Positions 1-64,000 of a DNA stretch of 64,000 nt are shown here, piece by piece. Origin of the DNA: Ashinkailepas kermadecensis (lineage: Eukaryota > Arthropoda > Thecostraca > Neolepadidae). The position numbers were made by a program, and so were the translations under genes. Location: NCBI GenBank assembly GCA_034440615.1, contig JAOTOM010001536.1, positions 1-64,000 of the forward strand, given 5' to 3'. Numbering within the stretch: the first letter of the stretch is position 1; every line of letters starts with the position of its first letter. A model generated the notes under the pieces. The model ran no database searches. It was not told where the DNA came from and saw nothing but the letters and a program-made list of their open reading frames with translations.

Positions 1-655
1 TGTAATCGACCCGCCTCCGGCCGTGACTGGGTCCGTGTTAGCCCAAGCACCCCACCCCGGGACGTGGCCTGTTCAGGTGTAATCGACCCGCCTCGGACCA
101 TGACTGGGTCCGTGTTAGCCCAAGCACCCCACCCCGGGACGAGGCCTGTTCAGGTGTAATCGACCCGCCTCGGACCATGACTGGGTCCGTGTTAGCCCAA
201 GCACCCCACCCTGGGACGTGGCCTGTTCAGGTGTAATCGACCCGCCTCCGGCCGTGACTGGGTCCGTGTTAGCCCAAGCACCCCACCCCGGGACGTGGCC
301 TGTTCAGGTGTAATCGACCCGCCTCCGGCCGTGACTGGGTCCGTGTTAGCCCAAGCACCCCACCCCGTGTTCCCGGTCCCCCGGACGAGGCCTGTTCAGG
401 TGTAATCGACCCGCCTCGGACCATGACTGGGTCCGTGTTAGCCCAAGCACCCCACCCTGGGACGTGGCCTGTTCAGGTGTAATCGACCCGCCTCCGGCCG
501 TGACTGGGTCCGTGTTAGCCCAAGCACCCCACCCTGGGACGTGGCCTGTTCAGGTGTAATCGACCCGCCTCCGGCCGTGACTGGGTCCGTGTTAGCCCAA
601 GCACCCCACCCCGGGACGAGGCCTGTTCAGGTGTAATCGACCCGCCTCCGGCCGT
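1..655. repeat. 77-bp tandem repeat, running off the left edge
   Basis: About 8.5 units of 77 bp (starts at 77, 154, 231 and onwards) share the core GTGTAATCGACCCGCC. Variants are CCGGCCG against CGGACCA and GTGG against GAGG. One unit near 360-385 carries an insertion. A related word GTGTAATCGATCTCACCCG sits alone at 812-830, possibly the original copy. Confidence 0.93.
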
Positions 656-1195
656 GACTGCACGTCAGACCCTTCTCGTGGATGGCCCGACCTGACGTGG
701 TCAAACCCGTACCGGACGTGACTCGATCAACCAGGTGAATCAAACCTGCTCCAGGCCGGGCGTCACCTGACAAAACGTGTGTGAGATCCCGATCGCAGTC
801 CTTGTTGCTAGGTGTAATCGATCTCACCCGCCCTGCCACTACAGCAGCCATAACAGCTGCCCTTTGTTGGCGATAGCGCGATCTCACCAGTCGCACTGTC
901 GCCGAGATCCCGGCGCCCAGCTATGTGCCGCCATCGCCAGCTTCGACACAGACTTTCCGTGTGTTGGCACAGATTAGCCGAGCGGAGCGGATCGGAGCGG
1001 AGCGGAGCGGCACGATACTCTGTGCTGTTGACTGCCCACTAGCGGTTCACTGCGTTTGACCTTGGATGAGTGGGCCGTGACCGAGCTGGTGTTTCACAGT
1101 CGCGAGCTCCTCACCTTGAAGTTGTGTGAAGACTAACACCGCGCAAACAGCTGAACCTGACCATGCGAACTGCTGACCTGACGTCGCGCTAACTC
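656..1195. other. GC-rich unassigned stretch
   Basis: No recognisable gene. The minus strand has GGCGG|GTGAGATCGATTAC at about 816-836, which resembles the 77-bp unit plus a donor. An exon of this gene's cytoplasmic tail could sit at 836-920, but no family similarity was seen. A short GGAGC repeat lies at 980-1010. Confidence 0.4.
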
Positions 1196-1345
1196 AGTGG
1201 GCCATTCGATTCCTGATGGCAAGCAAAATCGTTGGTTCGCATCCCACAAATGGCGGGATTACCGATTGGCCATCTGCAACCAATCGGCGTGAAAGGCTGG
1301 CGGTACTATATAGCATACCGGTCGCATGCGTCACAAACGGACTCA
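1196..1345 (+). mobile_element. Diverged relative of the tRNA-derived SINE
   Basis: The segment has GGTTCGCATCCCAC (a degraded B box) followed by CAACCAATCGGCGTGAAAGG. These correspond to GGTTCGAGTCTCACC and CGACCAATCGGCGTGAGAGA of the clean SINE copies elsewhere in the window. The spacing is longer and the 3' end differs, so this is either an old copy or a sister family. Confidence 0.55.
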
Positions 1346-2907
1346 AGGTTTCTCTCTTTCTTGTGTGGTGTGCCCTGTACACCCCACCTGTTGGGTGTAC
1401 TAATTGTACCCTATTGCGTACATTTAGTAACCACGATGACAGCCAGGAGCGTCACTCTGCGCATGCTAAGCATCAAGTTCGCCCCAAATCATGCTGAAGC
1501 TTAACCATTGGGACTGCACTATTGGCGTACACTAGATACAAACGGACTACACTATTGGCGTACACCAGATAAAACGGTTTTCAGGGCAGCTTTGGTCATT
1601 AAAAGTGTGACTTCCAGCCAACTTCATAAAGGCTCTCTAACCAACTTCATAAAGTGACACCCATGATGACAGCGGTTCTGTTCAGACTGAGAGGTCCATT
1701 TCCGAAGCTCGATTTACATGGAGAATAAATGATGCTAATGAATAAAGCAATTGAAATGATGATTACAATGGCACAAGATGATACATTCGAAAAATGAAAA
1801 ACATTATATTTTATATTTACGATATTTTTTAATATCGTACTTCACCCTGATGAAGGCATACAACCGTTGGTGTTCCGTTGGTGTCCAACCGTGGTTGGTG
1901 TTCATTTTTCGGATATATCATGTTGCGCCATTGTAATCTGCATTTTACTTGTCCAATTCACTAATAACAAATAAAACAATAAATGAATAAACGATGGCAA
2001 ATGATACCAAAATCATTCATTCAGTGCACACGATACGCAGGTTATGGTAACGAAAGGCCTGGTGGTGACGTCAGCTTCCTTGTCACCACAACGTGATCCA
2101 AACTATTGGTCCTTGCCAACAGTTTTGACAAAAATGGAATGGAAATAAACGCACAAAAAGACTATGCTTGTTGTTCTCGATTATCTTCGAATTATTTAAA
2201 GTCTGTCAGTCCTTTACCAATTGCTATTTGTGCCAACCAATTTACCTTACCTATTGTTCATGTTTGTCTTGCTTTCATGAGAGCCAAGGTCACCGGCTCT
2301 GCCACAGTGAATAATCCCGGTATCGTGTTGGTGTAAAGAGGCTCATATGCTTTTGCCGCCAACTTTTCGATTCTGTCAGTCGACAGCATATCACCCGCTC
2401 CACGACCGAAACCGGTGACACCCGGCTCGGCCGACCAGACGTCGTGAGGAATGTACAACAGACGGGGTCGGCTAATGCATACCCGCCGTTAGTATCGATG
2501 AACGACGCAGAAACTCGGGACCGAGCACGTAACGAGTGGCCAGAATGGAGATCTGGGGCGACGGAGGGCTCAAACCGTAACGAATCACCATGTTTTTGGC
2601 GCGCTGCACTTCTCCATCCACCAGTCCTGGACCAGCAACGAATGGGGCAAGATAAATTAGCAGATCGACCCTGACTCAAGCGAAATACGTGGGAAAATCC
2701 GGTCCCCAACGGCTTAAAAAAAAACAAAGAACGGCAGCAGAACGCCACCAGGGCCCAGGCGGCATCGGCCAATACATCGCTAGAGGCAACTCAAAATAAA
2801 ATGGTGCACTGCTGATTAATTATAATTATAAATTTTATACGCGGAGTCCAAGGACTGGTCAGCAAACTGGAAGGGACAGTGCGACAAGAGGGGAAAGAAA
2901 ACTGACG
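1346..2907. other. Unassigned, AT-rich then mixed
   Basis: At 1500-1575 a GGACT(G/A)CACTATTGGCGTAC word is repeated. 1680-2030 is AT-rich. 2250-2770 has a 160-codon minus-strand open frame without recognisable domain or plausible codon pattern. No gene can be supported. Confidence 0.5.
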
Positions 2908-3220
2908 CCACATCACCTGGGAAAACTGACGGCACATCACCAGGGAAAACTGACGGCATATCACCTGGAAAAAAAACAGAGATGCACAGGAGATTGACAG
3001 CCGGACAGACCGGACAGACCGATGCGTGGAGTGGAAGTGCCGGACGGAGGAGCCAGCTTGAAAGTGACGGATGGCCGGACGGCGACACGCATCGACATGT
3101 AGGTGCCGTCCGTCGCTGTCATGCCCTCCTACAAAAACGCACCTGGACCGACCACTACTGCCTCATCAACCTCACATCCGGCTCACAACCTCTCATCAAC
3201 CTCACATCCGGCTCACTTGA
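2908..3220. repeat. Short tandem duplications
   Basis: Three units of 24 bp (core GGGAAAACTGACGGCA) lie at 2908-2970. Two copies of a 29-bp unit (core CATCAACCTCACATCCGG) lie at 3163-3215. A GT microsatellite with a G run follows at 3240-3260. Confidence 0.75.
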
Positions 3221-4632
3221 CTGAGACGAGTGACCCAACTTGTGTGTGTGTGTGGGGGGGGCACCTACGAGTCTAAACTCGGGGGAGGGGCAGTATGTAG
3301 AGTAGAGATATGTCGGTATGCGTGATTGCTGTTGGTGCGAAGAGAGGGGAGTATTGCGAGGTCGGAGCTGTTATACTGTGCATACATGTAAGTACATTAG
3401 ATAAGGGCAACACGACCTTTCTTAGGCATTGGAATAGCATTTGGCAAGAGGCAGATGGCGACCGGAAGGGCCTCTGGACCGACGAAAAGGGCCACGGACT
3501 GACGGAAAGGTTTCCGGGCCGATGAAAAGGGCCCCGAGTCAACGGAGAGTACACTCAGGAAAATGTTGAGGGTCCTTGGCTAGACTAAAGTGAAGGACTT
3601 CAAGATGGACAGAGGGGCGTCGCGTAGCGTAGCACCTGTAGCGTTCATGCATCCTGATGCATGAACCTACTGCCGCTTTAATTCATGTCACAGCGAGGTC
3701 TCATCTCAGTTCCCCGCTGTCGGACTCTGTGGGGATAGCTTGTGCCAGAAGGAATTGCTCGAATAATAACCACCTTTTCGGTGTCATGACATCTCAGCAG
3801 CATGACTTCTGCAACATACCTACCTCAGCAACATACCTTCGGTGTCATGACATTTCAGCAACATACCTCCTGCAGTATATCTACCTCAGCAGCATACCTT
3901 CTGCTCATTATGCCATTCAGCCCACTCATTGTGCGAGCTCTTGGTTGTAAATATTTCGCATGTGTGGTTTTGTGTGAATATGTGGGCGATTGAACATATA
4001 ATGGGTCTCGGCTTGTATATCTTTGGGGGCCTTGCACCCCCCCCCCCCGCCCCAAATAATTCCAATTTTTTACATGGACCCCTATGGGCGCCAGTCTCAA
4101 TTGGTGTCGGTCCTTCCATTCCCCGAATGATTTTCGAAAATTGATGCTCCTGGAACGTGCATCTCACCTCATTCAGCTTAGAAGTGGATCACGGTGTGCT
4201 CCATATACCAAGTCGGACAGCTTAACAAGCATATTTTGTACTTTATTTGGATGAACACTGCATTTACGAACACTTCTCAAATACAAAATGTCATGACGGA
4301 AATGCACAATTCCAACGCTGATACGGATGGAGAAGTAGTCGCGATGAGATGATATACGCCATAACCTTTGAATGCAAAAATTAGGTAACTTACATCCGGG
4401 ATAAAATCAAGCTATGCTATCGGTAGACTACCTTCCTACAAGGCTCACTTCTTGACGATAGCTCTTTGCTCGGGAATGGTCGCATGGCACATCCAGGTCG
4501 ACTACTTGTTCAGCAAAGGTTATGGAGGTCTGCAGGACCAATTTTCAATTAAATGCACGAGCGTCTTCCGCAAGTACCATGAGCAAGGAAGTGTTCTCAG
4601 CGCCGCTTAGTAATCACTGCTGGCCACGGCTT
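3221..4632. other. Unassigned with simple repeats
   Basis: 3785-3905 is a loose tandem of CAGCAACATACCT-like words. A C tract occurs at 4028-4042. Nothing coding was recognised. If cytoplasmic exons of the Dscam-like gene exist in the window they should be here or further left. Confidence 0.5.
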
Positions 4633-5300
4633 GATGATCACAGCTAGAGTGGGCTCCGTCCGGATGTGAGACGGCTCACCACCCTCTGATGATCACAGCT
4701 AGAGTGGGCTCCGTCCGGACGTGAGGCGGCTCACCACCCTCTGATGATCACAGCTAGAGTGGGCTCCGTCCGGACGTGAGGCGGCTCACCACCCTCTGAT
4801 GATCACAGCTAGAGTGGGCTCCGTCTGGACGTGAGGCGGCTCACCACCCTCTGATGATCACAGCTAGAGTGGGCTCCGTCCGGACGTGAGACGGCTCACC
4901 ACCCTCTGATGATCACAGCTAGAGTGGGCTCCGTCCGGACGTGAGGCGGCTCACCACCCTCTGATGATCACAGCTAGAGTGGGCTCCGTCCGGACGTGAG
5001 ACGGCTCACCACCCTCTGATGATCACAGCTAGAGTGGGCTCCGTCCGGACGTGAGACGGCTCACCACCCTCTGATGATCACAGCTAGAGTGGGCTCCGTC
5101 CGGACGTGAGGCGGCTCACCACCCTCTGATGATCACAGCTAGAGTGGGCTCCGTCCGGACGTGAGGCGGCTCACCACCCTCTGATGATCACAGCTAGAGT
5201 GGGCTCCGTCCGGACGTGAGGCGGCTCACCACCCTCTGATGATCACAGCTAGAGTGGGCTCCGTCCGGACGTGAGACGGCTTCACCACCCTCTGATGATC
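4633..5300. repeat. 55-bp minisatellite carrying the donor of the TM exon
   Basis: About 12 units of 55 bp share the core GATGATCACAGCTAGAGTGG, with only a few C/T and A/G variants. On the minus strand each unit holds GTGATCATCAGAGGGTG|GTGAGC, the last 15 nt of exon 12 with a donor that fits consensus slightly better than the exon-proximal one (GTGAAG). Confidence 0.94.
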
Positions 5301-5433
5301 ACAGCAAGGCAGATGAGGAGACAGATGGCGCAGACGACGCCCGAGCACACCAGGGCGATCACGTGCGGGTGCCACTGCGCCGCCGACTCCACGTTCATGG
5401 ACTTCTCCGGCACAAGCGTCGGAGACACGGTTG
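5286..5433 (-). CDS. Dscam-like: Dscam-like exon 12: juxtamembrane and transmembrane segment
   Basis: This exon has about 148 nt and starts in phase 1 after GATTTTCAG. It encodes TVSPTLVPEKSMNVESAAQW, then a hydrophobic stretch of about 24 residues (HVIALVCSGVVCAICLLICL followed by AVII) and Arg. This places a single membrane helix directly after FN6, as in Dscam. Two donors 3 nt apart, GG|GTGGTG and GGTG|GTGAAG, give the same phase; I use the second. The donor region is repeated about 12 times to the left. Reading on without splicing gives TGA two codons later. No following exon was recognised. Confidence 0.85.
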
Positions 5434-6318
5434 CTGAAAATCGTCAGGACTTCGTGTCAAGCGCAGATAGTGGTCCACGTAGCAAGGTGAGTCTATGGTG
5501 GAGTGGTCAGCAACCTGCATAGCTACGGCTTCTTTTGGATAAGCCCACGAGTGCTCGAGGTGAGTGCTTTATGCAATGCAGGTAAGACATAGTAAATTTG
5601 TTGGAAGTCCGATGACATGTGTCCACCTCGTTCCTAGTATTGTTGAATACTGAATACGTCTAATGCTATGTTACACCAGAAATGCTTAGATGGTGTAACT
5701 ATTAAAAAAAGCAAACCTAGGTGCTCCTTATATCACAAAGCAACCACCAGTCGCCATATTGTTGAGAGCGTTCAGCCCAGGTTGTGGCACCATGCCGTCA
5801 TCTATATCGTCATCTATATCGTCATCTATATCGTCATCCATATCGTCATCTATATATTCATCCATATCGTCATCTAAATCATCATCTATATCGTCATTTA
5901 TATCGTCCATGACACTTTCTACATCGCCATATACAGGGGCTTCACTTTGCATACTTTTGGATAGCCATTGCTCCCATGCTATTGGTCTCACCCCAACCCG
6001 GTGTCATTTCCTCCCCCTTCACAATGTTCATCGTGCAGAAATGCCTGGAGTCCAGCCCACCCCCAGAAACTGAGCATTGAGATCCGCCAGAAGTCGTGCC
6101 AATCTTGAGCTCTGAACCATTTCTCCCTGACTGCCCTCCCCAATGATTTTCATTAAACGACACTCTTGACCACGTAACGGCCTGAAAATACGAGCCGGTG
6201 ACATCACCTGCGATTTCTATCTCCATCGCACCAAACACCTGAGGCACAGACGAGATTCGGATCCCAGCACGACACCGCCCTCTATATCCAAGGCAAGGAG
6301 AATACTAGTGCCACCTAC
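5434..6318. repeat. Intron with 12-bp microsatellite (5797-5915)
   Basis: About 10 units of 12 bp, core TATCGTCATC, lie at 5797-5915. They give acidic IDDD-type open frames on the minus strand that are not a gene. The remainder of this intron between exons 11 and 12 shows nothing recognisable. Confidence 0.85.
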
Positions 6319-6606
6319 CGCCGTCGGCTGTCAGCGTGGCCACGTGCCAGCTGGTCTCGATGACCCCCGCCTGGCTGAGGGCCTCTGCCCGCACGTGGTA
6401 CACGGTGCCGGCCAGTAGGCCGCACAGCTCGGCCAGGTCGTCGTCGGGTCCGAACGGGCCGACCTCAGTCCACGGCGCGTGCTCGCCGGCCGGCCGCAGC
6501 CGCACCATCACCCTGGTGACGTCACACTCGGACGGCCAGGCGTACAGGCCGAGTGTGACGCAGCTGGCGTTGACGGACAACGCGGCGCCGGGCAGCGGCC
6601 GAGGTT
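6319..6606 (-). CDS. Dscam-like: Dscam-like exon 11: FN6
   Basis: This exon has 288 nt, phase 1 to phase 1, carrying a whole Fn3 domain. The acceptor is GTTACAG|AA and the donor is GGCG|GTAGGT. It encodes PRPLPGAALSVNASCVTLGL, then YAWPSECDVTRVMVRLRP and LLAGTVYHVRAEALSQAG, ending WHVATLTADG. The V-N-A-S-C-V-T-L and AWP words, and the ATLT-x-DG end before the membrane exon, are typical of the last Fn3 domain of Dscam. GC-rich at third positions. The intron before it is about 350 bp. Confidence 0.92.
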
Positions 6607-6954
6607 CTGTAACGTGGAATACCAGCTGTGGCTTAACGTTTGGCGAGCGAAGGCGCGGTCAGGTTTGCTTAAAAGCCACGTCAAGGCCGTTGTGGGTCTG
6701 CGAGCTCGGAAACGGTCGAGTTTTTTTTCTTCTATTTATGGTCAGTTTCATATCTTGTCGCGTAATTATGCACACGGTTCATGAACGCGCTCAGATTACA
6801 CTTCTTGTTTGAAAGGAAATGTTTTGAAACCTTTAAGACACTGATCGGTGTCCAGTAACTTTCTAGTAACGGAAGTTTTGTTCCAAATGTACCTTTTCAG
6901 TTTGTCCTTCCTTCGCAAATTAACAATAACAGTACAGTACTGAGTCGAACTTAC

Positions 6955-7140
6955 TACTTCCTCTCGTTGATATGTAGATAGTTTCACTCTGTGGCCCTGT
7001 GCCGATGGCGTTTTGCGCTGCCACGGACACAGCGTACTCCGTGCCACAGAAGAGTCCTTTTAAGGTCACTTCTGATCTAAGATCATGCAGGGTTATCCGC
7101 TTTTCTAAGCCAGAATCGGCACGGTAGCGGACATGGAACG
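6955..7140 (-). CDS. Dscam-like: Dscam-like exon 10: second part of FN5
   Basis: This exon has 186 nt, phase 1 to phase 1. The acceptor is TTTTCAG|CG and the donor is AGTA|GTAAGT. It encodes FHVRYRADSGLEKRITLHDL, then VTLKGLFCGTEYAVSVAAQN and IGTGPQSETIYISTRGS: strands C to G of Fn3. Both splice sites are strong and no array touches them. The exon is separated from exon 9 by a 2.9-kb intron that is mostly 57-bp array. Confidence 0.9.
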
Positions 7141-7542
7141 CTGAAAACAGGGTGATGTTATTAGCTATCATGGCAAGTAGAATGTAATGGTAGTTGGACT
7201 GCTGAGAGTGCATCATGGTGACTGAAATTCCCGTGATACGGTGTGTTTTATCGCAGCGTAGTTATGTGAGCCTTGTGCATAATGGGCTAGCGATACTTTA
7301 TATTAACCAACCACAGCAGGAACTCTTTGCATGTGTTAAATGCGGGCTTTCCCGAACAATAGTCCCCTCCCATATGATCCTCAAATTCATATACTGAGGG
7401 GACTTCAGCCTCCGAGCTGATCAAGCGAAGTGAAAACTCCACATTTTATTTTAGTAGCCACCCGGCAAGACTCCTGTCATAAGCTCTTATGCAGTAGAAC
7501 ACCTACCAACAAGCACAACTCCATCCTGCATCTTCTCCTGCC

Positions 7543-10027
7543 CCAGCACCGGTCCCACAATTGCGGTGACCGGCAGCCCACCCTGCAGCTGACCCCACCT
7601 CAGCGCCGGTCCCACATGTGCAGTGACCGGCAGCCCACCCTGCAGCTGACCCCACCTCAGCGCCGGTCCCACATGTGCAGTGACCGGCAGCCCACCCTGC
7701 AGCTGACCCCACCTCAGCGCCGGTCCCACATGTGCAGTGACCGGCAGCCCACCCTGCAGCTGACCCCACCTCAGCGTCGGTCCCACATGTGCAGTGACCG
7801 GCAGCCCACCCTGCAGCTGACCCCACCTCAGCGCCGGTCCCACATGTGCAGTGACCGGCAGCCCACCCTGCAGCTGACCCCACCTCAGCGCCGGTCCCAC
7901 ATGTGCAGTGACCGGCAGCCCACCCTGCAGCTGACCCCACCTCAGCGCCTGTCCCACATGTGCAGTGACCGGCAGCCCACCCTGCAGCTGACCCCACCTC
8001 AGCGCCGGTCCCACATGTGCAGTGACCGGCAGCCCACCCTGCAGCTGACCCCACCTCAGCGTCGGTCCCACATGTGCAGTGACCGGCAGCCCACCCTGCA
8101 GCTGACCCCACCTCAGCGCCGGTCCCACATGTGCAGTGACCGGCAGCCCACCCTGCAGCTGACCCCACCTCAGCGCCGGTCCCACATGTGCAGTGACCGG
8201 CAGCCCACCCTGCAGCTGACCCAACCTCAGCGCCGGTCCCACATGTGCAGTGACCGGCAGCCCACCCTGCAGCTGACCCCACCTCAGCGCCGGTCCCACA
8301 TGTGCAGTGACCGGCAGCCCACCCTGCAGCTGACCCCACCTCAGCGCCGGTCCCACATGTGCAGTGACCGGCAGCCCACCCTGCAGCTGACCCCACCTCA
8401 GCGCCGGTCCCACATGTGCAGTGACCGGCAGCCCACCCTGCAGCTGACCCCACCTCAGCGTCGGTCCCACATGTGCAGTGACCGGCAGCCCACCCTGCAG
8501 CTGACCCCACCTCAGCGCCGGTCCCACATGTGCAGTGACCGGCAGCCCACCCTGCAGCTGACCCCACCTCAGCGCCGGTCCCACATGTGCAGTGACCGGC
8601 AGCCCACCCTGCAGCTGACCCCACCTCAGCGCCGGTCCCACATGTGCAGTGACCGGCAGCCCACCCTGCAGCTGACCCAACCTCAGCGCCGGTCCCACAT
8701 GTGCAGTGACCGGCAGCCCACCCTGCAGCTGACCCCACCTCAGCGCCGGTCCCACATGTGCAGTGACCGGCAGCCCACCCTGCAGCTGACCCCACCTCAG
8801 CGCCGGTCACACATGTGCAGTGACCGGCAGCCCACCCTGCAGCTGACCCCACCTCAGCGTCGGTCCCACATGTGCAGTGACCGGCAGCCCACCCTGCAGC
8901 TGACCCCACCTCAGCGCCGGTCCCACATGTGCAGTGACCGGCAGCCCACCCTGCAGCTGACCCCACCTCAGCGCCGGTCCCACATGTGCAGTGACCGGCA
9001 GCCCACCTCAGCGCCGGTCACACATGTGCAGTGACCGGCAGCCCACCCTGCAGCTGACCCCACCTCAGCGCCGGTCCCACATGTGCAGTGACCGGCAGCC
9101 CACCCTGCAGCTGACCCCACCTCAGCGCCGGTCACACATGTGCAGTGACCGGCAGCCCACCCTGCAGCTGACCCCACCTCAGCGTCGGTCCCACATGTGC
9201 AGTGACCGGCAGCCCACCCTGCAGCTGACCCCACCTCAGCGCCGGTCCCACATGTGCAGTGACCGGCAGCCCACCCTGCAGCTGACCCCACCTCAGCGCC
9301 GGTCCCACATGTGCAGTGACCGGCAGCCCACCCTGCAGCTGACCCCACCTCAGCGCCGGTCACACATGTGCAGTGACCGGCAGCCCACCCTGCAGCTGAC
9401 CCCACCTCAGCGTCGGTCCCACATGTGCAGTGACCGGCAGCCCACCCTGCAGCTGACCCCACCTCAGCGCCGGTCCCACATGTGCAGTGACCGGCAGCCC
9501 ACCCTGCAGCTGACCCCACCTCAGCGCCGGTCCCACATGTGCAGTGACCGGCAGCCCACCCTGCAGCTGACCCCACCTCAGCGCCGGTCCCACATGTGCA
9601 GTGACCGGCAGCCCACCCTGCAGCTGACCCCACCTCAGCGCCGGTCCCACATGTGCAGTGACCGGCAGCCCAACCTGCAGCTGACCCCACCTCAGCGCCG
9701 GTCCCACATGTGCAGTGACCGGCAGCCCAACCTGCAGCTGACCCCACCTCAGCGCCGGTCCCACATGTGCAGTGACCGGCAGCCCACCCTGCAGCTGACC
9801 CCACCTCAGCGCCGGTCCCACATGTGCAGTGACCGGCAGCCCACCCTGCAGCTGACCCCACCTCAGCGCCGGTCCCACATGTGCAGTGACCGGCAGCCCA
9901 CCCTGCAGCTGACCCCACCTCAGCGCCGGTCCCACATGTGCAGTGACCGGCAGCCCACCCTGCAGCTGACCCCACCTCAGCGCCGGTCCCACATGTGCAG
10001 TGACCGGCAGCCCACCCTGCAGCCGAG
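7543..10027. repeat. 57-bp minisatellite carrying the exon 9 donor
   Basis: About 43 units of exactly 57 bp with core CACATGTGCAGTGACCGG are nearly identical, except a few C/T and A/C variants and one unit near 9009 lacking 17 bp between CCACC words. On the minus strand every unit carries CTGCAGG|GTGGGC, the exon end and donor of exon 9. Because 57 is a multiple of three, the frame through the array stays open for about 11 units until a TGA near 9361. The long open frames in this interval on both strands are products of the array. Confidence 0.95.
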
Positions 10028-10194
10028 TGTGGCCGTCGTCGACGAGTCGCCAGCTGAGCGCCAGCTGTGTGGCTGACGTCCGTAGCACGGTGGGCGCGGT
10101 GACCCGGGGCAGCTGGAGCACCTTGAGTCGTACCGTGATCGAGTCGCTGCCGTACACGTTGTCTGCCGAGCACGTCCAGTTCCTGGCGTGCACG
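10016..10194 (-). CDS. Dscam-like: Dscam-like exon 9: end of Ig10 and start of FN5
   Basis: This exon has 179 nt, phase 2 to phase 1. The acceptor is CTGCGCAG|C and the donor is CAGG|GTGGGC. It encodes VHARNWTCSADNVYGSDSIT (Ig strand F with the second cysteine, then strand G), VRLKVLQLPRVTAP, and the FN5 start RTSATQLALSWRLVDDGHTR. The usual D-x-G-x-Y-x-C of Ig strand F is here H-A-R-N-W-T-C, so Asp, Gly and Tyr are replaced. The donor was chosen because the join to exon 10 restores 18 residues from Trp to the strand C Tyr and matches phase. The donor is the start of the 57-bp array. Confidence 0.87.
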
Positions 10195-10215
10195 CTGCGC
10201 AGCAGGGGTGTGTCG

Positions 10216-10365
10216 GTCAGGGGTGCACACGGTGAGGTCAGGTCAGGTGAGACTGTGCACACGGTGAGGTCAGGTCAGGTGGGACGGTGCACACGGTGAG
10301 GTCAGGTCAGGTGGGACGGTGCACACGGTGAGGTCAGGTCATGTCAGGTCAGACGGTGCACACGT
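10216..10365. repeat. 32-bp array just upstream of the exon 9 acceptor
   Basis: About 4.5 units have period 32 bp and core GTGCACACGGTGAGGTCAGG, starting at 10223, 10255, 10287 and 10319, with a partial unit at 10356. It begins roughly 20-30 nt upstream of the exon 9 acceptor and so occupies its branch-point and polypyrimidine region. Confidence 0.85.
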
Positions 10366-10715
10366 CTTGGAGCGTGGCCGTCGGGAGCTATAGTTTCGGC
10401 AGTAGATTCTTCGGGACATAGGTGGCACATGCTATCACAACATATAAGGAATGGCTGCGATTTAATAGCGTAGCGAAGAGGTTGAGTGCAATAAATAATT
10501 AATTGGAAGCTTTTAGCATATAGGAAACACCTAAAAATGCTGCTACTTTCTATCTCAAGTTAGGAGTGAAATGGTGACGGTAGGTACTTTACATTAATCA
10601 TTAAATGAGAAACCTTTGTACGCAACACGAAAATTGGCCACCCCTCTCCTTCTCTTACCACTGCACTTACACATCCATCTCTGTTGAAATCTTCTATGCT
10701 TCGAAATTCAATTGA

Positions 10716-10845
10716 TGTCAACATTACCTGGATACTTGGCTGATGAAGAGGCTGCCGTTCTGGCGTGTAGAGGCGACCAGTGTCAACATTACCTGGATAC
10801 TTGGCTGATGAAGAGGCTGCCGTTCTGGCGTGTAGAGGCGACCAG
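10716..10845. repeat. Perfect 65-bp two-copy duplication over the Ig10 donor
   Basis: Two copies, 10716-10780 and 10781-10845, appear identical. Each contains the end of exon 8 and its donor TCCAG|GTAATG. The right copy is the exon. The left copy lies in the intron and has a second full donor. The lack of divergence suggests a recent event. Confidence 0.93.
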
Positions 10846-10970
10846 TGCCCGCAGTGGTCGGTCCGACGTCCAGACGGGGACCGGTGACGGCACGCCCAGT
10901 GCGATGCAGTCCAGTGTCAGAGGCCGACCATTCTCGGCCATCACCAGTCGCGAGAACGAGGCTATCTGGG
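10793..10970 (-). CDS. Dscam-like: Dscam-like exon 8: first part of Ig10
   Basis: This exon has 178 nt, phase 1 to phase 2. The acceptor is GTTCCAG|CC and the donor is TCCAG|GTAATG. It encodes QIASFSRLVMAENGRPLTLD, C, IALGVPSPVPVW and RQNGSLFISQVS. This is an I-set Ig domain with the first cysteine (LTLDC) and the core tryptophan (PVW). QIASF is the Dscam signature between FN4 and Ig10. The last 54 nt of the exon with its donor are duplicated exactly once more in the intron (65-bp period). If the first donor were skipped, TAA follows at once. Confidence 0.88.
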
Positions 10971-12032
10971 CTGGAACTGACGTTACGGCCCGATCAACTG
11001 ACCAGTCGCGAGAACGAGGTCACTAAGCCGGGACCGGGGGTCACGACCTGATCAACTAACCAGTCGGGGAAGTGGGTCTTGACCAGATTAACTGATCAGT
11101 CGGAAGAACGAGACTATGTGGGCTGGCCTTGATGCTAAGGAGTTAGATATACTGGCTGCATAATTTTGTCGCGCAAACGCCGCTTCTTTTATGTGGCTTT
11201 GGTGCCATTTTATGAGATCATTGCACATCTCTGAATTATAGAGAATTGTTTTCTGCATTCGAACATTTTTATAGAGGCGTGAGCACCTCCAGAATGCATA
11301 ACATACGAGGACAGATTCCATGATAAAGATGATGAAGAGTTCTATTATAAGATATAAGATATATATATATATATATAAGATATAAGATGATGAAGTGTTC
11401 TATTAACAAGAAGAGACATGGAACTTTCTGCGTGTGTGGAATAAAATGATACAGAGCTTAATGTGACCAAATTTCGATTGTTTCCAGGCAATATTTTTCA
11501 AATGAAGTGGCACGGAAAGCGAGTATTGATCTAATTATAAAAGAGAATCTGGCACACTGCAAAATGGGAAACGAGGGAATACTATATAGACTTTAATAGT
11601 TTTACAAGTCACGGTTTTTTCAGGAGACGATTGAAGTCCCCTAACAGCTACTTTTTTCTTACGCTTTGTGGTACTGTTGCACTTCTTGCCAATGCTTTGG
11701 TACTCTTCGTGTTACTGTTACATGTACTTGCGAACACAGAATCAAAATGTGCTGCAAATTATCGTTGAAAGATCAGCCACCTAACGGCGCGCTTTATGCG
11801 CCATTCGAAGTCGAGCTATGTCACCTTAGATCACAGGAAATACAGTATCATTTTTAGCTTCACGTTTTTAGTATCACTTTAACCATCGCAGTCCTTTTTC
11901 GCGCCATCGACTGAGTAATGCTGCGTCAAACCTCTAGCCCCTGTTCATGCACGCCATCTTGTCATCTTTCCCAAGGTAGGGGGTAACTGCGACCCACAGA
12001 ATTTCCAATAAACATGAACATAAAAACAGTTT
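10971..12032. other. Intron sequence, no gene seen
   Basis: Three imperfect copies of an AACTGACCAGTCGCGAGAAC-type word lie at 10945-11110. A TA microsatellite lies at 11358-11378. The rest is AT-rich and unremarkable. Confidence 0.6.
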
Positions 12033-12239
12033 GTTGCATGCAAGGGCGTCGCCACCGGGGGGGGGGGGCAGGGGGCAGTCGCCCCCTGCCGTCAAACGGG
12101 GGGCGCCGCCCCCTGACATTTGAGGAGGCCCCTATCCGGAAATACACAGGAAAAAGTGAGCAACGAGGCCGACGAGACACGAGAGGAGGCCTCCAAGACG
12201 TGAGAGGAGGCCCCTAATTTGAAGAAGGAGTCACCTAGG

Positions 12240-13815
12240 AGGGGATAGGAGTCCCCAGAAATCACGAGAGTGCCAACAATTGGCACGGAGGCCCCCAGGA
12301 ATGCAAAGGATGCCCCCAGGATTGCAAACGAGGCCCCCAGGATTACAAAGGAGGCCTCCAGGATTACAAAGGAGGCCTCCAGGATTGAAAAGGAGGCCCC
12401 CAGGATTGCAAAGGAGGCCCCCCAGGATTGCAAAGGAGGCCCCCAGGTTTGCAAAGGAGGACTCAAGGATTGCAAAGGAGGCCCCCAGGAATGCAAAGGA
12501 GGCCCCCAGGATTGCAAAGGAGGCCTCCAAGATTACAAAGGAAGCCCACATGATTACAAAGGAGGCCCCCAGGATTGCAAAGGAGGCCTCCATGATTACA
12601 AAGGAGGCCCCCATGATTGAAAAGGAGGCCCCCCAAGATTGCAAAGGAGGCCCCCAGGATTGCAAGGGAGGCATCCATGATTACAAAGGAGGCCCCCTGG
12701 ATTGAAAAGGAGGCCCCCAGGATTGCAAAGGAGGCCCCCAGGATTGCAAAGGAGGCCCCCAGGTTTGCAAAGGTGGCCTCCAGGATTGCAAAGGAGACCC
12801 CCAGGAATGCAAAGGAGGCCTTCACGATTGCAAAGGAGGCCTCCAGGATTACCAAGGAGGCCCTCAGGATTGCAAAGGAGGCCCCCAGGATTGCAAAGTA
12901 GGCCTCCAGGATTACAAAGGAGGCCCCCAGGATTGAAAAGGAGGCCCCCAGGATTGAAAAGAAGGCCCCAGGATTGCAAAAGAGGCTCCCAGGATTACAA
13001 AGGAGGCCACCAGAATTTCAAAAGAGGACTCCAGGATTGCAAAGGAGGCCCCCATGATTGCAAAGGATGCCCCAGGATTGCAAAGGAGGCCTCCCGGCAA
13101 TGCAAAGGAGGCCCCCAGGATTGCAAAGGAGGCCCCAGGTTTGCAAAGTAGGCCCCCAGGATTGCAAAGGAGGCCCCCAGGATTGCAAAGGAGGCCTCCA
13201 GGACTACAAAGGAGGCCCCAGGATTACAAAGGAGGCCCCCAGGATTGAAAAGGAGGCCCCCAGGATTGCAAAGGAGACCCCAGGATTGCAAAGGAGGCCC
13301 CCGGATTGCAAAGGATGTCCCAGGATTGCAAAGGAGGCCCCCATGATTACAAAGGAGGACTCCAGGATTGCAAAGGAGGCCCGCAGGATTGCAAAGGAGG
13401 ACACCAGGATTGCAAAAGGAGGCCTCAGGATTGATTGCAAAGGAGGCCCCATGATTACAAAGGAGGACTCCAGGATTGCAAAGGAGGCACCAGGATTGCA
13501 AAGGAGGCCCCCAGGATTACAAAGGAGGACTCCAGGATTGCAAAGGAGACCCCCAGGATTGCAAAAGGAGGCCTCCAGGATTGCAAAGGAGGCCCCAGGA
13601 TTGCACAGGAGGCCCCTAGGATTGTAAAGGAGGCCCTCAGGATTGCGAAGGAAGCCCACAGGATTGTAAAGGAGGCCCCCAGGATTGCAAAGGAGGACCC
13701 AGGATTGCAAAGGAGACCCCCCATGATTGCAAAGGAGGCCCCCAGGATTACAAAGGAGGCCCCCAGGATTGCAAAGGAGGCCCTCAGGATTGCAAAGGAG
13801 GCCCCAATACGGGAA
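12240..13815. repeat. 21-bp minisatellite inside the hAT-like element
   Basis: About 75 units have period 21 bp and core CCCCCAGGATTGCAAAGGAG; GATTACAAAG and one-base C-tract length variants are common. Several frames on both strands lack stops, producing RRPPGLQ-like or CNPGGLL-like open frames that are shadows of the repeat. One-base deletions in the C run shift the frame repeatedly, which argues against translation. Confidence 0.95.
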
Positions 13816-16720
13816 GGGAGACCTCAGAAAATGAGAGAAGGCCCTAAGACGGAAGAGAAAGCCAGTGTATATGAGATGAGGTTTCGGAGACGTAAAAGCA
13901 GTCCCCGAAACGGGTAAGGTATAATCTATCAAGGTACACCAAGATAGAAAAGGATAATCCAGAAAAGTGGCAGGAAGCACCTAATTCGGAAGAGGACGAT
14001 ATAAGATTGGAAAGAGACCATATGATGCACGAGGAAGCCCCTAAAATAGGAGAGAATGGCCATTAGATAAGAGGGATGGCTCCCACGCGAGAAAGAAGGC
14101 TTCAAGACGGGTAAGAAGGTCCCCAGGAAATGAAAAGGTAACTGAGATAGGAAAGGTTGCGTGTAATTTGGAAGAGGAGCCACCTAAGAGAGAACAGGAG
14201 TCCACCAGGAGATAAGAGGCCAACCTTAAAATTGGAAAAGATAGAATCAAAACGCGGAACAGGAGGCCCCGAAGACGTGAGAGCAGGCCCCTAATTTGAA
14301 AAAGAAAGCCTCTAAAAGAAAAAAGGAGGCCCCTGCCGGACTCGAGAGGAGTCCATCGAGATGGAGTAGGAGGTCTCCAGGGCCGAATGAGGCCCCGACG
14401 ACCGGAAGGAATTCCCAGGAAATGAGAGAAGGCCCTTAAAATGGGAGTGGTAGGTAGCAGGTATGGAAGGAGGCGAGGTTTCCAAAATTGAAGATCCCTC
14501 AAGACGGGTAAGCTTTGCGAGGACAAAGGAGGAGGCCCACGAGGCGTAGCAGGAGGCCCCTAATTTGGCAGAGGATGCCCCTGGAACATGAGAGGAAGTC
14601 CCATGCCATGTTAAAGGGGCCCCAGGATGTGGGAGGAGGTCCTCCAAAACGGGAGAGGAGGACCATTGAATATAGAGGAGGGTAGGACGGACGAGAAGAC
14701 GTCCAAAACCGGTAAAGAAGCTCCAGGAAATGAGACGAGACCCCTAAGACGCGAGAGGAGGTCTATAATTTGCTAGAAGCACCTGAAATGGCAGGAGTCG
14801 TGCCGGGTACTTGAAATCACGACATGGGCCCAAAAAGATCCGGACGGGGCCCCTGAAAATCTCGCTGAGCCTAAGGGTACCAAAAATGCACGCCCGGATC
14901 ATGAAAATCACGCTAGGGGCACGATTAGTCGTACCGTTCCCCAACAGCATCATTTGGACACAAATGAAGCCAACGAAAAACAATCCGGACATGGATAATC
15001 ACTCTTGGGCCCCAACAATGACACCAAAAGCATCCAAAACATATTGGACACCCACAAAGTGTGGAGGTCGCTAAAACTCGCGCTAGGGATCCAAGCAAAT
15101 GACGTCGGAACACAAAAGATTACATTGGACTAAAAAAGTCGCGTCGCAGCCTTCGAAAATCTCACTGGGGACCAAAAAAGTCGCGTCGCAGCCTTCGAAA
15201 ATCTCACTGGGGACCAAAAAAGTCGCGCCTGGACCCCAAAGGTTGCTGCTGCCCCAAAAATCAATTATCAACCGGAATGTCACTCTGCGCCCAAAAAATC
15301 GGGTCAAAGTCTCCCGCAAAACCCGTTGGGCACTGGAAAAAAACGTGTCAGGGCACCGAAAAAAATCGCACCTGGAGACCGAAGAATCGTACCAGGACCC
15401 AAAAATATCACATAAGGACCTATAGAAAAAATAGAACTCCTTCGGTGGCCGCAGTGACATATCAAAGGCCCCTCCCTCCTAAGAGGGATATGCTCCCAAT
15501 AATCGAGCCGAGGCCCCCAAAAGTCGCGCTGGGACCACAAAAATTCGCGTCGGTCCACCAGAATTCGCGTAGGGGCTCAAAGTAAATACGTCGGGCCCCA
15601 AAAAACTCACTCCGAGGCACGAAAATCTGCAACAGGAACCGCCAAGATCGCGTTGGGGTCACAGCTAAGTACAACGCGCCCCGCAAACTCGAACCGGTCC
15701 CACCAAATTTCGCGCTCGGACCCACAATTCGGTAGTACCAAAAATGTCGCGCTAGGACCCATCGGTTGTACCAAAAAGTTGGTCTGGGCATAAAATATTA
15801 ACGTCGGGGCTGCCAACAATTGGCGTCTATGGCCCCACATAGGCACCGTGTGACCCCCAAAGTCCCATCGGTATCCGAAAAATAAAGCCGGAGCCCTCCA
15901 AAATCAGGAGGGATTGCAAAAAAAAAGTATGGGTCAGGACAATGGTTCTGGAGCACCGAACATGTCATCAGATGCCTTGACAAATCGCGTATGGCATCGA
16001 AAAACATACCGGAGCTCGAAGAAAATCGAGGTGAGATACAAAAACATGGCACCAGGGACTCGAAACATCAGGGCGGGATTCGGAAGTTAAAGAAAATTCA
16101 GAAGAGATCCACAAAAATAGCGTTGAGCCCAGATAACTGGCGTTGGGTCCCGGAACTACGCGCCTGGGCGCGATAAGTCGCGCTGGGACCCAGAAAAAAC
16201 GCACCGAAGCCTCAAAATCGTACTGGGGCCCCACAAATGTGCGTCAGAATCCCCAGATAAACACAGCGGGACCCTAAGAGCACAACGGGGACCGAAAATG
16301 CGACTGGCCCTTCAGAGCGCAGTCTCGTAAAAAGCGGCAGGGTCCGAAAACATGCGTTGTAGCCATAACTATATATACCGGGAACACTAAAAAAAAACAA
16401 AAAACACAAACACCGGAAGCTCTCAAGGCACACAGGGGCCATATGACCGCACAAGGGCCTGAAAAGAGGCTGGGGCCGCAAAAAGCAACATGATCCCAAA
16501 ACGAACAAAAATACCGGGCACTAAGTAAACACATTGAGATCTTTGAAAGCGCCCCAACAACTAAAAAAAAATATTCGGTGCGCAAAAAAAAGCAACAAAA
16601 CCCTAAAACGAGCAGGGGTTTCCAAAATGCGTTGGGCCTCTAACAAAAATGAATTGGAGCATTAAGACACATCCGTAGACAAAGAAATACGAAACGGGTC
16701 CAAAGAAGTACACTCAGGCA
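13816..16720. repeat. Degenerate interior repeats of the hAT-like element
   Basis: 13816-14790 is a loose repeat of AGGAGGCCCCTAA-like words every 25-35 bp, apparently an older form of the 21-bp unit. 14800-16720 changes to GGGGCCCCAAAAATCGCGCTG-like words every 20-30 bp. The exact word TCGCGTCGCAGCCTTCG is duplicated at 15139 and 15181 (42-bp period). 14940-15420 is colinear with 56260-56700, so this block is a shared element interior. Confidence 0.75.
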
Positions 16721-18160
16721 GGGCTTCGGTTCGGTAGCCAAACTGGAAGCATGTTTAATCAAAGATATGAGGTGCATGAAAGCTCAGCGGGTATCCGCAT
16801 TTCTTCACCATAAAATATGGTAAGAAGGGAACTAATGATCGAATTTAATTAATTGAATTTTCGCAGCGAACGCCCATACGAAGCATTTTATCACGTCAGA
16901 TATGGCGCAAGTCTATCATGTGGCAGCAATTAACAAAGCGTAGGAGGCCCAGCAGAATCCGTAGCACAGCAGTGCGAGGTGACTTATCAAGGAATACCAA
17001 AAGAATACATTTGAACAGGTTGTGGGAGCTAGGGTTGAAATCCGACGAATCAGAAACGATAGTGGTAGATTAGGCCACTCCACAGGATAATTCAGTTGAT
17101 CAGTAATTATTTTATTTAAAAAGTTCCCCTTTGACAAAATAGTGGTCGAAATCGGAAGACTTTATTCAGTAGTTGGACCCCCTCCAAATACGTTTGCCCC
17201 CTCCCCTTGACGCAAATATGGGTGCGTCACTGGTCTCCCAATAATTTTCAGAAACTTACGCCCATGGAGCAAAGCCAACATTGCGGGGGTAAATTCCCCC
17301 TCACAAGCATACAAAACAACTCCGATGCCCCATATTAAATGGGAGGAATGATGTTTTAAAATGTATTTTCTTCCTACAAAGTTGTCTTCTGTGATTACAG
17401 CCTGCATGATTAGAGCTTCCCAGCTTCAGTACCTTCTCAACGACATAATTTACAAAACGGTACAGCACAGCGATAACCATGGGCGTGACGGCGTGGAATT
17501 CGAAGGTTTTGCATTGTTTATGCATTGTCATTGTTACATTGTTGCATTGACATTGATGCATGGTTGTTCAATGCTTGTTCTTGCCGTGAATTTATTCGCG
17601 GAGTATTTATTATTTTAGCTTCTGTGCCAAGTGCCTTGCAACCAGCACCAAATGTTATGAAAAAAAATTAACAAATCCCTAAGATGACGATCAGAAAACC
17701 AATTCAATCCACTTCTCGTTGTCACCTTCGCGAAATTGTTGTCCTGGGACTGAGAAATGATCGTTTAAGTTTGTTTATGAGATCAAGCTGGTGGGAATGA
17801 CTAACAGTAGTGATGAACCTAGCTATATTTAGTTAAACTTGGTGAACAAAGAAGTGGGTTGATCAATGGGAGATATCTTTAAGATATGCTCAGCACGAGC
17901 CCCACCAGCTCGCTACAATCTAGAGGCCAGCGGGACGATTCTTCTCGTCGATAAAGCATAAAGATATTGGTTTGTTTTGGCACTGACGTATTTATCTACA
18001 TTTGCTTATTTATACCCTGGTATGGCTCGGTTTTCAGCGAAAAAAAAAGATTCTTGCTATTGCGCTTTGCGTAAATTATATACCATGCCAAGAACAAACA
18101 AGACATCAATATGAAATCATGTTCCCATTCGGGAACCATACTAAGAGCCTAAAAAGCAAG
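16721..18160. other. Right interior of the hAT-like element, AT-rich
   Basis: No transposase domain or other gene was recognised. Short open frames at 16916-17618 look random. A possible nested insertion at 17140-17280 carries CCCCCTCC runs and ends TTACGCCCATGG, but no target duplication was seen. Confidence 0.5.
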
Positions 18161-18263
18161 AGGAGGCCCTAACACAGTGGAGGCCCCTTTTCGAGGAGCA
18201 GGAGGCCCCCTATCAACATTGCCCCCCCTGGAAGAATTTCGTGGCGACGCCACTGGTTGCATG

Positions 18264-19076
18264 TAAAGAGATCTTGTGATTGACACCGATTTTGATACCT
18301 TCTATTACTGATTGATCTCACAGGGCACCTTTCCACAATTTTGCACCCTGATGCATTACCCACCCTGGTAATTGTTATTACCCACCCTGGTAATTGTTAT
18401 CTGTGCACGCACAATAACGGATGAACGCTTAAAATGTCCACCATAGTAGATCCCCGGTACCTTTAGATGCTAACTATGTTTGATTTGTTACATTTCAACC
18501 CGTAGGTCAACGGTGAGATGAGGCTCAAATGTTTATTTATTTTTGGAAATGTGCGAACTTGTGCTCGAAAACCCTGTTTTCTAGTATCTAGAAGCCAAAA
18601 TGGATGTCAAAGTCAGCTTTAGCACCTGAAGACTCACAGTGAAGTATAATCTTTACCGATACTTTTGATGTCAACTCAGCACCTCCTGGTATATTGAAGG
18701 TCGTATATTTTCTTTACACGCAAAGAGTTATTTAAGACCAAGTTGGGTCCACGATTTCCAATGACCTGAGACAGGTCAATGACATACTTAAACAAGCAAG
18801 CTGAGTTGTTCGCCACCCTGCCACACCCAACATTGGCCACTTGGAGGCAGGGCTGTTGTTTTGTATACCTTTGGAGTGACATGTGCCACCTCAATGTTCA
18901 AGTTTGCCCCTCCAATAGTGAAAATGTCCCCCCCACAATATGAAGTGGAAATGGGCAGGCAACAACAAGTATAACACTGCGGGCTACATTGGAGCGGTAG
19001 CAACCGATGGTTCCGCCGATGGCCCCGCCGATGGCTCAGGAACTAATGACGTCCGTCCGTTCACTCTGGTGATCTG
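18264..19076. other. Intron sequence, no gene seen
   Basis: ATTACCCACCCTGGTAATTGTT is given twice in tandem around 18355-18400. Otherwise ordinary AT-rich sequence. Confidence 0.5.
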
Positions 19077-19707
19077 TCACCCAGGATGGTTTCCAGGCGA
19101 CTGACCGCCACCGTTGACGTCGCGACCAAGTAGTGTGGCCAGCGTACTAGTGTCCGGAGACACTGCGCCGAATGGCACCGTCTGCGCTGCTGAGCACCTT
19201 GTCGACATTGCCGACACCAGGCCTGAAGCCGAGGCTTCAAAGAATCTTTCAGCTGCGGTAGTCAGTTGGTCCAGAGTGCTTCCTCTGACGGCAGCGATAA
19301 TGCTGCCCAAGCCTGCGGCAGCCGTTGAAGAAATGGTCTATAACAGCTCACGCGGGTGTAGAGCATCCCGTGTTGTACCTAGTTATGAGTGCATCCACAG
19401 GAGCACTTGGAACGGCTTCTGGTCTCCAAGCTTCTGGCGGGGCAATAGGGCTTCCAGGAGGGACGCTCGCAATTGCACCAACCTACGTCTCAGGGCGTCA
19501 ATGAGGGTCACGAAACTGGGCGTCTTGGACGCGGTAATATCCGCTCCTGCGTGGTGATCGACACAGAAATCCCACTGCGCGGTGATCGACACAGAAAGGT
19601 TTGCCACCAGCAAGTCGAACTTGGTGCTGTCTTCTTGAATTCCAGCCACCCCAAATGCACAGTTCGTCTGTGTCGGCTAGAGATCTGTCTTCTCCGGAGA
19701 AAGGCAA
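19077..19707 (-). pseudogene. Ty3/gypsy-like gag fragment, frameshifted
   Basis: Three pieces in different frames align in order to an arthropod LTR-retrotransposon gag. They are GIQEDSTKFDLLVANLS and LGDQKPFQVLLWMH in the frame ending at 19383, FLQRLPQAWAALSLPSEEAL around 19310-19370, and LDQLTTAAERFFEAS in the frame ending at 19077. The family pattern is F-x(3)-GI-x(2)-D-x-TKF, then LGD-K-P-x-LL-M, then F-LQRLP and LD-LA-ADR. At least two frameshifts plus stops separate the pieces, so it is dead. No zinc knuckle, protease or pol was seen nearby. Confidence 0.72.
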
Positions 19708-19750
19708 AACTGTGCTAGCCTGAACGCGGCCAGCTGCTGGCTTGCAGATG

Positions 19751-20485
19751 CAGGAGTCAGGGGCAGATACAGGGAGGAGGGGGGGGGGGGGTGCCTCCCT
19801 CCCGGAGGCATGTGTCTCCCTCCTATAGAAGGTGGCCGCTTCTCCGGCCGGGAAAAGGCGCTCATCCGGGATGGCTCGAGTGAACCCCCCCCTGTATTTT
19901 TTTAGTCAGAAGCGCCCCTCCGAGATAAAAAGACGCCTCTTCAGCGTGCTCGAATGGACCCCGCTCGAATTTTTCGGTCAGAGTCTCCCCTCGAAAGGAA
20001 AAGACGTCCCGCCAGGCAGGAGCGAGTTCAGAAATTGCAATGAGGGGAAATTAGTCTCTGGAGCCTCTAGCTGAAAAAAAAATTGACAGATGGGGTGCAC
20101 TCGGGCCTTCACGGGGGGGCACCTTTACCTTCCAAGGTACGCATCTGACTGAACAATTCGGGAGTTCACTGAAACACATTGGATGGGGGTCTTTCCTTTC
20201 CAAGGAGCGCCTCTGGCTGAATAATTCGATGGGATGCACTCGAGTACACCAAAAGGGCACCTTTTCCTCTGAGAGGGACGAGTCTGGCTGGGAAATTCGA
20301 TGGGGAGGTACTCGAGCTTTCCAGGAGTGGAGCATTTTCCCGGCCGAAGGGGTGCCAACTTCCATGTCGGCACACATGCCTTCAGTGCCACCCCTGTATC
20401 CACCCTTCATACAAGTACTTTTTTAGTGGCGTCCCTCCAAAGAAATGACACCCCTTCAGACAAGTGCCCCCATGACAATTCCTAA
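19751..20485. repeat. Degenerate repeat block, possible hAT-like remnant
   Basis: It begins CAGGGGCAGATACAGGG and ends near CCCTGTATCCACCC (20394-20407), an imperfect inverted pair. Between these, words such as ATTCGATGGG and CTCGAG(T/C) followed by AAAGG recur about every 50-60 bp. No matching target duplication was found. A related block is at 39890-40360. Confidence 0.4.
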
Positions 20486-20486
20486 A

Positions 20487-21147
20487 CCCGGCCCTGGCAG
20501 GAGTCACTGGCGCCGACAGGGCCCTGGCAGGAGTCACTGGCGCCGACAGGGCCCTGGCAGGAGTCACTGGCGCCGACAGGGCCCTGGCAGGAGTCACTGG
20601 CGCCGACAGGGCCCTGGCAGGAGTCACTGGCGCCGACAGGCGGCAGGAGTCACTGGCGCCGACAGGGCCCTGGCAGGAGTCACTGGCGCCGACAGGGCCC
20701 TGGAGGAGTCACTGGCGCCGACAGGGCCGGCCCTGGCAGGAGTCACTGGCGCCGACAGGGCCCTGGCAGGAGTCACTGGCGCCGACAGGGCCCTGGCCTG
20801 CCAGGAGTCACTGGCGCCGACAGGGCCCTGGCAGGAGTCACTGGCGCCGACAGGGCCCTGGCAGGAGTCACTGGCGCCGACAGGGCCCTGGCAGGAGTCA
20901 CTGGCGCCGACAGGGCCCTGGCAGGAGTCACTGGCGCCGACAGGGCCCTGGCAGGAGTCACTGGCGCCGACAGGGCCCTGGCAGGAGTCACTGGCGCCGA
21001 CAGGGCCCTGGCAAGTCACTGGCGCCGACAGGCCTGCGGGTCACTGGCGCCGACAGGCCTGGAGGGTCACTGGCGCCGACAGGGCCCTGGCAGGAGTCAC
21101 TGGCGCCGACAGGGCCCTGGCAGGAGTCACTGGCGCCGACAGGGCCA
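20487..21147. repeat. 30-bp minisatellite in the intron between exons 7 and 8
   Basis: About 22 units of 30 bp have core GTCACTGGCGCCGACAGGGC, with truncated units at 20640, 20705, 20735 and 21010-21070. Period 30 keeps frames open on both strands. It is not next to any exon I recognise. Confidence 0.94.
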
Positions 21148-22005
21148 TTGACGATTCCTTTTCTTGCACATCCTGGTCTTTTTCCCGGAGCTACAACATG
21201 GTGTGTGGCCCATCACCCGATGCCAAAACTTCAGCGAATGAGACCGCCAGAGAGTGGTGCATATTTGATGCCTTGTACTGCACTTACATGCTGTCTTCTG
21301 GCCTTTGCGTTCGCAGAAACCCCGTTTGCTCGCACGTGGCCAGGTTTTGTTCCCAGCATTGCTTTCCCCTGGCCATGTGCACCGGCTGTTTTCCAAGATA
21401 GTTGTGCAGTCTCACACCCTTAGCACGACCTCAACATTGATAATGCACGTAGCAAGTGTGCGCGTCTGTGATAATGCGGGCAGCAAGTGTGCATCTGCAA
21501 GGTTTTCGTTTCACGTTGGTGACGACGGACCCAATTCAATATCGACATTTGTTCTGCTACTTGAGTTTAGAAACACTACAAGACATGGATCAAGCTCCCC
21601 TTTACATCGCTCACGACGGATGCTTCATTCCACCACATGCATTCCCTTATTAGTGGGGTACTGGTACTGATAACGGGGTTGAGGCTACAGGGGGTGTAAT
21701 ATGATTGGTTTCAGGGGTGTGATGTGGTCATACATATGCATGTGTACATTTTGGTGTTGTAGTCTGGCGGTTGGTGGGACACCGCGGCAGATGGCAAATG
21801 ACGGTGTCGTTCCTAAATACTCTGAGTTGTGTTTTATGTGCCCTCAGATTATTAAAGGCGTGAAGGCGTTGTATTATTTTCTTCATCATGGTATTGTGCA
21901 ACAGCCATCGCATCTTTATATTTTCACGACAGGTCACTATAATTTGAAGACAAGGATTTGCTGACTTGATCTAGATTGCCAGATGTAGCCATGCTTGGTA
22001 TGTTC
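21148..22005. other. Intron sequence, no gene seen
   Basis: Moderately GC-rich to 21660 then AT-rich. Overlapping short frames on the plus strand show no family match. Confidence 0.5.
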
Positions 22006-22162
22006 GTTATTGGTTTTACGACACATTGACCGTTGAGTCATGTAGCGTCGCCAATCTCTCGCCGATTGGCCGCGGGCGAAGAATAGCTAGCGACAGATGA
22101 GACTCGAACCCACAACTTTTCGATTGCGATACGGGCAACTTACCCCTATACTACTCGTCCCC
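22006..22162 (-). mobile_element. tRNA-derived SINE, full-length, diverged
   Basis: The minus strand starts GGGGACGAGTAGTATAGGGG (A box region) and contains GGGTTCGAGTCTCATC (B box), then the family tail ending AAAACCAATAAC. It is more diverged than the copies at 30914 and 43804. No clear target duplication remains. Confidence 0.85.
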
Positions 22163-23207
22163 ATATATACCTGGCATGTATTCGTCCACAGACGTTTCCA
22201 AAGCAGCGTTCACCTTACGAGTTTGCACTGGCTGTTCAGACAGAGTGAGCGAGCTTTCCGAGCGAACGCAGTGATACAAATGCTAAAACCCACTTGGTAT
22301 TGCTTGCTTGGATTTTGAAGATATCTTGAACTCGGCCTCTTTCCATGTGATATTGGCATGAGATGAACTGGAGTGAAGACGGTGCGTTTGGTATATTTAA
22401 CTGGTAACTGTACTTTATAAAGAATACATATTTCCATTCTTCACCATCAAGAAAGAACACATCAATATGACCCCAAATCGATTAAAAAGTTGTCTATAAG
22501 AACTCCACATTTTATATTGAATATACAACATTACATAACAATATCGTCGCCCGTTTATTAGATAATGTTTATAAAAAAACAAGCGGATGGACCCTCCGCC
22601 CCCCCCCCCCACTCCTTCGGTGCGCGTGTGAAACAGCCACATCTTATACCTACATCAATCCTGCGGCACTTTGCCCCCTCAATACTTTTCATAAAACAAC
22701 ACCTATGCTTGGGGGCAATAAGTGAGATTAATTGACGATAAATCACGATTTCGAAAAAAAAACACAATGGTCTGTCTTCCCTCTTCGGAAGTCATTGGCC
22801 AGTGACTTAACCAAGCACCTTCTAATCTTGCTATTCTATGAGGTCGACAACGGAAGTCCTATCAACTACTCCAAACAGCAACGCGACGTCACGTGCCATT
22901 TTCCGTAGTCACAAGTTAACTTCGGAGTGAGTTACATAAATAGGCACGGGCAGGGGTCAGATTGGGCTGCTGCTCCTGCTGCACAGGCGTGTAGCAAATG
23001 GCGAATAGTGACCAATAGAGGTCAACAAGGAAAAATATTGGGAACATATCTCTCCTGGATGTTTTCCCAACTTATGGGCTACACCACGACAATGCTAATA
23101 CAAAAGAAGCTGAAACGTCATTGAGATGCAGGAATTTCAACGGAGAGTTTTTGCCCTCAGCATCCGACAACATCACGTGTCAAGTTCACCAGAAGCGTGT
23201 CACTCAC
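22163..23207. other. Intron sequence, no gene seen
   Basis: A C run lies at 22600-22612. The rest is AT-rich with nothing recognisable. Confidence 0.5.
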
Positions 23208-23358
23208 TGTTCTTGCGGCCGTTGTACACGACTGTGCGCGAGGGAGCACCCTCGCCGGCGGTGCCGACGGCCGTCACCCAGACCTGGTAGCGCTGGTAGT
23301 GGACCAGGTGGTCCAGGGTCACCACCAGCCGCTGACTCGGCCACCATTCCAACCGGCG
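23208..23358 (-). CDS. Dscam-like: Dscam-like exon 7: second half of FN4
   Basis: This exon has 151 nt, phase 0 to phase 1. The acceptor is CGACCAG|CGC and the donor is AACA|GTGAGT. It encodes RRLEWWPSQRLVVTLDHLVH, then YQRYQVWVTAVGTAGEGAPS and RTVVYNGRKN: strands D to G of Fn3. The motif Y-x-V-W-V-T-A followed by G-E-G-x-PS is typical of the Dscam FN4 just before Ig10. The polypyrimidine tract is poor, so the acceptor is a little uncertain, but it is the site that matches the phase of exon 6. The next intron is 12.2 kb, about half of it one hAT-like element. Confidence 0.86.
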
Positions 23359-23871
23359 CTGGTCGTCGAACAAGGCCATCAGACAGCCGCGTGTGAAACA
23401 AGGTCATCAAGCAAGATGAACGGGAGGTCGTCAGCAAAGGTCATCGAGCAAGTTCACCGGCAAAGGCACCAGACAACACCACCAGACCAGCTTGTGGCAT
23501 GACCACCAGATAAGCCCGTCAATCGACAAGGCCATCGACAGTGCTGCCAGGCAACGTCATCGGACAAATTTACCACATGAGGTCACAGGCAATGCCTTCA
23601 TGCTGTGTTATCATGCCAGGTCATCCGACAAGGACAACAGACAATGCTATCCGAAGAGATTTTCACATACTGTCATACCATAACAGATATTGTCATACGG
23701 ACAAAAAGGCGTCAGCTGTGTTACTGCGCTAGTCAGGTTGTTCTTAATAATTTTCCACTGAGGAATGTGGGTGAGGGCACTTGCTGCAGAAATATGCGCG
23801 AAGATGAAGTATTTTGTTAGCTTATCCGATATTACCTAGGACAATGAAGAAATTCCCGCAATATGTGGAGA

Positions 23872-23990
23872 TTGTCCCCACCTGTTAGTTAGGCAGTTAT
23901 GGAGTCCCTGGCGGTAGTGGCAGTGGCAGATTGTCCCCACCTGTTAGTTAGGCAGTTATCGAGTCCCTGGCGGTAGTGGCAGTGACAGTG
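23872..23990. repeat. 59-bp two-copy tandem duplication
   Basis: Two nearly identical copies, core CCACCTGTTAGTTAGGCAGT, have period 59 bp, followed by GTGACAGACA repeats. It lies in the short intron between exons 6 and 7 and is not at a recognised splice site. Confidence 0.85.
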
Positions 23991-24217
23991 TGACAGACAG
24001 TGTGACAGACGACAATGACGGAGTCATCTCCGAAGCAGTGGTCAATCGAGCTATATTTAAAATGAGCTACCACATCCGTCTCATCTGCATCGGCAGGGAT
24101 TTCGGGTAGGATTTTGGATAGTGGCGACGAGTTTTTGCTTAGCTTCATTATTTCAATAGAACGCCATATTTGTGATGCTGAATTTGACGACGCTTAGGGG
24201 AAGCGTTCTCCCGATCC

Positions 24218-24450
24218 AGGGGTGGCAGCGACCATGATCCAGGGGTGGCATCGACCATGATCCAGGGGTGGCAGCGACCATGATCCAGGGGTGGCAGCGA
24301 CCATGATCCAGGGGTGGCAGAGACCATGGTCCAGGGATGTGCAGCGACCATGATCCAGGGGTGGCAGCGACCATGATCCAGGGGTGGCAGCGACCATGAT
24401 CCAGGGGTGGCAGCGACCATGATCCAAGGGTGGCATCGACCATGATCCGT
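24218..24450. repeat. 23-bp minisatellite
   Basis: About 9.5 units of 23 bp have core GACCATGATCCAGGGGTGGC. It lies about 200 bp downstream of the donor of exon 6 in the same intron. Confidence 0.92.
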
Positions 24451-24648
24451 GTCAGCGTGCATGTTAGAAGTAATGACGTAATGTACCGACACTTAATACG
24501 TCAAGTACCAGCAAGGTGCTCACCGGGTCCTGATTTCACCATAACTGCGTACCATAATCTTGCTTTAATACTTTCCCTGGGCCTAAAGTACTATATGTAT
24601 GTTGGTTGTTGACCAATCGCTACCCAGCCAGGCACTGTTGTTTCTCAC

Positions 24649-24788
24649 CTGCTCGGAGGAGGCGTACTTCCTGTGGTACACCAAGTAGCGGACGATGTTG
24701 CCGCGTGGCTCGCTGGGAGGCAGCCACGACACCAGCACGGCGGTGGCCGACAGAGAGGTCAGCTTAATGCCGGCCGGCGGGCCCGGCG
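24649..24788 (-). CDS. Dscam-like: Dscam-like exon 6: first half of FN4
   Basis: This exon has 140 nt, phase 1 to phase 0. The acceptor is GTCGGCAG|CG and the donor is GAGCAG|GTGAGA. It encodes PGPPAGIKLTSLSATAVLVS, then WLPPSEPRGNIVRYLVYHRK, ending ASSEQ: Fn3 strands A to C. A complete second copy of the exon start with its own AG lies at 25493 within the 60-bp array, 705 nt upstream. Splicing there would stay open and in frame to the same donor, giving a 281-codon exon. The outermost copy of the exon start (about 26213-26250) lacks the AG. Confidence 0.87.
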
Positions 24789-26255
24789 CTGCCGACAGGG
24801 TGACATGGTGACGGTTAACACGGGACAGCCACGACACCAGCACGGCCGTGGCCGACAGGGTGACATGGTGACGGTTAACATGGGACAGCCACGACACCAG
24901 CACGGCGGTGGCCGACAGGGTGACATGGTGACGGTTAACACGGGACAGCCACGACACCAGCACGGCCGTGGCCGACAGGGTGACATGGTGACGGTTAACA
25001 CGGGACAGCCACGACACCAGCACGGCGGTGGCCGACAGGGTGACATGGTGACGGTTAACACGGGACAGCCACGACACCAGCACGGCGGTGGCCGACAGGG
25101 AGATAGGGTGACGGTTAACACGGGACAGCCACGACACCAGCACGGCCGTGGCCGACAGAGAGACAGGGTGACGGTTAACACGGGACAGCCACGACACCAG
25201 CACGGCCGTGGCCGACAGGGTGACATGGTGACGGTTAACACGGGACAGCCACGACACCAGCACGGCCGTGGCCGACAGGGTGACAGGGTGACGGTTAACA
25301 CGGGACAGCCACGACACCAGCACGGCCGTGGCCGACAGGGTGACATGGTGACGGTTAACACGGGACAGCCACGACACCAGCACGGCCGTGGCCGACAGGG
25401 TGACATGGTGACGGTTAACACGGGACAGCCACGACACCAGCACGGCCGTGGCCGACAGAGAGGTCAGCTTAATGCCGGCCGGCGGGCCCGGCGCTGCCGA
25501 CAGGGTGACATGGTGACGGTTAACACGGGACAGCCACGACACCAGCACGGCCGTGGCAAGGGGAGAGGCGAAGCACGGCCGTGGCCGACAGGGTGACAGG
25601 TGACGGTTAACACGGGACAGCCACGACACCAGCACGGCCGGGCCGACAGAGGACACGGCCGTGGCCGACAGGGTGACATGGTGACGGTTAACACGGGACA
25701 GCCACGACACCAGCACGGCCGGCCGGGAGGAGGGTGGACAGGTGACGGTTAACACGGGACAGCCACGACACCAGCACGGCCGTGGCCGACAGGGTGACAG
25801 GGTGACGGTTAACACGGGACAGCCACGACACCAGCACGGCCGTGGCCGACAGGGTGACATGGTGACGGTTAACACGGGACAGCCACGACACCAGCACGGC
25901 CGTGGCCGACAGGGTGACAAGGTGACGGTTAACACGGGACAGCCACGACACCAGCACGGCGGTGGCCGACAGGGTGACATGATGACGGTTAACACGGGAC
26001 AGCCACGACACCAGCACGGCCGTGGCCGACAGGGTGACATGGTGACGGTTAACACGGGACAGCCACGACACCAGCACGGCCGTGGCCGACAGGGTGACAT
26101 GGTGACGGTTAACACGGGACAGCCACGACACCAGCACGGCCGTGGCCGACAGGGTGACAGGGTGACGGTTAACACGGGACAGCCACGACACCAGCACGGC
26201 GGTGGCCGACAGAGAGGTCAGCTTAATGCCGGCCGGCGGGCCCGGCGCAACAGAC
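24725..26255. repeat. 60-bp minisatellite derived from the FN4 exon start
   Basis: There are about 25 units of 60 bp with core CACGACACCAGCACGGC. On the minus strand a unit is 33 nt of exon 6 coding for LSATAVLVSWL plus 27 nt of intron. Three exon-start copies (the real exon, 25455-25505 and 26212-26255) also contain the PGPPAGIKL segment. The short units look as if they arose by joining two CTGTCGGC words, one in the intron and one in the exon, deleting the acceptor between. Irregular units occur at 25550-25740. Confidence 0.93.
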
Positions 26256-27786
26256 GGGATGACAGGGCGGTGTGTGTAGAAACACAAGCCAGATGCCGGA
26301 CCAGGAGAGAAGCCAGTTGACACCGAGGTCGGTTGGCACTATTATCGATGACCGTGCTGGAGCTGGGAGATAATTCATTGACATCGCACGTTGAAGTTAT
26401 TACATGACACCGGCTCAGAACCATGCCTGACTAGTGGACAGACGAAAATGGTACGACCAACATTGTACGGTACACCTAGTTGGTCCGTATCCCTATGACG
26501 CTGACTATCAGCTTCAGTACTGGAAATACATATGCACACAATATGCAGCCAAAGCAGTTCTAATTTTCATGCGCGACATCGAATAAGAAATCATCAAAAG
26601 TAGTTGTAACCTGTTCACCACGAGCTATACATTTGGATCCTTGTGTACACTAGTGATATTCCATAAGAGTCTCTAAACTTCATTTTCCAGCATCCCCCCG
26701 AATGGGGTTGTTAGATCCCTTATGGGCAGATTATCTCAACAAAATCCCTTATATGCCATTGAAATATAGGCGTGGGAATGTGGGAGGAGACAGACGGCCA
26801 CCGCTCGGCAGCTTTGGCACCAACACTGCACCTTCATGTGGGGAAATATAGTCTACGTGCCTAGCTACTTCCCCTTCCGTGTGCCGTTCGCGGGCATGGC
26901 TGGAGATCCCTGGTGGGTCGGGGTCTCCCTGGATTGGCACCCTGCTAATGTTAAGTTGTCATTTATCCTATTCAATCGGAAAATATGTCTTGAAAAGGGG
27001 ACTCAGACCCGCTGGCTTGGTCAGGGACCTCCAGCCATATATGAGGGTGTTAATTAGCAACCGAAGCAGCCCGACCGAATGCACCTCACGCAAAAATGTG
27101 TTGATTGCTGACCTTGTTATTTGAGGATGAGAACTCCCCACATTTTCATCACACGGCACTCACATGCAAACATAATCATAGCAACATTGACCGGAAGGTA
27201 AGTAGAATGTATAGCGATCACTAGTCAAGATCGCCAAGCTCAACTATGTTATGTGTCTACAATTACCAACAGAATTCATCTATGTTCATTGACGCATATG
27301 AGAGTGACAGAAATTGGTCTGTGATTTCTTTTACTGCATCGAATGGGCTGGAGTATAAGGGCCGGTCATGCTCCGGTGCGAAAATGAATTTGAAGGAAAT
27401 TTTAACACGATGGGTGTCTAGATGATGTAGTTGTTCACAAGGAATTCAAATGGGAGTTTATTTTGTGGATAAGATATCTCTAACCTACATCAATCATGTA
27501 GTTTTAAAGCGCAAATTTTACCCTTTCGAGCACCGTTTTAGGATATTAAAAGATATAAGGGAATCATGTATATTGACAAAGTCAAGTCAAGTTCACATCT
27601 TTATTAACAAGTGAACTGCATGCATATCATTGGATACAATTAAAAGGAACAATTCGTGACTTCCTGAACTCTGCCAAGTTGCACAAGTCCTGCTTTGACT
27701 TGTTCTTGGGCATCAGCCTCCTGCTGGTCTCCTGAGCCCTGGTCCCTCCATACTACTCTTCCTGTGCGAAGTACTTAGCAGAAGCA
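26256..27786. other. Intron sequence, no gene seen
   Basis: AT-rich intron upstream of exon 6. No exon, transposon end or long repeat recognised. Confidence 0.5.
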
Positions 27787-28880
27787 TCAGTCACCATTTA
27801 AACAACTCTCAATAGGTCGTGTGTGGCAAGGCCAGCTGAGCACCTCCATGGGGGTGTTGATGAAGTTCCTCATCTCTGAGTTGCTTAGAGAGCTGATGAG
27901 AGGTGGCTCTGACACAAAATCTGACCAGCTGATCAAGTCGACAATACTGAAAGCATCACAATTGATGTCAGGTGCTCTTCTGGTTCTGGCATAGAGGTCC
28001 CTCAGCTGAGTGTCTGGGTCGTCCTCTCCTCTGATGGCGTCTCTCTCCACTCCTCCAATCCTCTCCTTTTGATCCGCAGAACACAGCAGTGTTTGGATTA
28101 TGACTTCACTGTGGGCATGCCAAGCAGATACTCTCACAGTCGGCACCATAAGGTCCAGCACCTCCTTCCCTTGGGACTTGAGGCAGTCCAGCTGAAACAG
28201 GATGTGTCTAGGCCCTTCGATCCAGAAGTGCTTGACCTTCATAGTGAACCAACGTGGATAGTGTAGTCCAATGATGATTTGCACAATGAATTGCAGATTC
28301 TTCAAGTTTTATTCCTTTAAGTCCGTGCTTTGACACCCAGAGCCTGAGAAGTCTGCTCGTTGTAATGAACCAATGGCTGCGGTTCACTGGTTCAATCTCC
28401 AACAGGGCCAACCGTGCAGGAAGTACCCTATCCCTGACTGCACAGACAATCTTAGAGCCATAGTATTGATCAGTTGAGAGATCTGGAACCTTGTTAGGCA
28501 GCTTGATCAGTGAAGGACCAGCAGAGATCCGGGGAAGTTTGGATTGATATCCAAGTATGTAGCGGAATCAAGGAGCTTTCATATGTCTCGGAAAATGTGT
28601 TGTTTTACAGAGTATGGGCATCAAGGTCAACAACGAGACGGCACAAGGGAAGTTCAACGGTGTGCAGGCTGCACATCAACCACATCAGCTTTCTCCACAG
28701 GTGCAGCTCCATCTTCCGCATTACTTCATCATTCACACCAGTGTTCACATTTGTTGAGTCTCCTCCAATGGCCCACAAGGTCTTGTCAAAACCCTTGTCT
28801 TTCAGGCAGGAAAACATGACCTTGGCAATCTACTCAGCATGCTCCTTTCTCTGAGGTAAAGTGGAGCAGATAGTAGCTGC
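27787..28880 (-). pseudogene. Frameshifted copy of an uncharacterised arthropod protein family
   Basis: Ordered fragments in shifting frames form one protein: LKDKGFDKTLWAIGGDSTNV then LMCSLHTVELPL (28605-28817); LPNKVPDLSTDQYYG, SHWFITTSRLLRLWVSKHG (28330-28520); and KNLQFIVQ, YPRWFTMKVKHFWIEGPRH, SAWHAHSEVIIQTLLCS, ISWSDFVSEPPL and MEVLSWPCHT (27787-28305). At least two frameshifts separate them. I recall similar uncharacterised proteins, often multicopy, from arthropod and hydrozoan genomes, with no named domain. The multicopy habit suggests a mobile element origin, but that is inference. It is inserted in the intron between exons 5 and 6. Confidence 0.7.
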
Positions 28881-30799
28881 CAGGTTCACTAGCAACATCA
28901 TAGTGTTCTCCTCTGATCTGTGCAGGAGAAGATTGGTCACTGCCCTCAGCTTCCATCAAATCCTTCACCACACTGGTCAGATCAATCCACCCATTAATGA
29001 TGACACAGGATTGGAATCTCAGCACAGTTGTTCTGCACCTTCGCTGCAGGCTCACGGGCAATTTCAGGGAAGAGCCCAACTTCAGGGACAAAGTCATCCT
29101 CAGCACCACTTCTCCCCAATCCCAGATCCCAGCCCTGACAGACCAGGGCTTCCCATTTGGTGGGATCATTTAAGTCCATCCTTCTCTTTTTGCCCCTTGA
29201 TGAAGGCAAGATCTCTCACAGGAAACTTTTATCTCTGCTACAGGAGCAGTTAATGTGGGCTTGGATGACACAACTGGTAATTTAACACTTGCAAGTAAAA
29301 ATATCAAATACCATGTCTAACTTGACTACAGACCTCTCTTTGGCATCAAGTTTGCCCTTCCCAAGATAACACTGTACTGCCTAATTCCAGACCTCAATGA
29401 GCTTGGACAAGATGATCACATTTTCATTGATAACAGGTGGCCTGAATAGAGCATTAGCTTTGCCCCACTGACAAATCAGACCAGGTAGATGTCACCCACA
29501 ACCGGGTCCACTGGGTAGTCCTCCTGTCATCTTCACCCTCAAGTGTCTCCCTCAAGTAGATGCCATACCCCAGGATATCCCTCCCAGTTGCCGGTTCAGA
29601 CACGAACAGCTTCCACCCATTGCCAAAAAGATTACTCAGATGAGAACTTGATGTCTTCCTTGTTCTGACTTGAAACATTTATTTAACTAGTTGATAACTG
29701 AACACAATATATCATCAAATGTTAATGCAATTCGCACTTATTGCATCCCTTTCCTCCTGGAACAAAATGTTGGATTGGACTCCCCCTCCCCAAACCCCAG
29801 ACCACACAGAGCGACGCGTAGTGACTTCACTTGTATATGACGCCACATAATATCCCCGCACCACGCACCATTTGTTCGCTAAAAAGTTGATGCGCCTTAG
29901 AGCGTCACCAGCATCAATTTTAACAATTGAATAGGCTAAGCGATTTAAATTTCGATTTTCACTCCATAAACCTCCCAAAAGACTCACATTATGATTATTG
30001 CTGAGCTAGATGGGACAAGAAATCAACTTCAATTCATCCGGGAAAAATAGCAAGATAATCCCACATTTTGCAATATTTTCAACAATTTTTTTTCTCAACA
30101 ATACAATTTTATTCAACTGCAAATTGATGTAGGTTAGGGTTATCAGAATTAAAAAATAAAGTCAGATTTGTGTTCTACACACAAAACTACATTATTTGAA
30201 CACCCATCTCAATTGATTTACAAAAAAAAGTATGACCCATCCTACTGGAGTATGCACGTTCGGACTTCCATTGACTGCAATGGATTGGTTGGATGAAGTC
30301 CCAGACTTCCAATTACCTAACGAGCAGGCTTTAATAGGCGTGGGCTTCTATTTGATGGCAACAACTATCTTATGGAGTGTAGGTTCATATCTGCACTCGA
30401 GGGCAACGAAAGAGCTGTGCTGTGTTGAACACGAAGCTACATCGGCCGTATATTTTCAGTTTGGATAGGTTTATGCCCAACGGTGCAGTTCACTCTAGCC
30501 TCACAGCAATGCAACACGAGGGATTTTTAGACCAGGAAGAAGAGTCGGCGAGGGGAAGATTTAACACTCACAGTGCTCCGGGCCAAGTTGATCTTCTGAG
30601 ATATCTCACGATGTGTTTATGATATTGCTTTGAGCTATGGCACACATTCCAACAATTAATGAGCACACATTATGTAGAAATAGAGGTTTAGTGTAGCAAT
30701 ATTCAGGAGCTATGGCAGGTAAAAGCCTTATGACGACCTGGATCGAATTCAGTGTTTAGATGTGCATTTAAATATTGTCCATGAACAGCCGTGCAATGT
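28881..30799. other. Mostly unassigned; may include the 5' part of the pseudogene
   Basis: The minus strand at 28881-29680 has broken frames that may continue the pseudogene (for instance VVKDLMEAEGSDQSSP), but I could not align them. 29700-30800 is AT-rich with no recognised gene. Confidence 0.45.
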
Positions 30800-31175
30800 A
30801 CAGTCACAAAGTAAAACTGAATACCCTATATACAAATCACAAGGTACAGTCGCAAAGTCAAACTGAATGTACATATATACAAATCACAAGGTACAGTCGC
30901 AAAGTCAAACTGAGGGGACGAGTGGTCTAGGGGTAAGATGCTCGTCTCACAATCGAAAGGTTGTGGGTTCGAGTCTCACCTGTCGCTACTCTTCGCCCGC
31001 GACCAATCGGCGTGAGAGATTGGCGACGCTACATGACTCAACGGTCGACGTGTCGTAAAAACCAATAACCAAAGTCAAACTGAATGTACATATATACAAA
31101 TCACAAGGTACGGTCGCAAAGTCAAACTGAATGTACATATATACAAATCACAAGGTACAGTCACACAGTCGAGCT
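30800..31175. repeat. 46-47-bp tandem repeat interrupted by a SINE
   Basis: About five units have core CGCAAAGTCAAACTGAATG, starting at 30800, 30846, 30893, then 31110 and 31156 beyond the SINE. The SINE landed within the third unit. Confidence 0.88.
30914..31070 (+). mobile_element. tRNA-derived SINE, full-length, with 13-bp target duplication
   Basis: The 157-bp element starts GGGGACGAGTGGTCTAGGGG (A box) and has GGGTTCGAGTCTCACC (B box). The anticodon region CTCACAATCGAAAGG resembles tRNA-Val(CAC). The 3' part holds CGACCAATCGGCGTGAGAGA and ends AAAAACCAATAACC. It is flanked by AAAGTCAAACTGA on both sides (30901-30913 and 31071-31083). The tRNA stem pairings are imperfect, so it is not a functional tRNA gene. 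Confidence 0.92.
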
Positions 31176-32472
31176 GAATGTATATGCAACCAATACAAAT
31201 GCAAAAGTACAAGTGATTTCAGCTTAGATCACTAAATCAAGCATTTCATCGAAATATGAAAATATGAATTATGTGCATTGCGCTGTGACTAATCATATTA
31301 AGAAACTGGATATACGTAATTCAACATATATCCTGTAGCAGTTTTCCGAGTTTTAAATTAATTTCAAGTCACGTCACTGAGGCATGACTTGAAATTTCCC
31401 GAAGTACCGGTATCGTAGGGCTTTGGAACTGAAATACGTATTATTTTGGCTAAGCATGGCTAAACCAAGATTGTGTACACTAATTTGTTGTTGATGGCAT
31501 TGATGTCCCATATTTGATTCGAATATTTTGACTGGGGCATAATGCTCCCCCATCGTCAACGAACATTGGAAAGGATTCAGCTGTGCATTGGTGACACCCA
31601 TTAGCTTCCCTGAGCATAATATGTTTACAAGCTCATTTGTTTTATCAGCTTATCACCTGCGTCCAGGTAGGTGACCTTGACCGGATCGGTGGTCTTGACC
31701 TTTGCACGTTTTAGTGTGCTAAGTTACGCAAGCTTGAATAAAATTGAAGGCGCTTGGAGGTTATCTTTGTTCCGCTATGTGGGGAAGCATAGCACGGCCC
31801 ACGCCAGGAGTGATCAGGCCAGTTGTTGTCGGCAGCTGGCGGCACTCATCTCTGCTGGGTTGCGTTGCTGTCATTACCTGCGATACCCTGGGCTGACTTG
31901 CCGTTGGTGGGTATGATATTCTCCCCACTACAATTCTCTTTTGTAACTAGACACCTATGAGCCGGATGAGCAGTCTACTTATCACCCTTTATAACCCTTA
32001 ATGTTACTTTGAATTGCCTGGACAACGATTAGCCGATGCAGAAATTTTCCTCACCAGGCTGACTGAGAATAGGTCATCAGCAACATACAAAAGTTTGCAC
32101 ATGGTCGATATTGAAGTGCGAAGTCGTACTTGTTCCACGGCCAGAGTCTGAGGACTACGACAAAGACCGGTAACTAACTTCACCCAGACATTGACCTGCT
32201 TGACCTGACCTGAAAGGCCAACCGGAAGAGGTGAAAATGAATGTTCGAAGTAACTGGAGTTCTAGAGTGGAGCTGCATAATGCACTGCCAAACCTCTTGC
32301 AATGTCGGGGATACGAAATGCTCCGACACGACGACCGCTATCAGTCTGGATAATGCTAGCCTGCCATACCAGATAAGTATATCAAAAGCCTTCCTAAGGG
32401 CACCGGGCAACAGCTTCCAAGAGGACCGCCTCCCCTCCCTCCCACTGGCAACAGCCCAGCCGTACCACTGAC
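31176..32472. other. Intron sequence, no gene seen
   Basis: AT-rich up to 31640 then mixed. No additional exon is needed, because exons 5 and 6 join in phase. Confidence 0.55.
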
Positions 32473-32640
32473 CATCCGCAGCAGTGAGACAGGTCACGGG
32501 AGTACTGAGCGGACCCCGGCCGGCCGCCGTCGCCGCTGACACCAACACCGTGTAGTTGGTGTACGGCAAGAGCTCAGAGATGGTCACCGACGTTCTCTTC
32601 TCATCTTGGAAGTGCACCACATCCTCTGGCGGCAACACGG
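32473..32640 (-). CDS. Dscam-like: Dscam-like exon 5: second half of FN3
   Basis: This exon has 168 nt, phase 1 to phase 1. The acceptor is ACGACAG|CC and the donor is GATG|GTCAGT. It encodes VLPPEDVVHFQDEKRTSVTI, then SELLPYTNYTVLVSAAT and GRGPLSTPV, which are strands D to G of FN3 with the typical L-P-x-T-x-Y tyrosine corner. No array is present at either border. The preceding intron is only about 370 bp. The following intron (24789-32472) carries the 60-bp array, a pseudogene and a SINE. Confidence 0.88.
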
Positions 32641-32958
32641 CTGTCGTTAACGTAGATAGAGCGAGAGTGAGAGCTTGTTTCAACGATTTCCCAACGTCTG
32701 CGGATATGTTCTCCACGACCAATCGATTAAACATCATATAAATTCCTCCCCCACACCTCATAGACCATGAAGGATCTGAACATTTATCGCTGCAATAAGG
32801 CCTGTCAGAATTGATGTTAGACATTTTTGTACTTTTGTTAGTTAATTTGCATGTACTCAAACCCACTTCCCCACACGCCTTCGTCACAAATGATCACAGT
32901 ACATCACAAGGGTGAATCTACGGCTTACCAGCTCGGAGGACTCACCTTACCACTTACC

Positions 32959-33050
32959 ACGTACCAGCTCTATGGATGGTACGCCCCCGGATGAGGTGGT
33001 ATCCGGCTTACCATCTCTGAGGACGGTACGCCGCCAGACGAGATGGTACC
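32959..33050. repeat. 47-bp duplication over the exon 4 donor
   Basis: Two diverged copies (about 75-80% identical by eye) have a period of 47 bp. One lies in the exon around 33010-33050 and one in the intron at 32963-33004. Both include the strand C' coding segment and the donor region. It looks like an older two-copy version of what the large arrays show. Confidence 0.75.
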
Positions 33051-33158
33051 TCTTGACCTGACCCCCAGCCTGGTGGCGAGTAACCCTGCGCCAACTGATG
33101 CGGATGCGAGTGGATGAGAGAATGTCACAAGCCACGCCTCTGGGCTGTCGGTCTGGAA
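33012..33158 (-). CDS. Dscam-like: Dscam-like exon 4: first half of FN3
   Basis: This exon has 147 nt, phase 1 to phase 1. The acceptor is CACCCCAG|TT and the donor is GATG|GTAAGC. It encodes PDRQPRGVACDILSSTRIRI, SWRR, then a loop and KRYHLVWRR, which are strands A to C' of an Fn3 domain with the core Trp and the strand C Tyr. The last 30-odd nt of the exon with its donor are duplicated 47 bp downstream. There the minus strand carries a cluster of good donors (GTACGT, GTAAGT, GTAAGG, GTGAGT). Using the GTG|GTAAGT site ending at 32958 would add exactly 18 codons in frame. The shorter exon gives the more usual Fn3 length. Confidence 0.86.
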
Positions 33159-33558
33159 CTGGGGTGAACCACAGGGTGAAATTAGTCTCAAGAATAATGG
33201 CGGTCGGTACTGTTCAGCATTCTCTTTAATTAACATTCACTAGACACAGACTTGTGCAGCCGTCGACAGCTGACATGGAATCAATAGCAACCACGTATGC
33301 TGTTTTCCACCTGTTGCTGGCTCAAAAGGCTTACGCCCCGGCGCACCCCTTGGTCCCGTAAATGGCACCTGGTACGACCTCCAAGTTTGAACAACTTAGC
33401 CTGCTGTTCACAAAGTGACGAATGACCAGCAAAGTCACACATGTCACGTTAGGACCACAGAGGGAATTGGCACACGTCCACTCACCGACCTGCCACGTGC
33501 TCGCCGTCAGCGGGTCGCCGGCCGGGCCAACACCCGGAACTGGGGCACGTCCACTCAC

Positions 33559-33698
33559 CGGCCTGCCACGTGCTCGCCATCAACGACGTGCTGGCCGGCC
33601 CATCACCGGCCGAGTTGTAGGCGCGCACAGCGACAGAGTAAAGCGTGTCGGGGCGGAGCTTCCGTAACACCACCACCAGCTCCGGACGGCGTACCAGT
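33559..33698 (-). CDS. Dscam-like: Dscam-like exon 3: end of FN2
   Basis: This exon has 140 nt, phase 2 to phase 1. The acceptor is CTGCTCAG|A and the donor is CCG|GTGAGT. It encodes strands E to G of FN2: LVRRPELVVVLRKLRPD, then TLYSVAVRAYNSAGDGPAS and LMASTWQ. The first 45 nt of the exon and its acceptor are the template of the 86-bp array just upstream. The proximal copy differs from the array units (GTACGC and CTGCTCAG against GTGCGC and CTGCCCAG). Only this copy continues into the rest of the domain. Upstream acceptors in the array would read into TGA. Confidence 0.88.
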
Positions 33699-34790
33699 CT
33701 GAGCAGCGGCCCACACACATCTCAGTACGGCTGGTCAGGACGGACCCGCCGTAACACCACCACCAGCTCCGGACGGCGCACCAGTCTGGGCAGCGGCCAC
33801 ACACATCTCAGGACGGCTGGTCAGGACGGAGCCGCCGTAACACCACCACCAGCTCCGGACGGCGCACCAGTCTGAGCAGCGGCCACACACATCTCAGTAC
33901 GGCTGGTCAGGACGGAGCCGCCGTAACACCACCACCAGCTCCGGACGGCGTACCAGTCTGAGCAGCGGCCACACACATCTCAGTACGGCTGGTAAGGACG
34001 GACCCGCCGTACACCACCACCAGCTCCGGACGGCGCACCAGTCTGAGCAGCGCCACACACATCTCAGTACGGCTGGTCAGGACGGAGCCGCCGTAACACC
34101 ACCACCAGCTCCGGACGGCGCACCAGTCTGGGCAGCGGCCACACACATCTCAGTACGGCTGGTCAGGACGGAGCCGCCGTAACACCACCACCAGCTCCGG
34201 ACGGCGCACCAGTCTGGGCAGCGGCCACCACATCTCAGTACGGCTGGTCAGGACGGAGCCGCCGTAACACCACCACCAGCTCCGGACGGCGCACCAGTCT
34301 GGGCAGCGGCCACACACATCTCAGTACGGCTGGTCAGGACGGAGCCGCCGTAACACCACCACCAGCTCCGGACGGCGCACCAGTGGCCCAACACCACCCC
34401 GGACGGCGTACAGTCTGGCAGCGGCCACACACATCTCAGTACGGCTGGTCAGGACGGACCCGCCGTAACACCACCACCAGCTCCGGACGGCGCACCAGTC
34501 TGGGCAGCGGCCCACACACATCTCAGTACGGCTGGTCAGGACGGAGCCGCCGTAACACCACCACCAGCTCCGGACGGCGCACCAGTCTGGGCAGCGGCCA
34601 CACACACATCTCAGTACGGCTGGTCAGGACGGAGCCGCCGTAACACCACCACCAGCTCCGGACGGCGCACCAGTCTGGGCAGCGGCCACACACACATCTC
34701 AGTACGGCTGGTCAGGACGGAGCCGCCGTAACACCACCACCAGCTCCGGACGGCGCACCAGTCTGGGCAGCGGCCACACACATCTCAGCA
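33640..34790. repeat. 86-bp minisatellite built from the exon 3 acceptor and exon start
   Basis: There are 13 to 14 units of about 86 bp, each containing CTCCGGACGGCG. On the minus strand each unit carries a potential acceptor CTGCCCAG|A followed by the first codons of exon 3 (LVRRPELVVVLR), then intron-like sequence with TGA. Length variants include units of 84-88 bp and a truncated unit near 34395. The period is not a multiple of three. The proximal end merges with the true exon at 33660-33698. Confidence 0.93.
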
Positions 34791-36337
34791 GCAGCGGGGC
34801 CCAGGCAATTCCGTGCCGGCACGTCTCGCCATCACACGCCACAGTCAACTGTGAAACAAGGACAACTTGGTAGCAGAAGCCGTGCGTCGCACTGCAACGT
34901 GACGACCGACTTGTCGTGAGTCCAGCCTCTCGGGTCGACTGGTGGCGGGAGGCCGAGTGTCCCCATCGATAGCCGGGACCCTGGCGGGAGGCCGAGTTCC
35001 TGGCGCTTCCCTGTACAGGTGTCGGCACTACCGCTGCACTACCGCTCTACTATCGCAACCTCCTGCAAGGAAGACTGTTGCCGATGATTTAAACAGACAA
35101 CTTCCTTCCAAGAATGACGCTTAGAATAAAGAATGTAAGGCGAATGCGCAGCATTTGTTGCGACAGTGAGTGTTACGAATGCATATGCTGAACATACCAT
35201 TTCACTGCTAACTGTGCATTCAAAGGAATCCGAATATTCGAATTCAAGTCATAACACATACGTGCATAACACATAACACATAACACATAACACATGCGCG
35301 TATTGGTTGACCTCAAGCAATGGTAATACCAACGCTGAAAATGTTCCGTTTCAAATACAGTTCTAACACTCATGTAGTTCGAATATCCTTGAAGCTAAGC
35401 GCCATCAAAGTTCATGAATCAAGTTCTACGATCCAATTTCAGTCAATAAAACGTCAATCTTACTGAACTATTCACCAATTCAAAGCCTGCCTCGCAATAG
35501 CTGTAACTACATGACATCAGAAGTGAAGTTAATCTAGCATGAAGATAGCCGCCTAGTCGCGTTCGCTGATATAATTTCAAATGCATAGCACAGGCCCATT
35601 ACCGAAACAGTGGATTTACCAATGTCTACACTAGCTGTTTCCAGTTCCAGAAGTTTGGTGTTAAAAAATGAAAGGTGAAACTCACACCTACCTAAATGTA
35701 ACTCTGATATATGCTGTCGATGCGCCGCTGAAACCCAAATAAAAACATAAACATAACTCTGATGTGTGTTTGGAGCCAGCGATAGTTCTTAAAAGACTGC
35801 TGCTTCAGACGCCGCGTCAAAGACCATCCATTCAGACTAACCGTGCTAACCGAGCTTCGGAAAATTATGCATTGGCTCCATCAGCTAAAATATAAACCGC
35901 TCTGCTTCACTTCACCCTAATATGGCTGAAGTGTAGCAGTTAAGCAGTTTTTGTCTAAATCGAGCCATCTGACCTTGGATTTGCGCAATCAGCTTGAGAG
36001 ACATTTTATGCTTGCTTCATGGGCGGATTCAAGGATTCAGAAATAGAAGTCTCGTTTTTCGTTGTTCCATTAAGTGGTCATTAATATCACTCCAAGAAGC
36101 TCACCGAACTTGAGACGAAATGTTATGTCATCCTGGGCTTTCCTTGTCAATTTAAGATTTGAAGACTGAGCACGTGACTCCGAATGTTGTCCAGGGCGTG
36201 GGGAGGGGGGGGGGGGAGAAATGCATGCGCCGCCCAGTTGTGTGTGTCTCGGGGATCTAAACACATCAGCTGGCACAGGGATACTATCGCACGTTCGGCG
36301 AGGTGCAATTCGGTTTTGGTCCGAAATTAGTTCTCAC
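34791..36337. other. Intron sequence, no gene seen
   Basis: A TAACACA microsatellite lies at 35250-35297. A G run lies at 36205-36216. Otherwise AT-rich intron between exons 2 and 3. Confidence 0.6.
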
Positions 36338-36423
36338 CTTGTTTTAGCTTCTTTATCTGTTTGACGCACGTAGGTGATCTTGTATCCCAAAAGCTTTCCA
36401 TTCGTCAGCGATAGTGGCGGTGG
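36338..36423 (-). CDS. Dscam-like: Dscam-like exon 2: middle of FN2
   Basis: This exon has 86 nt, starting in phase 0 after acceptor TTCTAG and ending AG|GTGAGA in phase 2. It encodes 28 residues beginning PPPLSLTNGKLLGYKITYVR. This is the B-C loop and strand C of an Fn3 domain, matching the Dscam FN2 pattern W-x-P(4)-x-L-x-NG-x(3)-GY. The exon is small and has no array at either edge. It was found by looking for the piece missing between exons 1 and 3, and both junction phases then matched. The surrounding 1.5 kb on each side is ordinary AT-rich intron. Confidence 0.88.
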
Positions 36424-36984
36424 CTAGAACAGTTAAAAATAGCAACAAGTCAATGATTATGGTCCATTCACGTATCACATCATTTACCACATCACCAATA
36501 CAGCATACCAAGCTCCTAGTAATGCCCATATTTCAATTAACCTTTGAAGGTGCATTGAGTACACTTGACAGTTATGCACTCGTCTATGGTTCAATCAATC
36601 TCATCAGATTTTCTTTGCTTGGTGACACCTAACGTTATGTTATATAACTAGCAAGAAGCTATAACTGAGTGTAGAACACAAAATAGACAGACGGAGCCCG
36701 TATTTATAATGAGACAAGTAAAATATCAGCGACCCAATGACGTAGACTTGCGCATCGACCAACAGCCCACACTGTCCGACTGTTCATAACTGAGGCACCC
36801 GTAGTGTTTGAGGCACCCGTAGTGTTTGCTACAGAGGTGAGTGTGATCAGTCCACCTGCGCACTAATTATTCTGGTCTGCTTGGAACACAATCTGTGATC
36901 TAATCATGGGCCACTATGCCTCAAATGACTAAGACTATGACTAAGACCGGTCCATCAATGCCCTCGGGGCTGCATCCAGTTCAC

Positions 36985-37588
36985 CTACAAGTAAGTAAGT
37001 GTGGCCAGCCCCATGTCTGGGGCCAGTCCACCTGCATCTTCGTGGGTATGGCCAGTCCACATATACCCCATTGCTGTAACCAGTTCACCTGTACCCCGGT
37101 GACCGTATCCAGTCCACCTGTATCCAATGGGTGTGACCAATCTACCTGAATCCCTTGGCTGGGGTCAGTCCACCAGTAGCCACACGACCGCATCCAGTCC
37201 ACTTGTCCCCCGTGGGTGTGGCCAGTCCACCTGTATCCCGTGGGTGTGGCCAGTCCACGTTTAACCCATCGAGTCTGACCAGTCCACCTGTGTCCCGATG
37301 GCCGCATTCAATCCACCTGCATCTCATAGGTGTGGCCGGTCCACCTGTCCCCCGTGGGTGTGGCCAGTCCGCCTGTGTCCCGCGAGTGTGACCAGTCCAC
37401 CTGCACCCCGGGGGAATGGCCAGTCCACTTGCACCTCGGTGGGTGTGGCCAGTCCGCCTGTGTCCCGCGAGTGTGACCAGTCCACCTGCACCCCGGGGGA
37501 ATGGCCAGTCCACTTGCACCTCGGTGGGTGTGGCCAGTCCGCCTGTGTCCCGCGAGTGTGACCAGTCCACCTGCACCCCGTGACTGAC
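36985..37588. repeat. 28-bp minisatellite abutting the exon 1 donor
   Basis: About 21 units carry the core CAGTCCACCTG, with a period of 28 bp. The right part (about 37380-37580) shows an 84-bp higher-order unit, three times 28, repeated nearly perfectly. The array starts about 8-10 nt downstream of the donor of exon 1 on the minus strand. The long minus-strand open frame running out of the exon is created by the array. Confidence 0.9.
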
Positions 37589-37813
37589 GTTCCAGCAGAG
37601 CTGCAGCGAGACGGGCCCAGTGATGCGCAGTCGCACGTTGAGCGGCGGTGCTGCTGGCGGCTCCGCTGCGGTGAGAGTGCTCAGACTGGCGCTGGGACCG
37701 CTGCCGCCGTGTCTGTTGACGGCGAACACTCGCAGACGGTAGTGGGTGCTAGGCCGCAGACCTACCACCAGTGCGCTCCGCTGGCGCCCCGACACCGTCT
37801 CGTTCAGGCCCCA
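37589..37813 (-). CDS. Dscam-like: Dscam-like exon 1 of window: FN1 second half and FN2 start
   Basis: This exon has 225 nt (75 codons, phase 0 to 0). The acceptor is TATTGCAG at 37814-37821 and the donor is AAC|GTCAGT. The protein begins WGLNETVSG, continues with the F-G region LRPSTHYRLRVFAVNRHG of FN1 and the linker EPPAAPPLNVRLRI, and ends SLQLCWN, the tryptophan of FN2 strand B. The donor has C at +3, which is weak. It is chosen because joining to the next exon gives exactly the 16-residue W-to-GY spacing of Dscam FN2. A 28-bp array starts about 8 nt inside the intron. The exon supplying the first half of FN1 was not found to the right. Confidence 0.87.
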
Positions 37814-39060
37814 CTGCAATACGAGCACGTGCAGAAGTTACACTTGGTACAGGCGACAGGTGTGCGTCGTTCTGTGTGTAGCCGAGATGTGTGGTTGAGG
37901 TTAGTTGGGTTGTTCGAGAGTTCCCGAGAACAATGAGTGATCTCAGCACGTGATGGTCTCGCACTGTATAAAATTGCACTACAAGACACGACATTTGATG
38001 GGATCAAGTTCCAAGCGGAGCACTCTTTGTAGGCTTTCTTTATTTGTTTAAAAAAAATTAACTGCTTTACCACTCTCTGGACTTCTTGTCCTTGCAGCGT
38101 CATCAAGCTGATGCCAATTGGCCATGGCTAGGGCCACAAAAGCAATAATCAAGGAAGTCCGATCGCACAACCTTCAGAATGCGATCTTCAGTCTTCAGTA
38201 AATCCCTCGGAAATGCACTACTGCGAATAACAAACACTTTGTTGTTACTGTCATCTGTAAAACACATTGTGTGTGAACTAGGATACACAAACATTTTAAT
38301 TAGCACACAAATAGCTTCCCTAGGGTCTTACATATCCACGGGAATGAAGGGGATGAATCATGAATTTGGGTGTACAATTATTATGTGATAAAATCATTTG
38401 ACGCGAGTGCCCCTTGTCAGGTGAGGTCTATTATCATCTGCCTGCCCGGCGAAGTCGTCGCCGCAAATGCCCGGTGTCAGGTGAGGTCTCTGAGAAGTCA
38501 AGTGCAGTGTGCCAGACGGCATGAGTGGTTCAGAGAAGATGTGCTTCTCCGAACCTGAGGAGAGGAGATCAAAGAGGAGGTGATTCCACAAGGAGATCCC
38601 ACAGGGAGGCTTTCGAAGTGCAGCCTGGTTTCCAATCATACAATGTGGTATTGGCGACAGACTATTATATCATTTCCATCGTTCACCATTTGTCTATAAT
38701 TGCGCCATTTGGGCACGTGCATATACAGCATTGGCCATCGAACGTCAACATCAGTTGGCTATAAACAAGCTCGAGAGGTGTAGTGGAAGGAACGGATTTG
38801 TACGTTCCTGAACGAAAATAGCAAATATTTCAGCTATCAGAGGCAGCATCATGCGGCGCGACCATCGCCACGGACGCATCCACAACCCCACCGTCGCACC
38901 GGTAAGGCATCTCGGCCGAATTGTCGTCGCTCGAGACTGCCTGGGGATGCATTGAGCTGACAAACTACACCTACACTCAGAAACAGTTTTGAGAACTGTA
39001 CCTTAACACGCGCACTGGAGGGGGGGGGGGGCGAAATCCGCCCACCCCTCCGGTTTTTCG
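37814..39060. other. Upstream intron; one weak coding-like patch at 38103-38330
   Basis: On the minus strand 38330-38103 encodes an uninterrupted stretch including VLIKMFVYPSSHTM, FTDDSNNKVFVIRSSAFPRD and KVVRSDFLDYC before a stop. Composition looks protein-like, but I recognise no family, and it is not an Ig or Fn3 segment. A short GGTGTCAGGTGAGGTCT word is repeated at 38415 and 38475. Confidence 0.35.
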
Positions 39061-39064
39061 CAAA

Positions 39065-39510
39065 TAACTGCAGATGTTACTGGTCGATATACGCAATTTT
39101 CGGTGTACCTGCTCCGAAATGAACGGCGCGTCGTTTAAAGTAAGAAAAATGGAAATCGGCCGAAAATGTTTCAAGTTAGGGGCCGTTCTAAAGTCAAAAA
39201 AAATTATAGCGCCAGACCAAAAAAATGGCGCTGTTGCAGTCTTCGCAGTATACTGACAAAGGGAACTTGTGTTCTAGGCAACACTAGCGACTTGTTTGAT
39301 GCATATTGATATGCTGTATAGTTTCAAGGTCATGTTAGGTCACCAAGGTCAAGTCAGGTCAAGTTCATGACAGGTTAATGGAACCAAACTTGAAACACTG
39401 GAATGTTGCCATAAATGCACTACTGGTTGTCATTTGTACTATTTGTCATTGCGTTGACATACTTTATTCATGTATTTTATCCCTTCTTCACGAAATATGC
39501 TCGCAGTCAG
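39065..39510 (+). mobile_element. Interspersed repeat copy A
   Basis: It is homologous along about 440 bp to 41555-42030: TCGCAAATAACT, GGTCGATATAC, CAAGTTCATGACAGG and ATTCATG words occur in the same order. Identity is perhaps 70%. It lies 2.5 kb from copy B in the same orientation. Confidence 0.75.
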
Positions 39511-39599
39511 GGGCCCACAGGGTGTTTGTACCGGAGAAGGCACATACTTTCCTAAAGGATTTCAAGCAAAGGGCCCCAAAACTAAAAGTGGAATACTAA

Positions 39600-40360
39600 A
39601 TATTAAATAAACCCCAGAGGGTCCCGTAGCCAGAGGACCACTCGAAGAAACGGACCCCTGACCAGTGATGAACCCCAGTCAGAGTTGCTTCTCTGACCAA
39701 AAGGGTCCCTGGCCAGAAGAGCTCCTGACCAAGTTGCTCCATAATCTGGGCCCCTGACCAGGGGCCTGACCAATCGAGTCCGCTATCCAAGACGGGATCT
39801 CTGGCAAAGCCGGCTCCTAACAAGAGGGCCTCTAGCCAGTGACGAGGCCTCCTGACCAGAACTAGGACCTTTTGATCAGGGGCTCCTTAGCCAAGGACAT
39901 GGGCAGATACATGGAAAGGTAGCACCCGTCTGGCCGGGGAAGTCGCCCCTTCAGGATGCCTTGAGTGCACTCCTCCCCTCGCTCAATTGATTTTTTGTTA
40001 AAGAGGAAATTGAGCCATTTTAGCATGCTCGAGTGCTCCCTCAACCCCGCTTCTAGCCGCTCGGATATTTGTTTCCGTCGGGGTCGCCCCTCCGTGGAAA
40101 TGTGCCTCCCACATGAAAATTCCTGTATCCACCCCTGGCCACTTAGGACCCTCTAATCTGCCCTGATTAGAGGGACCCTGATACTCTTGCCCAGGGGGTG
40201 GGTGGATCCAGATGCAAAGGGGTCGATGATTCTCCCCTCGGCAAGATACCCCTTCCACTGGGAAAAGAGCCCCTCCAGGACGCTCGAGTCACTCCCAATT
40301 ATTTTTTTTTCTCAGCTGAATGCCCCCCAATCATTTTCAGAAATCAACACCCGTGAACCT
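39600..40360. repeat. Degenerate repeat blocks with hAT-like ends
   Basis: 39600-39890 is a loose repeat of CTGACCAG(A/G)GG words every 25-30 bp. 39897-40137 begins CATGGGCAGATACATGG and ends CCTGTATCCACCCCTG, an imperfect inverted pair like that at 19751. A third block ends near CAGAAATCAACACCCGTG at 40356. Target duplications are not convincing (GCCAAGGA against GCCACTTA). Confidence 0.45.
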
Positions 40361-40799
40361 CAGCTGGAACCAGTCACAAGTCATTCGAAAGTTAAATGGG
40401 AGGCACAAATAGGGTCCCAAGTCAACAATTTTGTTGCCGTATCTCTGTGCGAAGCCAACACATCTTCGAGAAAGTTTAGTAGGAATATTTACTAAGAACG
40501 GAAGTTAGTTTAGTAGCAATTTTACTAAACTTTTAGAAGTTTAGTAGGCATTGTTACTAAAGTTGTCTATAGCATATATACAGTGTGACCGGAAATGAGG
40601 ACATGAAAGAGGTGGATTTGTAAATTTTCTGTTAGTATTTGGATAGCCGTGGCTTTTCTTGCGTCAGTAAATGTGGCGGGTCCCGGGGACTTGCCGTCCT
40701 GTTTTTTTTTAACCCGCAGTCTTCTGGTTGTGCCAGTCGGGGTCGGTGAAGGCAGGTGGGTACGTTGGTGTAGTTGTCGCCGTTGTTCTCAGTTTGCAC
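40361..40799. other. Unassigned
   Basis: A GTTTAGTAG word recurs three times at 40475-40560. No gene seen. Confidence 0.5.
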
Positions 40800-41155
40800 T
40801 TTAGGTACCTATATAGGTAAGACATGTACCAATGTGAAACCAGATATCAAAGAACGCACCAACATCGTACATAGGTACCTAGGCACCTAGGTAGGTACCT
40901 AGGCACCTAGGTAGGCACCTATGTGACAAGCTACATAGGCACCTAGGTATGCACCTTGGTACCTAGGTAGGTACCTAGGCACCTAGGTAGGTACCTACGC
41001 ACCTAGGTAGGAACCTAGGCAGGTACCTAGGTAGGTACCTCAATTTCATCAAGGCCTCTACCAACCTTCTCAGAATGGTAGGTACCTACCTACCTACCTA
41101 CCTACCTACCCACCTATCTACCTAGGTACGTACCTAGGTACCTACTTACCTTCTA
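40800..41155. repeat. Palindromic CCTAGGTA / GGTACC array
   Basis: It is built from GGTACCTAGGTA, CCTAGGCACCTAGG and, after 41080, TACCTACCTACC. GGTACC and CCTAGG are each self-complementary, and the two flanks run in opposite senses. The block can therefore fold on itself at many registers. Confidence 0.9.
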
Positions 41156-41399
41156 ATGTGCACATTTTCCAGTATGGTATTACAAGAACAAAATATTGTA
41201 GGAAACGTTTCTGAAGGTGATGGCGGGACCAATCATTCCTCCTGGAAGTGCATAATTTTAAGATGGAAACAATGTTTGTGCGATCCTTGTCCATGCAAGA
41301 GAAAATTGCAGTTTTTTTTTACTTTAGGCCGCAGCATTGTGAGAAATCATTCATAAAAATGCATTCCTGAATGTGCACTATTGGACAATTATATACGCT

Positions 41400-41550
<151 letters not shown>

Positions 41551-41554
41551 TTTT

Positions 41555-42030
41555 TCGTAAATAACTCACAACTTTACCGGTCGATATACATCATTTTTGT
41601 GTACCTGCCTAGAAATGTCCGGCACGTCGCTTAAAACAAGGAAAACGAAAATAGGCGGAAAATTTTTCGAGTTCGAGGCCGTCAACGTCAAAATATTTCG
41701 TAGCGTCAGACTACAGATATCGGCGCTGATGTCGGCGCTTCCCGTATATCGGCAAAAGGGAAGTGTTCACGGAAATACTAGCGACTGGTTTGATGTATAT
41801 TGTGATGCAATATTGTTTCAGCATCATGCTATGTCACCGAGGTCAACTCAGGTCAAATTCATGACAGGTCAATAGAACCAAACTTGTTCAATTGGACGGT
41901 TGTCATAAACGCAAATGACTCATGCGATTCATGTCATTTTGCATGTTACTCCCTGCTGGAAACCTCTGTTTTTGTCATTGTAAACCTAAGTTTTTGCATA
42001 CCTCATTCATATACTTCACCCTTTCTTTGT
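41555..42030 (+). mobile_element. Interspersed repeat copy B, contiguous with the inverted-repeat element
   Basis: It shares the order of words with 39065-39510 and runs directly into the left inverted repeat at 42003. Copy A also resembles the first bases of that inverted repeat (ATTCATGTATTTTATCCC against ATTCATATACTTCACCC), so the two belong to one family. Confidence 0.7.
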
Positions 42031-42317
42031 GAAGCCGATTGCGTCGGCCGCCCGCCGGTCCGGCGGGCGGCCCAGTTCCGGTAACTGCAACCGGTAACTG
42101 ACCCGATAAAGTGCTGATATATAGGTGACCTGAGGTCAAATGCCGGATCTATCATCAATTTATCATCGGAAACGATCATTGGTTATTTCCAACACATCAT
42201 TGGTACCCATTTTGGAGCATTTAGTCATAATCGCAGCGATCCATAACCATGTCAAGCGAAGCCACACTAAACAAGCCAAATATGACATATGTGACCTCAT
42301 TTGACCTTCAAGATATT

Positions 42318-43456
42318 GGCGGAACAAACTTGGTTTATGCAAGGGAGAAATATCACTGACAATCTGAGGTTGGTTTCCGATGTCATGTTCTACTGTAAAG
42401 ATCAAAACCTGTCTGGTATATTTATTAATCTCGATTTTGCATCCGCGTTCGATTCAGTGGAACACGCATTCTTTTTTCGAGTGCTTGATTGCTTCAATCT
42501 CGGAAACTCATTCATTTGGTTGGTGGAATTATTGTACCACAAACAAGAACTAGCTGTTTTGAATAATGGTTTCACGTCCAACTGGTTTATCCCGACAAGG
42601 GCTGTAAGGCAGGGATGTCCAATTTCAGGATCATTGTTCCTGCGGGCTGTAGAGACATTCGCTTTAGGCTTCGTGAGTCCGCAGTTATAGCTGGCATCTG
42701 CTTGAATGGAGTAGAAGTTAATATATCGCAGTATGCGGACGACACAACGCTGTTTGTGCGGAACGAGGAATCTGCTGCCAAAACGTTAACATTATTGCGC
42801 GATTTTGGATATATTTCGGTTTTGCAGCTGAACGTCTCTAAGAGTGAATTTGTGTAGCAGGGCCGTGATCAGATGGATCTAGATTCAATATGTACATTGA
42901 ACCTAAACAAGATTTTAAATATTTAGGCTTGGTTTTCTCCACAACACGGGATTGTCTGGAGGACAACCTTGTTCCACGCAATCGACAAATGCGGAATAGC
43001 ATAAATATGTGGAAGGAGCGAGACCTCAGTTTAAAAGGTATAATTACGCTCACTAAAGCATTGTTAGCCTCGCAGTTCTCGTACTTGGCGGCAGCGACAC
43101 TCATTCCGACAGATAGCATCCGTATTATTGACAAGGAGCTTACAGGTTTCCTGTGGAGAAACAGGCCACCTAAGGTTAAAAAAAAAGCTGTGTTGTGTCA
43201 GCCAGTTAGTTTAGGTGGCTTGGGTGCTTTGCACCTGGAGTCATTTTTTACTAGTCTCAGACTAACATGGCTCCGAAAAATGATATATAACACTAGCGCG
43301 TTATGGAGAGCACTGCTACAAGCGAAACTGGGAGCTTTAAAACTCCATGACATGCTACGAACCGAATTCGACACTGATCATTTGCTCAAGCTAGGAATTC
43401 CAGAATTCTACGTATGCCTCTTCCGGGAATATGTCATTATGAAAACTAACGATTAG
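42318..43456 (+). pseudogene. Non-LTR retrotransposon reverse transcriptase, frameshifted and 5'-truncated
   Basis: RT blocks appear in order: QGRNITDN, INLDFASAFDSVEH (block A Asp), RQGCPISGSLF (block B), QYADDTTLFV (the catalytic YADD), LNVSKSEF, and the thumb-like KDFKYLG-type region followed by WKERDLSLKGIITLTKAL, FLWRNRPPKVKKK and GGLGALHLESF. Frameshifts lie near 42657 and 42880, with an in-frame TAG after SKSEFV at about 42857. The start of RT and any endonuclease are missing. The coding part runs straight out of the left inverted repeat. It is a dead LINE copy. Confidence 0.88.
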
Positions 43457-43803
43457 GCGTTGAACGTGCCTCAAGCCGTTCTCTGCCAGAGCCTTTGGTA
43501 CCATCAATAAGCGTTTATTATGAGCAAAACGTTCCAGGCGTGCACCCAGGAGTGAGTAGGGGTACCGGCGAACACGAAACCGATGAGATTGACCCGGCCA
43601 CCACTGCTGAAGCATGGCAGCATTTGGTGGTATGTGACGGCACTGGAACTTGCAGCATCAGCTGGATGGGCCCATAAGGAACCGTGTTAACACGCGCCCT
43701 GAAGTGCCTCCGATAATTACGCGCACTGGAGGTGGGCGGACTCCCCCCCTTAAGATCTCTGTTCCTATGATAGCTAGAATAACTAAGTTGTCAGGGTATA
43801 TGG

Positions 43804-43961
43804 TTGGTTATTGGTTTTACGACACGTCGACCGTTGAGTCATGTAGCGTCGCCAATCTCTCACGCCGATTGGTCGCGGGCGAAGGGTAGCGACAGGTGAG
43901 ACTCGAACCCACAACCTTTCGATTGTGAGACGAGCATCTTACCCCTAGACCACTCGTCCCC
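43804..43961 (-). mobile_element. tRNA-derived SINE, full-length, 14-bp target duplication
   Basis: The minus strand starts GGGGACGAGTGGTCTAGGGG and ends ACCAATAACCAA, as in the copy at 30914. The duplication GTCAGGGTATATGG flanks it at 43790-43803 and 43962-43975. It is inserted in the interior of the inverted-repeat element and is younger than it. Confidence 0.92.
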
Positions 43962-44327
43962 GTCAGGGTATATGGGTATGGTAGTAAACTCTATTGTGTG
44001 CAAATTGCATGACGTTACGTCAATATCTTCAAGGTTAAATGAGGTCACATATGTCATATTTGGCTTGTTTAGCGTGGCTTCGCTTGACATGGTTATGGAT
44101 CGCTGCGATTATGACTAAATGCTCCAAAATCGGTACCAATGATGTGTTGGAAATAACCAATGATGCAATACAGATGATAAAACCGGCATTTGACCTCAGG
44201 TCACCTATATATCAGCACTTTATCGTGTCGGTTACCGGTTCCAATTACCGGAACTGGGCCGCCCGCCGGACCGGCGGGCGGCCTACGCAATCGGCTTCAC
44301 GAAGAAAGGGGTGAAGTACATGAATGA

Positions 44328-44793
44328 AGAAATGTGTTTGTACAAATGTGTTGGACAATTTCGATCAGTGATATGAGATGCATATGAAAGTTCGTGAAGT
44401 GATGCTTGCCGGTGGTTCCTCTTCACGGAGCCATCTTACTTCCCCAATGGGCGCTAAATGGCCTTGGAATCGGCGCGCCTTTAAACCAAAATAATCAATG
44501 CATCAATAAATCAACCACCTTACTTCACGTATAGCTTTCGACACAGAATCTGCGTGCACTGCCCAAATGGAACCATACGGATTGAGCACGTCCAACACTT
44601 TCACGGGTTCATTGTGGACTGCCATGGATGTATGACGTATGATGTTCCAGCCTCCCTTTTGTATTAATTCCGGAGTTATTCAGGGAAACCATGGGATAAC
44701 AAATGTCTACTCCCCCTCCTGGGATTCCAATGTTCGTACCAACGATTGTGATGAACAGAATACCTGATCCAGCCTAACCGAATACAGCCATGG
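44328..44793. other. Unassigned
   Basis: No gene or repeat recognised. Confidence 0.5.
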
Positions 44794-45556
44794 CATTATT
44801 GTGCTTTAAGGTGTTCGCAAGAAAAGGTTTGCGCATATTTTGCCTTCATAAAGCAAACAAATGGGTTAGGCTTGGTTAGGCTAGGTTAGCTTAGGCTTTT
44901 TAAGTTATAAAACGTGATTTTTTAAAGAATATAATAAAAAAAAACACAAAAATTTGGGAATTGTTTCTTTTAAAAAATATGTTATTTTTGGTTCATTAGT
45001 TGACATACTATAATTATGTTAGATTAGGGTAGGTTTTGTTTTTATTTGGATAATTTTAGGAAGATAACTTGTTTGAACTTTGTCAAATATTTTATTTTTT
45101 ATTTGTGTGCTCCAAAGGGAAGCTAAGCTAGGTTATGCTAGGTTATGTTGCACTTTTGTTGTATTTTGTAAACCTTACTTTTAATGCCATGTTCCCTAGC
45201 AAAGCCCTTTTTGGTGTTATTTGACTAGCAAACTGAAAAGTACGCATTTGTGCAGAATATGAGTCCCCTAATTATATTGGTCACATTCATAAACATTGTA
45301 TTGGGAAGATAAATTCCAAGAATTCGTAAAACACCTTAAAGCACAAATTTTCCCCTAGCCTGACCTAATTTCGAAGGAAAACAAGTTCCATTTTTGACAA
45401 TCATAAAAATCGCAATTTTCAAAATCTAATATGAATCTACATCTCTAAAAATATAATTTAACCTAACCTAGCAAAACCTAACCCGTTTGTTTGCTTTATA
45501 GAGGTAAAATGTTTGCAAAGCTTGTCTGGTGACCACCTTAAAGCACGATTATACTG
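44794..45556. mobile_element. MITE-like element with TTAGG-like arms
   Basis: The two ends are inverted copies over about 90 bp: GTGCTTTAAGGTG, then ATAAAGCAAACAAA(T/C)GGGTT and GGTTAGGCTAGG at the left, with their complements ACCTAACC and CACCTTAAAGCAC at the right. The interior is AT-rich with no gene. CACCTTAAAGCAC(A)ATAAT recurs at 51134, 51708 and 53183, so the family is abundant here. The target duplication is not resolved. Confidence 0.75.
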
Positions 45557-46932
45557 ATGGGCTTGTGACAGATTGCATGGCACTGGTAGTGCTGCAATCA
45601 ATCGTTTGGTTGGTTAATGTCTAAGTGGAATGGTTCTTAAGCTGCTACTTTAGGAGAGGTCTGGGTTTGCTGTCAGGGTTGGCAAGTTTTCTCCAACATG
45701 TTTTTTTATCCTTTTTATCATGGCTTTATCTGTCAGGAGCAAACTAGCTTTGTCGGTATTTTCTACTTGAAACCATTTCGAGAAAAGTGTATTGTAGAAG
45801 CACATTTCTTGGCGTGATACAGACGATGTGACAATTTATTTCTGCCGCAATTGCAAACTTTTCAGTTGGCAACCAACTCCTGCATCATCCCTCGCCGACA
45901 CTGGAGAACCTATTGGCAGATGAATTTGTATGCTAATTTGCAACTGAGATACATTGTCCGAAGATGCACTTTGAGCTGGAATGTTCTGTGTTGCATGGAA
46001 TAGTATTCTGCAAGGTGTAGTAGACAAGTGTTAGATACATAAAATATTTAATACATAAGTTTTATCCGAAACCATGGCTCGGAAAGTAGTCTGCTCCTGA
46101 ATTTCTACCATCCAATACAAAAAATCTCCAAAACATTATAATCTCCCTTTCTCTCACAGGAAGGTTGGATTGTGCTGCTTACTCCACTGAAAAAAAAACA
46201 TACTGCTTGTTTATAGAAGGGCAAAAATTCACTGAGAAACGCAAAAGGGGATTTCGGTTTTAACGGAGAGAGAACACAAAATTAGCCTCCAGATTGCATG
46301 ATACAAAATTTTCCCTCCAGAACCAGGATCTCTAAATATTAATCCAACGCTGACCTGCACATGAATCCAACCCATTGTGCCTGAAAATAAAAGCAGACAA
46401 TATGCATTGCAAGCTGCATGTTTCTCATTATCAAACCTTTTCACTCATTTTTTGTTTGTTAGTGCAACAGCATGAAGTGAGAGAAGTGAAAACGCAGATT
46501 TTTTGGGAGGGGGAGTTAAGAGTGGAAGAGTATTCCCAGCTAGGTGCCATTTTCCACCAAAGTCTGGAAATCTTCCGACACTGCTGACAGATAAGCTCAA
46601 AACAGGAGCTTAAAACTGCTGCCTTTTGTCATTCTAGGTAGTTATTCTCTCTGTCGGTGCATATCCTGTGTAGCTGACCCCATCATTCCTGTAATCAGGA
46701 GAGATCTGTGCCTATCAGTTGCTTTATGACTGGCAGGAAAGAGCAGAGAAAGAGCATGGATGTCTTTCCTTACCTTGCCTAATGCTATGAACATGGAACA
46801 GAGGTGGTCCGATGGTAGCCAGGATCTAGTTCAGAATAAGAACAATGATTCGTGGGTGATGTCAAACTTTAACTATCCTTCTGGTTGTTCTCACTGATCA
46901 TTTGGTAACTAAAAATTTGAATGATGGAAATT
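45557..46932. other. Unassigned AT-rich
   Basis: Nothing coding recognised on either strand. Confidence 0.5.
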
Positions 46933-47576
46933 TTAGTTTGTTTTACATAGGTATATACTTTTCCCTGCTGATGTGCTGATGTATTGTTCCCAGGCCTTCA
47001 TCATCCAATTCGAGTACCTGAATTCCGCGAACAGCAGTACTCCTGCACGTCCAGCATTGGTGCGTCCGACATCAGTTCCAGCACGCCCTGCACCGGTGCT
47101 GTCGACCTCAACAGCACGTCCCCCCCCCCGTGTCCCGTTCACGGACTTTCCAGTCAGCTCCTACATGCCGTGCACTGAGCACCGGTGCTGTCGGCATCGG
47201 CTTCTGCATGCCCTGAATTAGCGCCTCCGACGTCAGCTCCTCGAAACCTTTTACCGGCGCTCCCGGTGTCCGCTACTGTGTCTTCTACACCGGTACTTCC
47301 AACATGAGCTCCGGCATGCCCCGCACTAGTGCTGTCGACCTCAACCCCTGTCTCCCGTTCACTGGATTTCCAGTTAGGTCCTACATGCCGTACATCGGTG
47401 CTGTTAACATCAGTTGCTGCAATGTACCTGTGGTGGGCAGCCATTGCGGCGGGCCCGACGCCAGCAGGCATTAATAGCAGACAGAGCAGAAATAAAGTTT
47501 TTCTTCTTTCGTGAACGGTTTCTTCCGACGATATTGCGTGGTTCTCCGGCGAGAGGAATACGGGGGACGGAGACAA
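46933..47576 (-). CDS. Possible secreted repeat ORF, frame-interrupted
   Basis: The minus-strand frame from 47576 has a signal-peptide-like stretch (RKTLFLLCLLLMPAGVGPAA) followed by AHHRYIAA. Low-complexity sequence rich in VDST-GAGHAGADVG words then follows, up to a stop at 47154. The repeated 190-bp unit continues in another frame to 46933 (VEVDSTGAGRAGTDVG). The duplicated segment contains ACTGGAAA(T/G)(C/T)C(A/C)GTGAACGGG in both copies, and a G-run length change separates them. It may be a real first exon of a secreted protein, or just a GC-rich minisatellite with a fortuitous hydrophobic start. Confidence 0.35.
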
Positions 47577-48982
47577 TAAAATTCTCGGAATAGCACCTTA
47601 CGATTTTTCTGATGTAATTATGAATTATCACGAGAGACAAAAATCGCCAGTCCATGTTTCGTTCTTGTCCCAGTGTTCTCGGGAGAGAACATTTGGATTG
47701 ATGAGATTATGTGCCATCATCAGCTGAGTATTTAGGACGCTTGGAGAAGCTTGATTGGTCTCGTGGCAATGGTCTCAGAGACTGTGTAGAGGTCGAAACC
47801 GTACATGGTCCTCTGAAACTTGTGGTTATCCGCAGATAACTGTTGAACTATCCATGGTCTCCGAGAAGCACTTCCGGTCGCAGATGGGGGAAAAGGTCTC
47901 AAAACTGTTTGAGTATACTCCCACATACTCCGGCGAATCAGGCCGCTTGCTCTCACAAGACCCGGCGTATCAGACGCCTTACTCCTGCCGGTAGCAACAA
48001 GTCTTCGGGAATGAGAGAAATCGAAGCCTGCCATCCGGAGTACACGTGGCTTCTTTCCAGGATGCAGATTTTACTGGTGAACTGATGAAACTTAAAATGA
48101 AGATGATGAAGACTGAAACAGAAGCTGGATGTGCTTCGTTAGCGTGATGTCATTATATTTTTGACAGTACCGGTCATATGTTTGTGAATACATGTGAGAT
48201 GATGATAGTGTTATATTCAGCCACCTGACGAACTTCTATGTTTTATCCTGTCTCTTCCAGTAGCTTTGTGGCACGGACCAAATTTCAACCAGAACGCTCG
48301 TGATTGCAAAGTATCCTTGTCCGTCTAGCGACATTCAAAACAAATGGGGAAGCCTTTCCTTTTTGCTGAGTTCCTAACCACGTTGACATTTCATGTAACG
48401 AGCTCACCGAGCCAGCGAAAAATAACAGCGCCAAATTCATGCGTACCTGTCCTATCTCTTCAGAAAATAGATCCTTACACTGTTCTATTTCCGCTTATGT
48501 AATGCGAATCCGAAACTATGAGACAGCAGACGGCAGTAACGACCTTAACTCCACTACGGAAGACGGCAGTAACGACCTTAACTCCACTACGGAAGACGGC
48601 AGTAACGACCTTAACTCCACTACGGAAGAGATCACAAGCTGTCCCCTCTACTTTTTTTATGGTTCCTGAACGCTTCAAGTGATGATCCTGAAACATGGTG
48701 ACTTTTCATAGCTATCTTTTCGACATAGAGTGCCTTTTTGAGCCGTCTACTTATCTCAGGGACGGCTCAAGAAGTGAGTTTACTGAGAAATGTCAGGATA
48801 ATCTTACTTTTTCACATCGTACCATGCTTGGCTTCTATCATCTATAGCTTAGCATATAATCGATCGTCCTTCACCAAGCTTAGCAACTAATCTTGAAAGA
48901 CGATTAGCTAGATAAATTAGCAGGTTGTAGTGCTTTTGCTTACTAGAGGCACATCCAGGTACGTAAAAAATGGTGCAAACAG
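47577..48982. repeat. Mostly unassigned; 33-bp x3 repeat at 48532-48632
   Basis: Three exact units with core AACGACCTTAACTCCACTAC and period 33 bp lie at 48532-48632. They are in frame for SNDLNSTTEDG but within a short open frame of 76 codons. No gene recognised in the rest. Confidence 0.7.
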
Positions 48983-51060
48983 GGGCGTCGATTTGTATCC
49001 TTTTGCGAGGGCCATGGCCCCCCCAATGCTGATCTTGGCCCCCCAATGTTGATTTGGGCCCCCCAATAACCCATGCTATTTTTATGCTGATAAAAAGCTA
49101 AAGGAAAAAAAAGAAGAAGAAAAAAAAAACACTGTTAGGTACATAGAAAACTTAGTTGATGTTAACCAGCACATTTTGTACTGAAAAAGAACAGATTTGG
49201 ATTAGATAGTGGACTGAGTATCCAACTTTTGCTACACAATTCAAAATTATGTGCAAAACAAACAAAATAGCTAGATTTCCCTCCACTGTGCAAGGAAAAC
49301 TTACGCCATAAAATGTTAAGATTCGCTGATGATGCATTTTAAACCAGATTGTCTTTTTTTTCATGTTAAGCCAAAAAACAACAATTGGATTGTCATACTG
49401 ATGTTTGTACACACCACCAATGGCAAAACCACACACATGTGAGCTTAAACAGGAAAAAATCCATTCTTAATTTCCAGTCATTGTCAAACTTGCATTGTCC
49501 AGTGAACAGCAGACAATCATCCTTGAGATTGTGGATATGCAAACTATAATTATCTTCAGCAGCCCACCTATCACACCATCAGCTTGATATTTACCTAGGT
49601 ACCTACCTAAATGCCCAATAACAATGCATGCATTCAATATTGATATGGGGAAAACGAGAGCCATGTGTGGGCAAATCTGCCAGCTTATGGTGCCATGACA
49701 GAAAAAACTCAGCAAGAAGCTGCATGGCCACTGCAATATAATTGGTATTCCTAAAAGAATAAAAAAGAAAGCTATGGCTCACATGACTTTTAAGCAAAGC
49801 TTAGTCATCCACGACCAATGCTATACAAGAGAAATAGCCTTGACAAGCCCAATGTCTCGTACGCCGCAAAAACACCATTATTAAACGCCGCAAAAATACC
49901 ATTATTTTAAAAGGTACACCAAAGTCGCATTCAAACCTTGATGACGTCACAGGTTTTTATTCATATATTGCATAAATTGGTAGCATCAGGCAAGTTTCAA
50001 TTTAACTGCATGGGGGAGTTACTTTTTCAGGCGTACCGGACCACAGAGGTCATTTGCGCCACCTTTTTGAAGCGAGTACGTTACATGTCTGACTATAAAA
50101 GCGGGTGTTTGCGATCAAGGTGCAGGCATGTGGACGTTTACATAAAGGGAATTTTACGTTATAGTTTGTGTTATATTTTAGGCGCTGAAGGCGGGGCTAG
50201 GATGGGGACATCCCCTAATGTCTAGATGGCAGGGGCGTCGATTTGTATCCTTTTGTGGGTGCCAGGGCCCCACCAGTGTTGATCTTGGCCCCCCAATGTT
50301 GATTTGGCCCCCCCAATAACATATGCTATTTTTATGCTCATAAAAAGTTGAAGAAAAAAAGAAGAAAAACACCTTGCTAGGTACATAGAAAATGTAGTTG
50401 AGGTTAACCAGCACATTTTGTAATTAAAAAAACAGATTTGGGTTCGATAGTGGACTGACTCTCCACCTTTTGCTACAAAATTCAAAATGGTGTGCACAAA
50501 AACCAATTGTCATTGTCAAACTTGCATACAATCCAGTCCCGTGAACAACAATCAGTTATCATTGAGAGTGTGGATATTCAAACTATAATTAACCTCAACA
50601 GCCCACTCATCACACTATCAGTTTGATATTTGCCTGGTACCTAGGCACCTAGGTACATGCTGCAGAAAGACTTAGAAGAGCTTGTGAAGTGGTCCAAAAA
50701 TGGCAGATGAAATTAAATTTTGATAAGTGCAAAATCATGCATGTATGCAGGGGCGTCGATTTGTATCCTTTTGTGGGGTCCCACCAATGTTGATCTTCCC
50801 CCCCAATGTTGATTTGGGCCCCCCAATAACCTATGCTATTTTATGCTGATAAGAAAGCTAAAGGGAAAAAAATGAAAAACACCATGCTAAGTAGAAACAG
50901 TGATGTTAACCAGCACATTTTGTGCTGAATAGAAACAGATTTGGATTAGATAGTGGACTGACTCTCCACCTATTGCTGACAAATTTAAAATTGTGTGCAA
51001 AAACAAACAAAACAGCTAGAATTCCCTCCACTGTGGAAGTACAGCTTACATCTTTCTGGG
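48983..51060 (+). mobile_element. Three copies of a repeat starting CAGGGGCGTCGATTTGTA
   Basis: Copies at 48983-49300, 50227-50520 and 50752-51060 each start with GGGGCGTCGATTTGTATCC, continue CCCCCCAATGTTGAT, ATGCTATTTTTATGCTGATAA or close variants, and then ACCAGCACATTTTGTACTGA. A fourth copy of only the first 20 bp is at 51925. The 5' word resembles the hAT-type ends of this window, but no inverted right end was found. Between the copies lie unrelated AT-rich stretches. Confidence 0.8.
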
Positions 51061-51129
51061 TTGGTTGGTTGGTTATTTGGGTTTACTGGCGCATTGACTG
51101 CGTTGGTCATACAGCGCCCATACAACTTT

Positions 51130-54100
51130 TCTTGTTCCCACCCTAAAGCACAATAATACCCAAAAGCTTCCGAAAAAAAATTACAACCATGTTCACAAAA
51201 AATATAATTTTGTAATTAAAATCAGCTTAGGTTAGGTTAGGCTCGGTTAGGTTTCTTTTTTAAGGTTGAGAATTTTCAGAAAATAAATTGAGTGAAATTT
51301 TAATTTAGTTTAATTTTTGTTCTCAAAAGATAGGTTAGGATAGGCTAGGTTGGGTTTTGTTGCATGAAAAAAAAAAATATGTTTATTCGATGTTACCGAA
51401 CTCAAAGCCTTTTTGGCATTATTTTGCTCACAACCTGAAAAGTAAGCACAAAAAATAAGTGAGTCCAATCTTCTTAGTCACCTTCATAAACATGGTATTC
51501 TGCATATTTTTCTTTGTTTTAAAGGAAAAAAGAACACCTTAGACTGCAAGGTTACCAAATAATTTGCAATTTTTGGGGGAAACGTTTTTGGATTTTTTAA
51601 AAAGTTTTCCTACTTGAAAAGCCTAAACTAACCTAACTTAACCGAACCTAACCCATTTGCTTGCTATATGGAGGCAAATGTGTGTAAAAACTTGTCTTGT
51701 TACCACCTTAAAGCACAATAATACCGATTTAGCTAGGTTAGGCTAGTTTAGTTGTTTACCTTGGAAAAATTGTTCAATCATTTTCAAAAATAAAATAAAA
51801 TTGGAAGTTTTCCTTCAAAAGCAGCTGACATTAGGTTCGGGTAAGTTGGGTTTGGTTGTTCAATTTAGAAAATTTTCAGAATATATATTGCTTAATTTTT
51901 GTTTCTATTTTTTTCTCCAAAGCAGGGGCGTCGATTTGTATCGATAGACACTAGCGCGCATTAAATGTCACACATCGTGATGGGCGTTCCTCAGAACATC
52001 CAAAATCGTAACATGCAAAGAAAAATTCCAGTTACAGAAATTCCAGCGCCTGAAGTCTAAATTTGAGGTTACAGTGACAAATGTGACGGAGGTAAGACAT
52101 CTGTGGTGCAATTGCGCGCAGTGTTTAATCCGGAGGCCAATCTCATGTGACGTCGTACTGATTCGTTTTTTGTACTTCGCACATTCTGATGTATCGCACC
52201 TTTTGATGTATCTGCGGATTGGTGTGATTTTAGATAGTAAATAAATAGCTTGCTGATATTTAATTCCCAAAGGAACAGTAGTTGAAGAAGTTGGCAGGTA
52301 AGCTTGAAAAAGTCCAGTCCATGCTTTTTTCTGATTTGTGCTCAGGGTTTCCATGTTAATATCACATAACTACCACGTTTGTCTTCAAGAAGAGCTGTTT
52401 TTAGTTTACTTTTATTAAAATTTTCATTCCACTGCTCTTAGTGCCCTTTCTGCCCAGGATTGGGGCACCTAGTGTTGCATTTCCGTCCAGGGGTTGGCAC
52501 ACCTTTTGGTAAATTTACAGCTTAAGGTAATTTCTGATTAATTTTTTCCCATGCAATGTTTAGGAATGTGATAAACACGATTTTGGTAAATTTGTGTTTT
52601 AAGGTGTTTTATGAATTCGTGGAATGTATCATTTCAATGCAATGTTTATGAATGTGACTCAGATGATGGGACCACTCATTTTCTATACAAATGCCTACAT
52701 TTCAGGTTGTAAGCAAAATAACATCAACAAAAAGCTTTGAATTAGGTGACATAGGGTAAAGTATTTTTTTATAAATAAAATAAATGCAACATAACCTAAC
52801 CTAACCTAGCTTAACCTCCCCTTGGAGAAAAACAAAACCAAAACATCAATTTGTAAAAATTTCAAGCAATGTATTTTTTTTACAATAAAAAAAAATGTAA
52901 CCCAACCTAACCTAACCTAACCTAACCAAACCTAACCTAACTAACCTGACCTGACCTGACCTGACCTAACCGAATCTAACCTAACCTAACCTAACCTAAC
53001 CCAATTTAACCTAACCTAACATAAGCTGCTTTTAAAGAAAAAGATCTATTTCTTTCAAATTTTGGAACAATTTTTGCAAAAAATGTCGAACTTAAAACAC
53101 TTAAACTAATCTAACATCACCAAACATAGCCCATTTGTTTGCTTTATGGAGGCAAATGTGTAATAACTTGCCTTGTTACCACCTTAAAGCACAATAATTC
53201 TGGTTAGATTAGGTTGGGTTAGGTTTTTTCATTTGTAAAATTTCAATAAAATAAATTGCTAGATATTTTTCCAATCTTGTTTTTATAGTTGTTTTCTCCA
53301 AGGTCAGCTTAGGTTACATTAGGTTATGTTGAATTTTTAATGTATTTCTTTTAATTGCTATGTTACCTAACTCAAAGCCCATTTTTAATGTTATTTTGCT
53401 CACAACCTGGAAAGTAAGCATTTGCACAGAAACTGAGTAGTGCCATCAGCTTAGTGACATTCATAAACATTGCATTGGAAATTTAAATAAAAAAATATTA
53501 ATAAAATACATAAAAGCACACATTTAATGTCCTTTCCTCTGCAAATGCATGCCTTTCAATTGGGAGTAAAAAATAACACCAAAAAGGGTGTGGAGTAAGG
53601 AAATATAGCATACAAATAATGTTCAAGATGTATGATAACCTTACCTAACATAGTTCAACTTCCCATACAAGAAATTAATTGTTTTAATTTAAATTTTCGA
53701 GGCATTTTCTCAAATATTTTCAACTTAAAAAGCCTAACCTAAGCTAGCCTGAACCGTTTATTATTTTTTGTAGAAAAATCATTAACAAAAATTATTTACC
53801 AACAAATGATTTTTTTATAACTTACAACAAACGCCTAACCTAACCTGACAAACCTCACCCCTTTGTATGCTTCATGGAGGTAAAATGTGTGTAAAACTTG
53901 TCTTGTGGTTACCTTAAACTGTGATAATACCTGGCTTTTTGGGTAATATTTCAGCTCATGGTACTCTCTGACTTCTTCTAATTTATTTTTTAATGCAGTG
54001 TTTGTTAATGTGCTGAACATGATGTAACCGCTCATTTCCTCTGCAGATGCACACTTTTCATTTGTGAGGAAAAATAACGTGGAAAAGGGGGCTTGGATTT

Positions 54101-54430
54101 GAGTAATATAGGATGAAAAATAATGTTCAGATTAAAAAAATGTAACATAACCTAACCTAACCTAGCCTAGACTTCCATGCAAGAAATGATTATTTTTATG
54201 CCAAATTCTCCCCCCCAATTTCTTTTTCTCAAACATTTTGAACTTAAAAAGTCTAACGTAACCTAATCTAGCTTGAACCGTTTTTGAAGATTTTTTTTTT
54301 CATTTACTAACTTACAACAAAAGCCTAGCCTAACGCAATTAGACAAAACCTAGCTCCTTTGAATGATTCGTGGAGGTAAAAATGGGTGTAAAACATGTCT
54401 TGTGGTTACCTTAGACTGCAATAATATCTC
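51130..54430. repeat. CCTAA/TTAGG-rich interspersed repeats
   Basis: Nested or tandem partial copies of the 44794 element family share ACCACCTTAAAGCACAATAAT, TTTGCTT(T)ATGGAGGCAAATG and runs of (C)CTAACCTAAC. The densest run is 52885-53025, about 20 CCTAA units with GACCT variants. It is interstitial and interrupted, so it is not a telomere end. No gene seen. Confidence 0.8.
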
Positions 54431-55840
54431 TTTTGTGCTACCTGGTGTACGTGATGAACCTCCATCTGCATGCTACATGAGAGCATTGCACTTATTGCTT
54501 CACAAAGAACAATAACATTTTGAAAGTACAATATTTTCAGGAATGGAATCCTGTGCTGATAACATTTTCTGAGTTATAAATTTGCAGATCAGATCTACAT
54601 CATTTGTGTTAATAAATATGAGAAATTCATAGAAATGCATACACCGGTTTGTAGACAAGAAGTTATTCTGATGATTTCTGATGTATTGGAAAATGACAAA
54701 TTTTCATGATGGAAGCAGGCAAAGTTAAAGTACATATATCTCAATAAGTGGTCAGTTCACTAACAAGACAGCAAATTCACTCAAATAGCACTCAAAATGC
54801 CAGGCGGCCCACTCTTTTTGCAAGTTTAAAAATCGATGACAGTGCTTTCTTGAATCATGTTTAAAGCACATGAAGGAAATGTATTGCTGACACTTGTTAG
54901 GAACTGATGTGTGTAACGTTAATTAACATTTCTAATGTCCTGATGTTTGTACACAAAATATAGCTCACTATTGTAAATAGCATGGGAAGTATGATGCCAT
55001 ATATCATGGCTAATTTATGGTCAAACTGTTATGCAGCAGATTCCCTGCATTGTTACTTAGTTATTTGGGCTTTAGGGCACAGACCATGTTGATCACATAG
55101 ATCCCTGCATTGGTGTTAACTGATACATCAGTATGTTTGCAAATTCACTGATCAGTGAATCCATACCATTCTCACTGGGGTATAAAAGCTACATTATAAC
55201 ATTGTTTATACCGGGCGGCTGTGTCGGTGCATTGACGGCACGTTAAACTTTCGGTCAAAATTCTGCCGTTTAACTTGAATTAATGGATCGGGTGGTGGGG
55301 CCAGGGTTCACGCAACAAGCTCTGCTTAGCAATCCGACCCTGGTTCATAAAGCCAGCCCAACAAGAACTCGGAGGAAACTTATTAAAAAAAAAAAAATGC
55401 ATATAACAGAAACCCATCTCGATTGTCCTGCTTACTCAGGACACCATAGAAGTCAATGAAGCCAATGAAAACCATAGAAGTCAATGAAAATGTTACTTCA
55501 TCCCCTGTATTGTTAATGGAAACAAGTCTCTTGAACCATATGTTATGTCCTTCACAGTGTTGCTCCATCCACCTCCAACTCCAACCCTGACCAAACTTCA
55601 GGAGCTCATCCATCTCCAAAGCAGTCTGTTGAAGAAGGTATGTATTGCCGCATAACTACTGTGACCGGAATTCCACGGTATCCATGTTGCCTTACAATCC
55701 ATCCTTGCTGATCCATGTAGCAGATGTTTGCCACTTTCCTCAAACTGTCTGGATAACTGGGGAGTTGAAATCACATGTGTGATGAAACAGATGAACTATT
55801 CCTGGATTCTTATGTTGCATCATTGCATGGCACAGTGACA
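54431..55840. other. Unassigned; weak SINE-like patch at 55208-55378
   Basis: 55208-55378 has GGGCGGCTGTGTCGGTGCAT at the start and an A run at the end (GGAGGAAACTTATTAAAAAA), suggesting a retroposed short element. A B box is not convincing. The remainder is AT-rich. Confidence 0.35.
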
Positions 55841-55879
55841 TACCGAATGGGGAGGGGGAATTGTGGGAAGTTCCCTCAC

Positions 55880-56855
55880 CCCCCCCGTCCTGATAGGTTG
55901 TGGGGCCCCCAAGAGTCCGCCGAGCTTAGGAAAAAAATGCGCTATGCTCCCTAAGAATTGCACTCGGTCGACCAAAAATCGCACCGGGGCTCAGAAAAAT
56001 CACATTCGGGGCCCCCAAACGTAGCGCAGGGGCCCCGATAATGACGCTGGGGCCTCAAAAGTTTGCACCTGGGCCCCTGAAAATCACGTTGGGGCCGCAA
56101 ACAAGTCGTGCCGGGATTCAAGAAAATCACGACGGGGGCCACAAACGGTCGGGCCGGGGCCTCCTGAAAATCACGCCGAGACTGGGGTATTAAGAATTAT
56201 CACCCGGGCCCCTGAAAATCACGCCAGAGGCCTGATAGGTCCCACCGGGGCTCTAAAAGTCTCGTTGAGATCACCCCACAAATGAAGCCGGGTGAATGAA
56301 AAACAGTCCGGACACGGAAAATCAATCTGGGATCTCAACAATAGCTCCAAAAGCCCACACAACTTGTTGGGCCCCCACAAACGTGTCGTAGCCACCGCAA
56401 GGGATCCCAACAAGTGACGACGGGGCCCCAAAAATCGCACTTGGACAAAAACAAATTCACGCCGCTTCTCTTGAAAATCTCACTGGGGCCAAAACGTCGT
56501 GCCGGAGCCCCACAAGTTGCAGCTGGCTTCCCAAGTACCAATATATACCCGGAATGTCACCTTGCGGACGGAAAAATTGCGTCAAGGATCCACAAAATAA
56601 GAAGTCGTCGGACGCCGGAAAAGAAACCTGTTTGGGCACCGGAAAAAACGCACCGAGAGCCAGAAAAATCGTACCGGGTTCCAAAAATAGCCTGCAGGGG
56701 GGCTTATAAAAATAGACTTCACCACAAAAACCACAAGGAGACTCCATCGAATCGACCAGAGCACCGGAAAATTAAGAATGGGTCCCGAAAGAAAATTATC
56801 CGAAGGGCCTTTCTACTCTCGATCGTGCAATCTGCGGAAAAAACACGTTGAGCAG
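55880..56855. repeat. Second copy of the hAT-like element interior
   Basis: It is made of GGGGCCCC(C)AAAAATCGCGCC-like words every 20-30 bp, as at 14800-16720. The order of distinctive words (ACAAATGAAGCC, CAATCCGGACA(T/C)GGA, CCGGAATGTCAC, TTGGGCACCGGAAAAAA, AATCGTACC) matches 14950-15400. This is therefore homology, not just shared repeat composition. The clear terminal sequences of the 12041 element are missing. Confidence 0.75.
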
Positions 56856-56865
56856 CCGCAGTGGC

Positions 56866-57508
56866 GTACTAAATGGAAAAATTCCCCTCCCTAACGTTAG
56901 GCACCAAGGAAATACTTTCACCCATCGTCATTACCGTTCAGGTCTGCTGTGCTCTGATGCTTCATCAATGCCGGTGTGTTTTAGCCTGCATCTGATCGCT
57001 GAAGTATTTTTATTTAAGCCGGTGTGTGTTTGTTGGTGTGTGGAGTGAGGAGGAGGGTAACAGTGACGGTGACGGTGACGATAGATCCGAGCCTACTATA
57101 TGGCACTGCAGTCGCATGCTATTACTCAGAGTTGTTATGTTGGTGAGTTCGAGTCTCACCTGTCGCTACTCTTCGCCCGCGACCAATCGGCGTGAGAGAT
57201 TGGCGACGCTATATGACACAACGGTCGACGTGTCGTAGAACCAATGACCAACCAAGAGTTGTTATGTTGAAATGTACTGAGCACTGCTCTTTTAATTATG
57301 TGACTTCACCAGTTATTGGACGATTTTCCCCGTCGGTGAGGATGCTGAATAAACATAAACATACACATCGTCGAAGAAGAAATCACAATGTCTGAGATCT
57401 GAAAATATAGTGGGCTAAATCCGATGAGTTTTATTTTCGGGGGGGGGGAGTGTCTAGTATTTTGGCACTTCGGTCCCCCCAATGTTTTTCAAAAATCGAC
57501 ACCCCTGG
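56866..57508 (+). mobile_element. Dispersed repeat copy 1, interrupted by a SINE
   Basis: It is homologous to 63045-63567 over its whole length apart from the SINE. It begins TTCCCCTCCCTAA(C/T)GTTAGGCAC, has a GACGGTGACG-type microsatellite, AAGTTGTTATGTTGA, GGCGAGGATGCTGAA and a G run, and ends AAAAATCGACACCCCTGG. Confidence 0.88.
57143..57254 (+). mobile_element. 5'-truncated tRNA-derived SINE with 15-bp target duplication
   Basis: It starts within the B box (GTGAGTTCGAGTCTCACC) and ends GACCAACCA. AGAGTTGTTATGTTG occurs at 57128-57142 and 57255-57269. Truncation inside the T arm shows that integration of partial copies occurs, as expected for LINE-mediated target-primed insertion. Confidence 0.93.
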
Positions 57509-57931
57509 CCACTGTCCATCCATTCGTCGTTATAACGCGAGTCCCAGACGGGTCACTGCAAGCCAAAAGCTATTGCGTCATAAGTGACGATCTGCACCAC
57601 AATACAGCCTCAGTTTACGCGTTCCAAACAAAGGTTCTGGAACAGACGAAATCCGAGAATGAAAATGTCAGAAAGGTGCATTACTTTACAGACGGCTGTG
57701 CAGCACAATACAAGAATAAACATAATATAAGGAACATGTGCCTGCACAAGCAGGACTTCAACGTTGACTGCGAGTGGCATTATTTTGCCACCTGCCATGG
57801 AAAAGGTCCGTGCGACGGCGTAGGTGGGACCGTGAAACGCCTGACGGCAAGGGCAAGCTTTCAGCGGCCAGACGGAGACCAGATATTGACCCCGGAAGCT
57901 ATGTTTAACTTCTGCTCGACACACATATCAG
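57424..57931 (+). CDS. Two-exon gene of uncharacterised family, exon 1
   Basis: The frame is open from 57424; the family-like part starts at about 57508 (VHPFVVITRVPDGSLQAKSY). It continues VISDDLHHNTASVYAFQ, VHYFTDGCAAQYKNKHNIRN, MCLHKQDFNVDCEWHYFATC, HGKGPCDGVGGTVKRLTARA and ends in phase 1 at ATATCAG|GTACTG. The FTDG-A-QYKN, EW-FFATSHGK and CDG-GGTVKR words recur in uncharacterised, often multicopy arthropod proteins. The conserved Asp residues would fit a nuclease or transposase, but that is inference. The 5' limit is uncertain because the frame enters the end of the dispersed repeat; an upstream exon is likely. Confidence 0.72.
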
Positions 57932-58280
57932 GTACTGTTCCTAATTGCAAAATCATTTTTATTAGCACCACCTAGCGCCATTTTTCGCAATTTTCAGTCA
58001 GATTCTAATTTTCGCGGGATTTTGGGTATTCAGGGCACATCAGCTCAATATACCTAAGCCTTCACTGGTTACCCAGGATCAACAACTGGTCTTTATAAAC
58101 AAATAAATAGTCCGTTCACCATGACACCCGTCAAAAGGGCGAGTGAAAGTAGCGCATTTCTTACCCGTTTTCTAGATACTCGTAAAAATATTGCACATGT
58201 GAAATGCTGAAAAGATCGAAGATTGTGCGATCGGGATGACAAATACTTGCAAGGGAGCTGATGCAAATTTCGTCCCACAG

Positions 58281-58483
58281 GGATCGAATTCATCTACGTC
58301 TCCCAGGCGGACATCGAGAAGACAGCGACAATGCTGTCACAGCGTTTCGCTTCAGCAAAACTTGTGAAGGGCACGAGGAGCTACCACTGTTTTCGGCCCA
58401 GAAGCGCGACTCAGGTGGCCGCATATGCGACTTCGCGGACCTCAACATTCAAACAAGTGAAAACTGTCGTTAATCGAAAATAA
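58281..58483 (+). CDS. Two-exon gene of uncharacterised family, exon 2 (3' end)
   Basis: The acceptor is CGTCCCACAG|GG. Joined to exon 1 (phase 1) it reads THISGIEFIYVSQADIEKTA, then MLSQRFASAKLVKGTRSYHC, FRPRSATQVAAY and KQVKTVVNRK, then TAA at 58481-58483. AATAAA overlaps the stop (58479-58484) and could be the polyadenylation signal. The phase fit and the absence of stops across the join suggest that the gene is intact at this end, unlike the other element-related reading frames in the window. Confidence 0.72.
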
Positions 58484-58716
58484 ACCTTTCGCCGACGCAT
58501 TCCTTTGAAGCCCGGAGAATGTCTTAAATATAAAAATCCAGAGGAAATCGGAATTTCTATCGGTTCAGTCGCGTGGGGCATCCTATTATATCGCAAGGGA
58601 CACCATTCTACACTGTACAGTGCCCTGACCCCCCCCCCTCCTCAGTCCCTCTTCCCATAAAGATGCCACTCATTGTACACGACTGACGCAGCCCACAGAA
58701 ACTCTGGTCTCCTCCC

Positions 58717-59049
58717 CAAGGGCGTCGCCACGGATTTTTATTTGGGGGTCCGTCCCAGGGACGGATCTAGCCACTCGGTTTAGGTGGGCCAGTCCAGGCC
58801 CAGGACTTCTCGACCGAGGGGGGAGGGAAGCGATGTCGGCTCGGTGTCTGGTGATTGTATTGTTGACCGGTTGTGTGTTAATGTCTGGTAGTTTTAAGGG
58901 AAAATGCTGTGACCGGGGGGGGTGGGGGTTGGAAGCAATTTCGGATGTCCGATGTTGGTATCGTTGACCGGTTGTTTTTTGGGGAGTCGAACCCCTAATT
59001 TTCAAAGCGGGGATCCGACCCCCCTGACCCCCCGGTGGCGACGCCCATG
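58717..59049. mobile_element. 333-bp hAT-type MITE with 8-bp target duplication
   Basis: The left end is CAAGGGCGTCGCCACGG and the reversed right end is CATGGGCGTCGCCACCGG. The target duplication is CTCCTCCC (58709-58716 and 59050-59057). The interior contains GGGGTCCG and GGACGGATCTAG words and G/C runs, with no gene. The same terminal sequence occurs on the 6.2-kb element at 12041-18255. Confidence 0.9.
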
Positions 59050-59057
59050 CTCCTCCC

Positions 59058-60200
59058 CATACCCCCGCCCAATCCCCACCCTCACTGGATCCACCAGCCA
59101 CGCTCGCGCTCAGCTCTTCACAACGCTACTTCAAATGAAGGCACATCAGGTGGTATGTTTGTTTGCGATTTTTCTGACGGTGTCCCAAGAGTCCGCCCAC
59201 TCTATCGTTGATTGTTTCGTATACAGAATTGCACGGAGAATCAGAATATGGATGTTTTTCGAAAATCGACACTTATACGTTTTTCGAAAAATGATATTAT
59301 ATAAAATATATAATGTAAAAAATAATAAAACATGGATTTAAAAATTCATAAAAAATATTATGCAATACCATACTACGTCTGCTTTACAAAACATTTTACA
59401 GAATGGAAAAATAATGATAAACCTCTAAGTTATATCGCATTGAAATTTCCAATGAGCAGAAAAAAGTCAGTATATGACGTCATCGTGACGTAAAAACCGT
59501 GAGACCTAGGGGCCTAAAAAGTTCAGATTCGTATTCTCGGCCCTAGACAACCTCATATAGCAACTTCCTTGGGAATTTGACAGGGTGCTGTGTTGAAACA
59601 GGCCTTCTGGGTGTCGAGTTTCTGAAGAACTACTCCATGTCATGTCACTTGTTCGGGGTAGGCCAGAGGTCATCACTCGAAATTAATTCACGGTTCCTAT
59701 CTTTTTAAAGATAAAATTGACCGCCTTGAAACCTGCTTGATTTAGTGTCAGCACGTTGCTGGTTCAATAATTTGCACGTAAATAACTGACATGACTTGAT
59801 ACGGGGGAAATATAATTTGTGTTGACCTATTTACGATGTCATTGCTTATAACGCAGATTTTTGGGCCGACTTCAATTTGTTTACGGTATGGTTAATTATC
59901 TTTCGAACATGACCTGTACAAAGGACTGGTGACTCTCAGATCATATCAAATATACACTCGATGCACCATTTCTTCAACGATTTGACACATGAAGTGTAAT
60001 GATCTTGGGCGATGCAAGATCGCTATTCTAGGGCGGCATGGTACATTTCGGTATGTATTGATGTAGCGTCATGCACATATGATTATACATGACACCATAA
60101 ATGCGACACGATGAAATTGGAAACGGACAACGTGGAAGAAACATACAAATGCGTCAATAGCGTCACATCAGCTTCGCTGTGATCACCACTGTGATGAACC
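59058..60200. other. Unassigned AT-rich
   Basis: No gene or clear repeat seen. One short plus-strand frame near 59100-59240 resembles nothing known. Confidence 0.5.
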
Positions 60201-60249
60201 TTGTTCCCTGGTCGTGCGCACAGTCACTCCACAACAACCTACGATACCG

Positions 60250-61110
60250 GTGTTCAGCGGTAGGTCTTGCTGCGGGGCCGGCGGCGAATCTTCCTGCGGG
60301 GCTGACGGCGAGTCTTGCTGCGGGGCTGGCGGCGAATCTTGCTGCGGGGCCGACGGCGAATCTTGCAGCGGGGCCGGCGGCAGCAGTCCTTGCTGCAGGG
60401 CAGGCGGCAGCAGTCAGTGCTGTGGGTGCTGCCGGGCTGGCGACAGATCTTGCTGCGGAGCCAGTGGCTGTAGACATTCTTGCGGGACCGGTGGCAGGTG
60501 CTGCTGAGAGATCGGTGGCAGGTGCTGCTGCGGAGTCAACAGCAGGTCTAGGTGCGGGTGCTGCGAGACCCGCAGCAGTGGTCCTTGCTGTAAGGCCGGT
60601 GGCAGGTTCTGCTGCGGGGCCAGCGGTAGGCCTTCCTGATAGGCCGGCTGCAGGTCTTGCTGTAGGGCAGGCTGTAGGTCTTGCTGCAGGTCTTGCTGCG
60701 GGGCCGGCGGCAGCAGTCTGCTGCGGGGCAGGCCTTGCTGTGAGGTCGGCTGCAGGTCGTGCTGCGGGGCCAGCGGCAGCAGTTCTTGCTGCGGGGCAGA
60801 CGGCAGCAGGCCGTGCTGTGGGTGCTAACGGACCGGTGACAGATCTTGCTGCGGAGCCAGTGGCTGTAAATATTCTTGCGGGACAGGGCGGCAGGTGCTG
60901 ATGAAAGGTCTGTGGCAGGTGCTGTCTCGGGGCCAGCAGCAAGTCTAGCTGCGGGTGCTGCGAGACCCACAGTAGCAGTCCTTGCTGCAAGGTCGTTGGC
61001 AGGTCTTGCAGCGGGGCAGGCGGCAGCGGTCCTTGCTGCGGGGCCGGCGGCAGGTCCTGCCACGAGGCCGACGACGTGTCTTGCTGCGGGGCCAGCGACA
61101 GTAGCTGATG
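60250..61110. repeat. Degenerate 24-27-bp GC-rich minisatellite
   Basis: About 33 loose units share the core CTTGCTGCGGGGCCGGCGGC. Both strands stay open in two or three frames (AAGPAARPA or QQGLLPAP-like on the minus strand), as expected for a unit close to a multiple of three. The unit sequence varies more than in the Dscam-like arrays, so it is older. No flanking exon was recognised. Confidence 0.85.
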
Positions 61111-61124
61111 TTGATGATGTACTC

Positions 61125-61330
61125 CGAGGCCCTGATCCGCCACAGTGGACGGTGTGCTCCGAGGCTCCGGTCCGTTACGGTGGACCATGTGCTTCGCGGC
61201 GCCGGTCCGCCAGAGTGGACGGTGTGCTTCGCGGCTCTGGTCCGCCATAGTAGAAGGTGTGCTCCACAGCCCCGGTCCGCCACAGTGGACGGTTTGCTCT
61301 GCGACCCTGGCCCGCCACAGTAGACATCAG
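61125..61330. repeat. ~38-bp degenerate tandem repeat
   Basis: About five units have core GTCCGCCACAGTGGACGGTG. A stray unit lies at 61612-61655. Directly adjacent to the 24-27-bp array but unrelated in sequence. Confidence 0.8.
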
Positions 61331-63044
61331 GGTCGAAAAACGGGTCTTTCCTGGATTTTTGCCATCCATAGCATTATCCTCTTCGCAAAATTATCCTCCA
61401 TGTTGTTTCCTCCATGCGTTTTCAATTTGGATGTCTGATGGTGTTGTTCGACAATTAATTTCCCTGTGGTAAAGTGCTCAAGATTCACCTGAAACTTCAA
61501 AGTGAGATTCTGTTGCCAAGGTTTGAAGGAAAATATCCTCTCCGTATTCCATCACTCAGAAATTGTCCTTTCCTCACCCAGGATTGCAAAATTATAAATC
61601 CAGCCCTGGTAGACGGTGCGTACTCCACGTCCCTGATGAGTCACAGTGAACGGTGTGGGATTAGTCACGGCTTTGCATCATCTTTCCGAGCAGTTTTGTG
61701 TGCATTAGTTGTCATTTTCTCCGTATTCTATCGTTCACCTTACCATTAGTAGGTACCAATGTCACCCATGTATTAATATTTACCAATTCGTCACAGCTAT
61801 TGAATCTGCTTGAGACACAGCTGCTCTTGTTGTGCGCTTCGAGCGCTGAATATTGATGCCATCAGAAAAGCAAATTATGTCAGCATCGAGACTGACCTTC
61901 TTCCACTAGGGTAATGATTACAGGTACTGACAGCAGCGCGGCCAGAAATGCATTTGGGTGCGGCATCCTTGTGGCCTTATTCGTGTCTATATGAAGACTA
62001 TATGGCGACATTGCGGGCGCAATGTCGCCAAGGCAGCTGACGCGCACAGAAACCCCAACTCCACACACAAGACGGCAGTGTAGAATATGCATAATACTTG
62101 ACCTGACGTAACACCATTGACCTTGTCACATATTTGAAAGCCGAATGTTTATATCATTCTTTCATCACGTCCTGCACGAAAAGTTTTCCCCTTACTGCGA
62201 TAAGAAGAGATAATTTGACCTGACCTCCGTTTAGTAACCTGGGCCTTGATTAAAATTTTCGGAAAGCAGAGTTATTTGATTTGATGAACAGTATAATCCG
62301 GATTGTTTTGTTGCTATGCTGCAACTACTGCGAAACTTGGCATTTTGGAAATTTTGGAATATTATCCTCCTTGCTCGGTCCCAAGTCAATGTCAAAGGGA
62401 ATTATAAATCAAATTGGTGAATGAGGTCAAGAAGGCAAATATGGTGGGGTCCAAGCACCACCAAAGGTATAGAAAACCTCGCACTTAACCTTTTGGAAGG
62501 AAAGGATTACAAGTACTAACAGCGTTGCAGTGAAAATTCCTCATTGCGACACACCTGGTGCGGGGACCATTCCAATTCCGCCGATTTAAAAACTGCTTTG
62601 ATTTCTGCCATTATTCCCACTTTCCGAATTTTGTACTTTATACTTCCGACTCTAGCAAAGAAACCATTCGAGCCGACATATCCATTTTAAAACCGTCGGA
62701 TGGCACTTCTGGGACTCTCCTGGACTGACCTTTTCGGACTCGTTGGCCGTGGCCGGAGAGACATGTACCCAGTGTGTCCTACTCTTGCTCTTGGCTGCGC
62801 CATTGGGTACGGGTGGAGTTTTAGACTGTTATAATTAAAAAGTAGTAGGACGATTTCGCTGATTGATGTCTATGATCCGTTGCGCATTTTAGTTTGCTTG
62901 GTGTCGTGTGTGGTGACTAACTAGACTCGGCAATCACGATGACTACATCAATGCACATTTTTGATCAGAGGACATTGTTTTAAATTTATATGCTTTTGTG
63001 CAGGCTGTGCCCCTCTCCGACTCTGAATTCGCCCCACCAAAACT
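61331..63044. other. Unassigned
   Basis: Mixed composition; no exon of the Dscam-like gene, transposon protein or RNA gene recognised. Confidence 0.5.
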
Positions 63045-63567
63045 TTGGCTTCTCCCCTCCCTAATGTTAGGCACGAAGGAAATACCTTCACCCATCGTCA
63101 TCACAGTTCAGGCCTGCTGTGCTCCGATGCTCCATCAAGGCCGGTGTGGTTTAGCGTACATATGGGCGCAGCAATATTTTACTTCCACCGGTGTGTGTTT
63201 GTTGGTGTGTAGAGTGAGGGGATGGTGACGGTAGCGTTGACGATGACGGTGACGTTGATGATGACGATGGACCCGAGTCCACTGTATGACTCTGTAGTCA
63301 CATGCTATGACTCAAAGTTGTTATGTTGACATGTATTGTGTACTGCTCTTTTGCTTAGGTGACTTCACCTGTTGCTGGACGATTTTGTCCGTTGGCGAGG
63401 ATGCTGAACAAATATCAACATACACATCGTCAAATAAAAAATAATAATTATCGAGGTCTGAAAATATAGTGGGCGAAATCCAATGAGTTTTTGGATGGGG
63501 GGGGGTCTAGTACGTTAACACTTCGCCCCCCTCCCACAATGTTTTTAAAAAATCGACACCCCTGGTC
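63045..63567 (+). mobile_element. Dispersed repeat copy 2, without the SINE
   Basis: Same words in the same order as 56866-57508. At 63312-63330 it has uninterrupted TCAAAGTTGTTATGTTGACA where copy 1 holds the SINE and its duplicated target. It therefore represents the empty site. Confidence 0.88.
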
Positions 63568-64000
63568 GTGGGTGGTGCCATTTGCTGCATATTTCACATC
63601 ACAAGTATGTTTGGTTACGCACTGACGTACTTCCGTGGTGGTAGCCTAAAACTGCTCATTAGTTTGGTTGATGGAATGACGTGACGTGCTTGGTGGTGTC
63701 TGGCGCTGAGTGCAGTGTTCATTTCAACGGTAACTAGGATGTTCTGCTGTTGGCGGACTGGTGCTCGGTGATCGGTGGCGTGGCGACGTGCGACATACAT
63801 GCGGGGTGTTGGTTGCAGGATTCATCGGCTACACGACTGCAGCGAACCCCGGGCAGTGTACGGACACCAATAAAGCCCATCCGTTCCGCTTAGCTGGCAA
63901 TCCAAGCCCCTCCAAGTGTGGTAATTCACTCCACAACCTGCCTGTTTCGGTGAGTGCGTATTACGTATGCTGCCGGTTCTTTACGACGCTTCAACTGCTC
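63568..64000. other. Unassigned, right edge
   Basis: Moderately GC-rich; no coding or repeat assignment possible. Confidence 0.5.

Follow-up and report, generated by a model that had tools for sequence, protein, structure and literature searches.

The closest described systems are the "mirages" of lancelets. The available parts of the reports present these as minisatellite-like repeats that span exon-intron boundaries on both the 5′ and 3′ sides and copy the AG/GT signals in many units, with examples in Adh, troponin C, the globins BflGb6 and BflGb9, and PGBD5 (PMC3087553, PMC3902484). The same accounts mention length instability between haplotypes or somatic cells together with undisturbed splicing, as well as concerted evolution with diverged cluster boundaries. 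In human segmental duplications, internal tandem repeats occur at exon-intron boundaries and, according to the portion of the report at hand, may create introns or splice sites (PMC2812944). An initial sequence-only reading of the locus analyzed here stated that no phenomenon of this kind had been described. Since mirages are already known from lancelets, that statement does not hold, and what the present locus adds is a striking new instance of a known phenomenon.

The window, by which we mean the whole 64,000-nucleotide stretch of DNA that was analyzed, contains a Dscam-like gene with repeats over exon edges and their splice sites, as the sequence-only reading had claimed and as the 12-exon frame, Pfam, TRF and copy counts bear out. 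When joined on the minus strand, the following 12 exons, each called from the open frame, give a single frame of the Dscam type with 682 codons and 0 stops, while the other two frames contain 22 and 14 stops.

37589..37813, minus strand: exon 1 (FN3), also from the Pollicipes alignment
36338..36423, minus strand: exon 2
33559..33698, minus strand: exon 3 (FN3)
33012..33152, minus strand: exon 4
32473..32640, minus strand: exon 5 (FN3)
24649..24788, minus strand: exon 6 (FN3)
23208..23358, minus strand: exon 7
10793..10970, minus strand: exon 8 (Ig), also from Pfam
10016..10194, minus strand: exon 9 (Ig/FN3)
6955..7140, minus strand: exon 10 (FN3)
6319..6606, minus strand: exon 11 (DSCAM C-terminal Fn3), also from Pfam
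5286..5433, minus strand: exon 12 (transmembrane segment, by eye)

Among the 7991 candidates scored, namely those sharing most words with the predicted protein (up to about 1190 residues), the best match was Dscam2 of the barnacle Pollicipes, at 47% identity. Pfam placed fn3 domains, the DSCAM/DSCAML C-terminal Fn3 domain and an Ig domain on the gene. FN3 domains with an Ig among them, the DSCAM C-terminal Fn3 and, by eye, a transmembrane segment agree with the domain order of Dscam. Among solved structures compared by sequence, titin and contactin ranked at the top, and Dscam (7y8s) lower, at 2.4e-19. The matches listed for three proteins include none above position 37816, on the side where the amino-terminal Ig domains of a Dscam would be encoded, and the corresponding exons may lie outside the window. 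Beyond exon 12, no exon 13 was identified.

Two donors were considered for exon 1, TGGAAC|GTCAGT at 37589 and CAG|GTGGAC at 37571. We prefer the former as the predicted site; it matches, by eye, the FN3 spacing of a related Dscam, and the Pollicipes alignment stops after the same W. The donor at 37571 was used for the joined frame, the mapping of TRF arrays, the self-similarity scan, the first position test and the duplicated-fraction figures. The donor at 37589 was used for the Pollicipes alignment, the collapsed-unit test, the intron-end test, the pairwise comparison of units and the repeated position test, in which most of the first position test and of the duplicated-fraction analysis was run again.

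Arrays were mapped by TRF and by copy counting, with the genuine junction included in the copy counts. Together with the self-similarity scan, this gave ten repeats at or near junctions.

4632..5305, minus strand: 55-bp array at the exon 12 donor (TRF, copy counting)
7544..10023, minus strand: 57-bp array at the exon 9 donor, starting 7 bp inside exon 9 (TRF)
10716..10847, minus strand: 65 bp x2 duplication over the exon 8 donor (TRF)
32921..33050, minus strand: diverged duplication over the exon 4 donor, 47-bp offset (self-similarity scan)
33473..33607, minus strand: two-copy duplication over the exon 3 donor, 73-bp offset (self-similarity scan)
33647..34782, minus strand: array of about 86 bp at the exon 3 acceptor (TRF)
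24784..26212, minus strand: 60-bp array at the exon 6 acceptor, made of exon 6 pieces and intron tail (TRF, copy counting)
10943..11112, minus strand: weak diverged repeats of the exon 8 acceptor side, at a 58-bp offset and further (self-similarity scan)
37021..37582, minus strand: 28/57/85-bp array inside intron 1 by the exon 1 donor (TRF, copies, distance)
10222..10341, minus strand: 32-bp array before the exon 9 acceptor (TRF)

On the donor side, all four repeats that the sequence-only reading had listed were recovered. At exon 12 there are 13 anchored copies, 12 of which hold the junction and keep ATCAGAGGGTGGTGA. At exon 9 there are 43, as claimed, and the junction with CTGCAGGGTGGGC is kept in 41 of them, although the exonic part of the unit is just 7 bp long. 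The most distal of these copies has 10 differences, whereas the exon-side copy is the consensus, and a pair of variants recurs at 9452/9395, 9224/9167 and 8899/8842, which is the pattern that block duplication would leave. The two copies at exon 8 are 100% identical and both contain the splice signal. The exon 4 duplication, which is absent from the TRF list, is identical at 32 of 40 positions and has an extra 21-bp piece. The scan also revealed the duplication over the exon 3 donor, missing from the earlier reading, which puts a second GTGAGTGG in intron 3.

On the acceptor side, the exon 3 array was found as described, with the acceptor in 12 of 13 anchored copies; about 50 bp of its unit are exonic, and the genuine exon 3 copy has diverged inside the exon. 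The exon 6 array, claimed as 25 copies of a 60-bp unit, was also present, with 23 anchored copies, but the common 60-bp unit lacks 45 bp and with them the acceptor. Longer, 105-bp copies retain the start of exon 6, which was found three times, twice with the AG, one of these two being the real acceptor. The exon 8 acceptor repeats are again an addition to the earlier reading. Of two further arrays said to abut junctions, the 28-bp array does so: with the exon 1 donor at 37589 it is wholly intronic and ends less than 10 bp from that donor. The 32-bp array, however, ends 27 bp short of the exon 9 acceptor. The exon 7 acceptor showed no more than a degenerate 22-of-30 match, which was left out of the count. 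Exon 5 scored 16-17 of 30 at both edges in the self-similarity scan.

The units had been described as unrelated and independent in origin. When the 10 junction repeats were compared in 45 pairs, 43 pairs scored no higher than the best of 100 shuffles, and since the units are mostly unrelated, most of them are independent events. Two pairs exceeded the shuffle maximum: the two repeats of exon 9, at its donor and its acceptor (28 vs 22), and, barely, those at the exon 8 donor and the exon 6 acceptor (22 vs 21).

Because 29% of the gene span lies in TRF arrays, compared with 7% outside it, plain overlap with junctions is expected; we therefore rejected such overlap as a test and collapsed each array to one unit. 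Five of 19 collapsed arrays then held a junction, where 0.74 were expected (p 0.0006). With G+C matching the expectation rose to 1.58 (p 0.011), and to 2.12 (p 0.032) when units inside exons were also barred. The high coverage would fit a gene rich in G+C and dense in repeats, with ordinary minisatellites whose overlap with junctions comes from composition and selective notice and has no tie to splice sites as such. The locus was indeed picked for its odd look, and tests against plain G+C-matched positions gave p 0.04-0.23 in five settings with the donor at 37589 (e.g., 7 vs 4.95, p 0.20) and p 0.05-0.20 in ten settings with that at 37571 (e.g., 8 vs 4.94, p 0.09), the position pools containing the junction arrays themselves. 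However, G+C-matched intron positions >150 bp from junctions gave 1.4-2.9 compared with 5-9 observed (p 0.0003-0.009), which, like the G+C-matched collapsed-unit result (p 0.011-0.032), argues against composition alone. We consider this explanation possible, but lean away from it.

A process acting at junctions might instead seed the tandem duplications, for example breakage or slippage associated with transcription or splicing. Four of the seven arrays of at least 500 bp contain a junction (1.14 expected with G+C matching, p 0.011; 1.65 with units inside exons also barred, p 0.040), and a fifth lies <10 bp from one (1.56 expected, p 0.004; exon-barred 1.84, p 0.008). With the donor at 37571, 5% of intron sequence >150 bp from a junction is duplicated and 30% of that nearer; for intron at G+C of at least 0.58, the fractions are 71% within 150 bp and 8.5% beyond. 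Yet G+C-rich intron near junctions largely consists of the arrays, and plain G+C-matched positions were mostly not significant, so that we regard such a process as doubtful. After G+C matching, the junction excess is modest, and it comes from one locus picked post hoc. Part of it tracks the G+C-richness of exon edges, a source that the sequence-only reading had suggested.

Could the arrays have a function, whether as splice decoys under selection, as alternative coding sequence or as regulators of splicing that add to Dscam diversity? Sequence is kept in most copied sites, the unit is 57 bp long at exon 9 and 60 bp at exon 6, and the reading frame of exon 9 stays open into the array for about 11 copies. 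Intronic minisatellites elsewhere have been linked to splicing, for example CeRep25B in C. elegans, in the part of that account available, and reportedly those in human TERT intron 6 and ABCA7. Nevertheless, a unit length divisible by three occurs in just 2 of 10 cases, which gives no support to selection for alternative coding use, and the acceptor has been lost from the common exon 6 unit. A search with the array reading frame matched five proteins at 8-22% coverage, none of which contained the array peptide or annotated repeats. Function thus seems improbable. Inflation or invention of copies by the assembler is quite improbable as well: the exon 8 pair is 100% identical, and an amphioxus mirage was reportedly assembled aberrantly in a draft, by a partial account, but among the copies here some variants recur as pairs and others differ in length, and the edges of exons 4 and 8 also have diverged repeats.

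The birth of introns through tandem duplication of exonic sequence, with the arrays as relics of that origin, has been suggested for mirages and for the human repeats in the available parts of those reports. In the Rogers model, a repeat is said to supply both ends of a new intron; Zhuo et al. in 2007 and Gao and Lynch in 2009 reportedly derived introns from tandem arrays or tandem duplication, and a potato RdRp gene is said to be a case. Here, none of the 11 introns had ends whose match was better than the highest of 200 shuffles, and intron 5 just passed the 95% level (25 vs 23). Furthermore, gaps in the Pollicipes protein lie close to the exon 3 donor and at the junction of exons 9 and 10; judging from this one annotated protein, the introns at these sites may be shared and may predate the near-identical array copies. 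We find this origin very improbable.

Consequently, we favor, with a probability of about 0.75, the reading that these are intronic minisatellites of the lancelet mirage type in an arthropod Dscam2-like gene, tolerated by splicing. The DNA itself contains the arrays with their copied splice sites; the units are for the most part unrelated, inner copies are nearly identical on comparison, and the 12-exon frame, which omits the arrays, is intact. The founding step would be a short tandem duplication that happens to lie across an exon edge, after which the unit would multiply into the intron by unequal exchange or conversion, taking copies of the splice site along. Splicing presumably stays with the exon-proximal site and leaves the copies unused, so that the arrays would be removed with the intron and be close to neutral. 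Neutral tolerance by itself leaves unexplained why duplication is higher at junctions than deep in introns.

The gene is an extreme case, in which many exon edges have been copied, one of them 43 times, with the coding frame intact. If the pattern proved genome-wide, it would offer a natural system for studying how the spliceosome chooses among dozens of near-identical sites, and for asking whether junctions are hot spots of tandem duplication. Lancelets have very high polymorphism. Extreme diversity has been described, in the part of the report available, for the barnacle Balanus improvisus (PMC8270832), and very high polymorphism may be common to both lineages. It is a speculation, and in our view an unlikely one, that minisatellites arise preferentially at junctions throughout this genome and likewise in other very polymorphic marine animals, lancelets among them, so that a single mutational process linked to junctions would produce duplicated splice sites again and again.

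Among the known systems, intron gain by tandem duplication likewise involves tandem repeats holding splice signals, but in that model the repeat supplies both intron ends, whereas the two ends of the introns here do not match. The human internal tandem repeats are likewise minisatellites at exon-intron boundaries; as far as the available text goes, they are differences between recent paralogues and half of them are coding (PMC2812944), whereas the present arrays lie in introns of one gene copy. Lancelet mirages, in the parts of the reports at hand, share both the anatomy and the effect on both boundaries. Here, the unit spans the boundary at the donors of exons 12, 9, 8, 4 and 3 and at the exon 3 acceptor, and at exon 6 in the longer copies only, and both 5′ and 3′ boundaries carry splice signals in many copies. 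Cluster edges are diverged at exon 3, exon 12 and the distal end of exon 9, whereas the consensus copy on the exon side of exon 9 departs from the diverged boundaries described for lancelets. Lancelet mirages are cephalochordate; the arrays here are arthropod and involve 6 to 8 of 24 junctions in one gene, with up to 43 copies in the one haplotype analyzed, compared with 3 and 6 units in the two lancelet BflGb6 haplotypes. With the mirages published, in the text available, from lancelets only, the locus looks like a new, dense arthropod case of an already known kind.

For the Dscam2-like gene carrying the repeats, 12 exons were placed on the minus strand, and their joined frame has no stops in 682 codons, compared with 22 and 14 in the other two frames. 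Pfam matches in the joined product comprise fn3 domains, the DSCAM/DSCAML C-terminal Fn3 domain and an Ig domain. The best protein match is to Dscam2 from Pollicipes pollicipes, a barnacle, at 47% identity across 52% of the query. Compared by sequence alone with solved structures, the product scores higher against titin and contactin than against Dscam. When homologous proteins were searched back on the window, matches in the rows of three proteins fell on the placed exons, and none lay past exon 1. We took the end of exon 1 to be 37589, at the donor TGGAAC/GTCAGT. This placement agrees with the FN3 tryptophan-to-NG-motif spacing in a by-eye comparison with a Dscam2 protein, and the Pollicipes alignment stops right after the same W. 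With the donor at 37589, the adjoining array does not include it.

TRF (period of at least 20) returned 19 arrays within the gene span (~4.6-37.8 kb), five of which contain a junction, that is, an exon-intron boundary:

4632-5305, minus strand, exon 12 donor array
7544-10023, minus strand, exon 9 donor array
10716-10847, minus strand, exon 8 donor array
24784-26212, minus strand, exon 6 acceptor array
33647-34782, minus strand, exon 3 acceptor array

The sequence-only reading, in which splice sites of this gene serve as anchors for tandem repeats, was sound and made with good accuracy. Two further arrays come close to a junction without containing it: one lies at most 10 bp from the exon 1 donor, and the other stops 27 bp upstream of the exon 9 acceptor. 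We also scanned all 24 exon edges for self-similarity, scoring matches out of 30; 13 edges scored 15-17 and 11 scored at least 22. The scan confirmed the repeat at the exon 4 donor (32/40) and brought three additions: the exon 3 donor carries a duplication with a 73-bp offset, the exon 8 acceptor a weak and diverged one, and the exon 7 acceptor a doubtful one. Two large arrays lie away from exon edges: a 21-bp array at 12287-13805 (~72 copies, 84% matches), deep within intron 7, and a 30-bp array at 20490-21146.

Counting the genuine junction, the splice junction is intact in 12 of 13 copies at the exon 12 donor, 41 of 43 at the exon 9 donor (where the exonic part of the unit is only 7 bases), 12 of 13 at the exon 3 acceptor and both copies at the exon 8 donor. 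The array at exon 6 departs from this pattern: in the common 60-bp unit 45 bp, the acceptor among them, are absent, and CTGTCGGC flanks the missing stretch on either side. The exon start occurs three times there, with AG at two, one of which is the real acceptor. Little supports the idea that array copies serve as alternative coding sequence: unit length is divisible by three in only 2 of 10, and the array peptide is in none of the five proteins matched by the exon 6 array frame. The exon 9 unit does preserve frame and is open through ~11 copies, and is thus the sole place where RNA evidence could surprise.

Array cover is 29% in the gene span, ~4-fold the 7% seen elsewhere in the window, so plain overlap with junctions proves little. 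We therefore collapsed each array to one unit and placed the units at random (event test). The five of 19 observed compare with 0.74 expected (p = 0.0006), with 1.58 when unit G+C was matched (p = 0.011), and with 2.12 when placements inside exons were also barred (p = 0.032). For the seven arrays of at least 500 bp, four contain a junction, against 0.33 (p = 0.0001), 1.14 (p = 0.011) and 1.65 (p = 0.040) expected, respectively. In position tests (exon 1 donor at 37589, five settings), 5 to 9 of the 24 junctions fell within duplicated sequence. Circular shifts gave 1.4-3.1 expected (p = 0.002-0.017), and G+C-matched intron >150 bp from junctions gave 1.4-2.9 (p = 0.0003-0.009); plain G+C matching gave 3.4-6.0 and was mostly non-significant (p = 0.04-0.23). 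An excess at junctions exists at this single locus, picked for its unusual look, and is two- to three-fold beyond composition by the event test. A hypothesis that can be tested is suggested by this locus, namely that duplications of this kind are drawn to junctions.

Most likely, a small tandem duplication covering an exon edge came first, its unit was multiplied through unequal exchange, and the extra splice sites were tolerated by splicing. Array copies are nearly identical among themselves, and in the exon 9 array one variant pair turns up three times, the pattern that block duplication would leave. The units had been called unrelated and independent, which holds for 43 of 45 pairs among the 10 junction repeats, these being no more similar than shuffles. 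The repeats flanking exon 9 (10016-10341; a 57-bp unit after, a 32-bp unit before) score 28 against 22 for shuffles, and so may lack independence and share a common origin. That the arrays are instead traces of intron birth is unlikely: ends of the same intron match above the shuffle maximum in none of 11 introns, although those of intron 5 just exceed the 95% level of shuffles. The one annotated Pollicipes protein has gaps close to the exon 3 donor and where exons 9 and 10 meet, so the introns there may predate the arrays.

Other elements in the window are:

30914-30989, plus strand, tRNA-Val (CAC) prediction (Rfam), inside intron 5 between 47-bp repeats
43885-43961, minus strand, tRNA-Val (CAC) prediction (Rfam)
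42295-42687, plus strand, open frame resembling, by eye, a piece of non-LTR reverse transcriptase
42869-43453, plus strand, open frame with the same by-eye resemblance

The two tRNA predictions have equal Rfam scores and are possibly tRNA-derived repeats instead of genes. Internal to the window, 52898-53024 holds ~25 copies of TAACC (TTAGG on the opposite strand), the telomere-type repeat of arthropods.

The claim that the phenomenon was undescribed overstated its novelty. The junction arrays are the same kind of repeat as the lancelet "mirages", minisatellite-like repeats spanning exon-intron boundaries (PMC3087553, PMC3902484); PMC3902484 adds PGBD5 as a case and cites troponin C. Among the matches listed in our literature search, only the two lancelet papers were seen to use "mirage" in this sense. 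Within the literature searched, what is new here is that mirage-type arrays are present, and densely so, in an arthropod gene.
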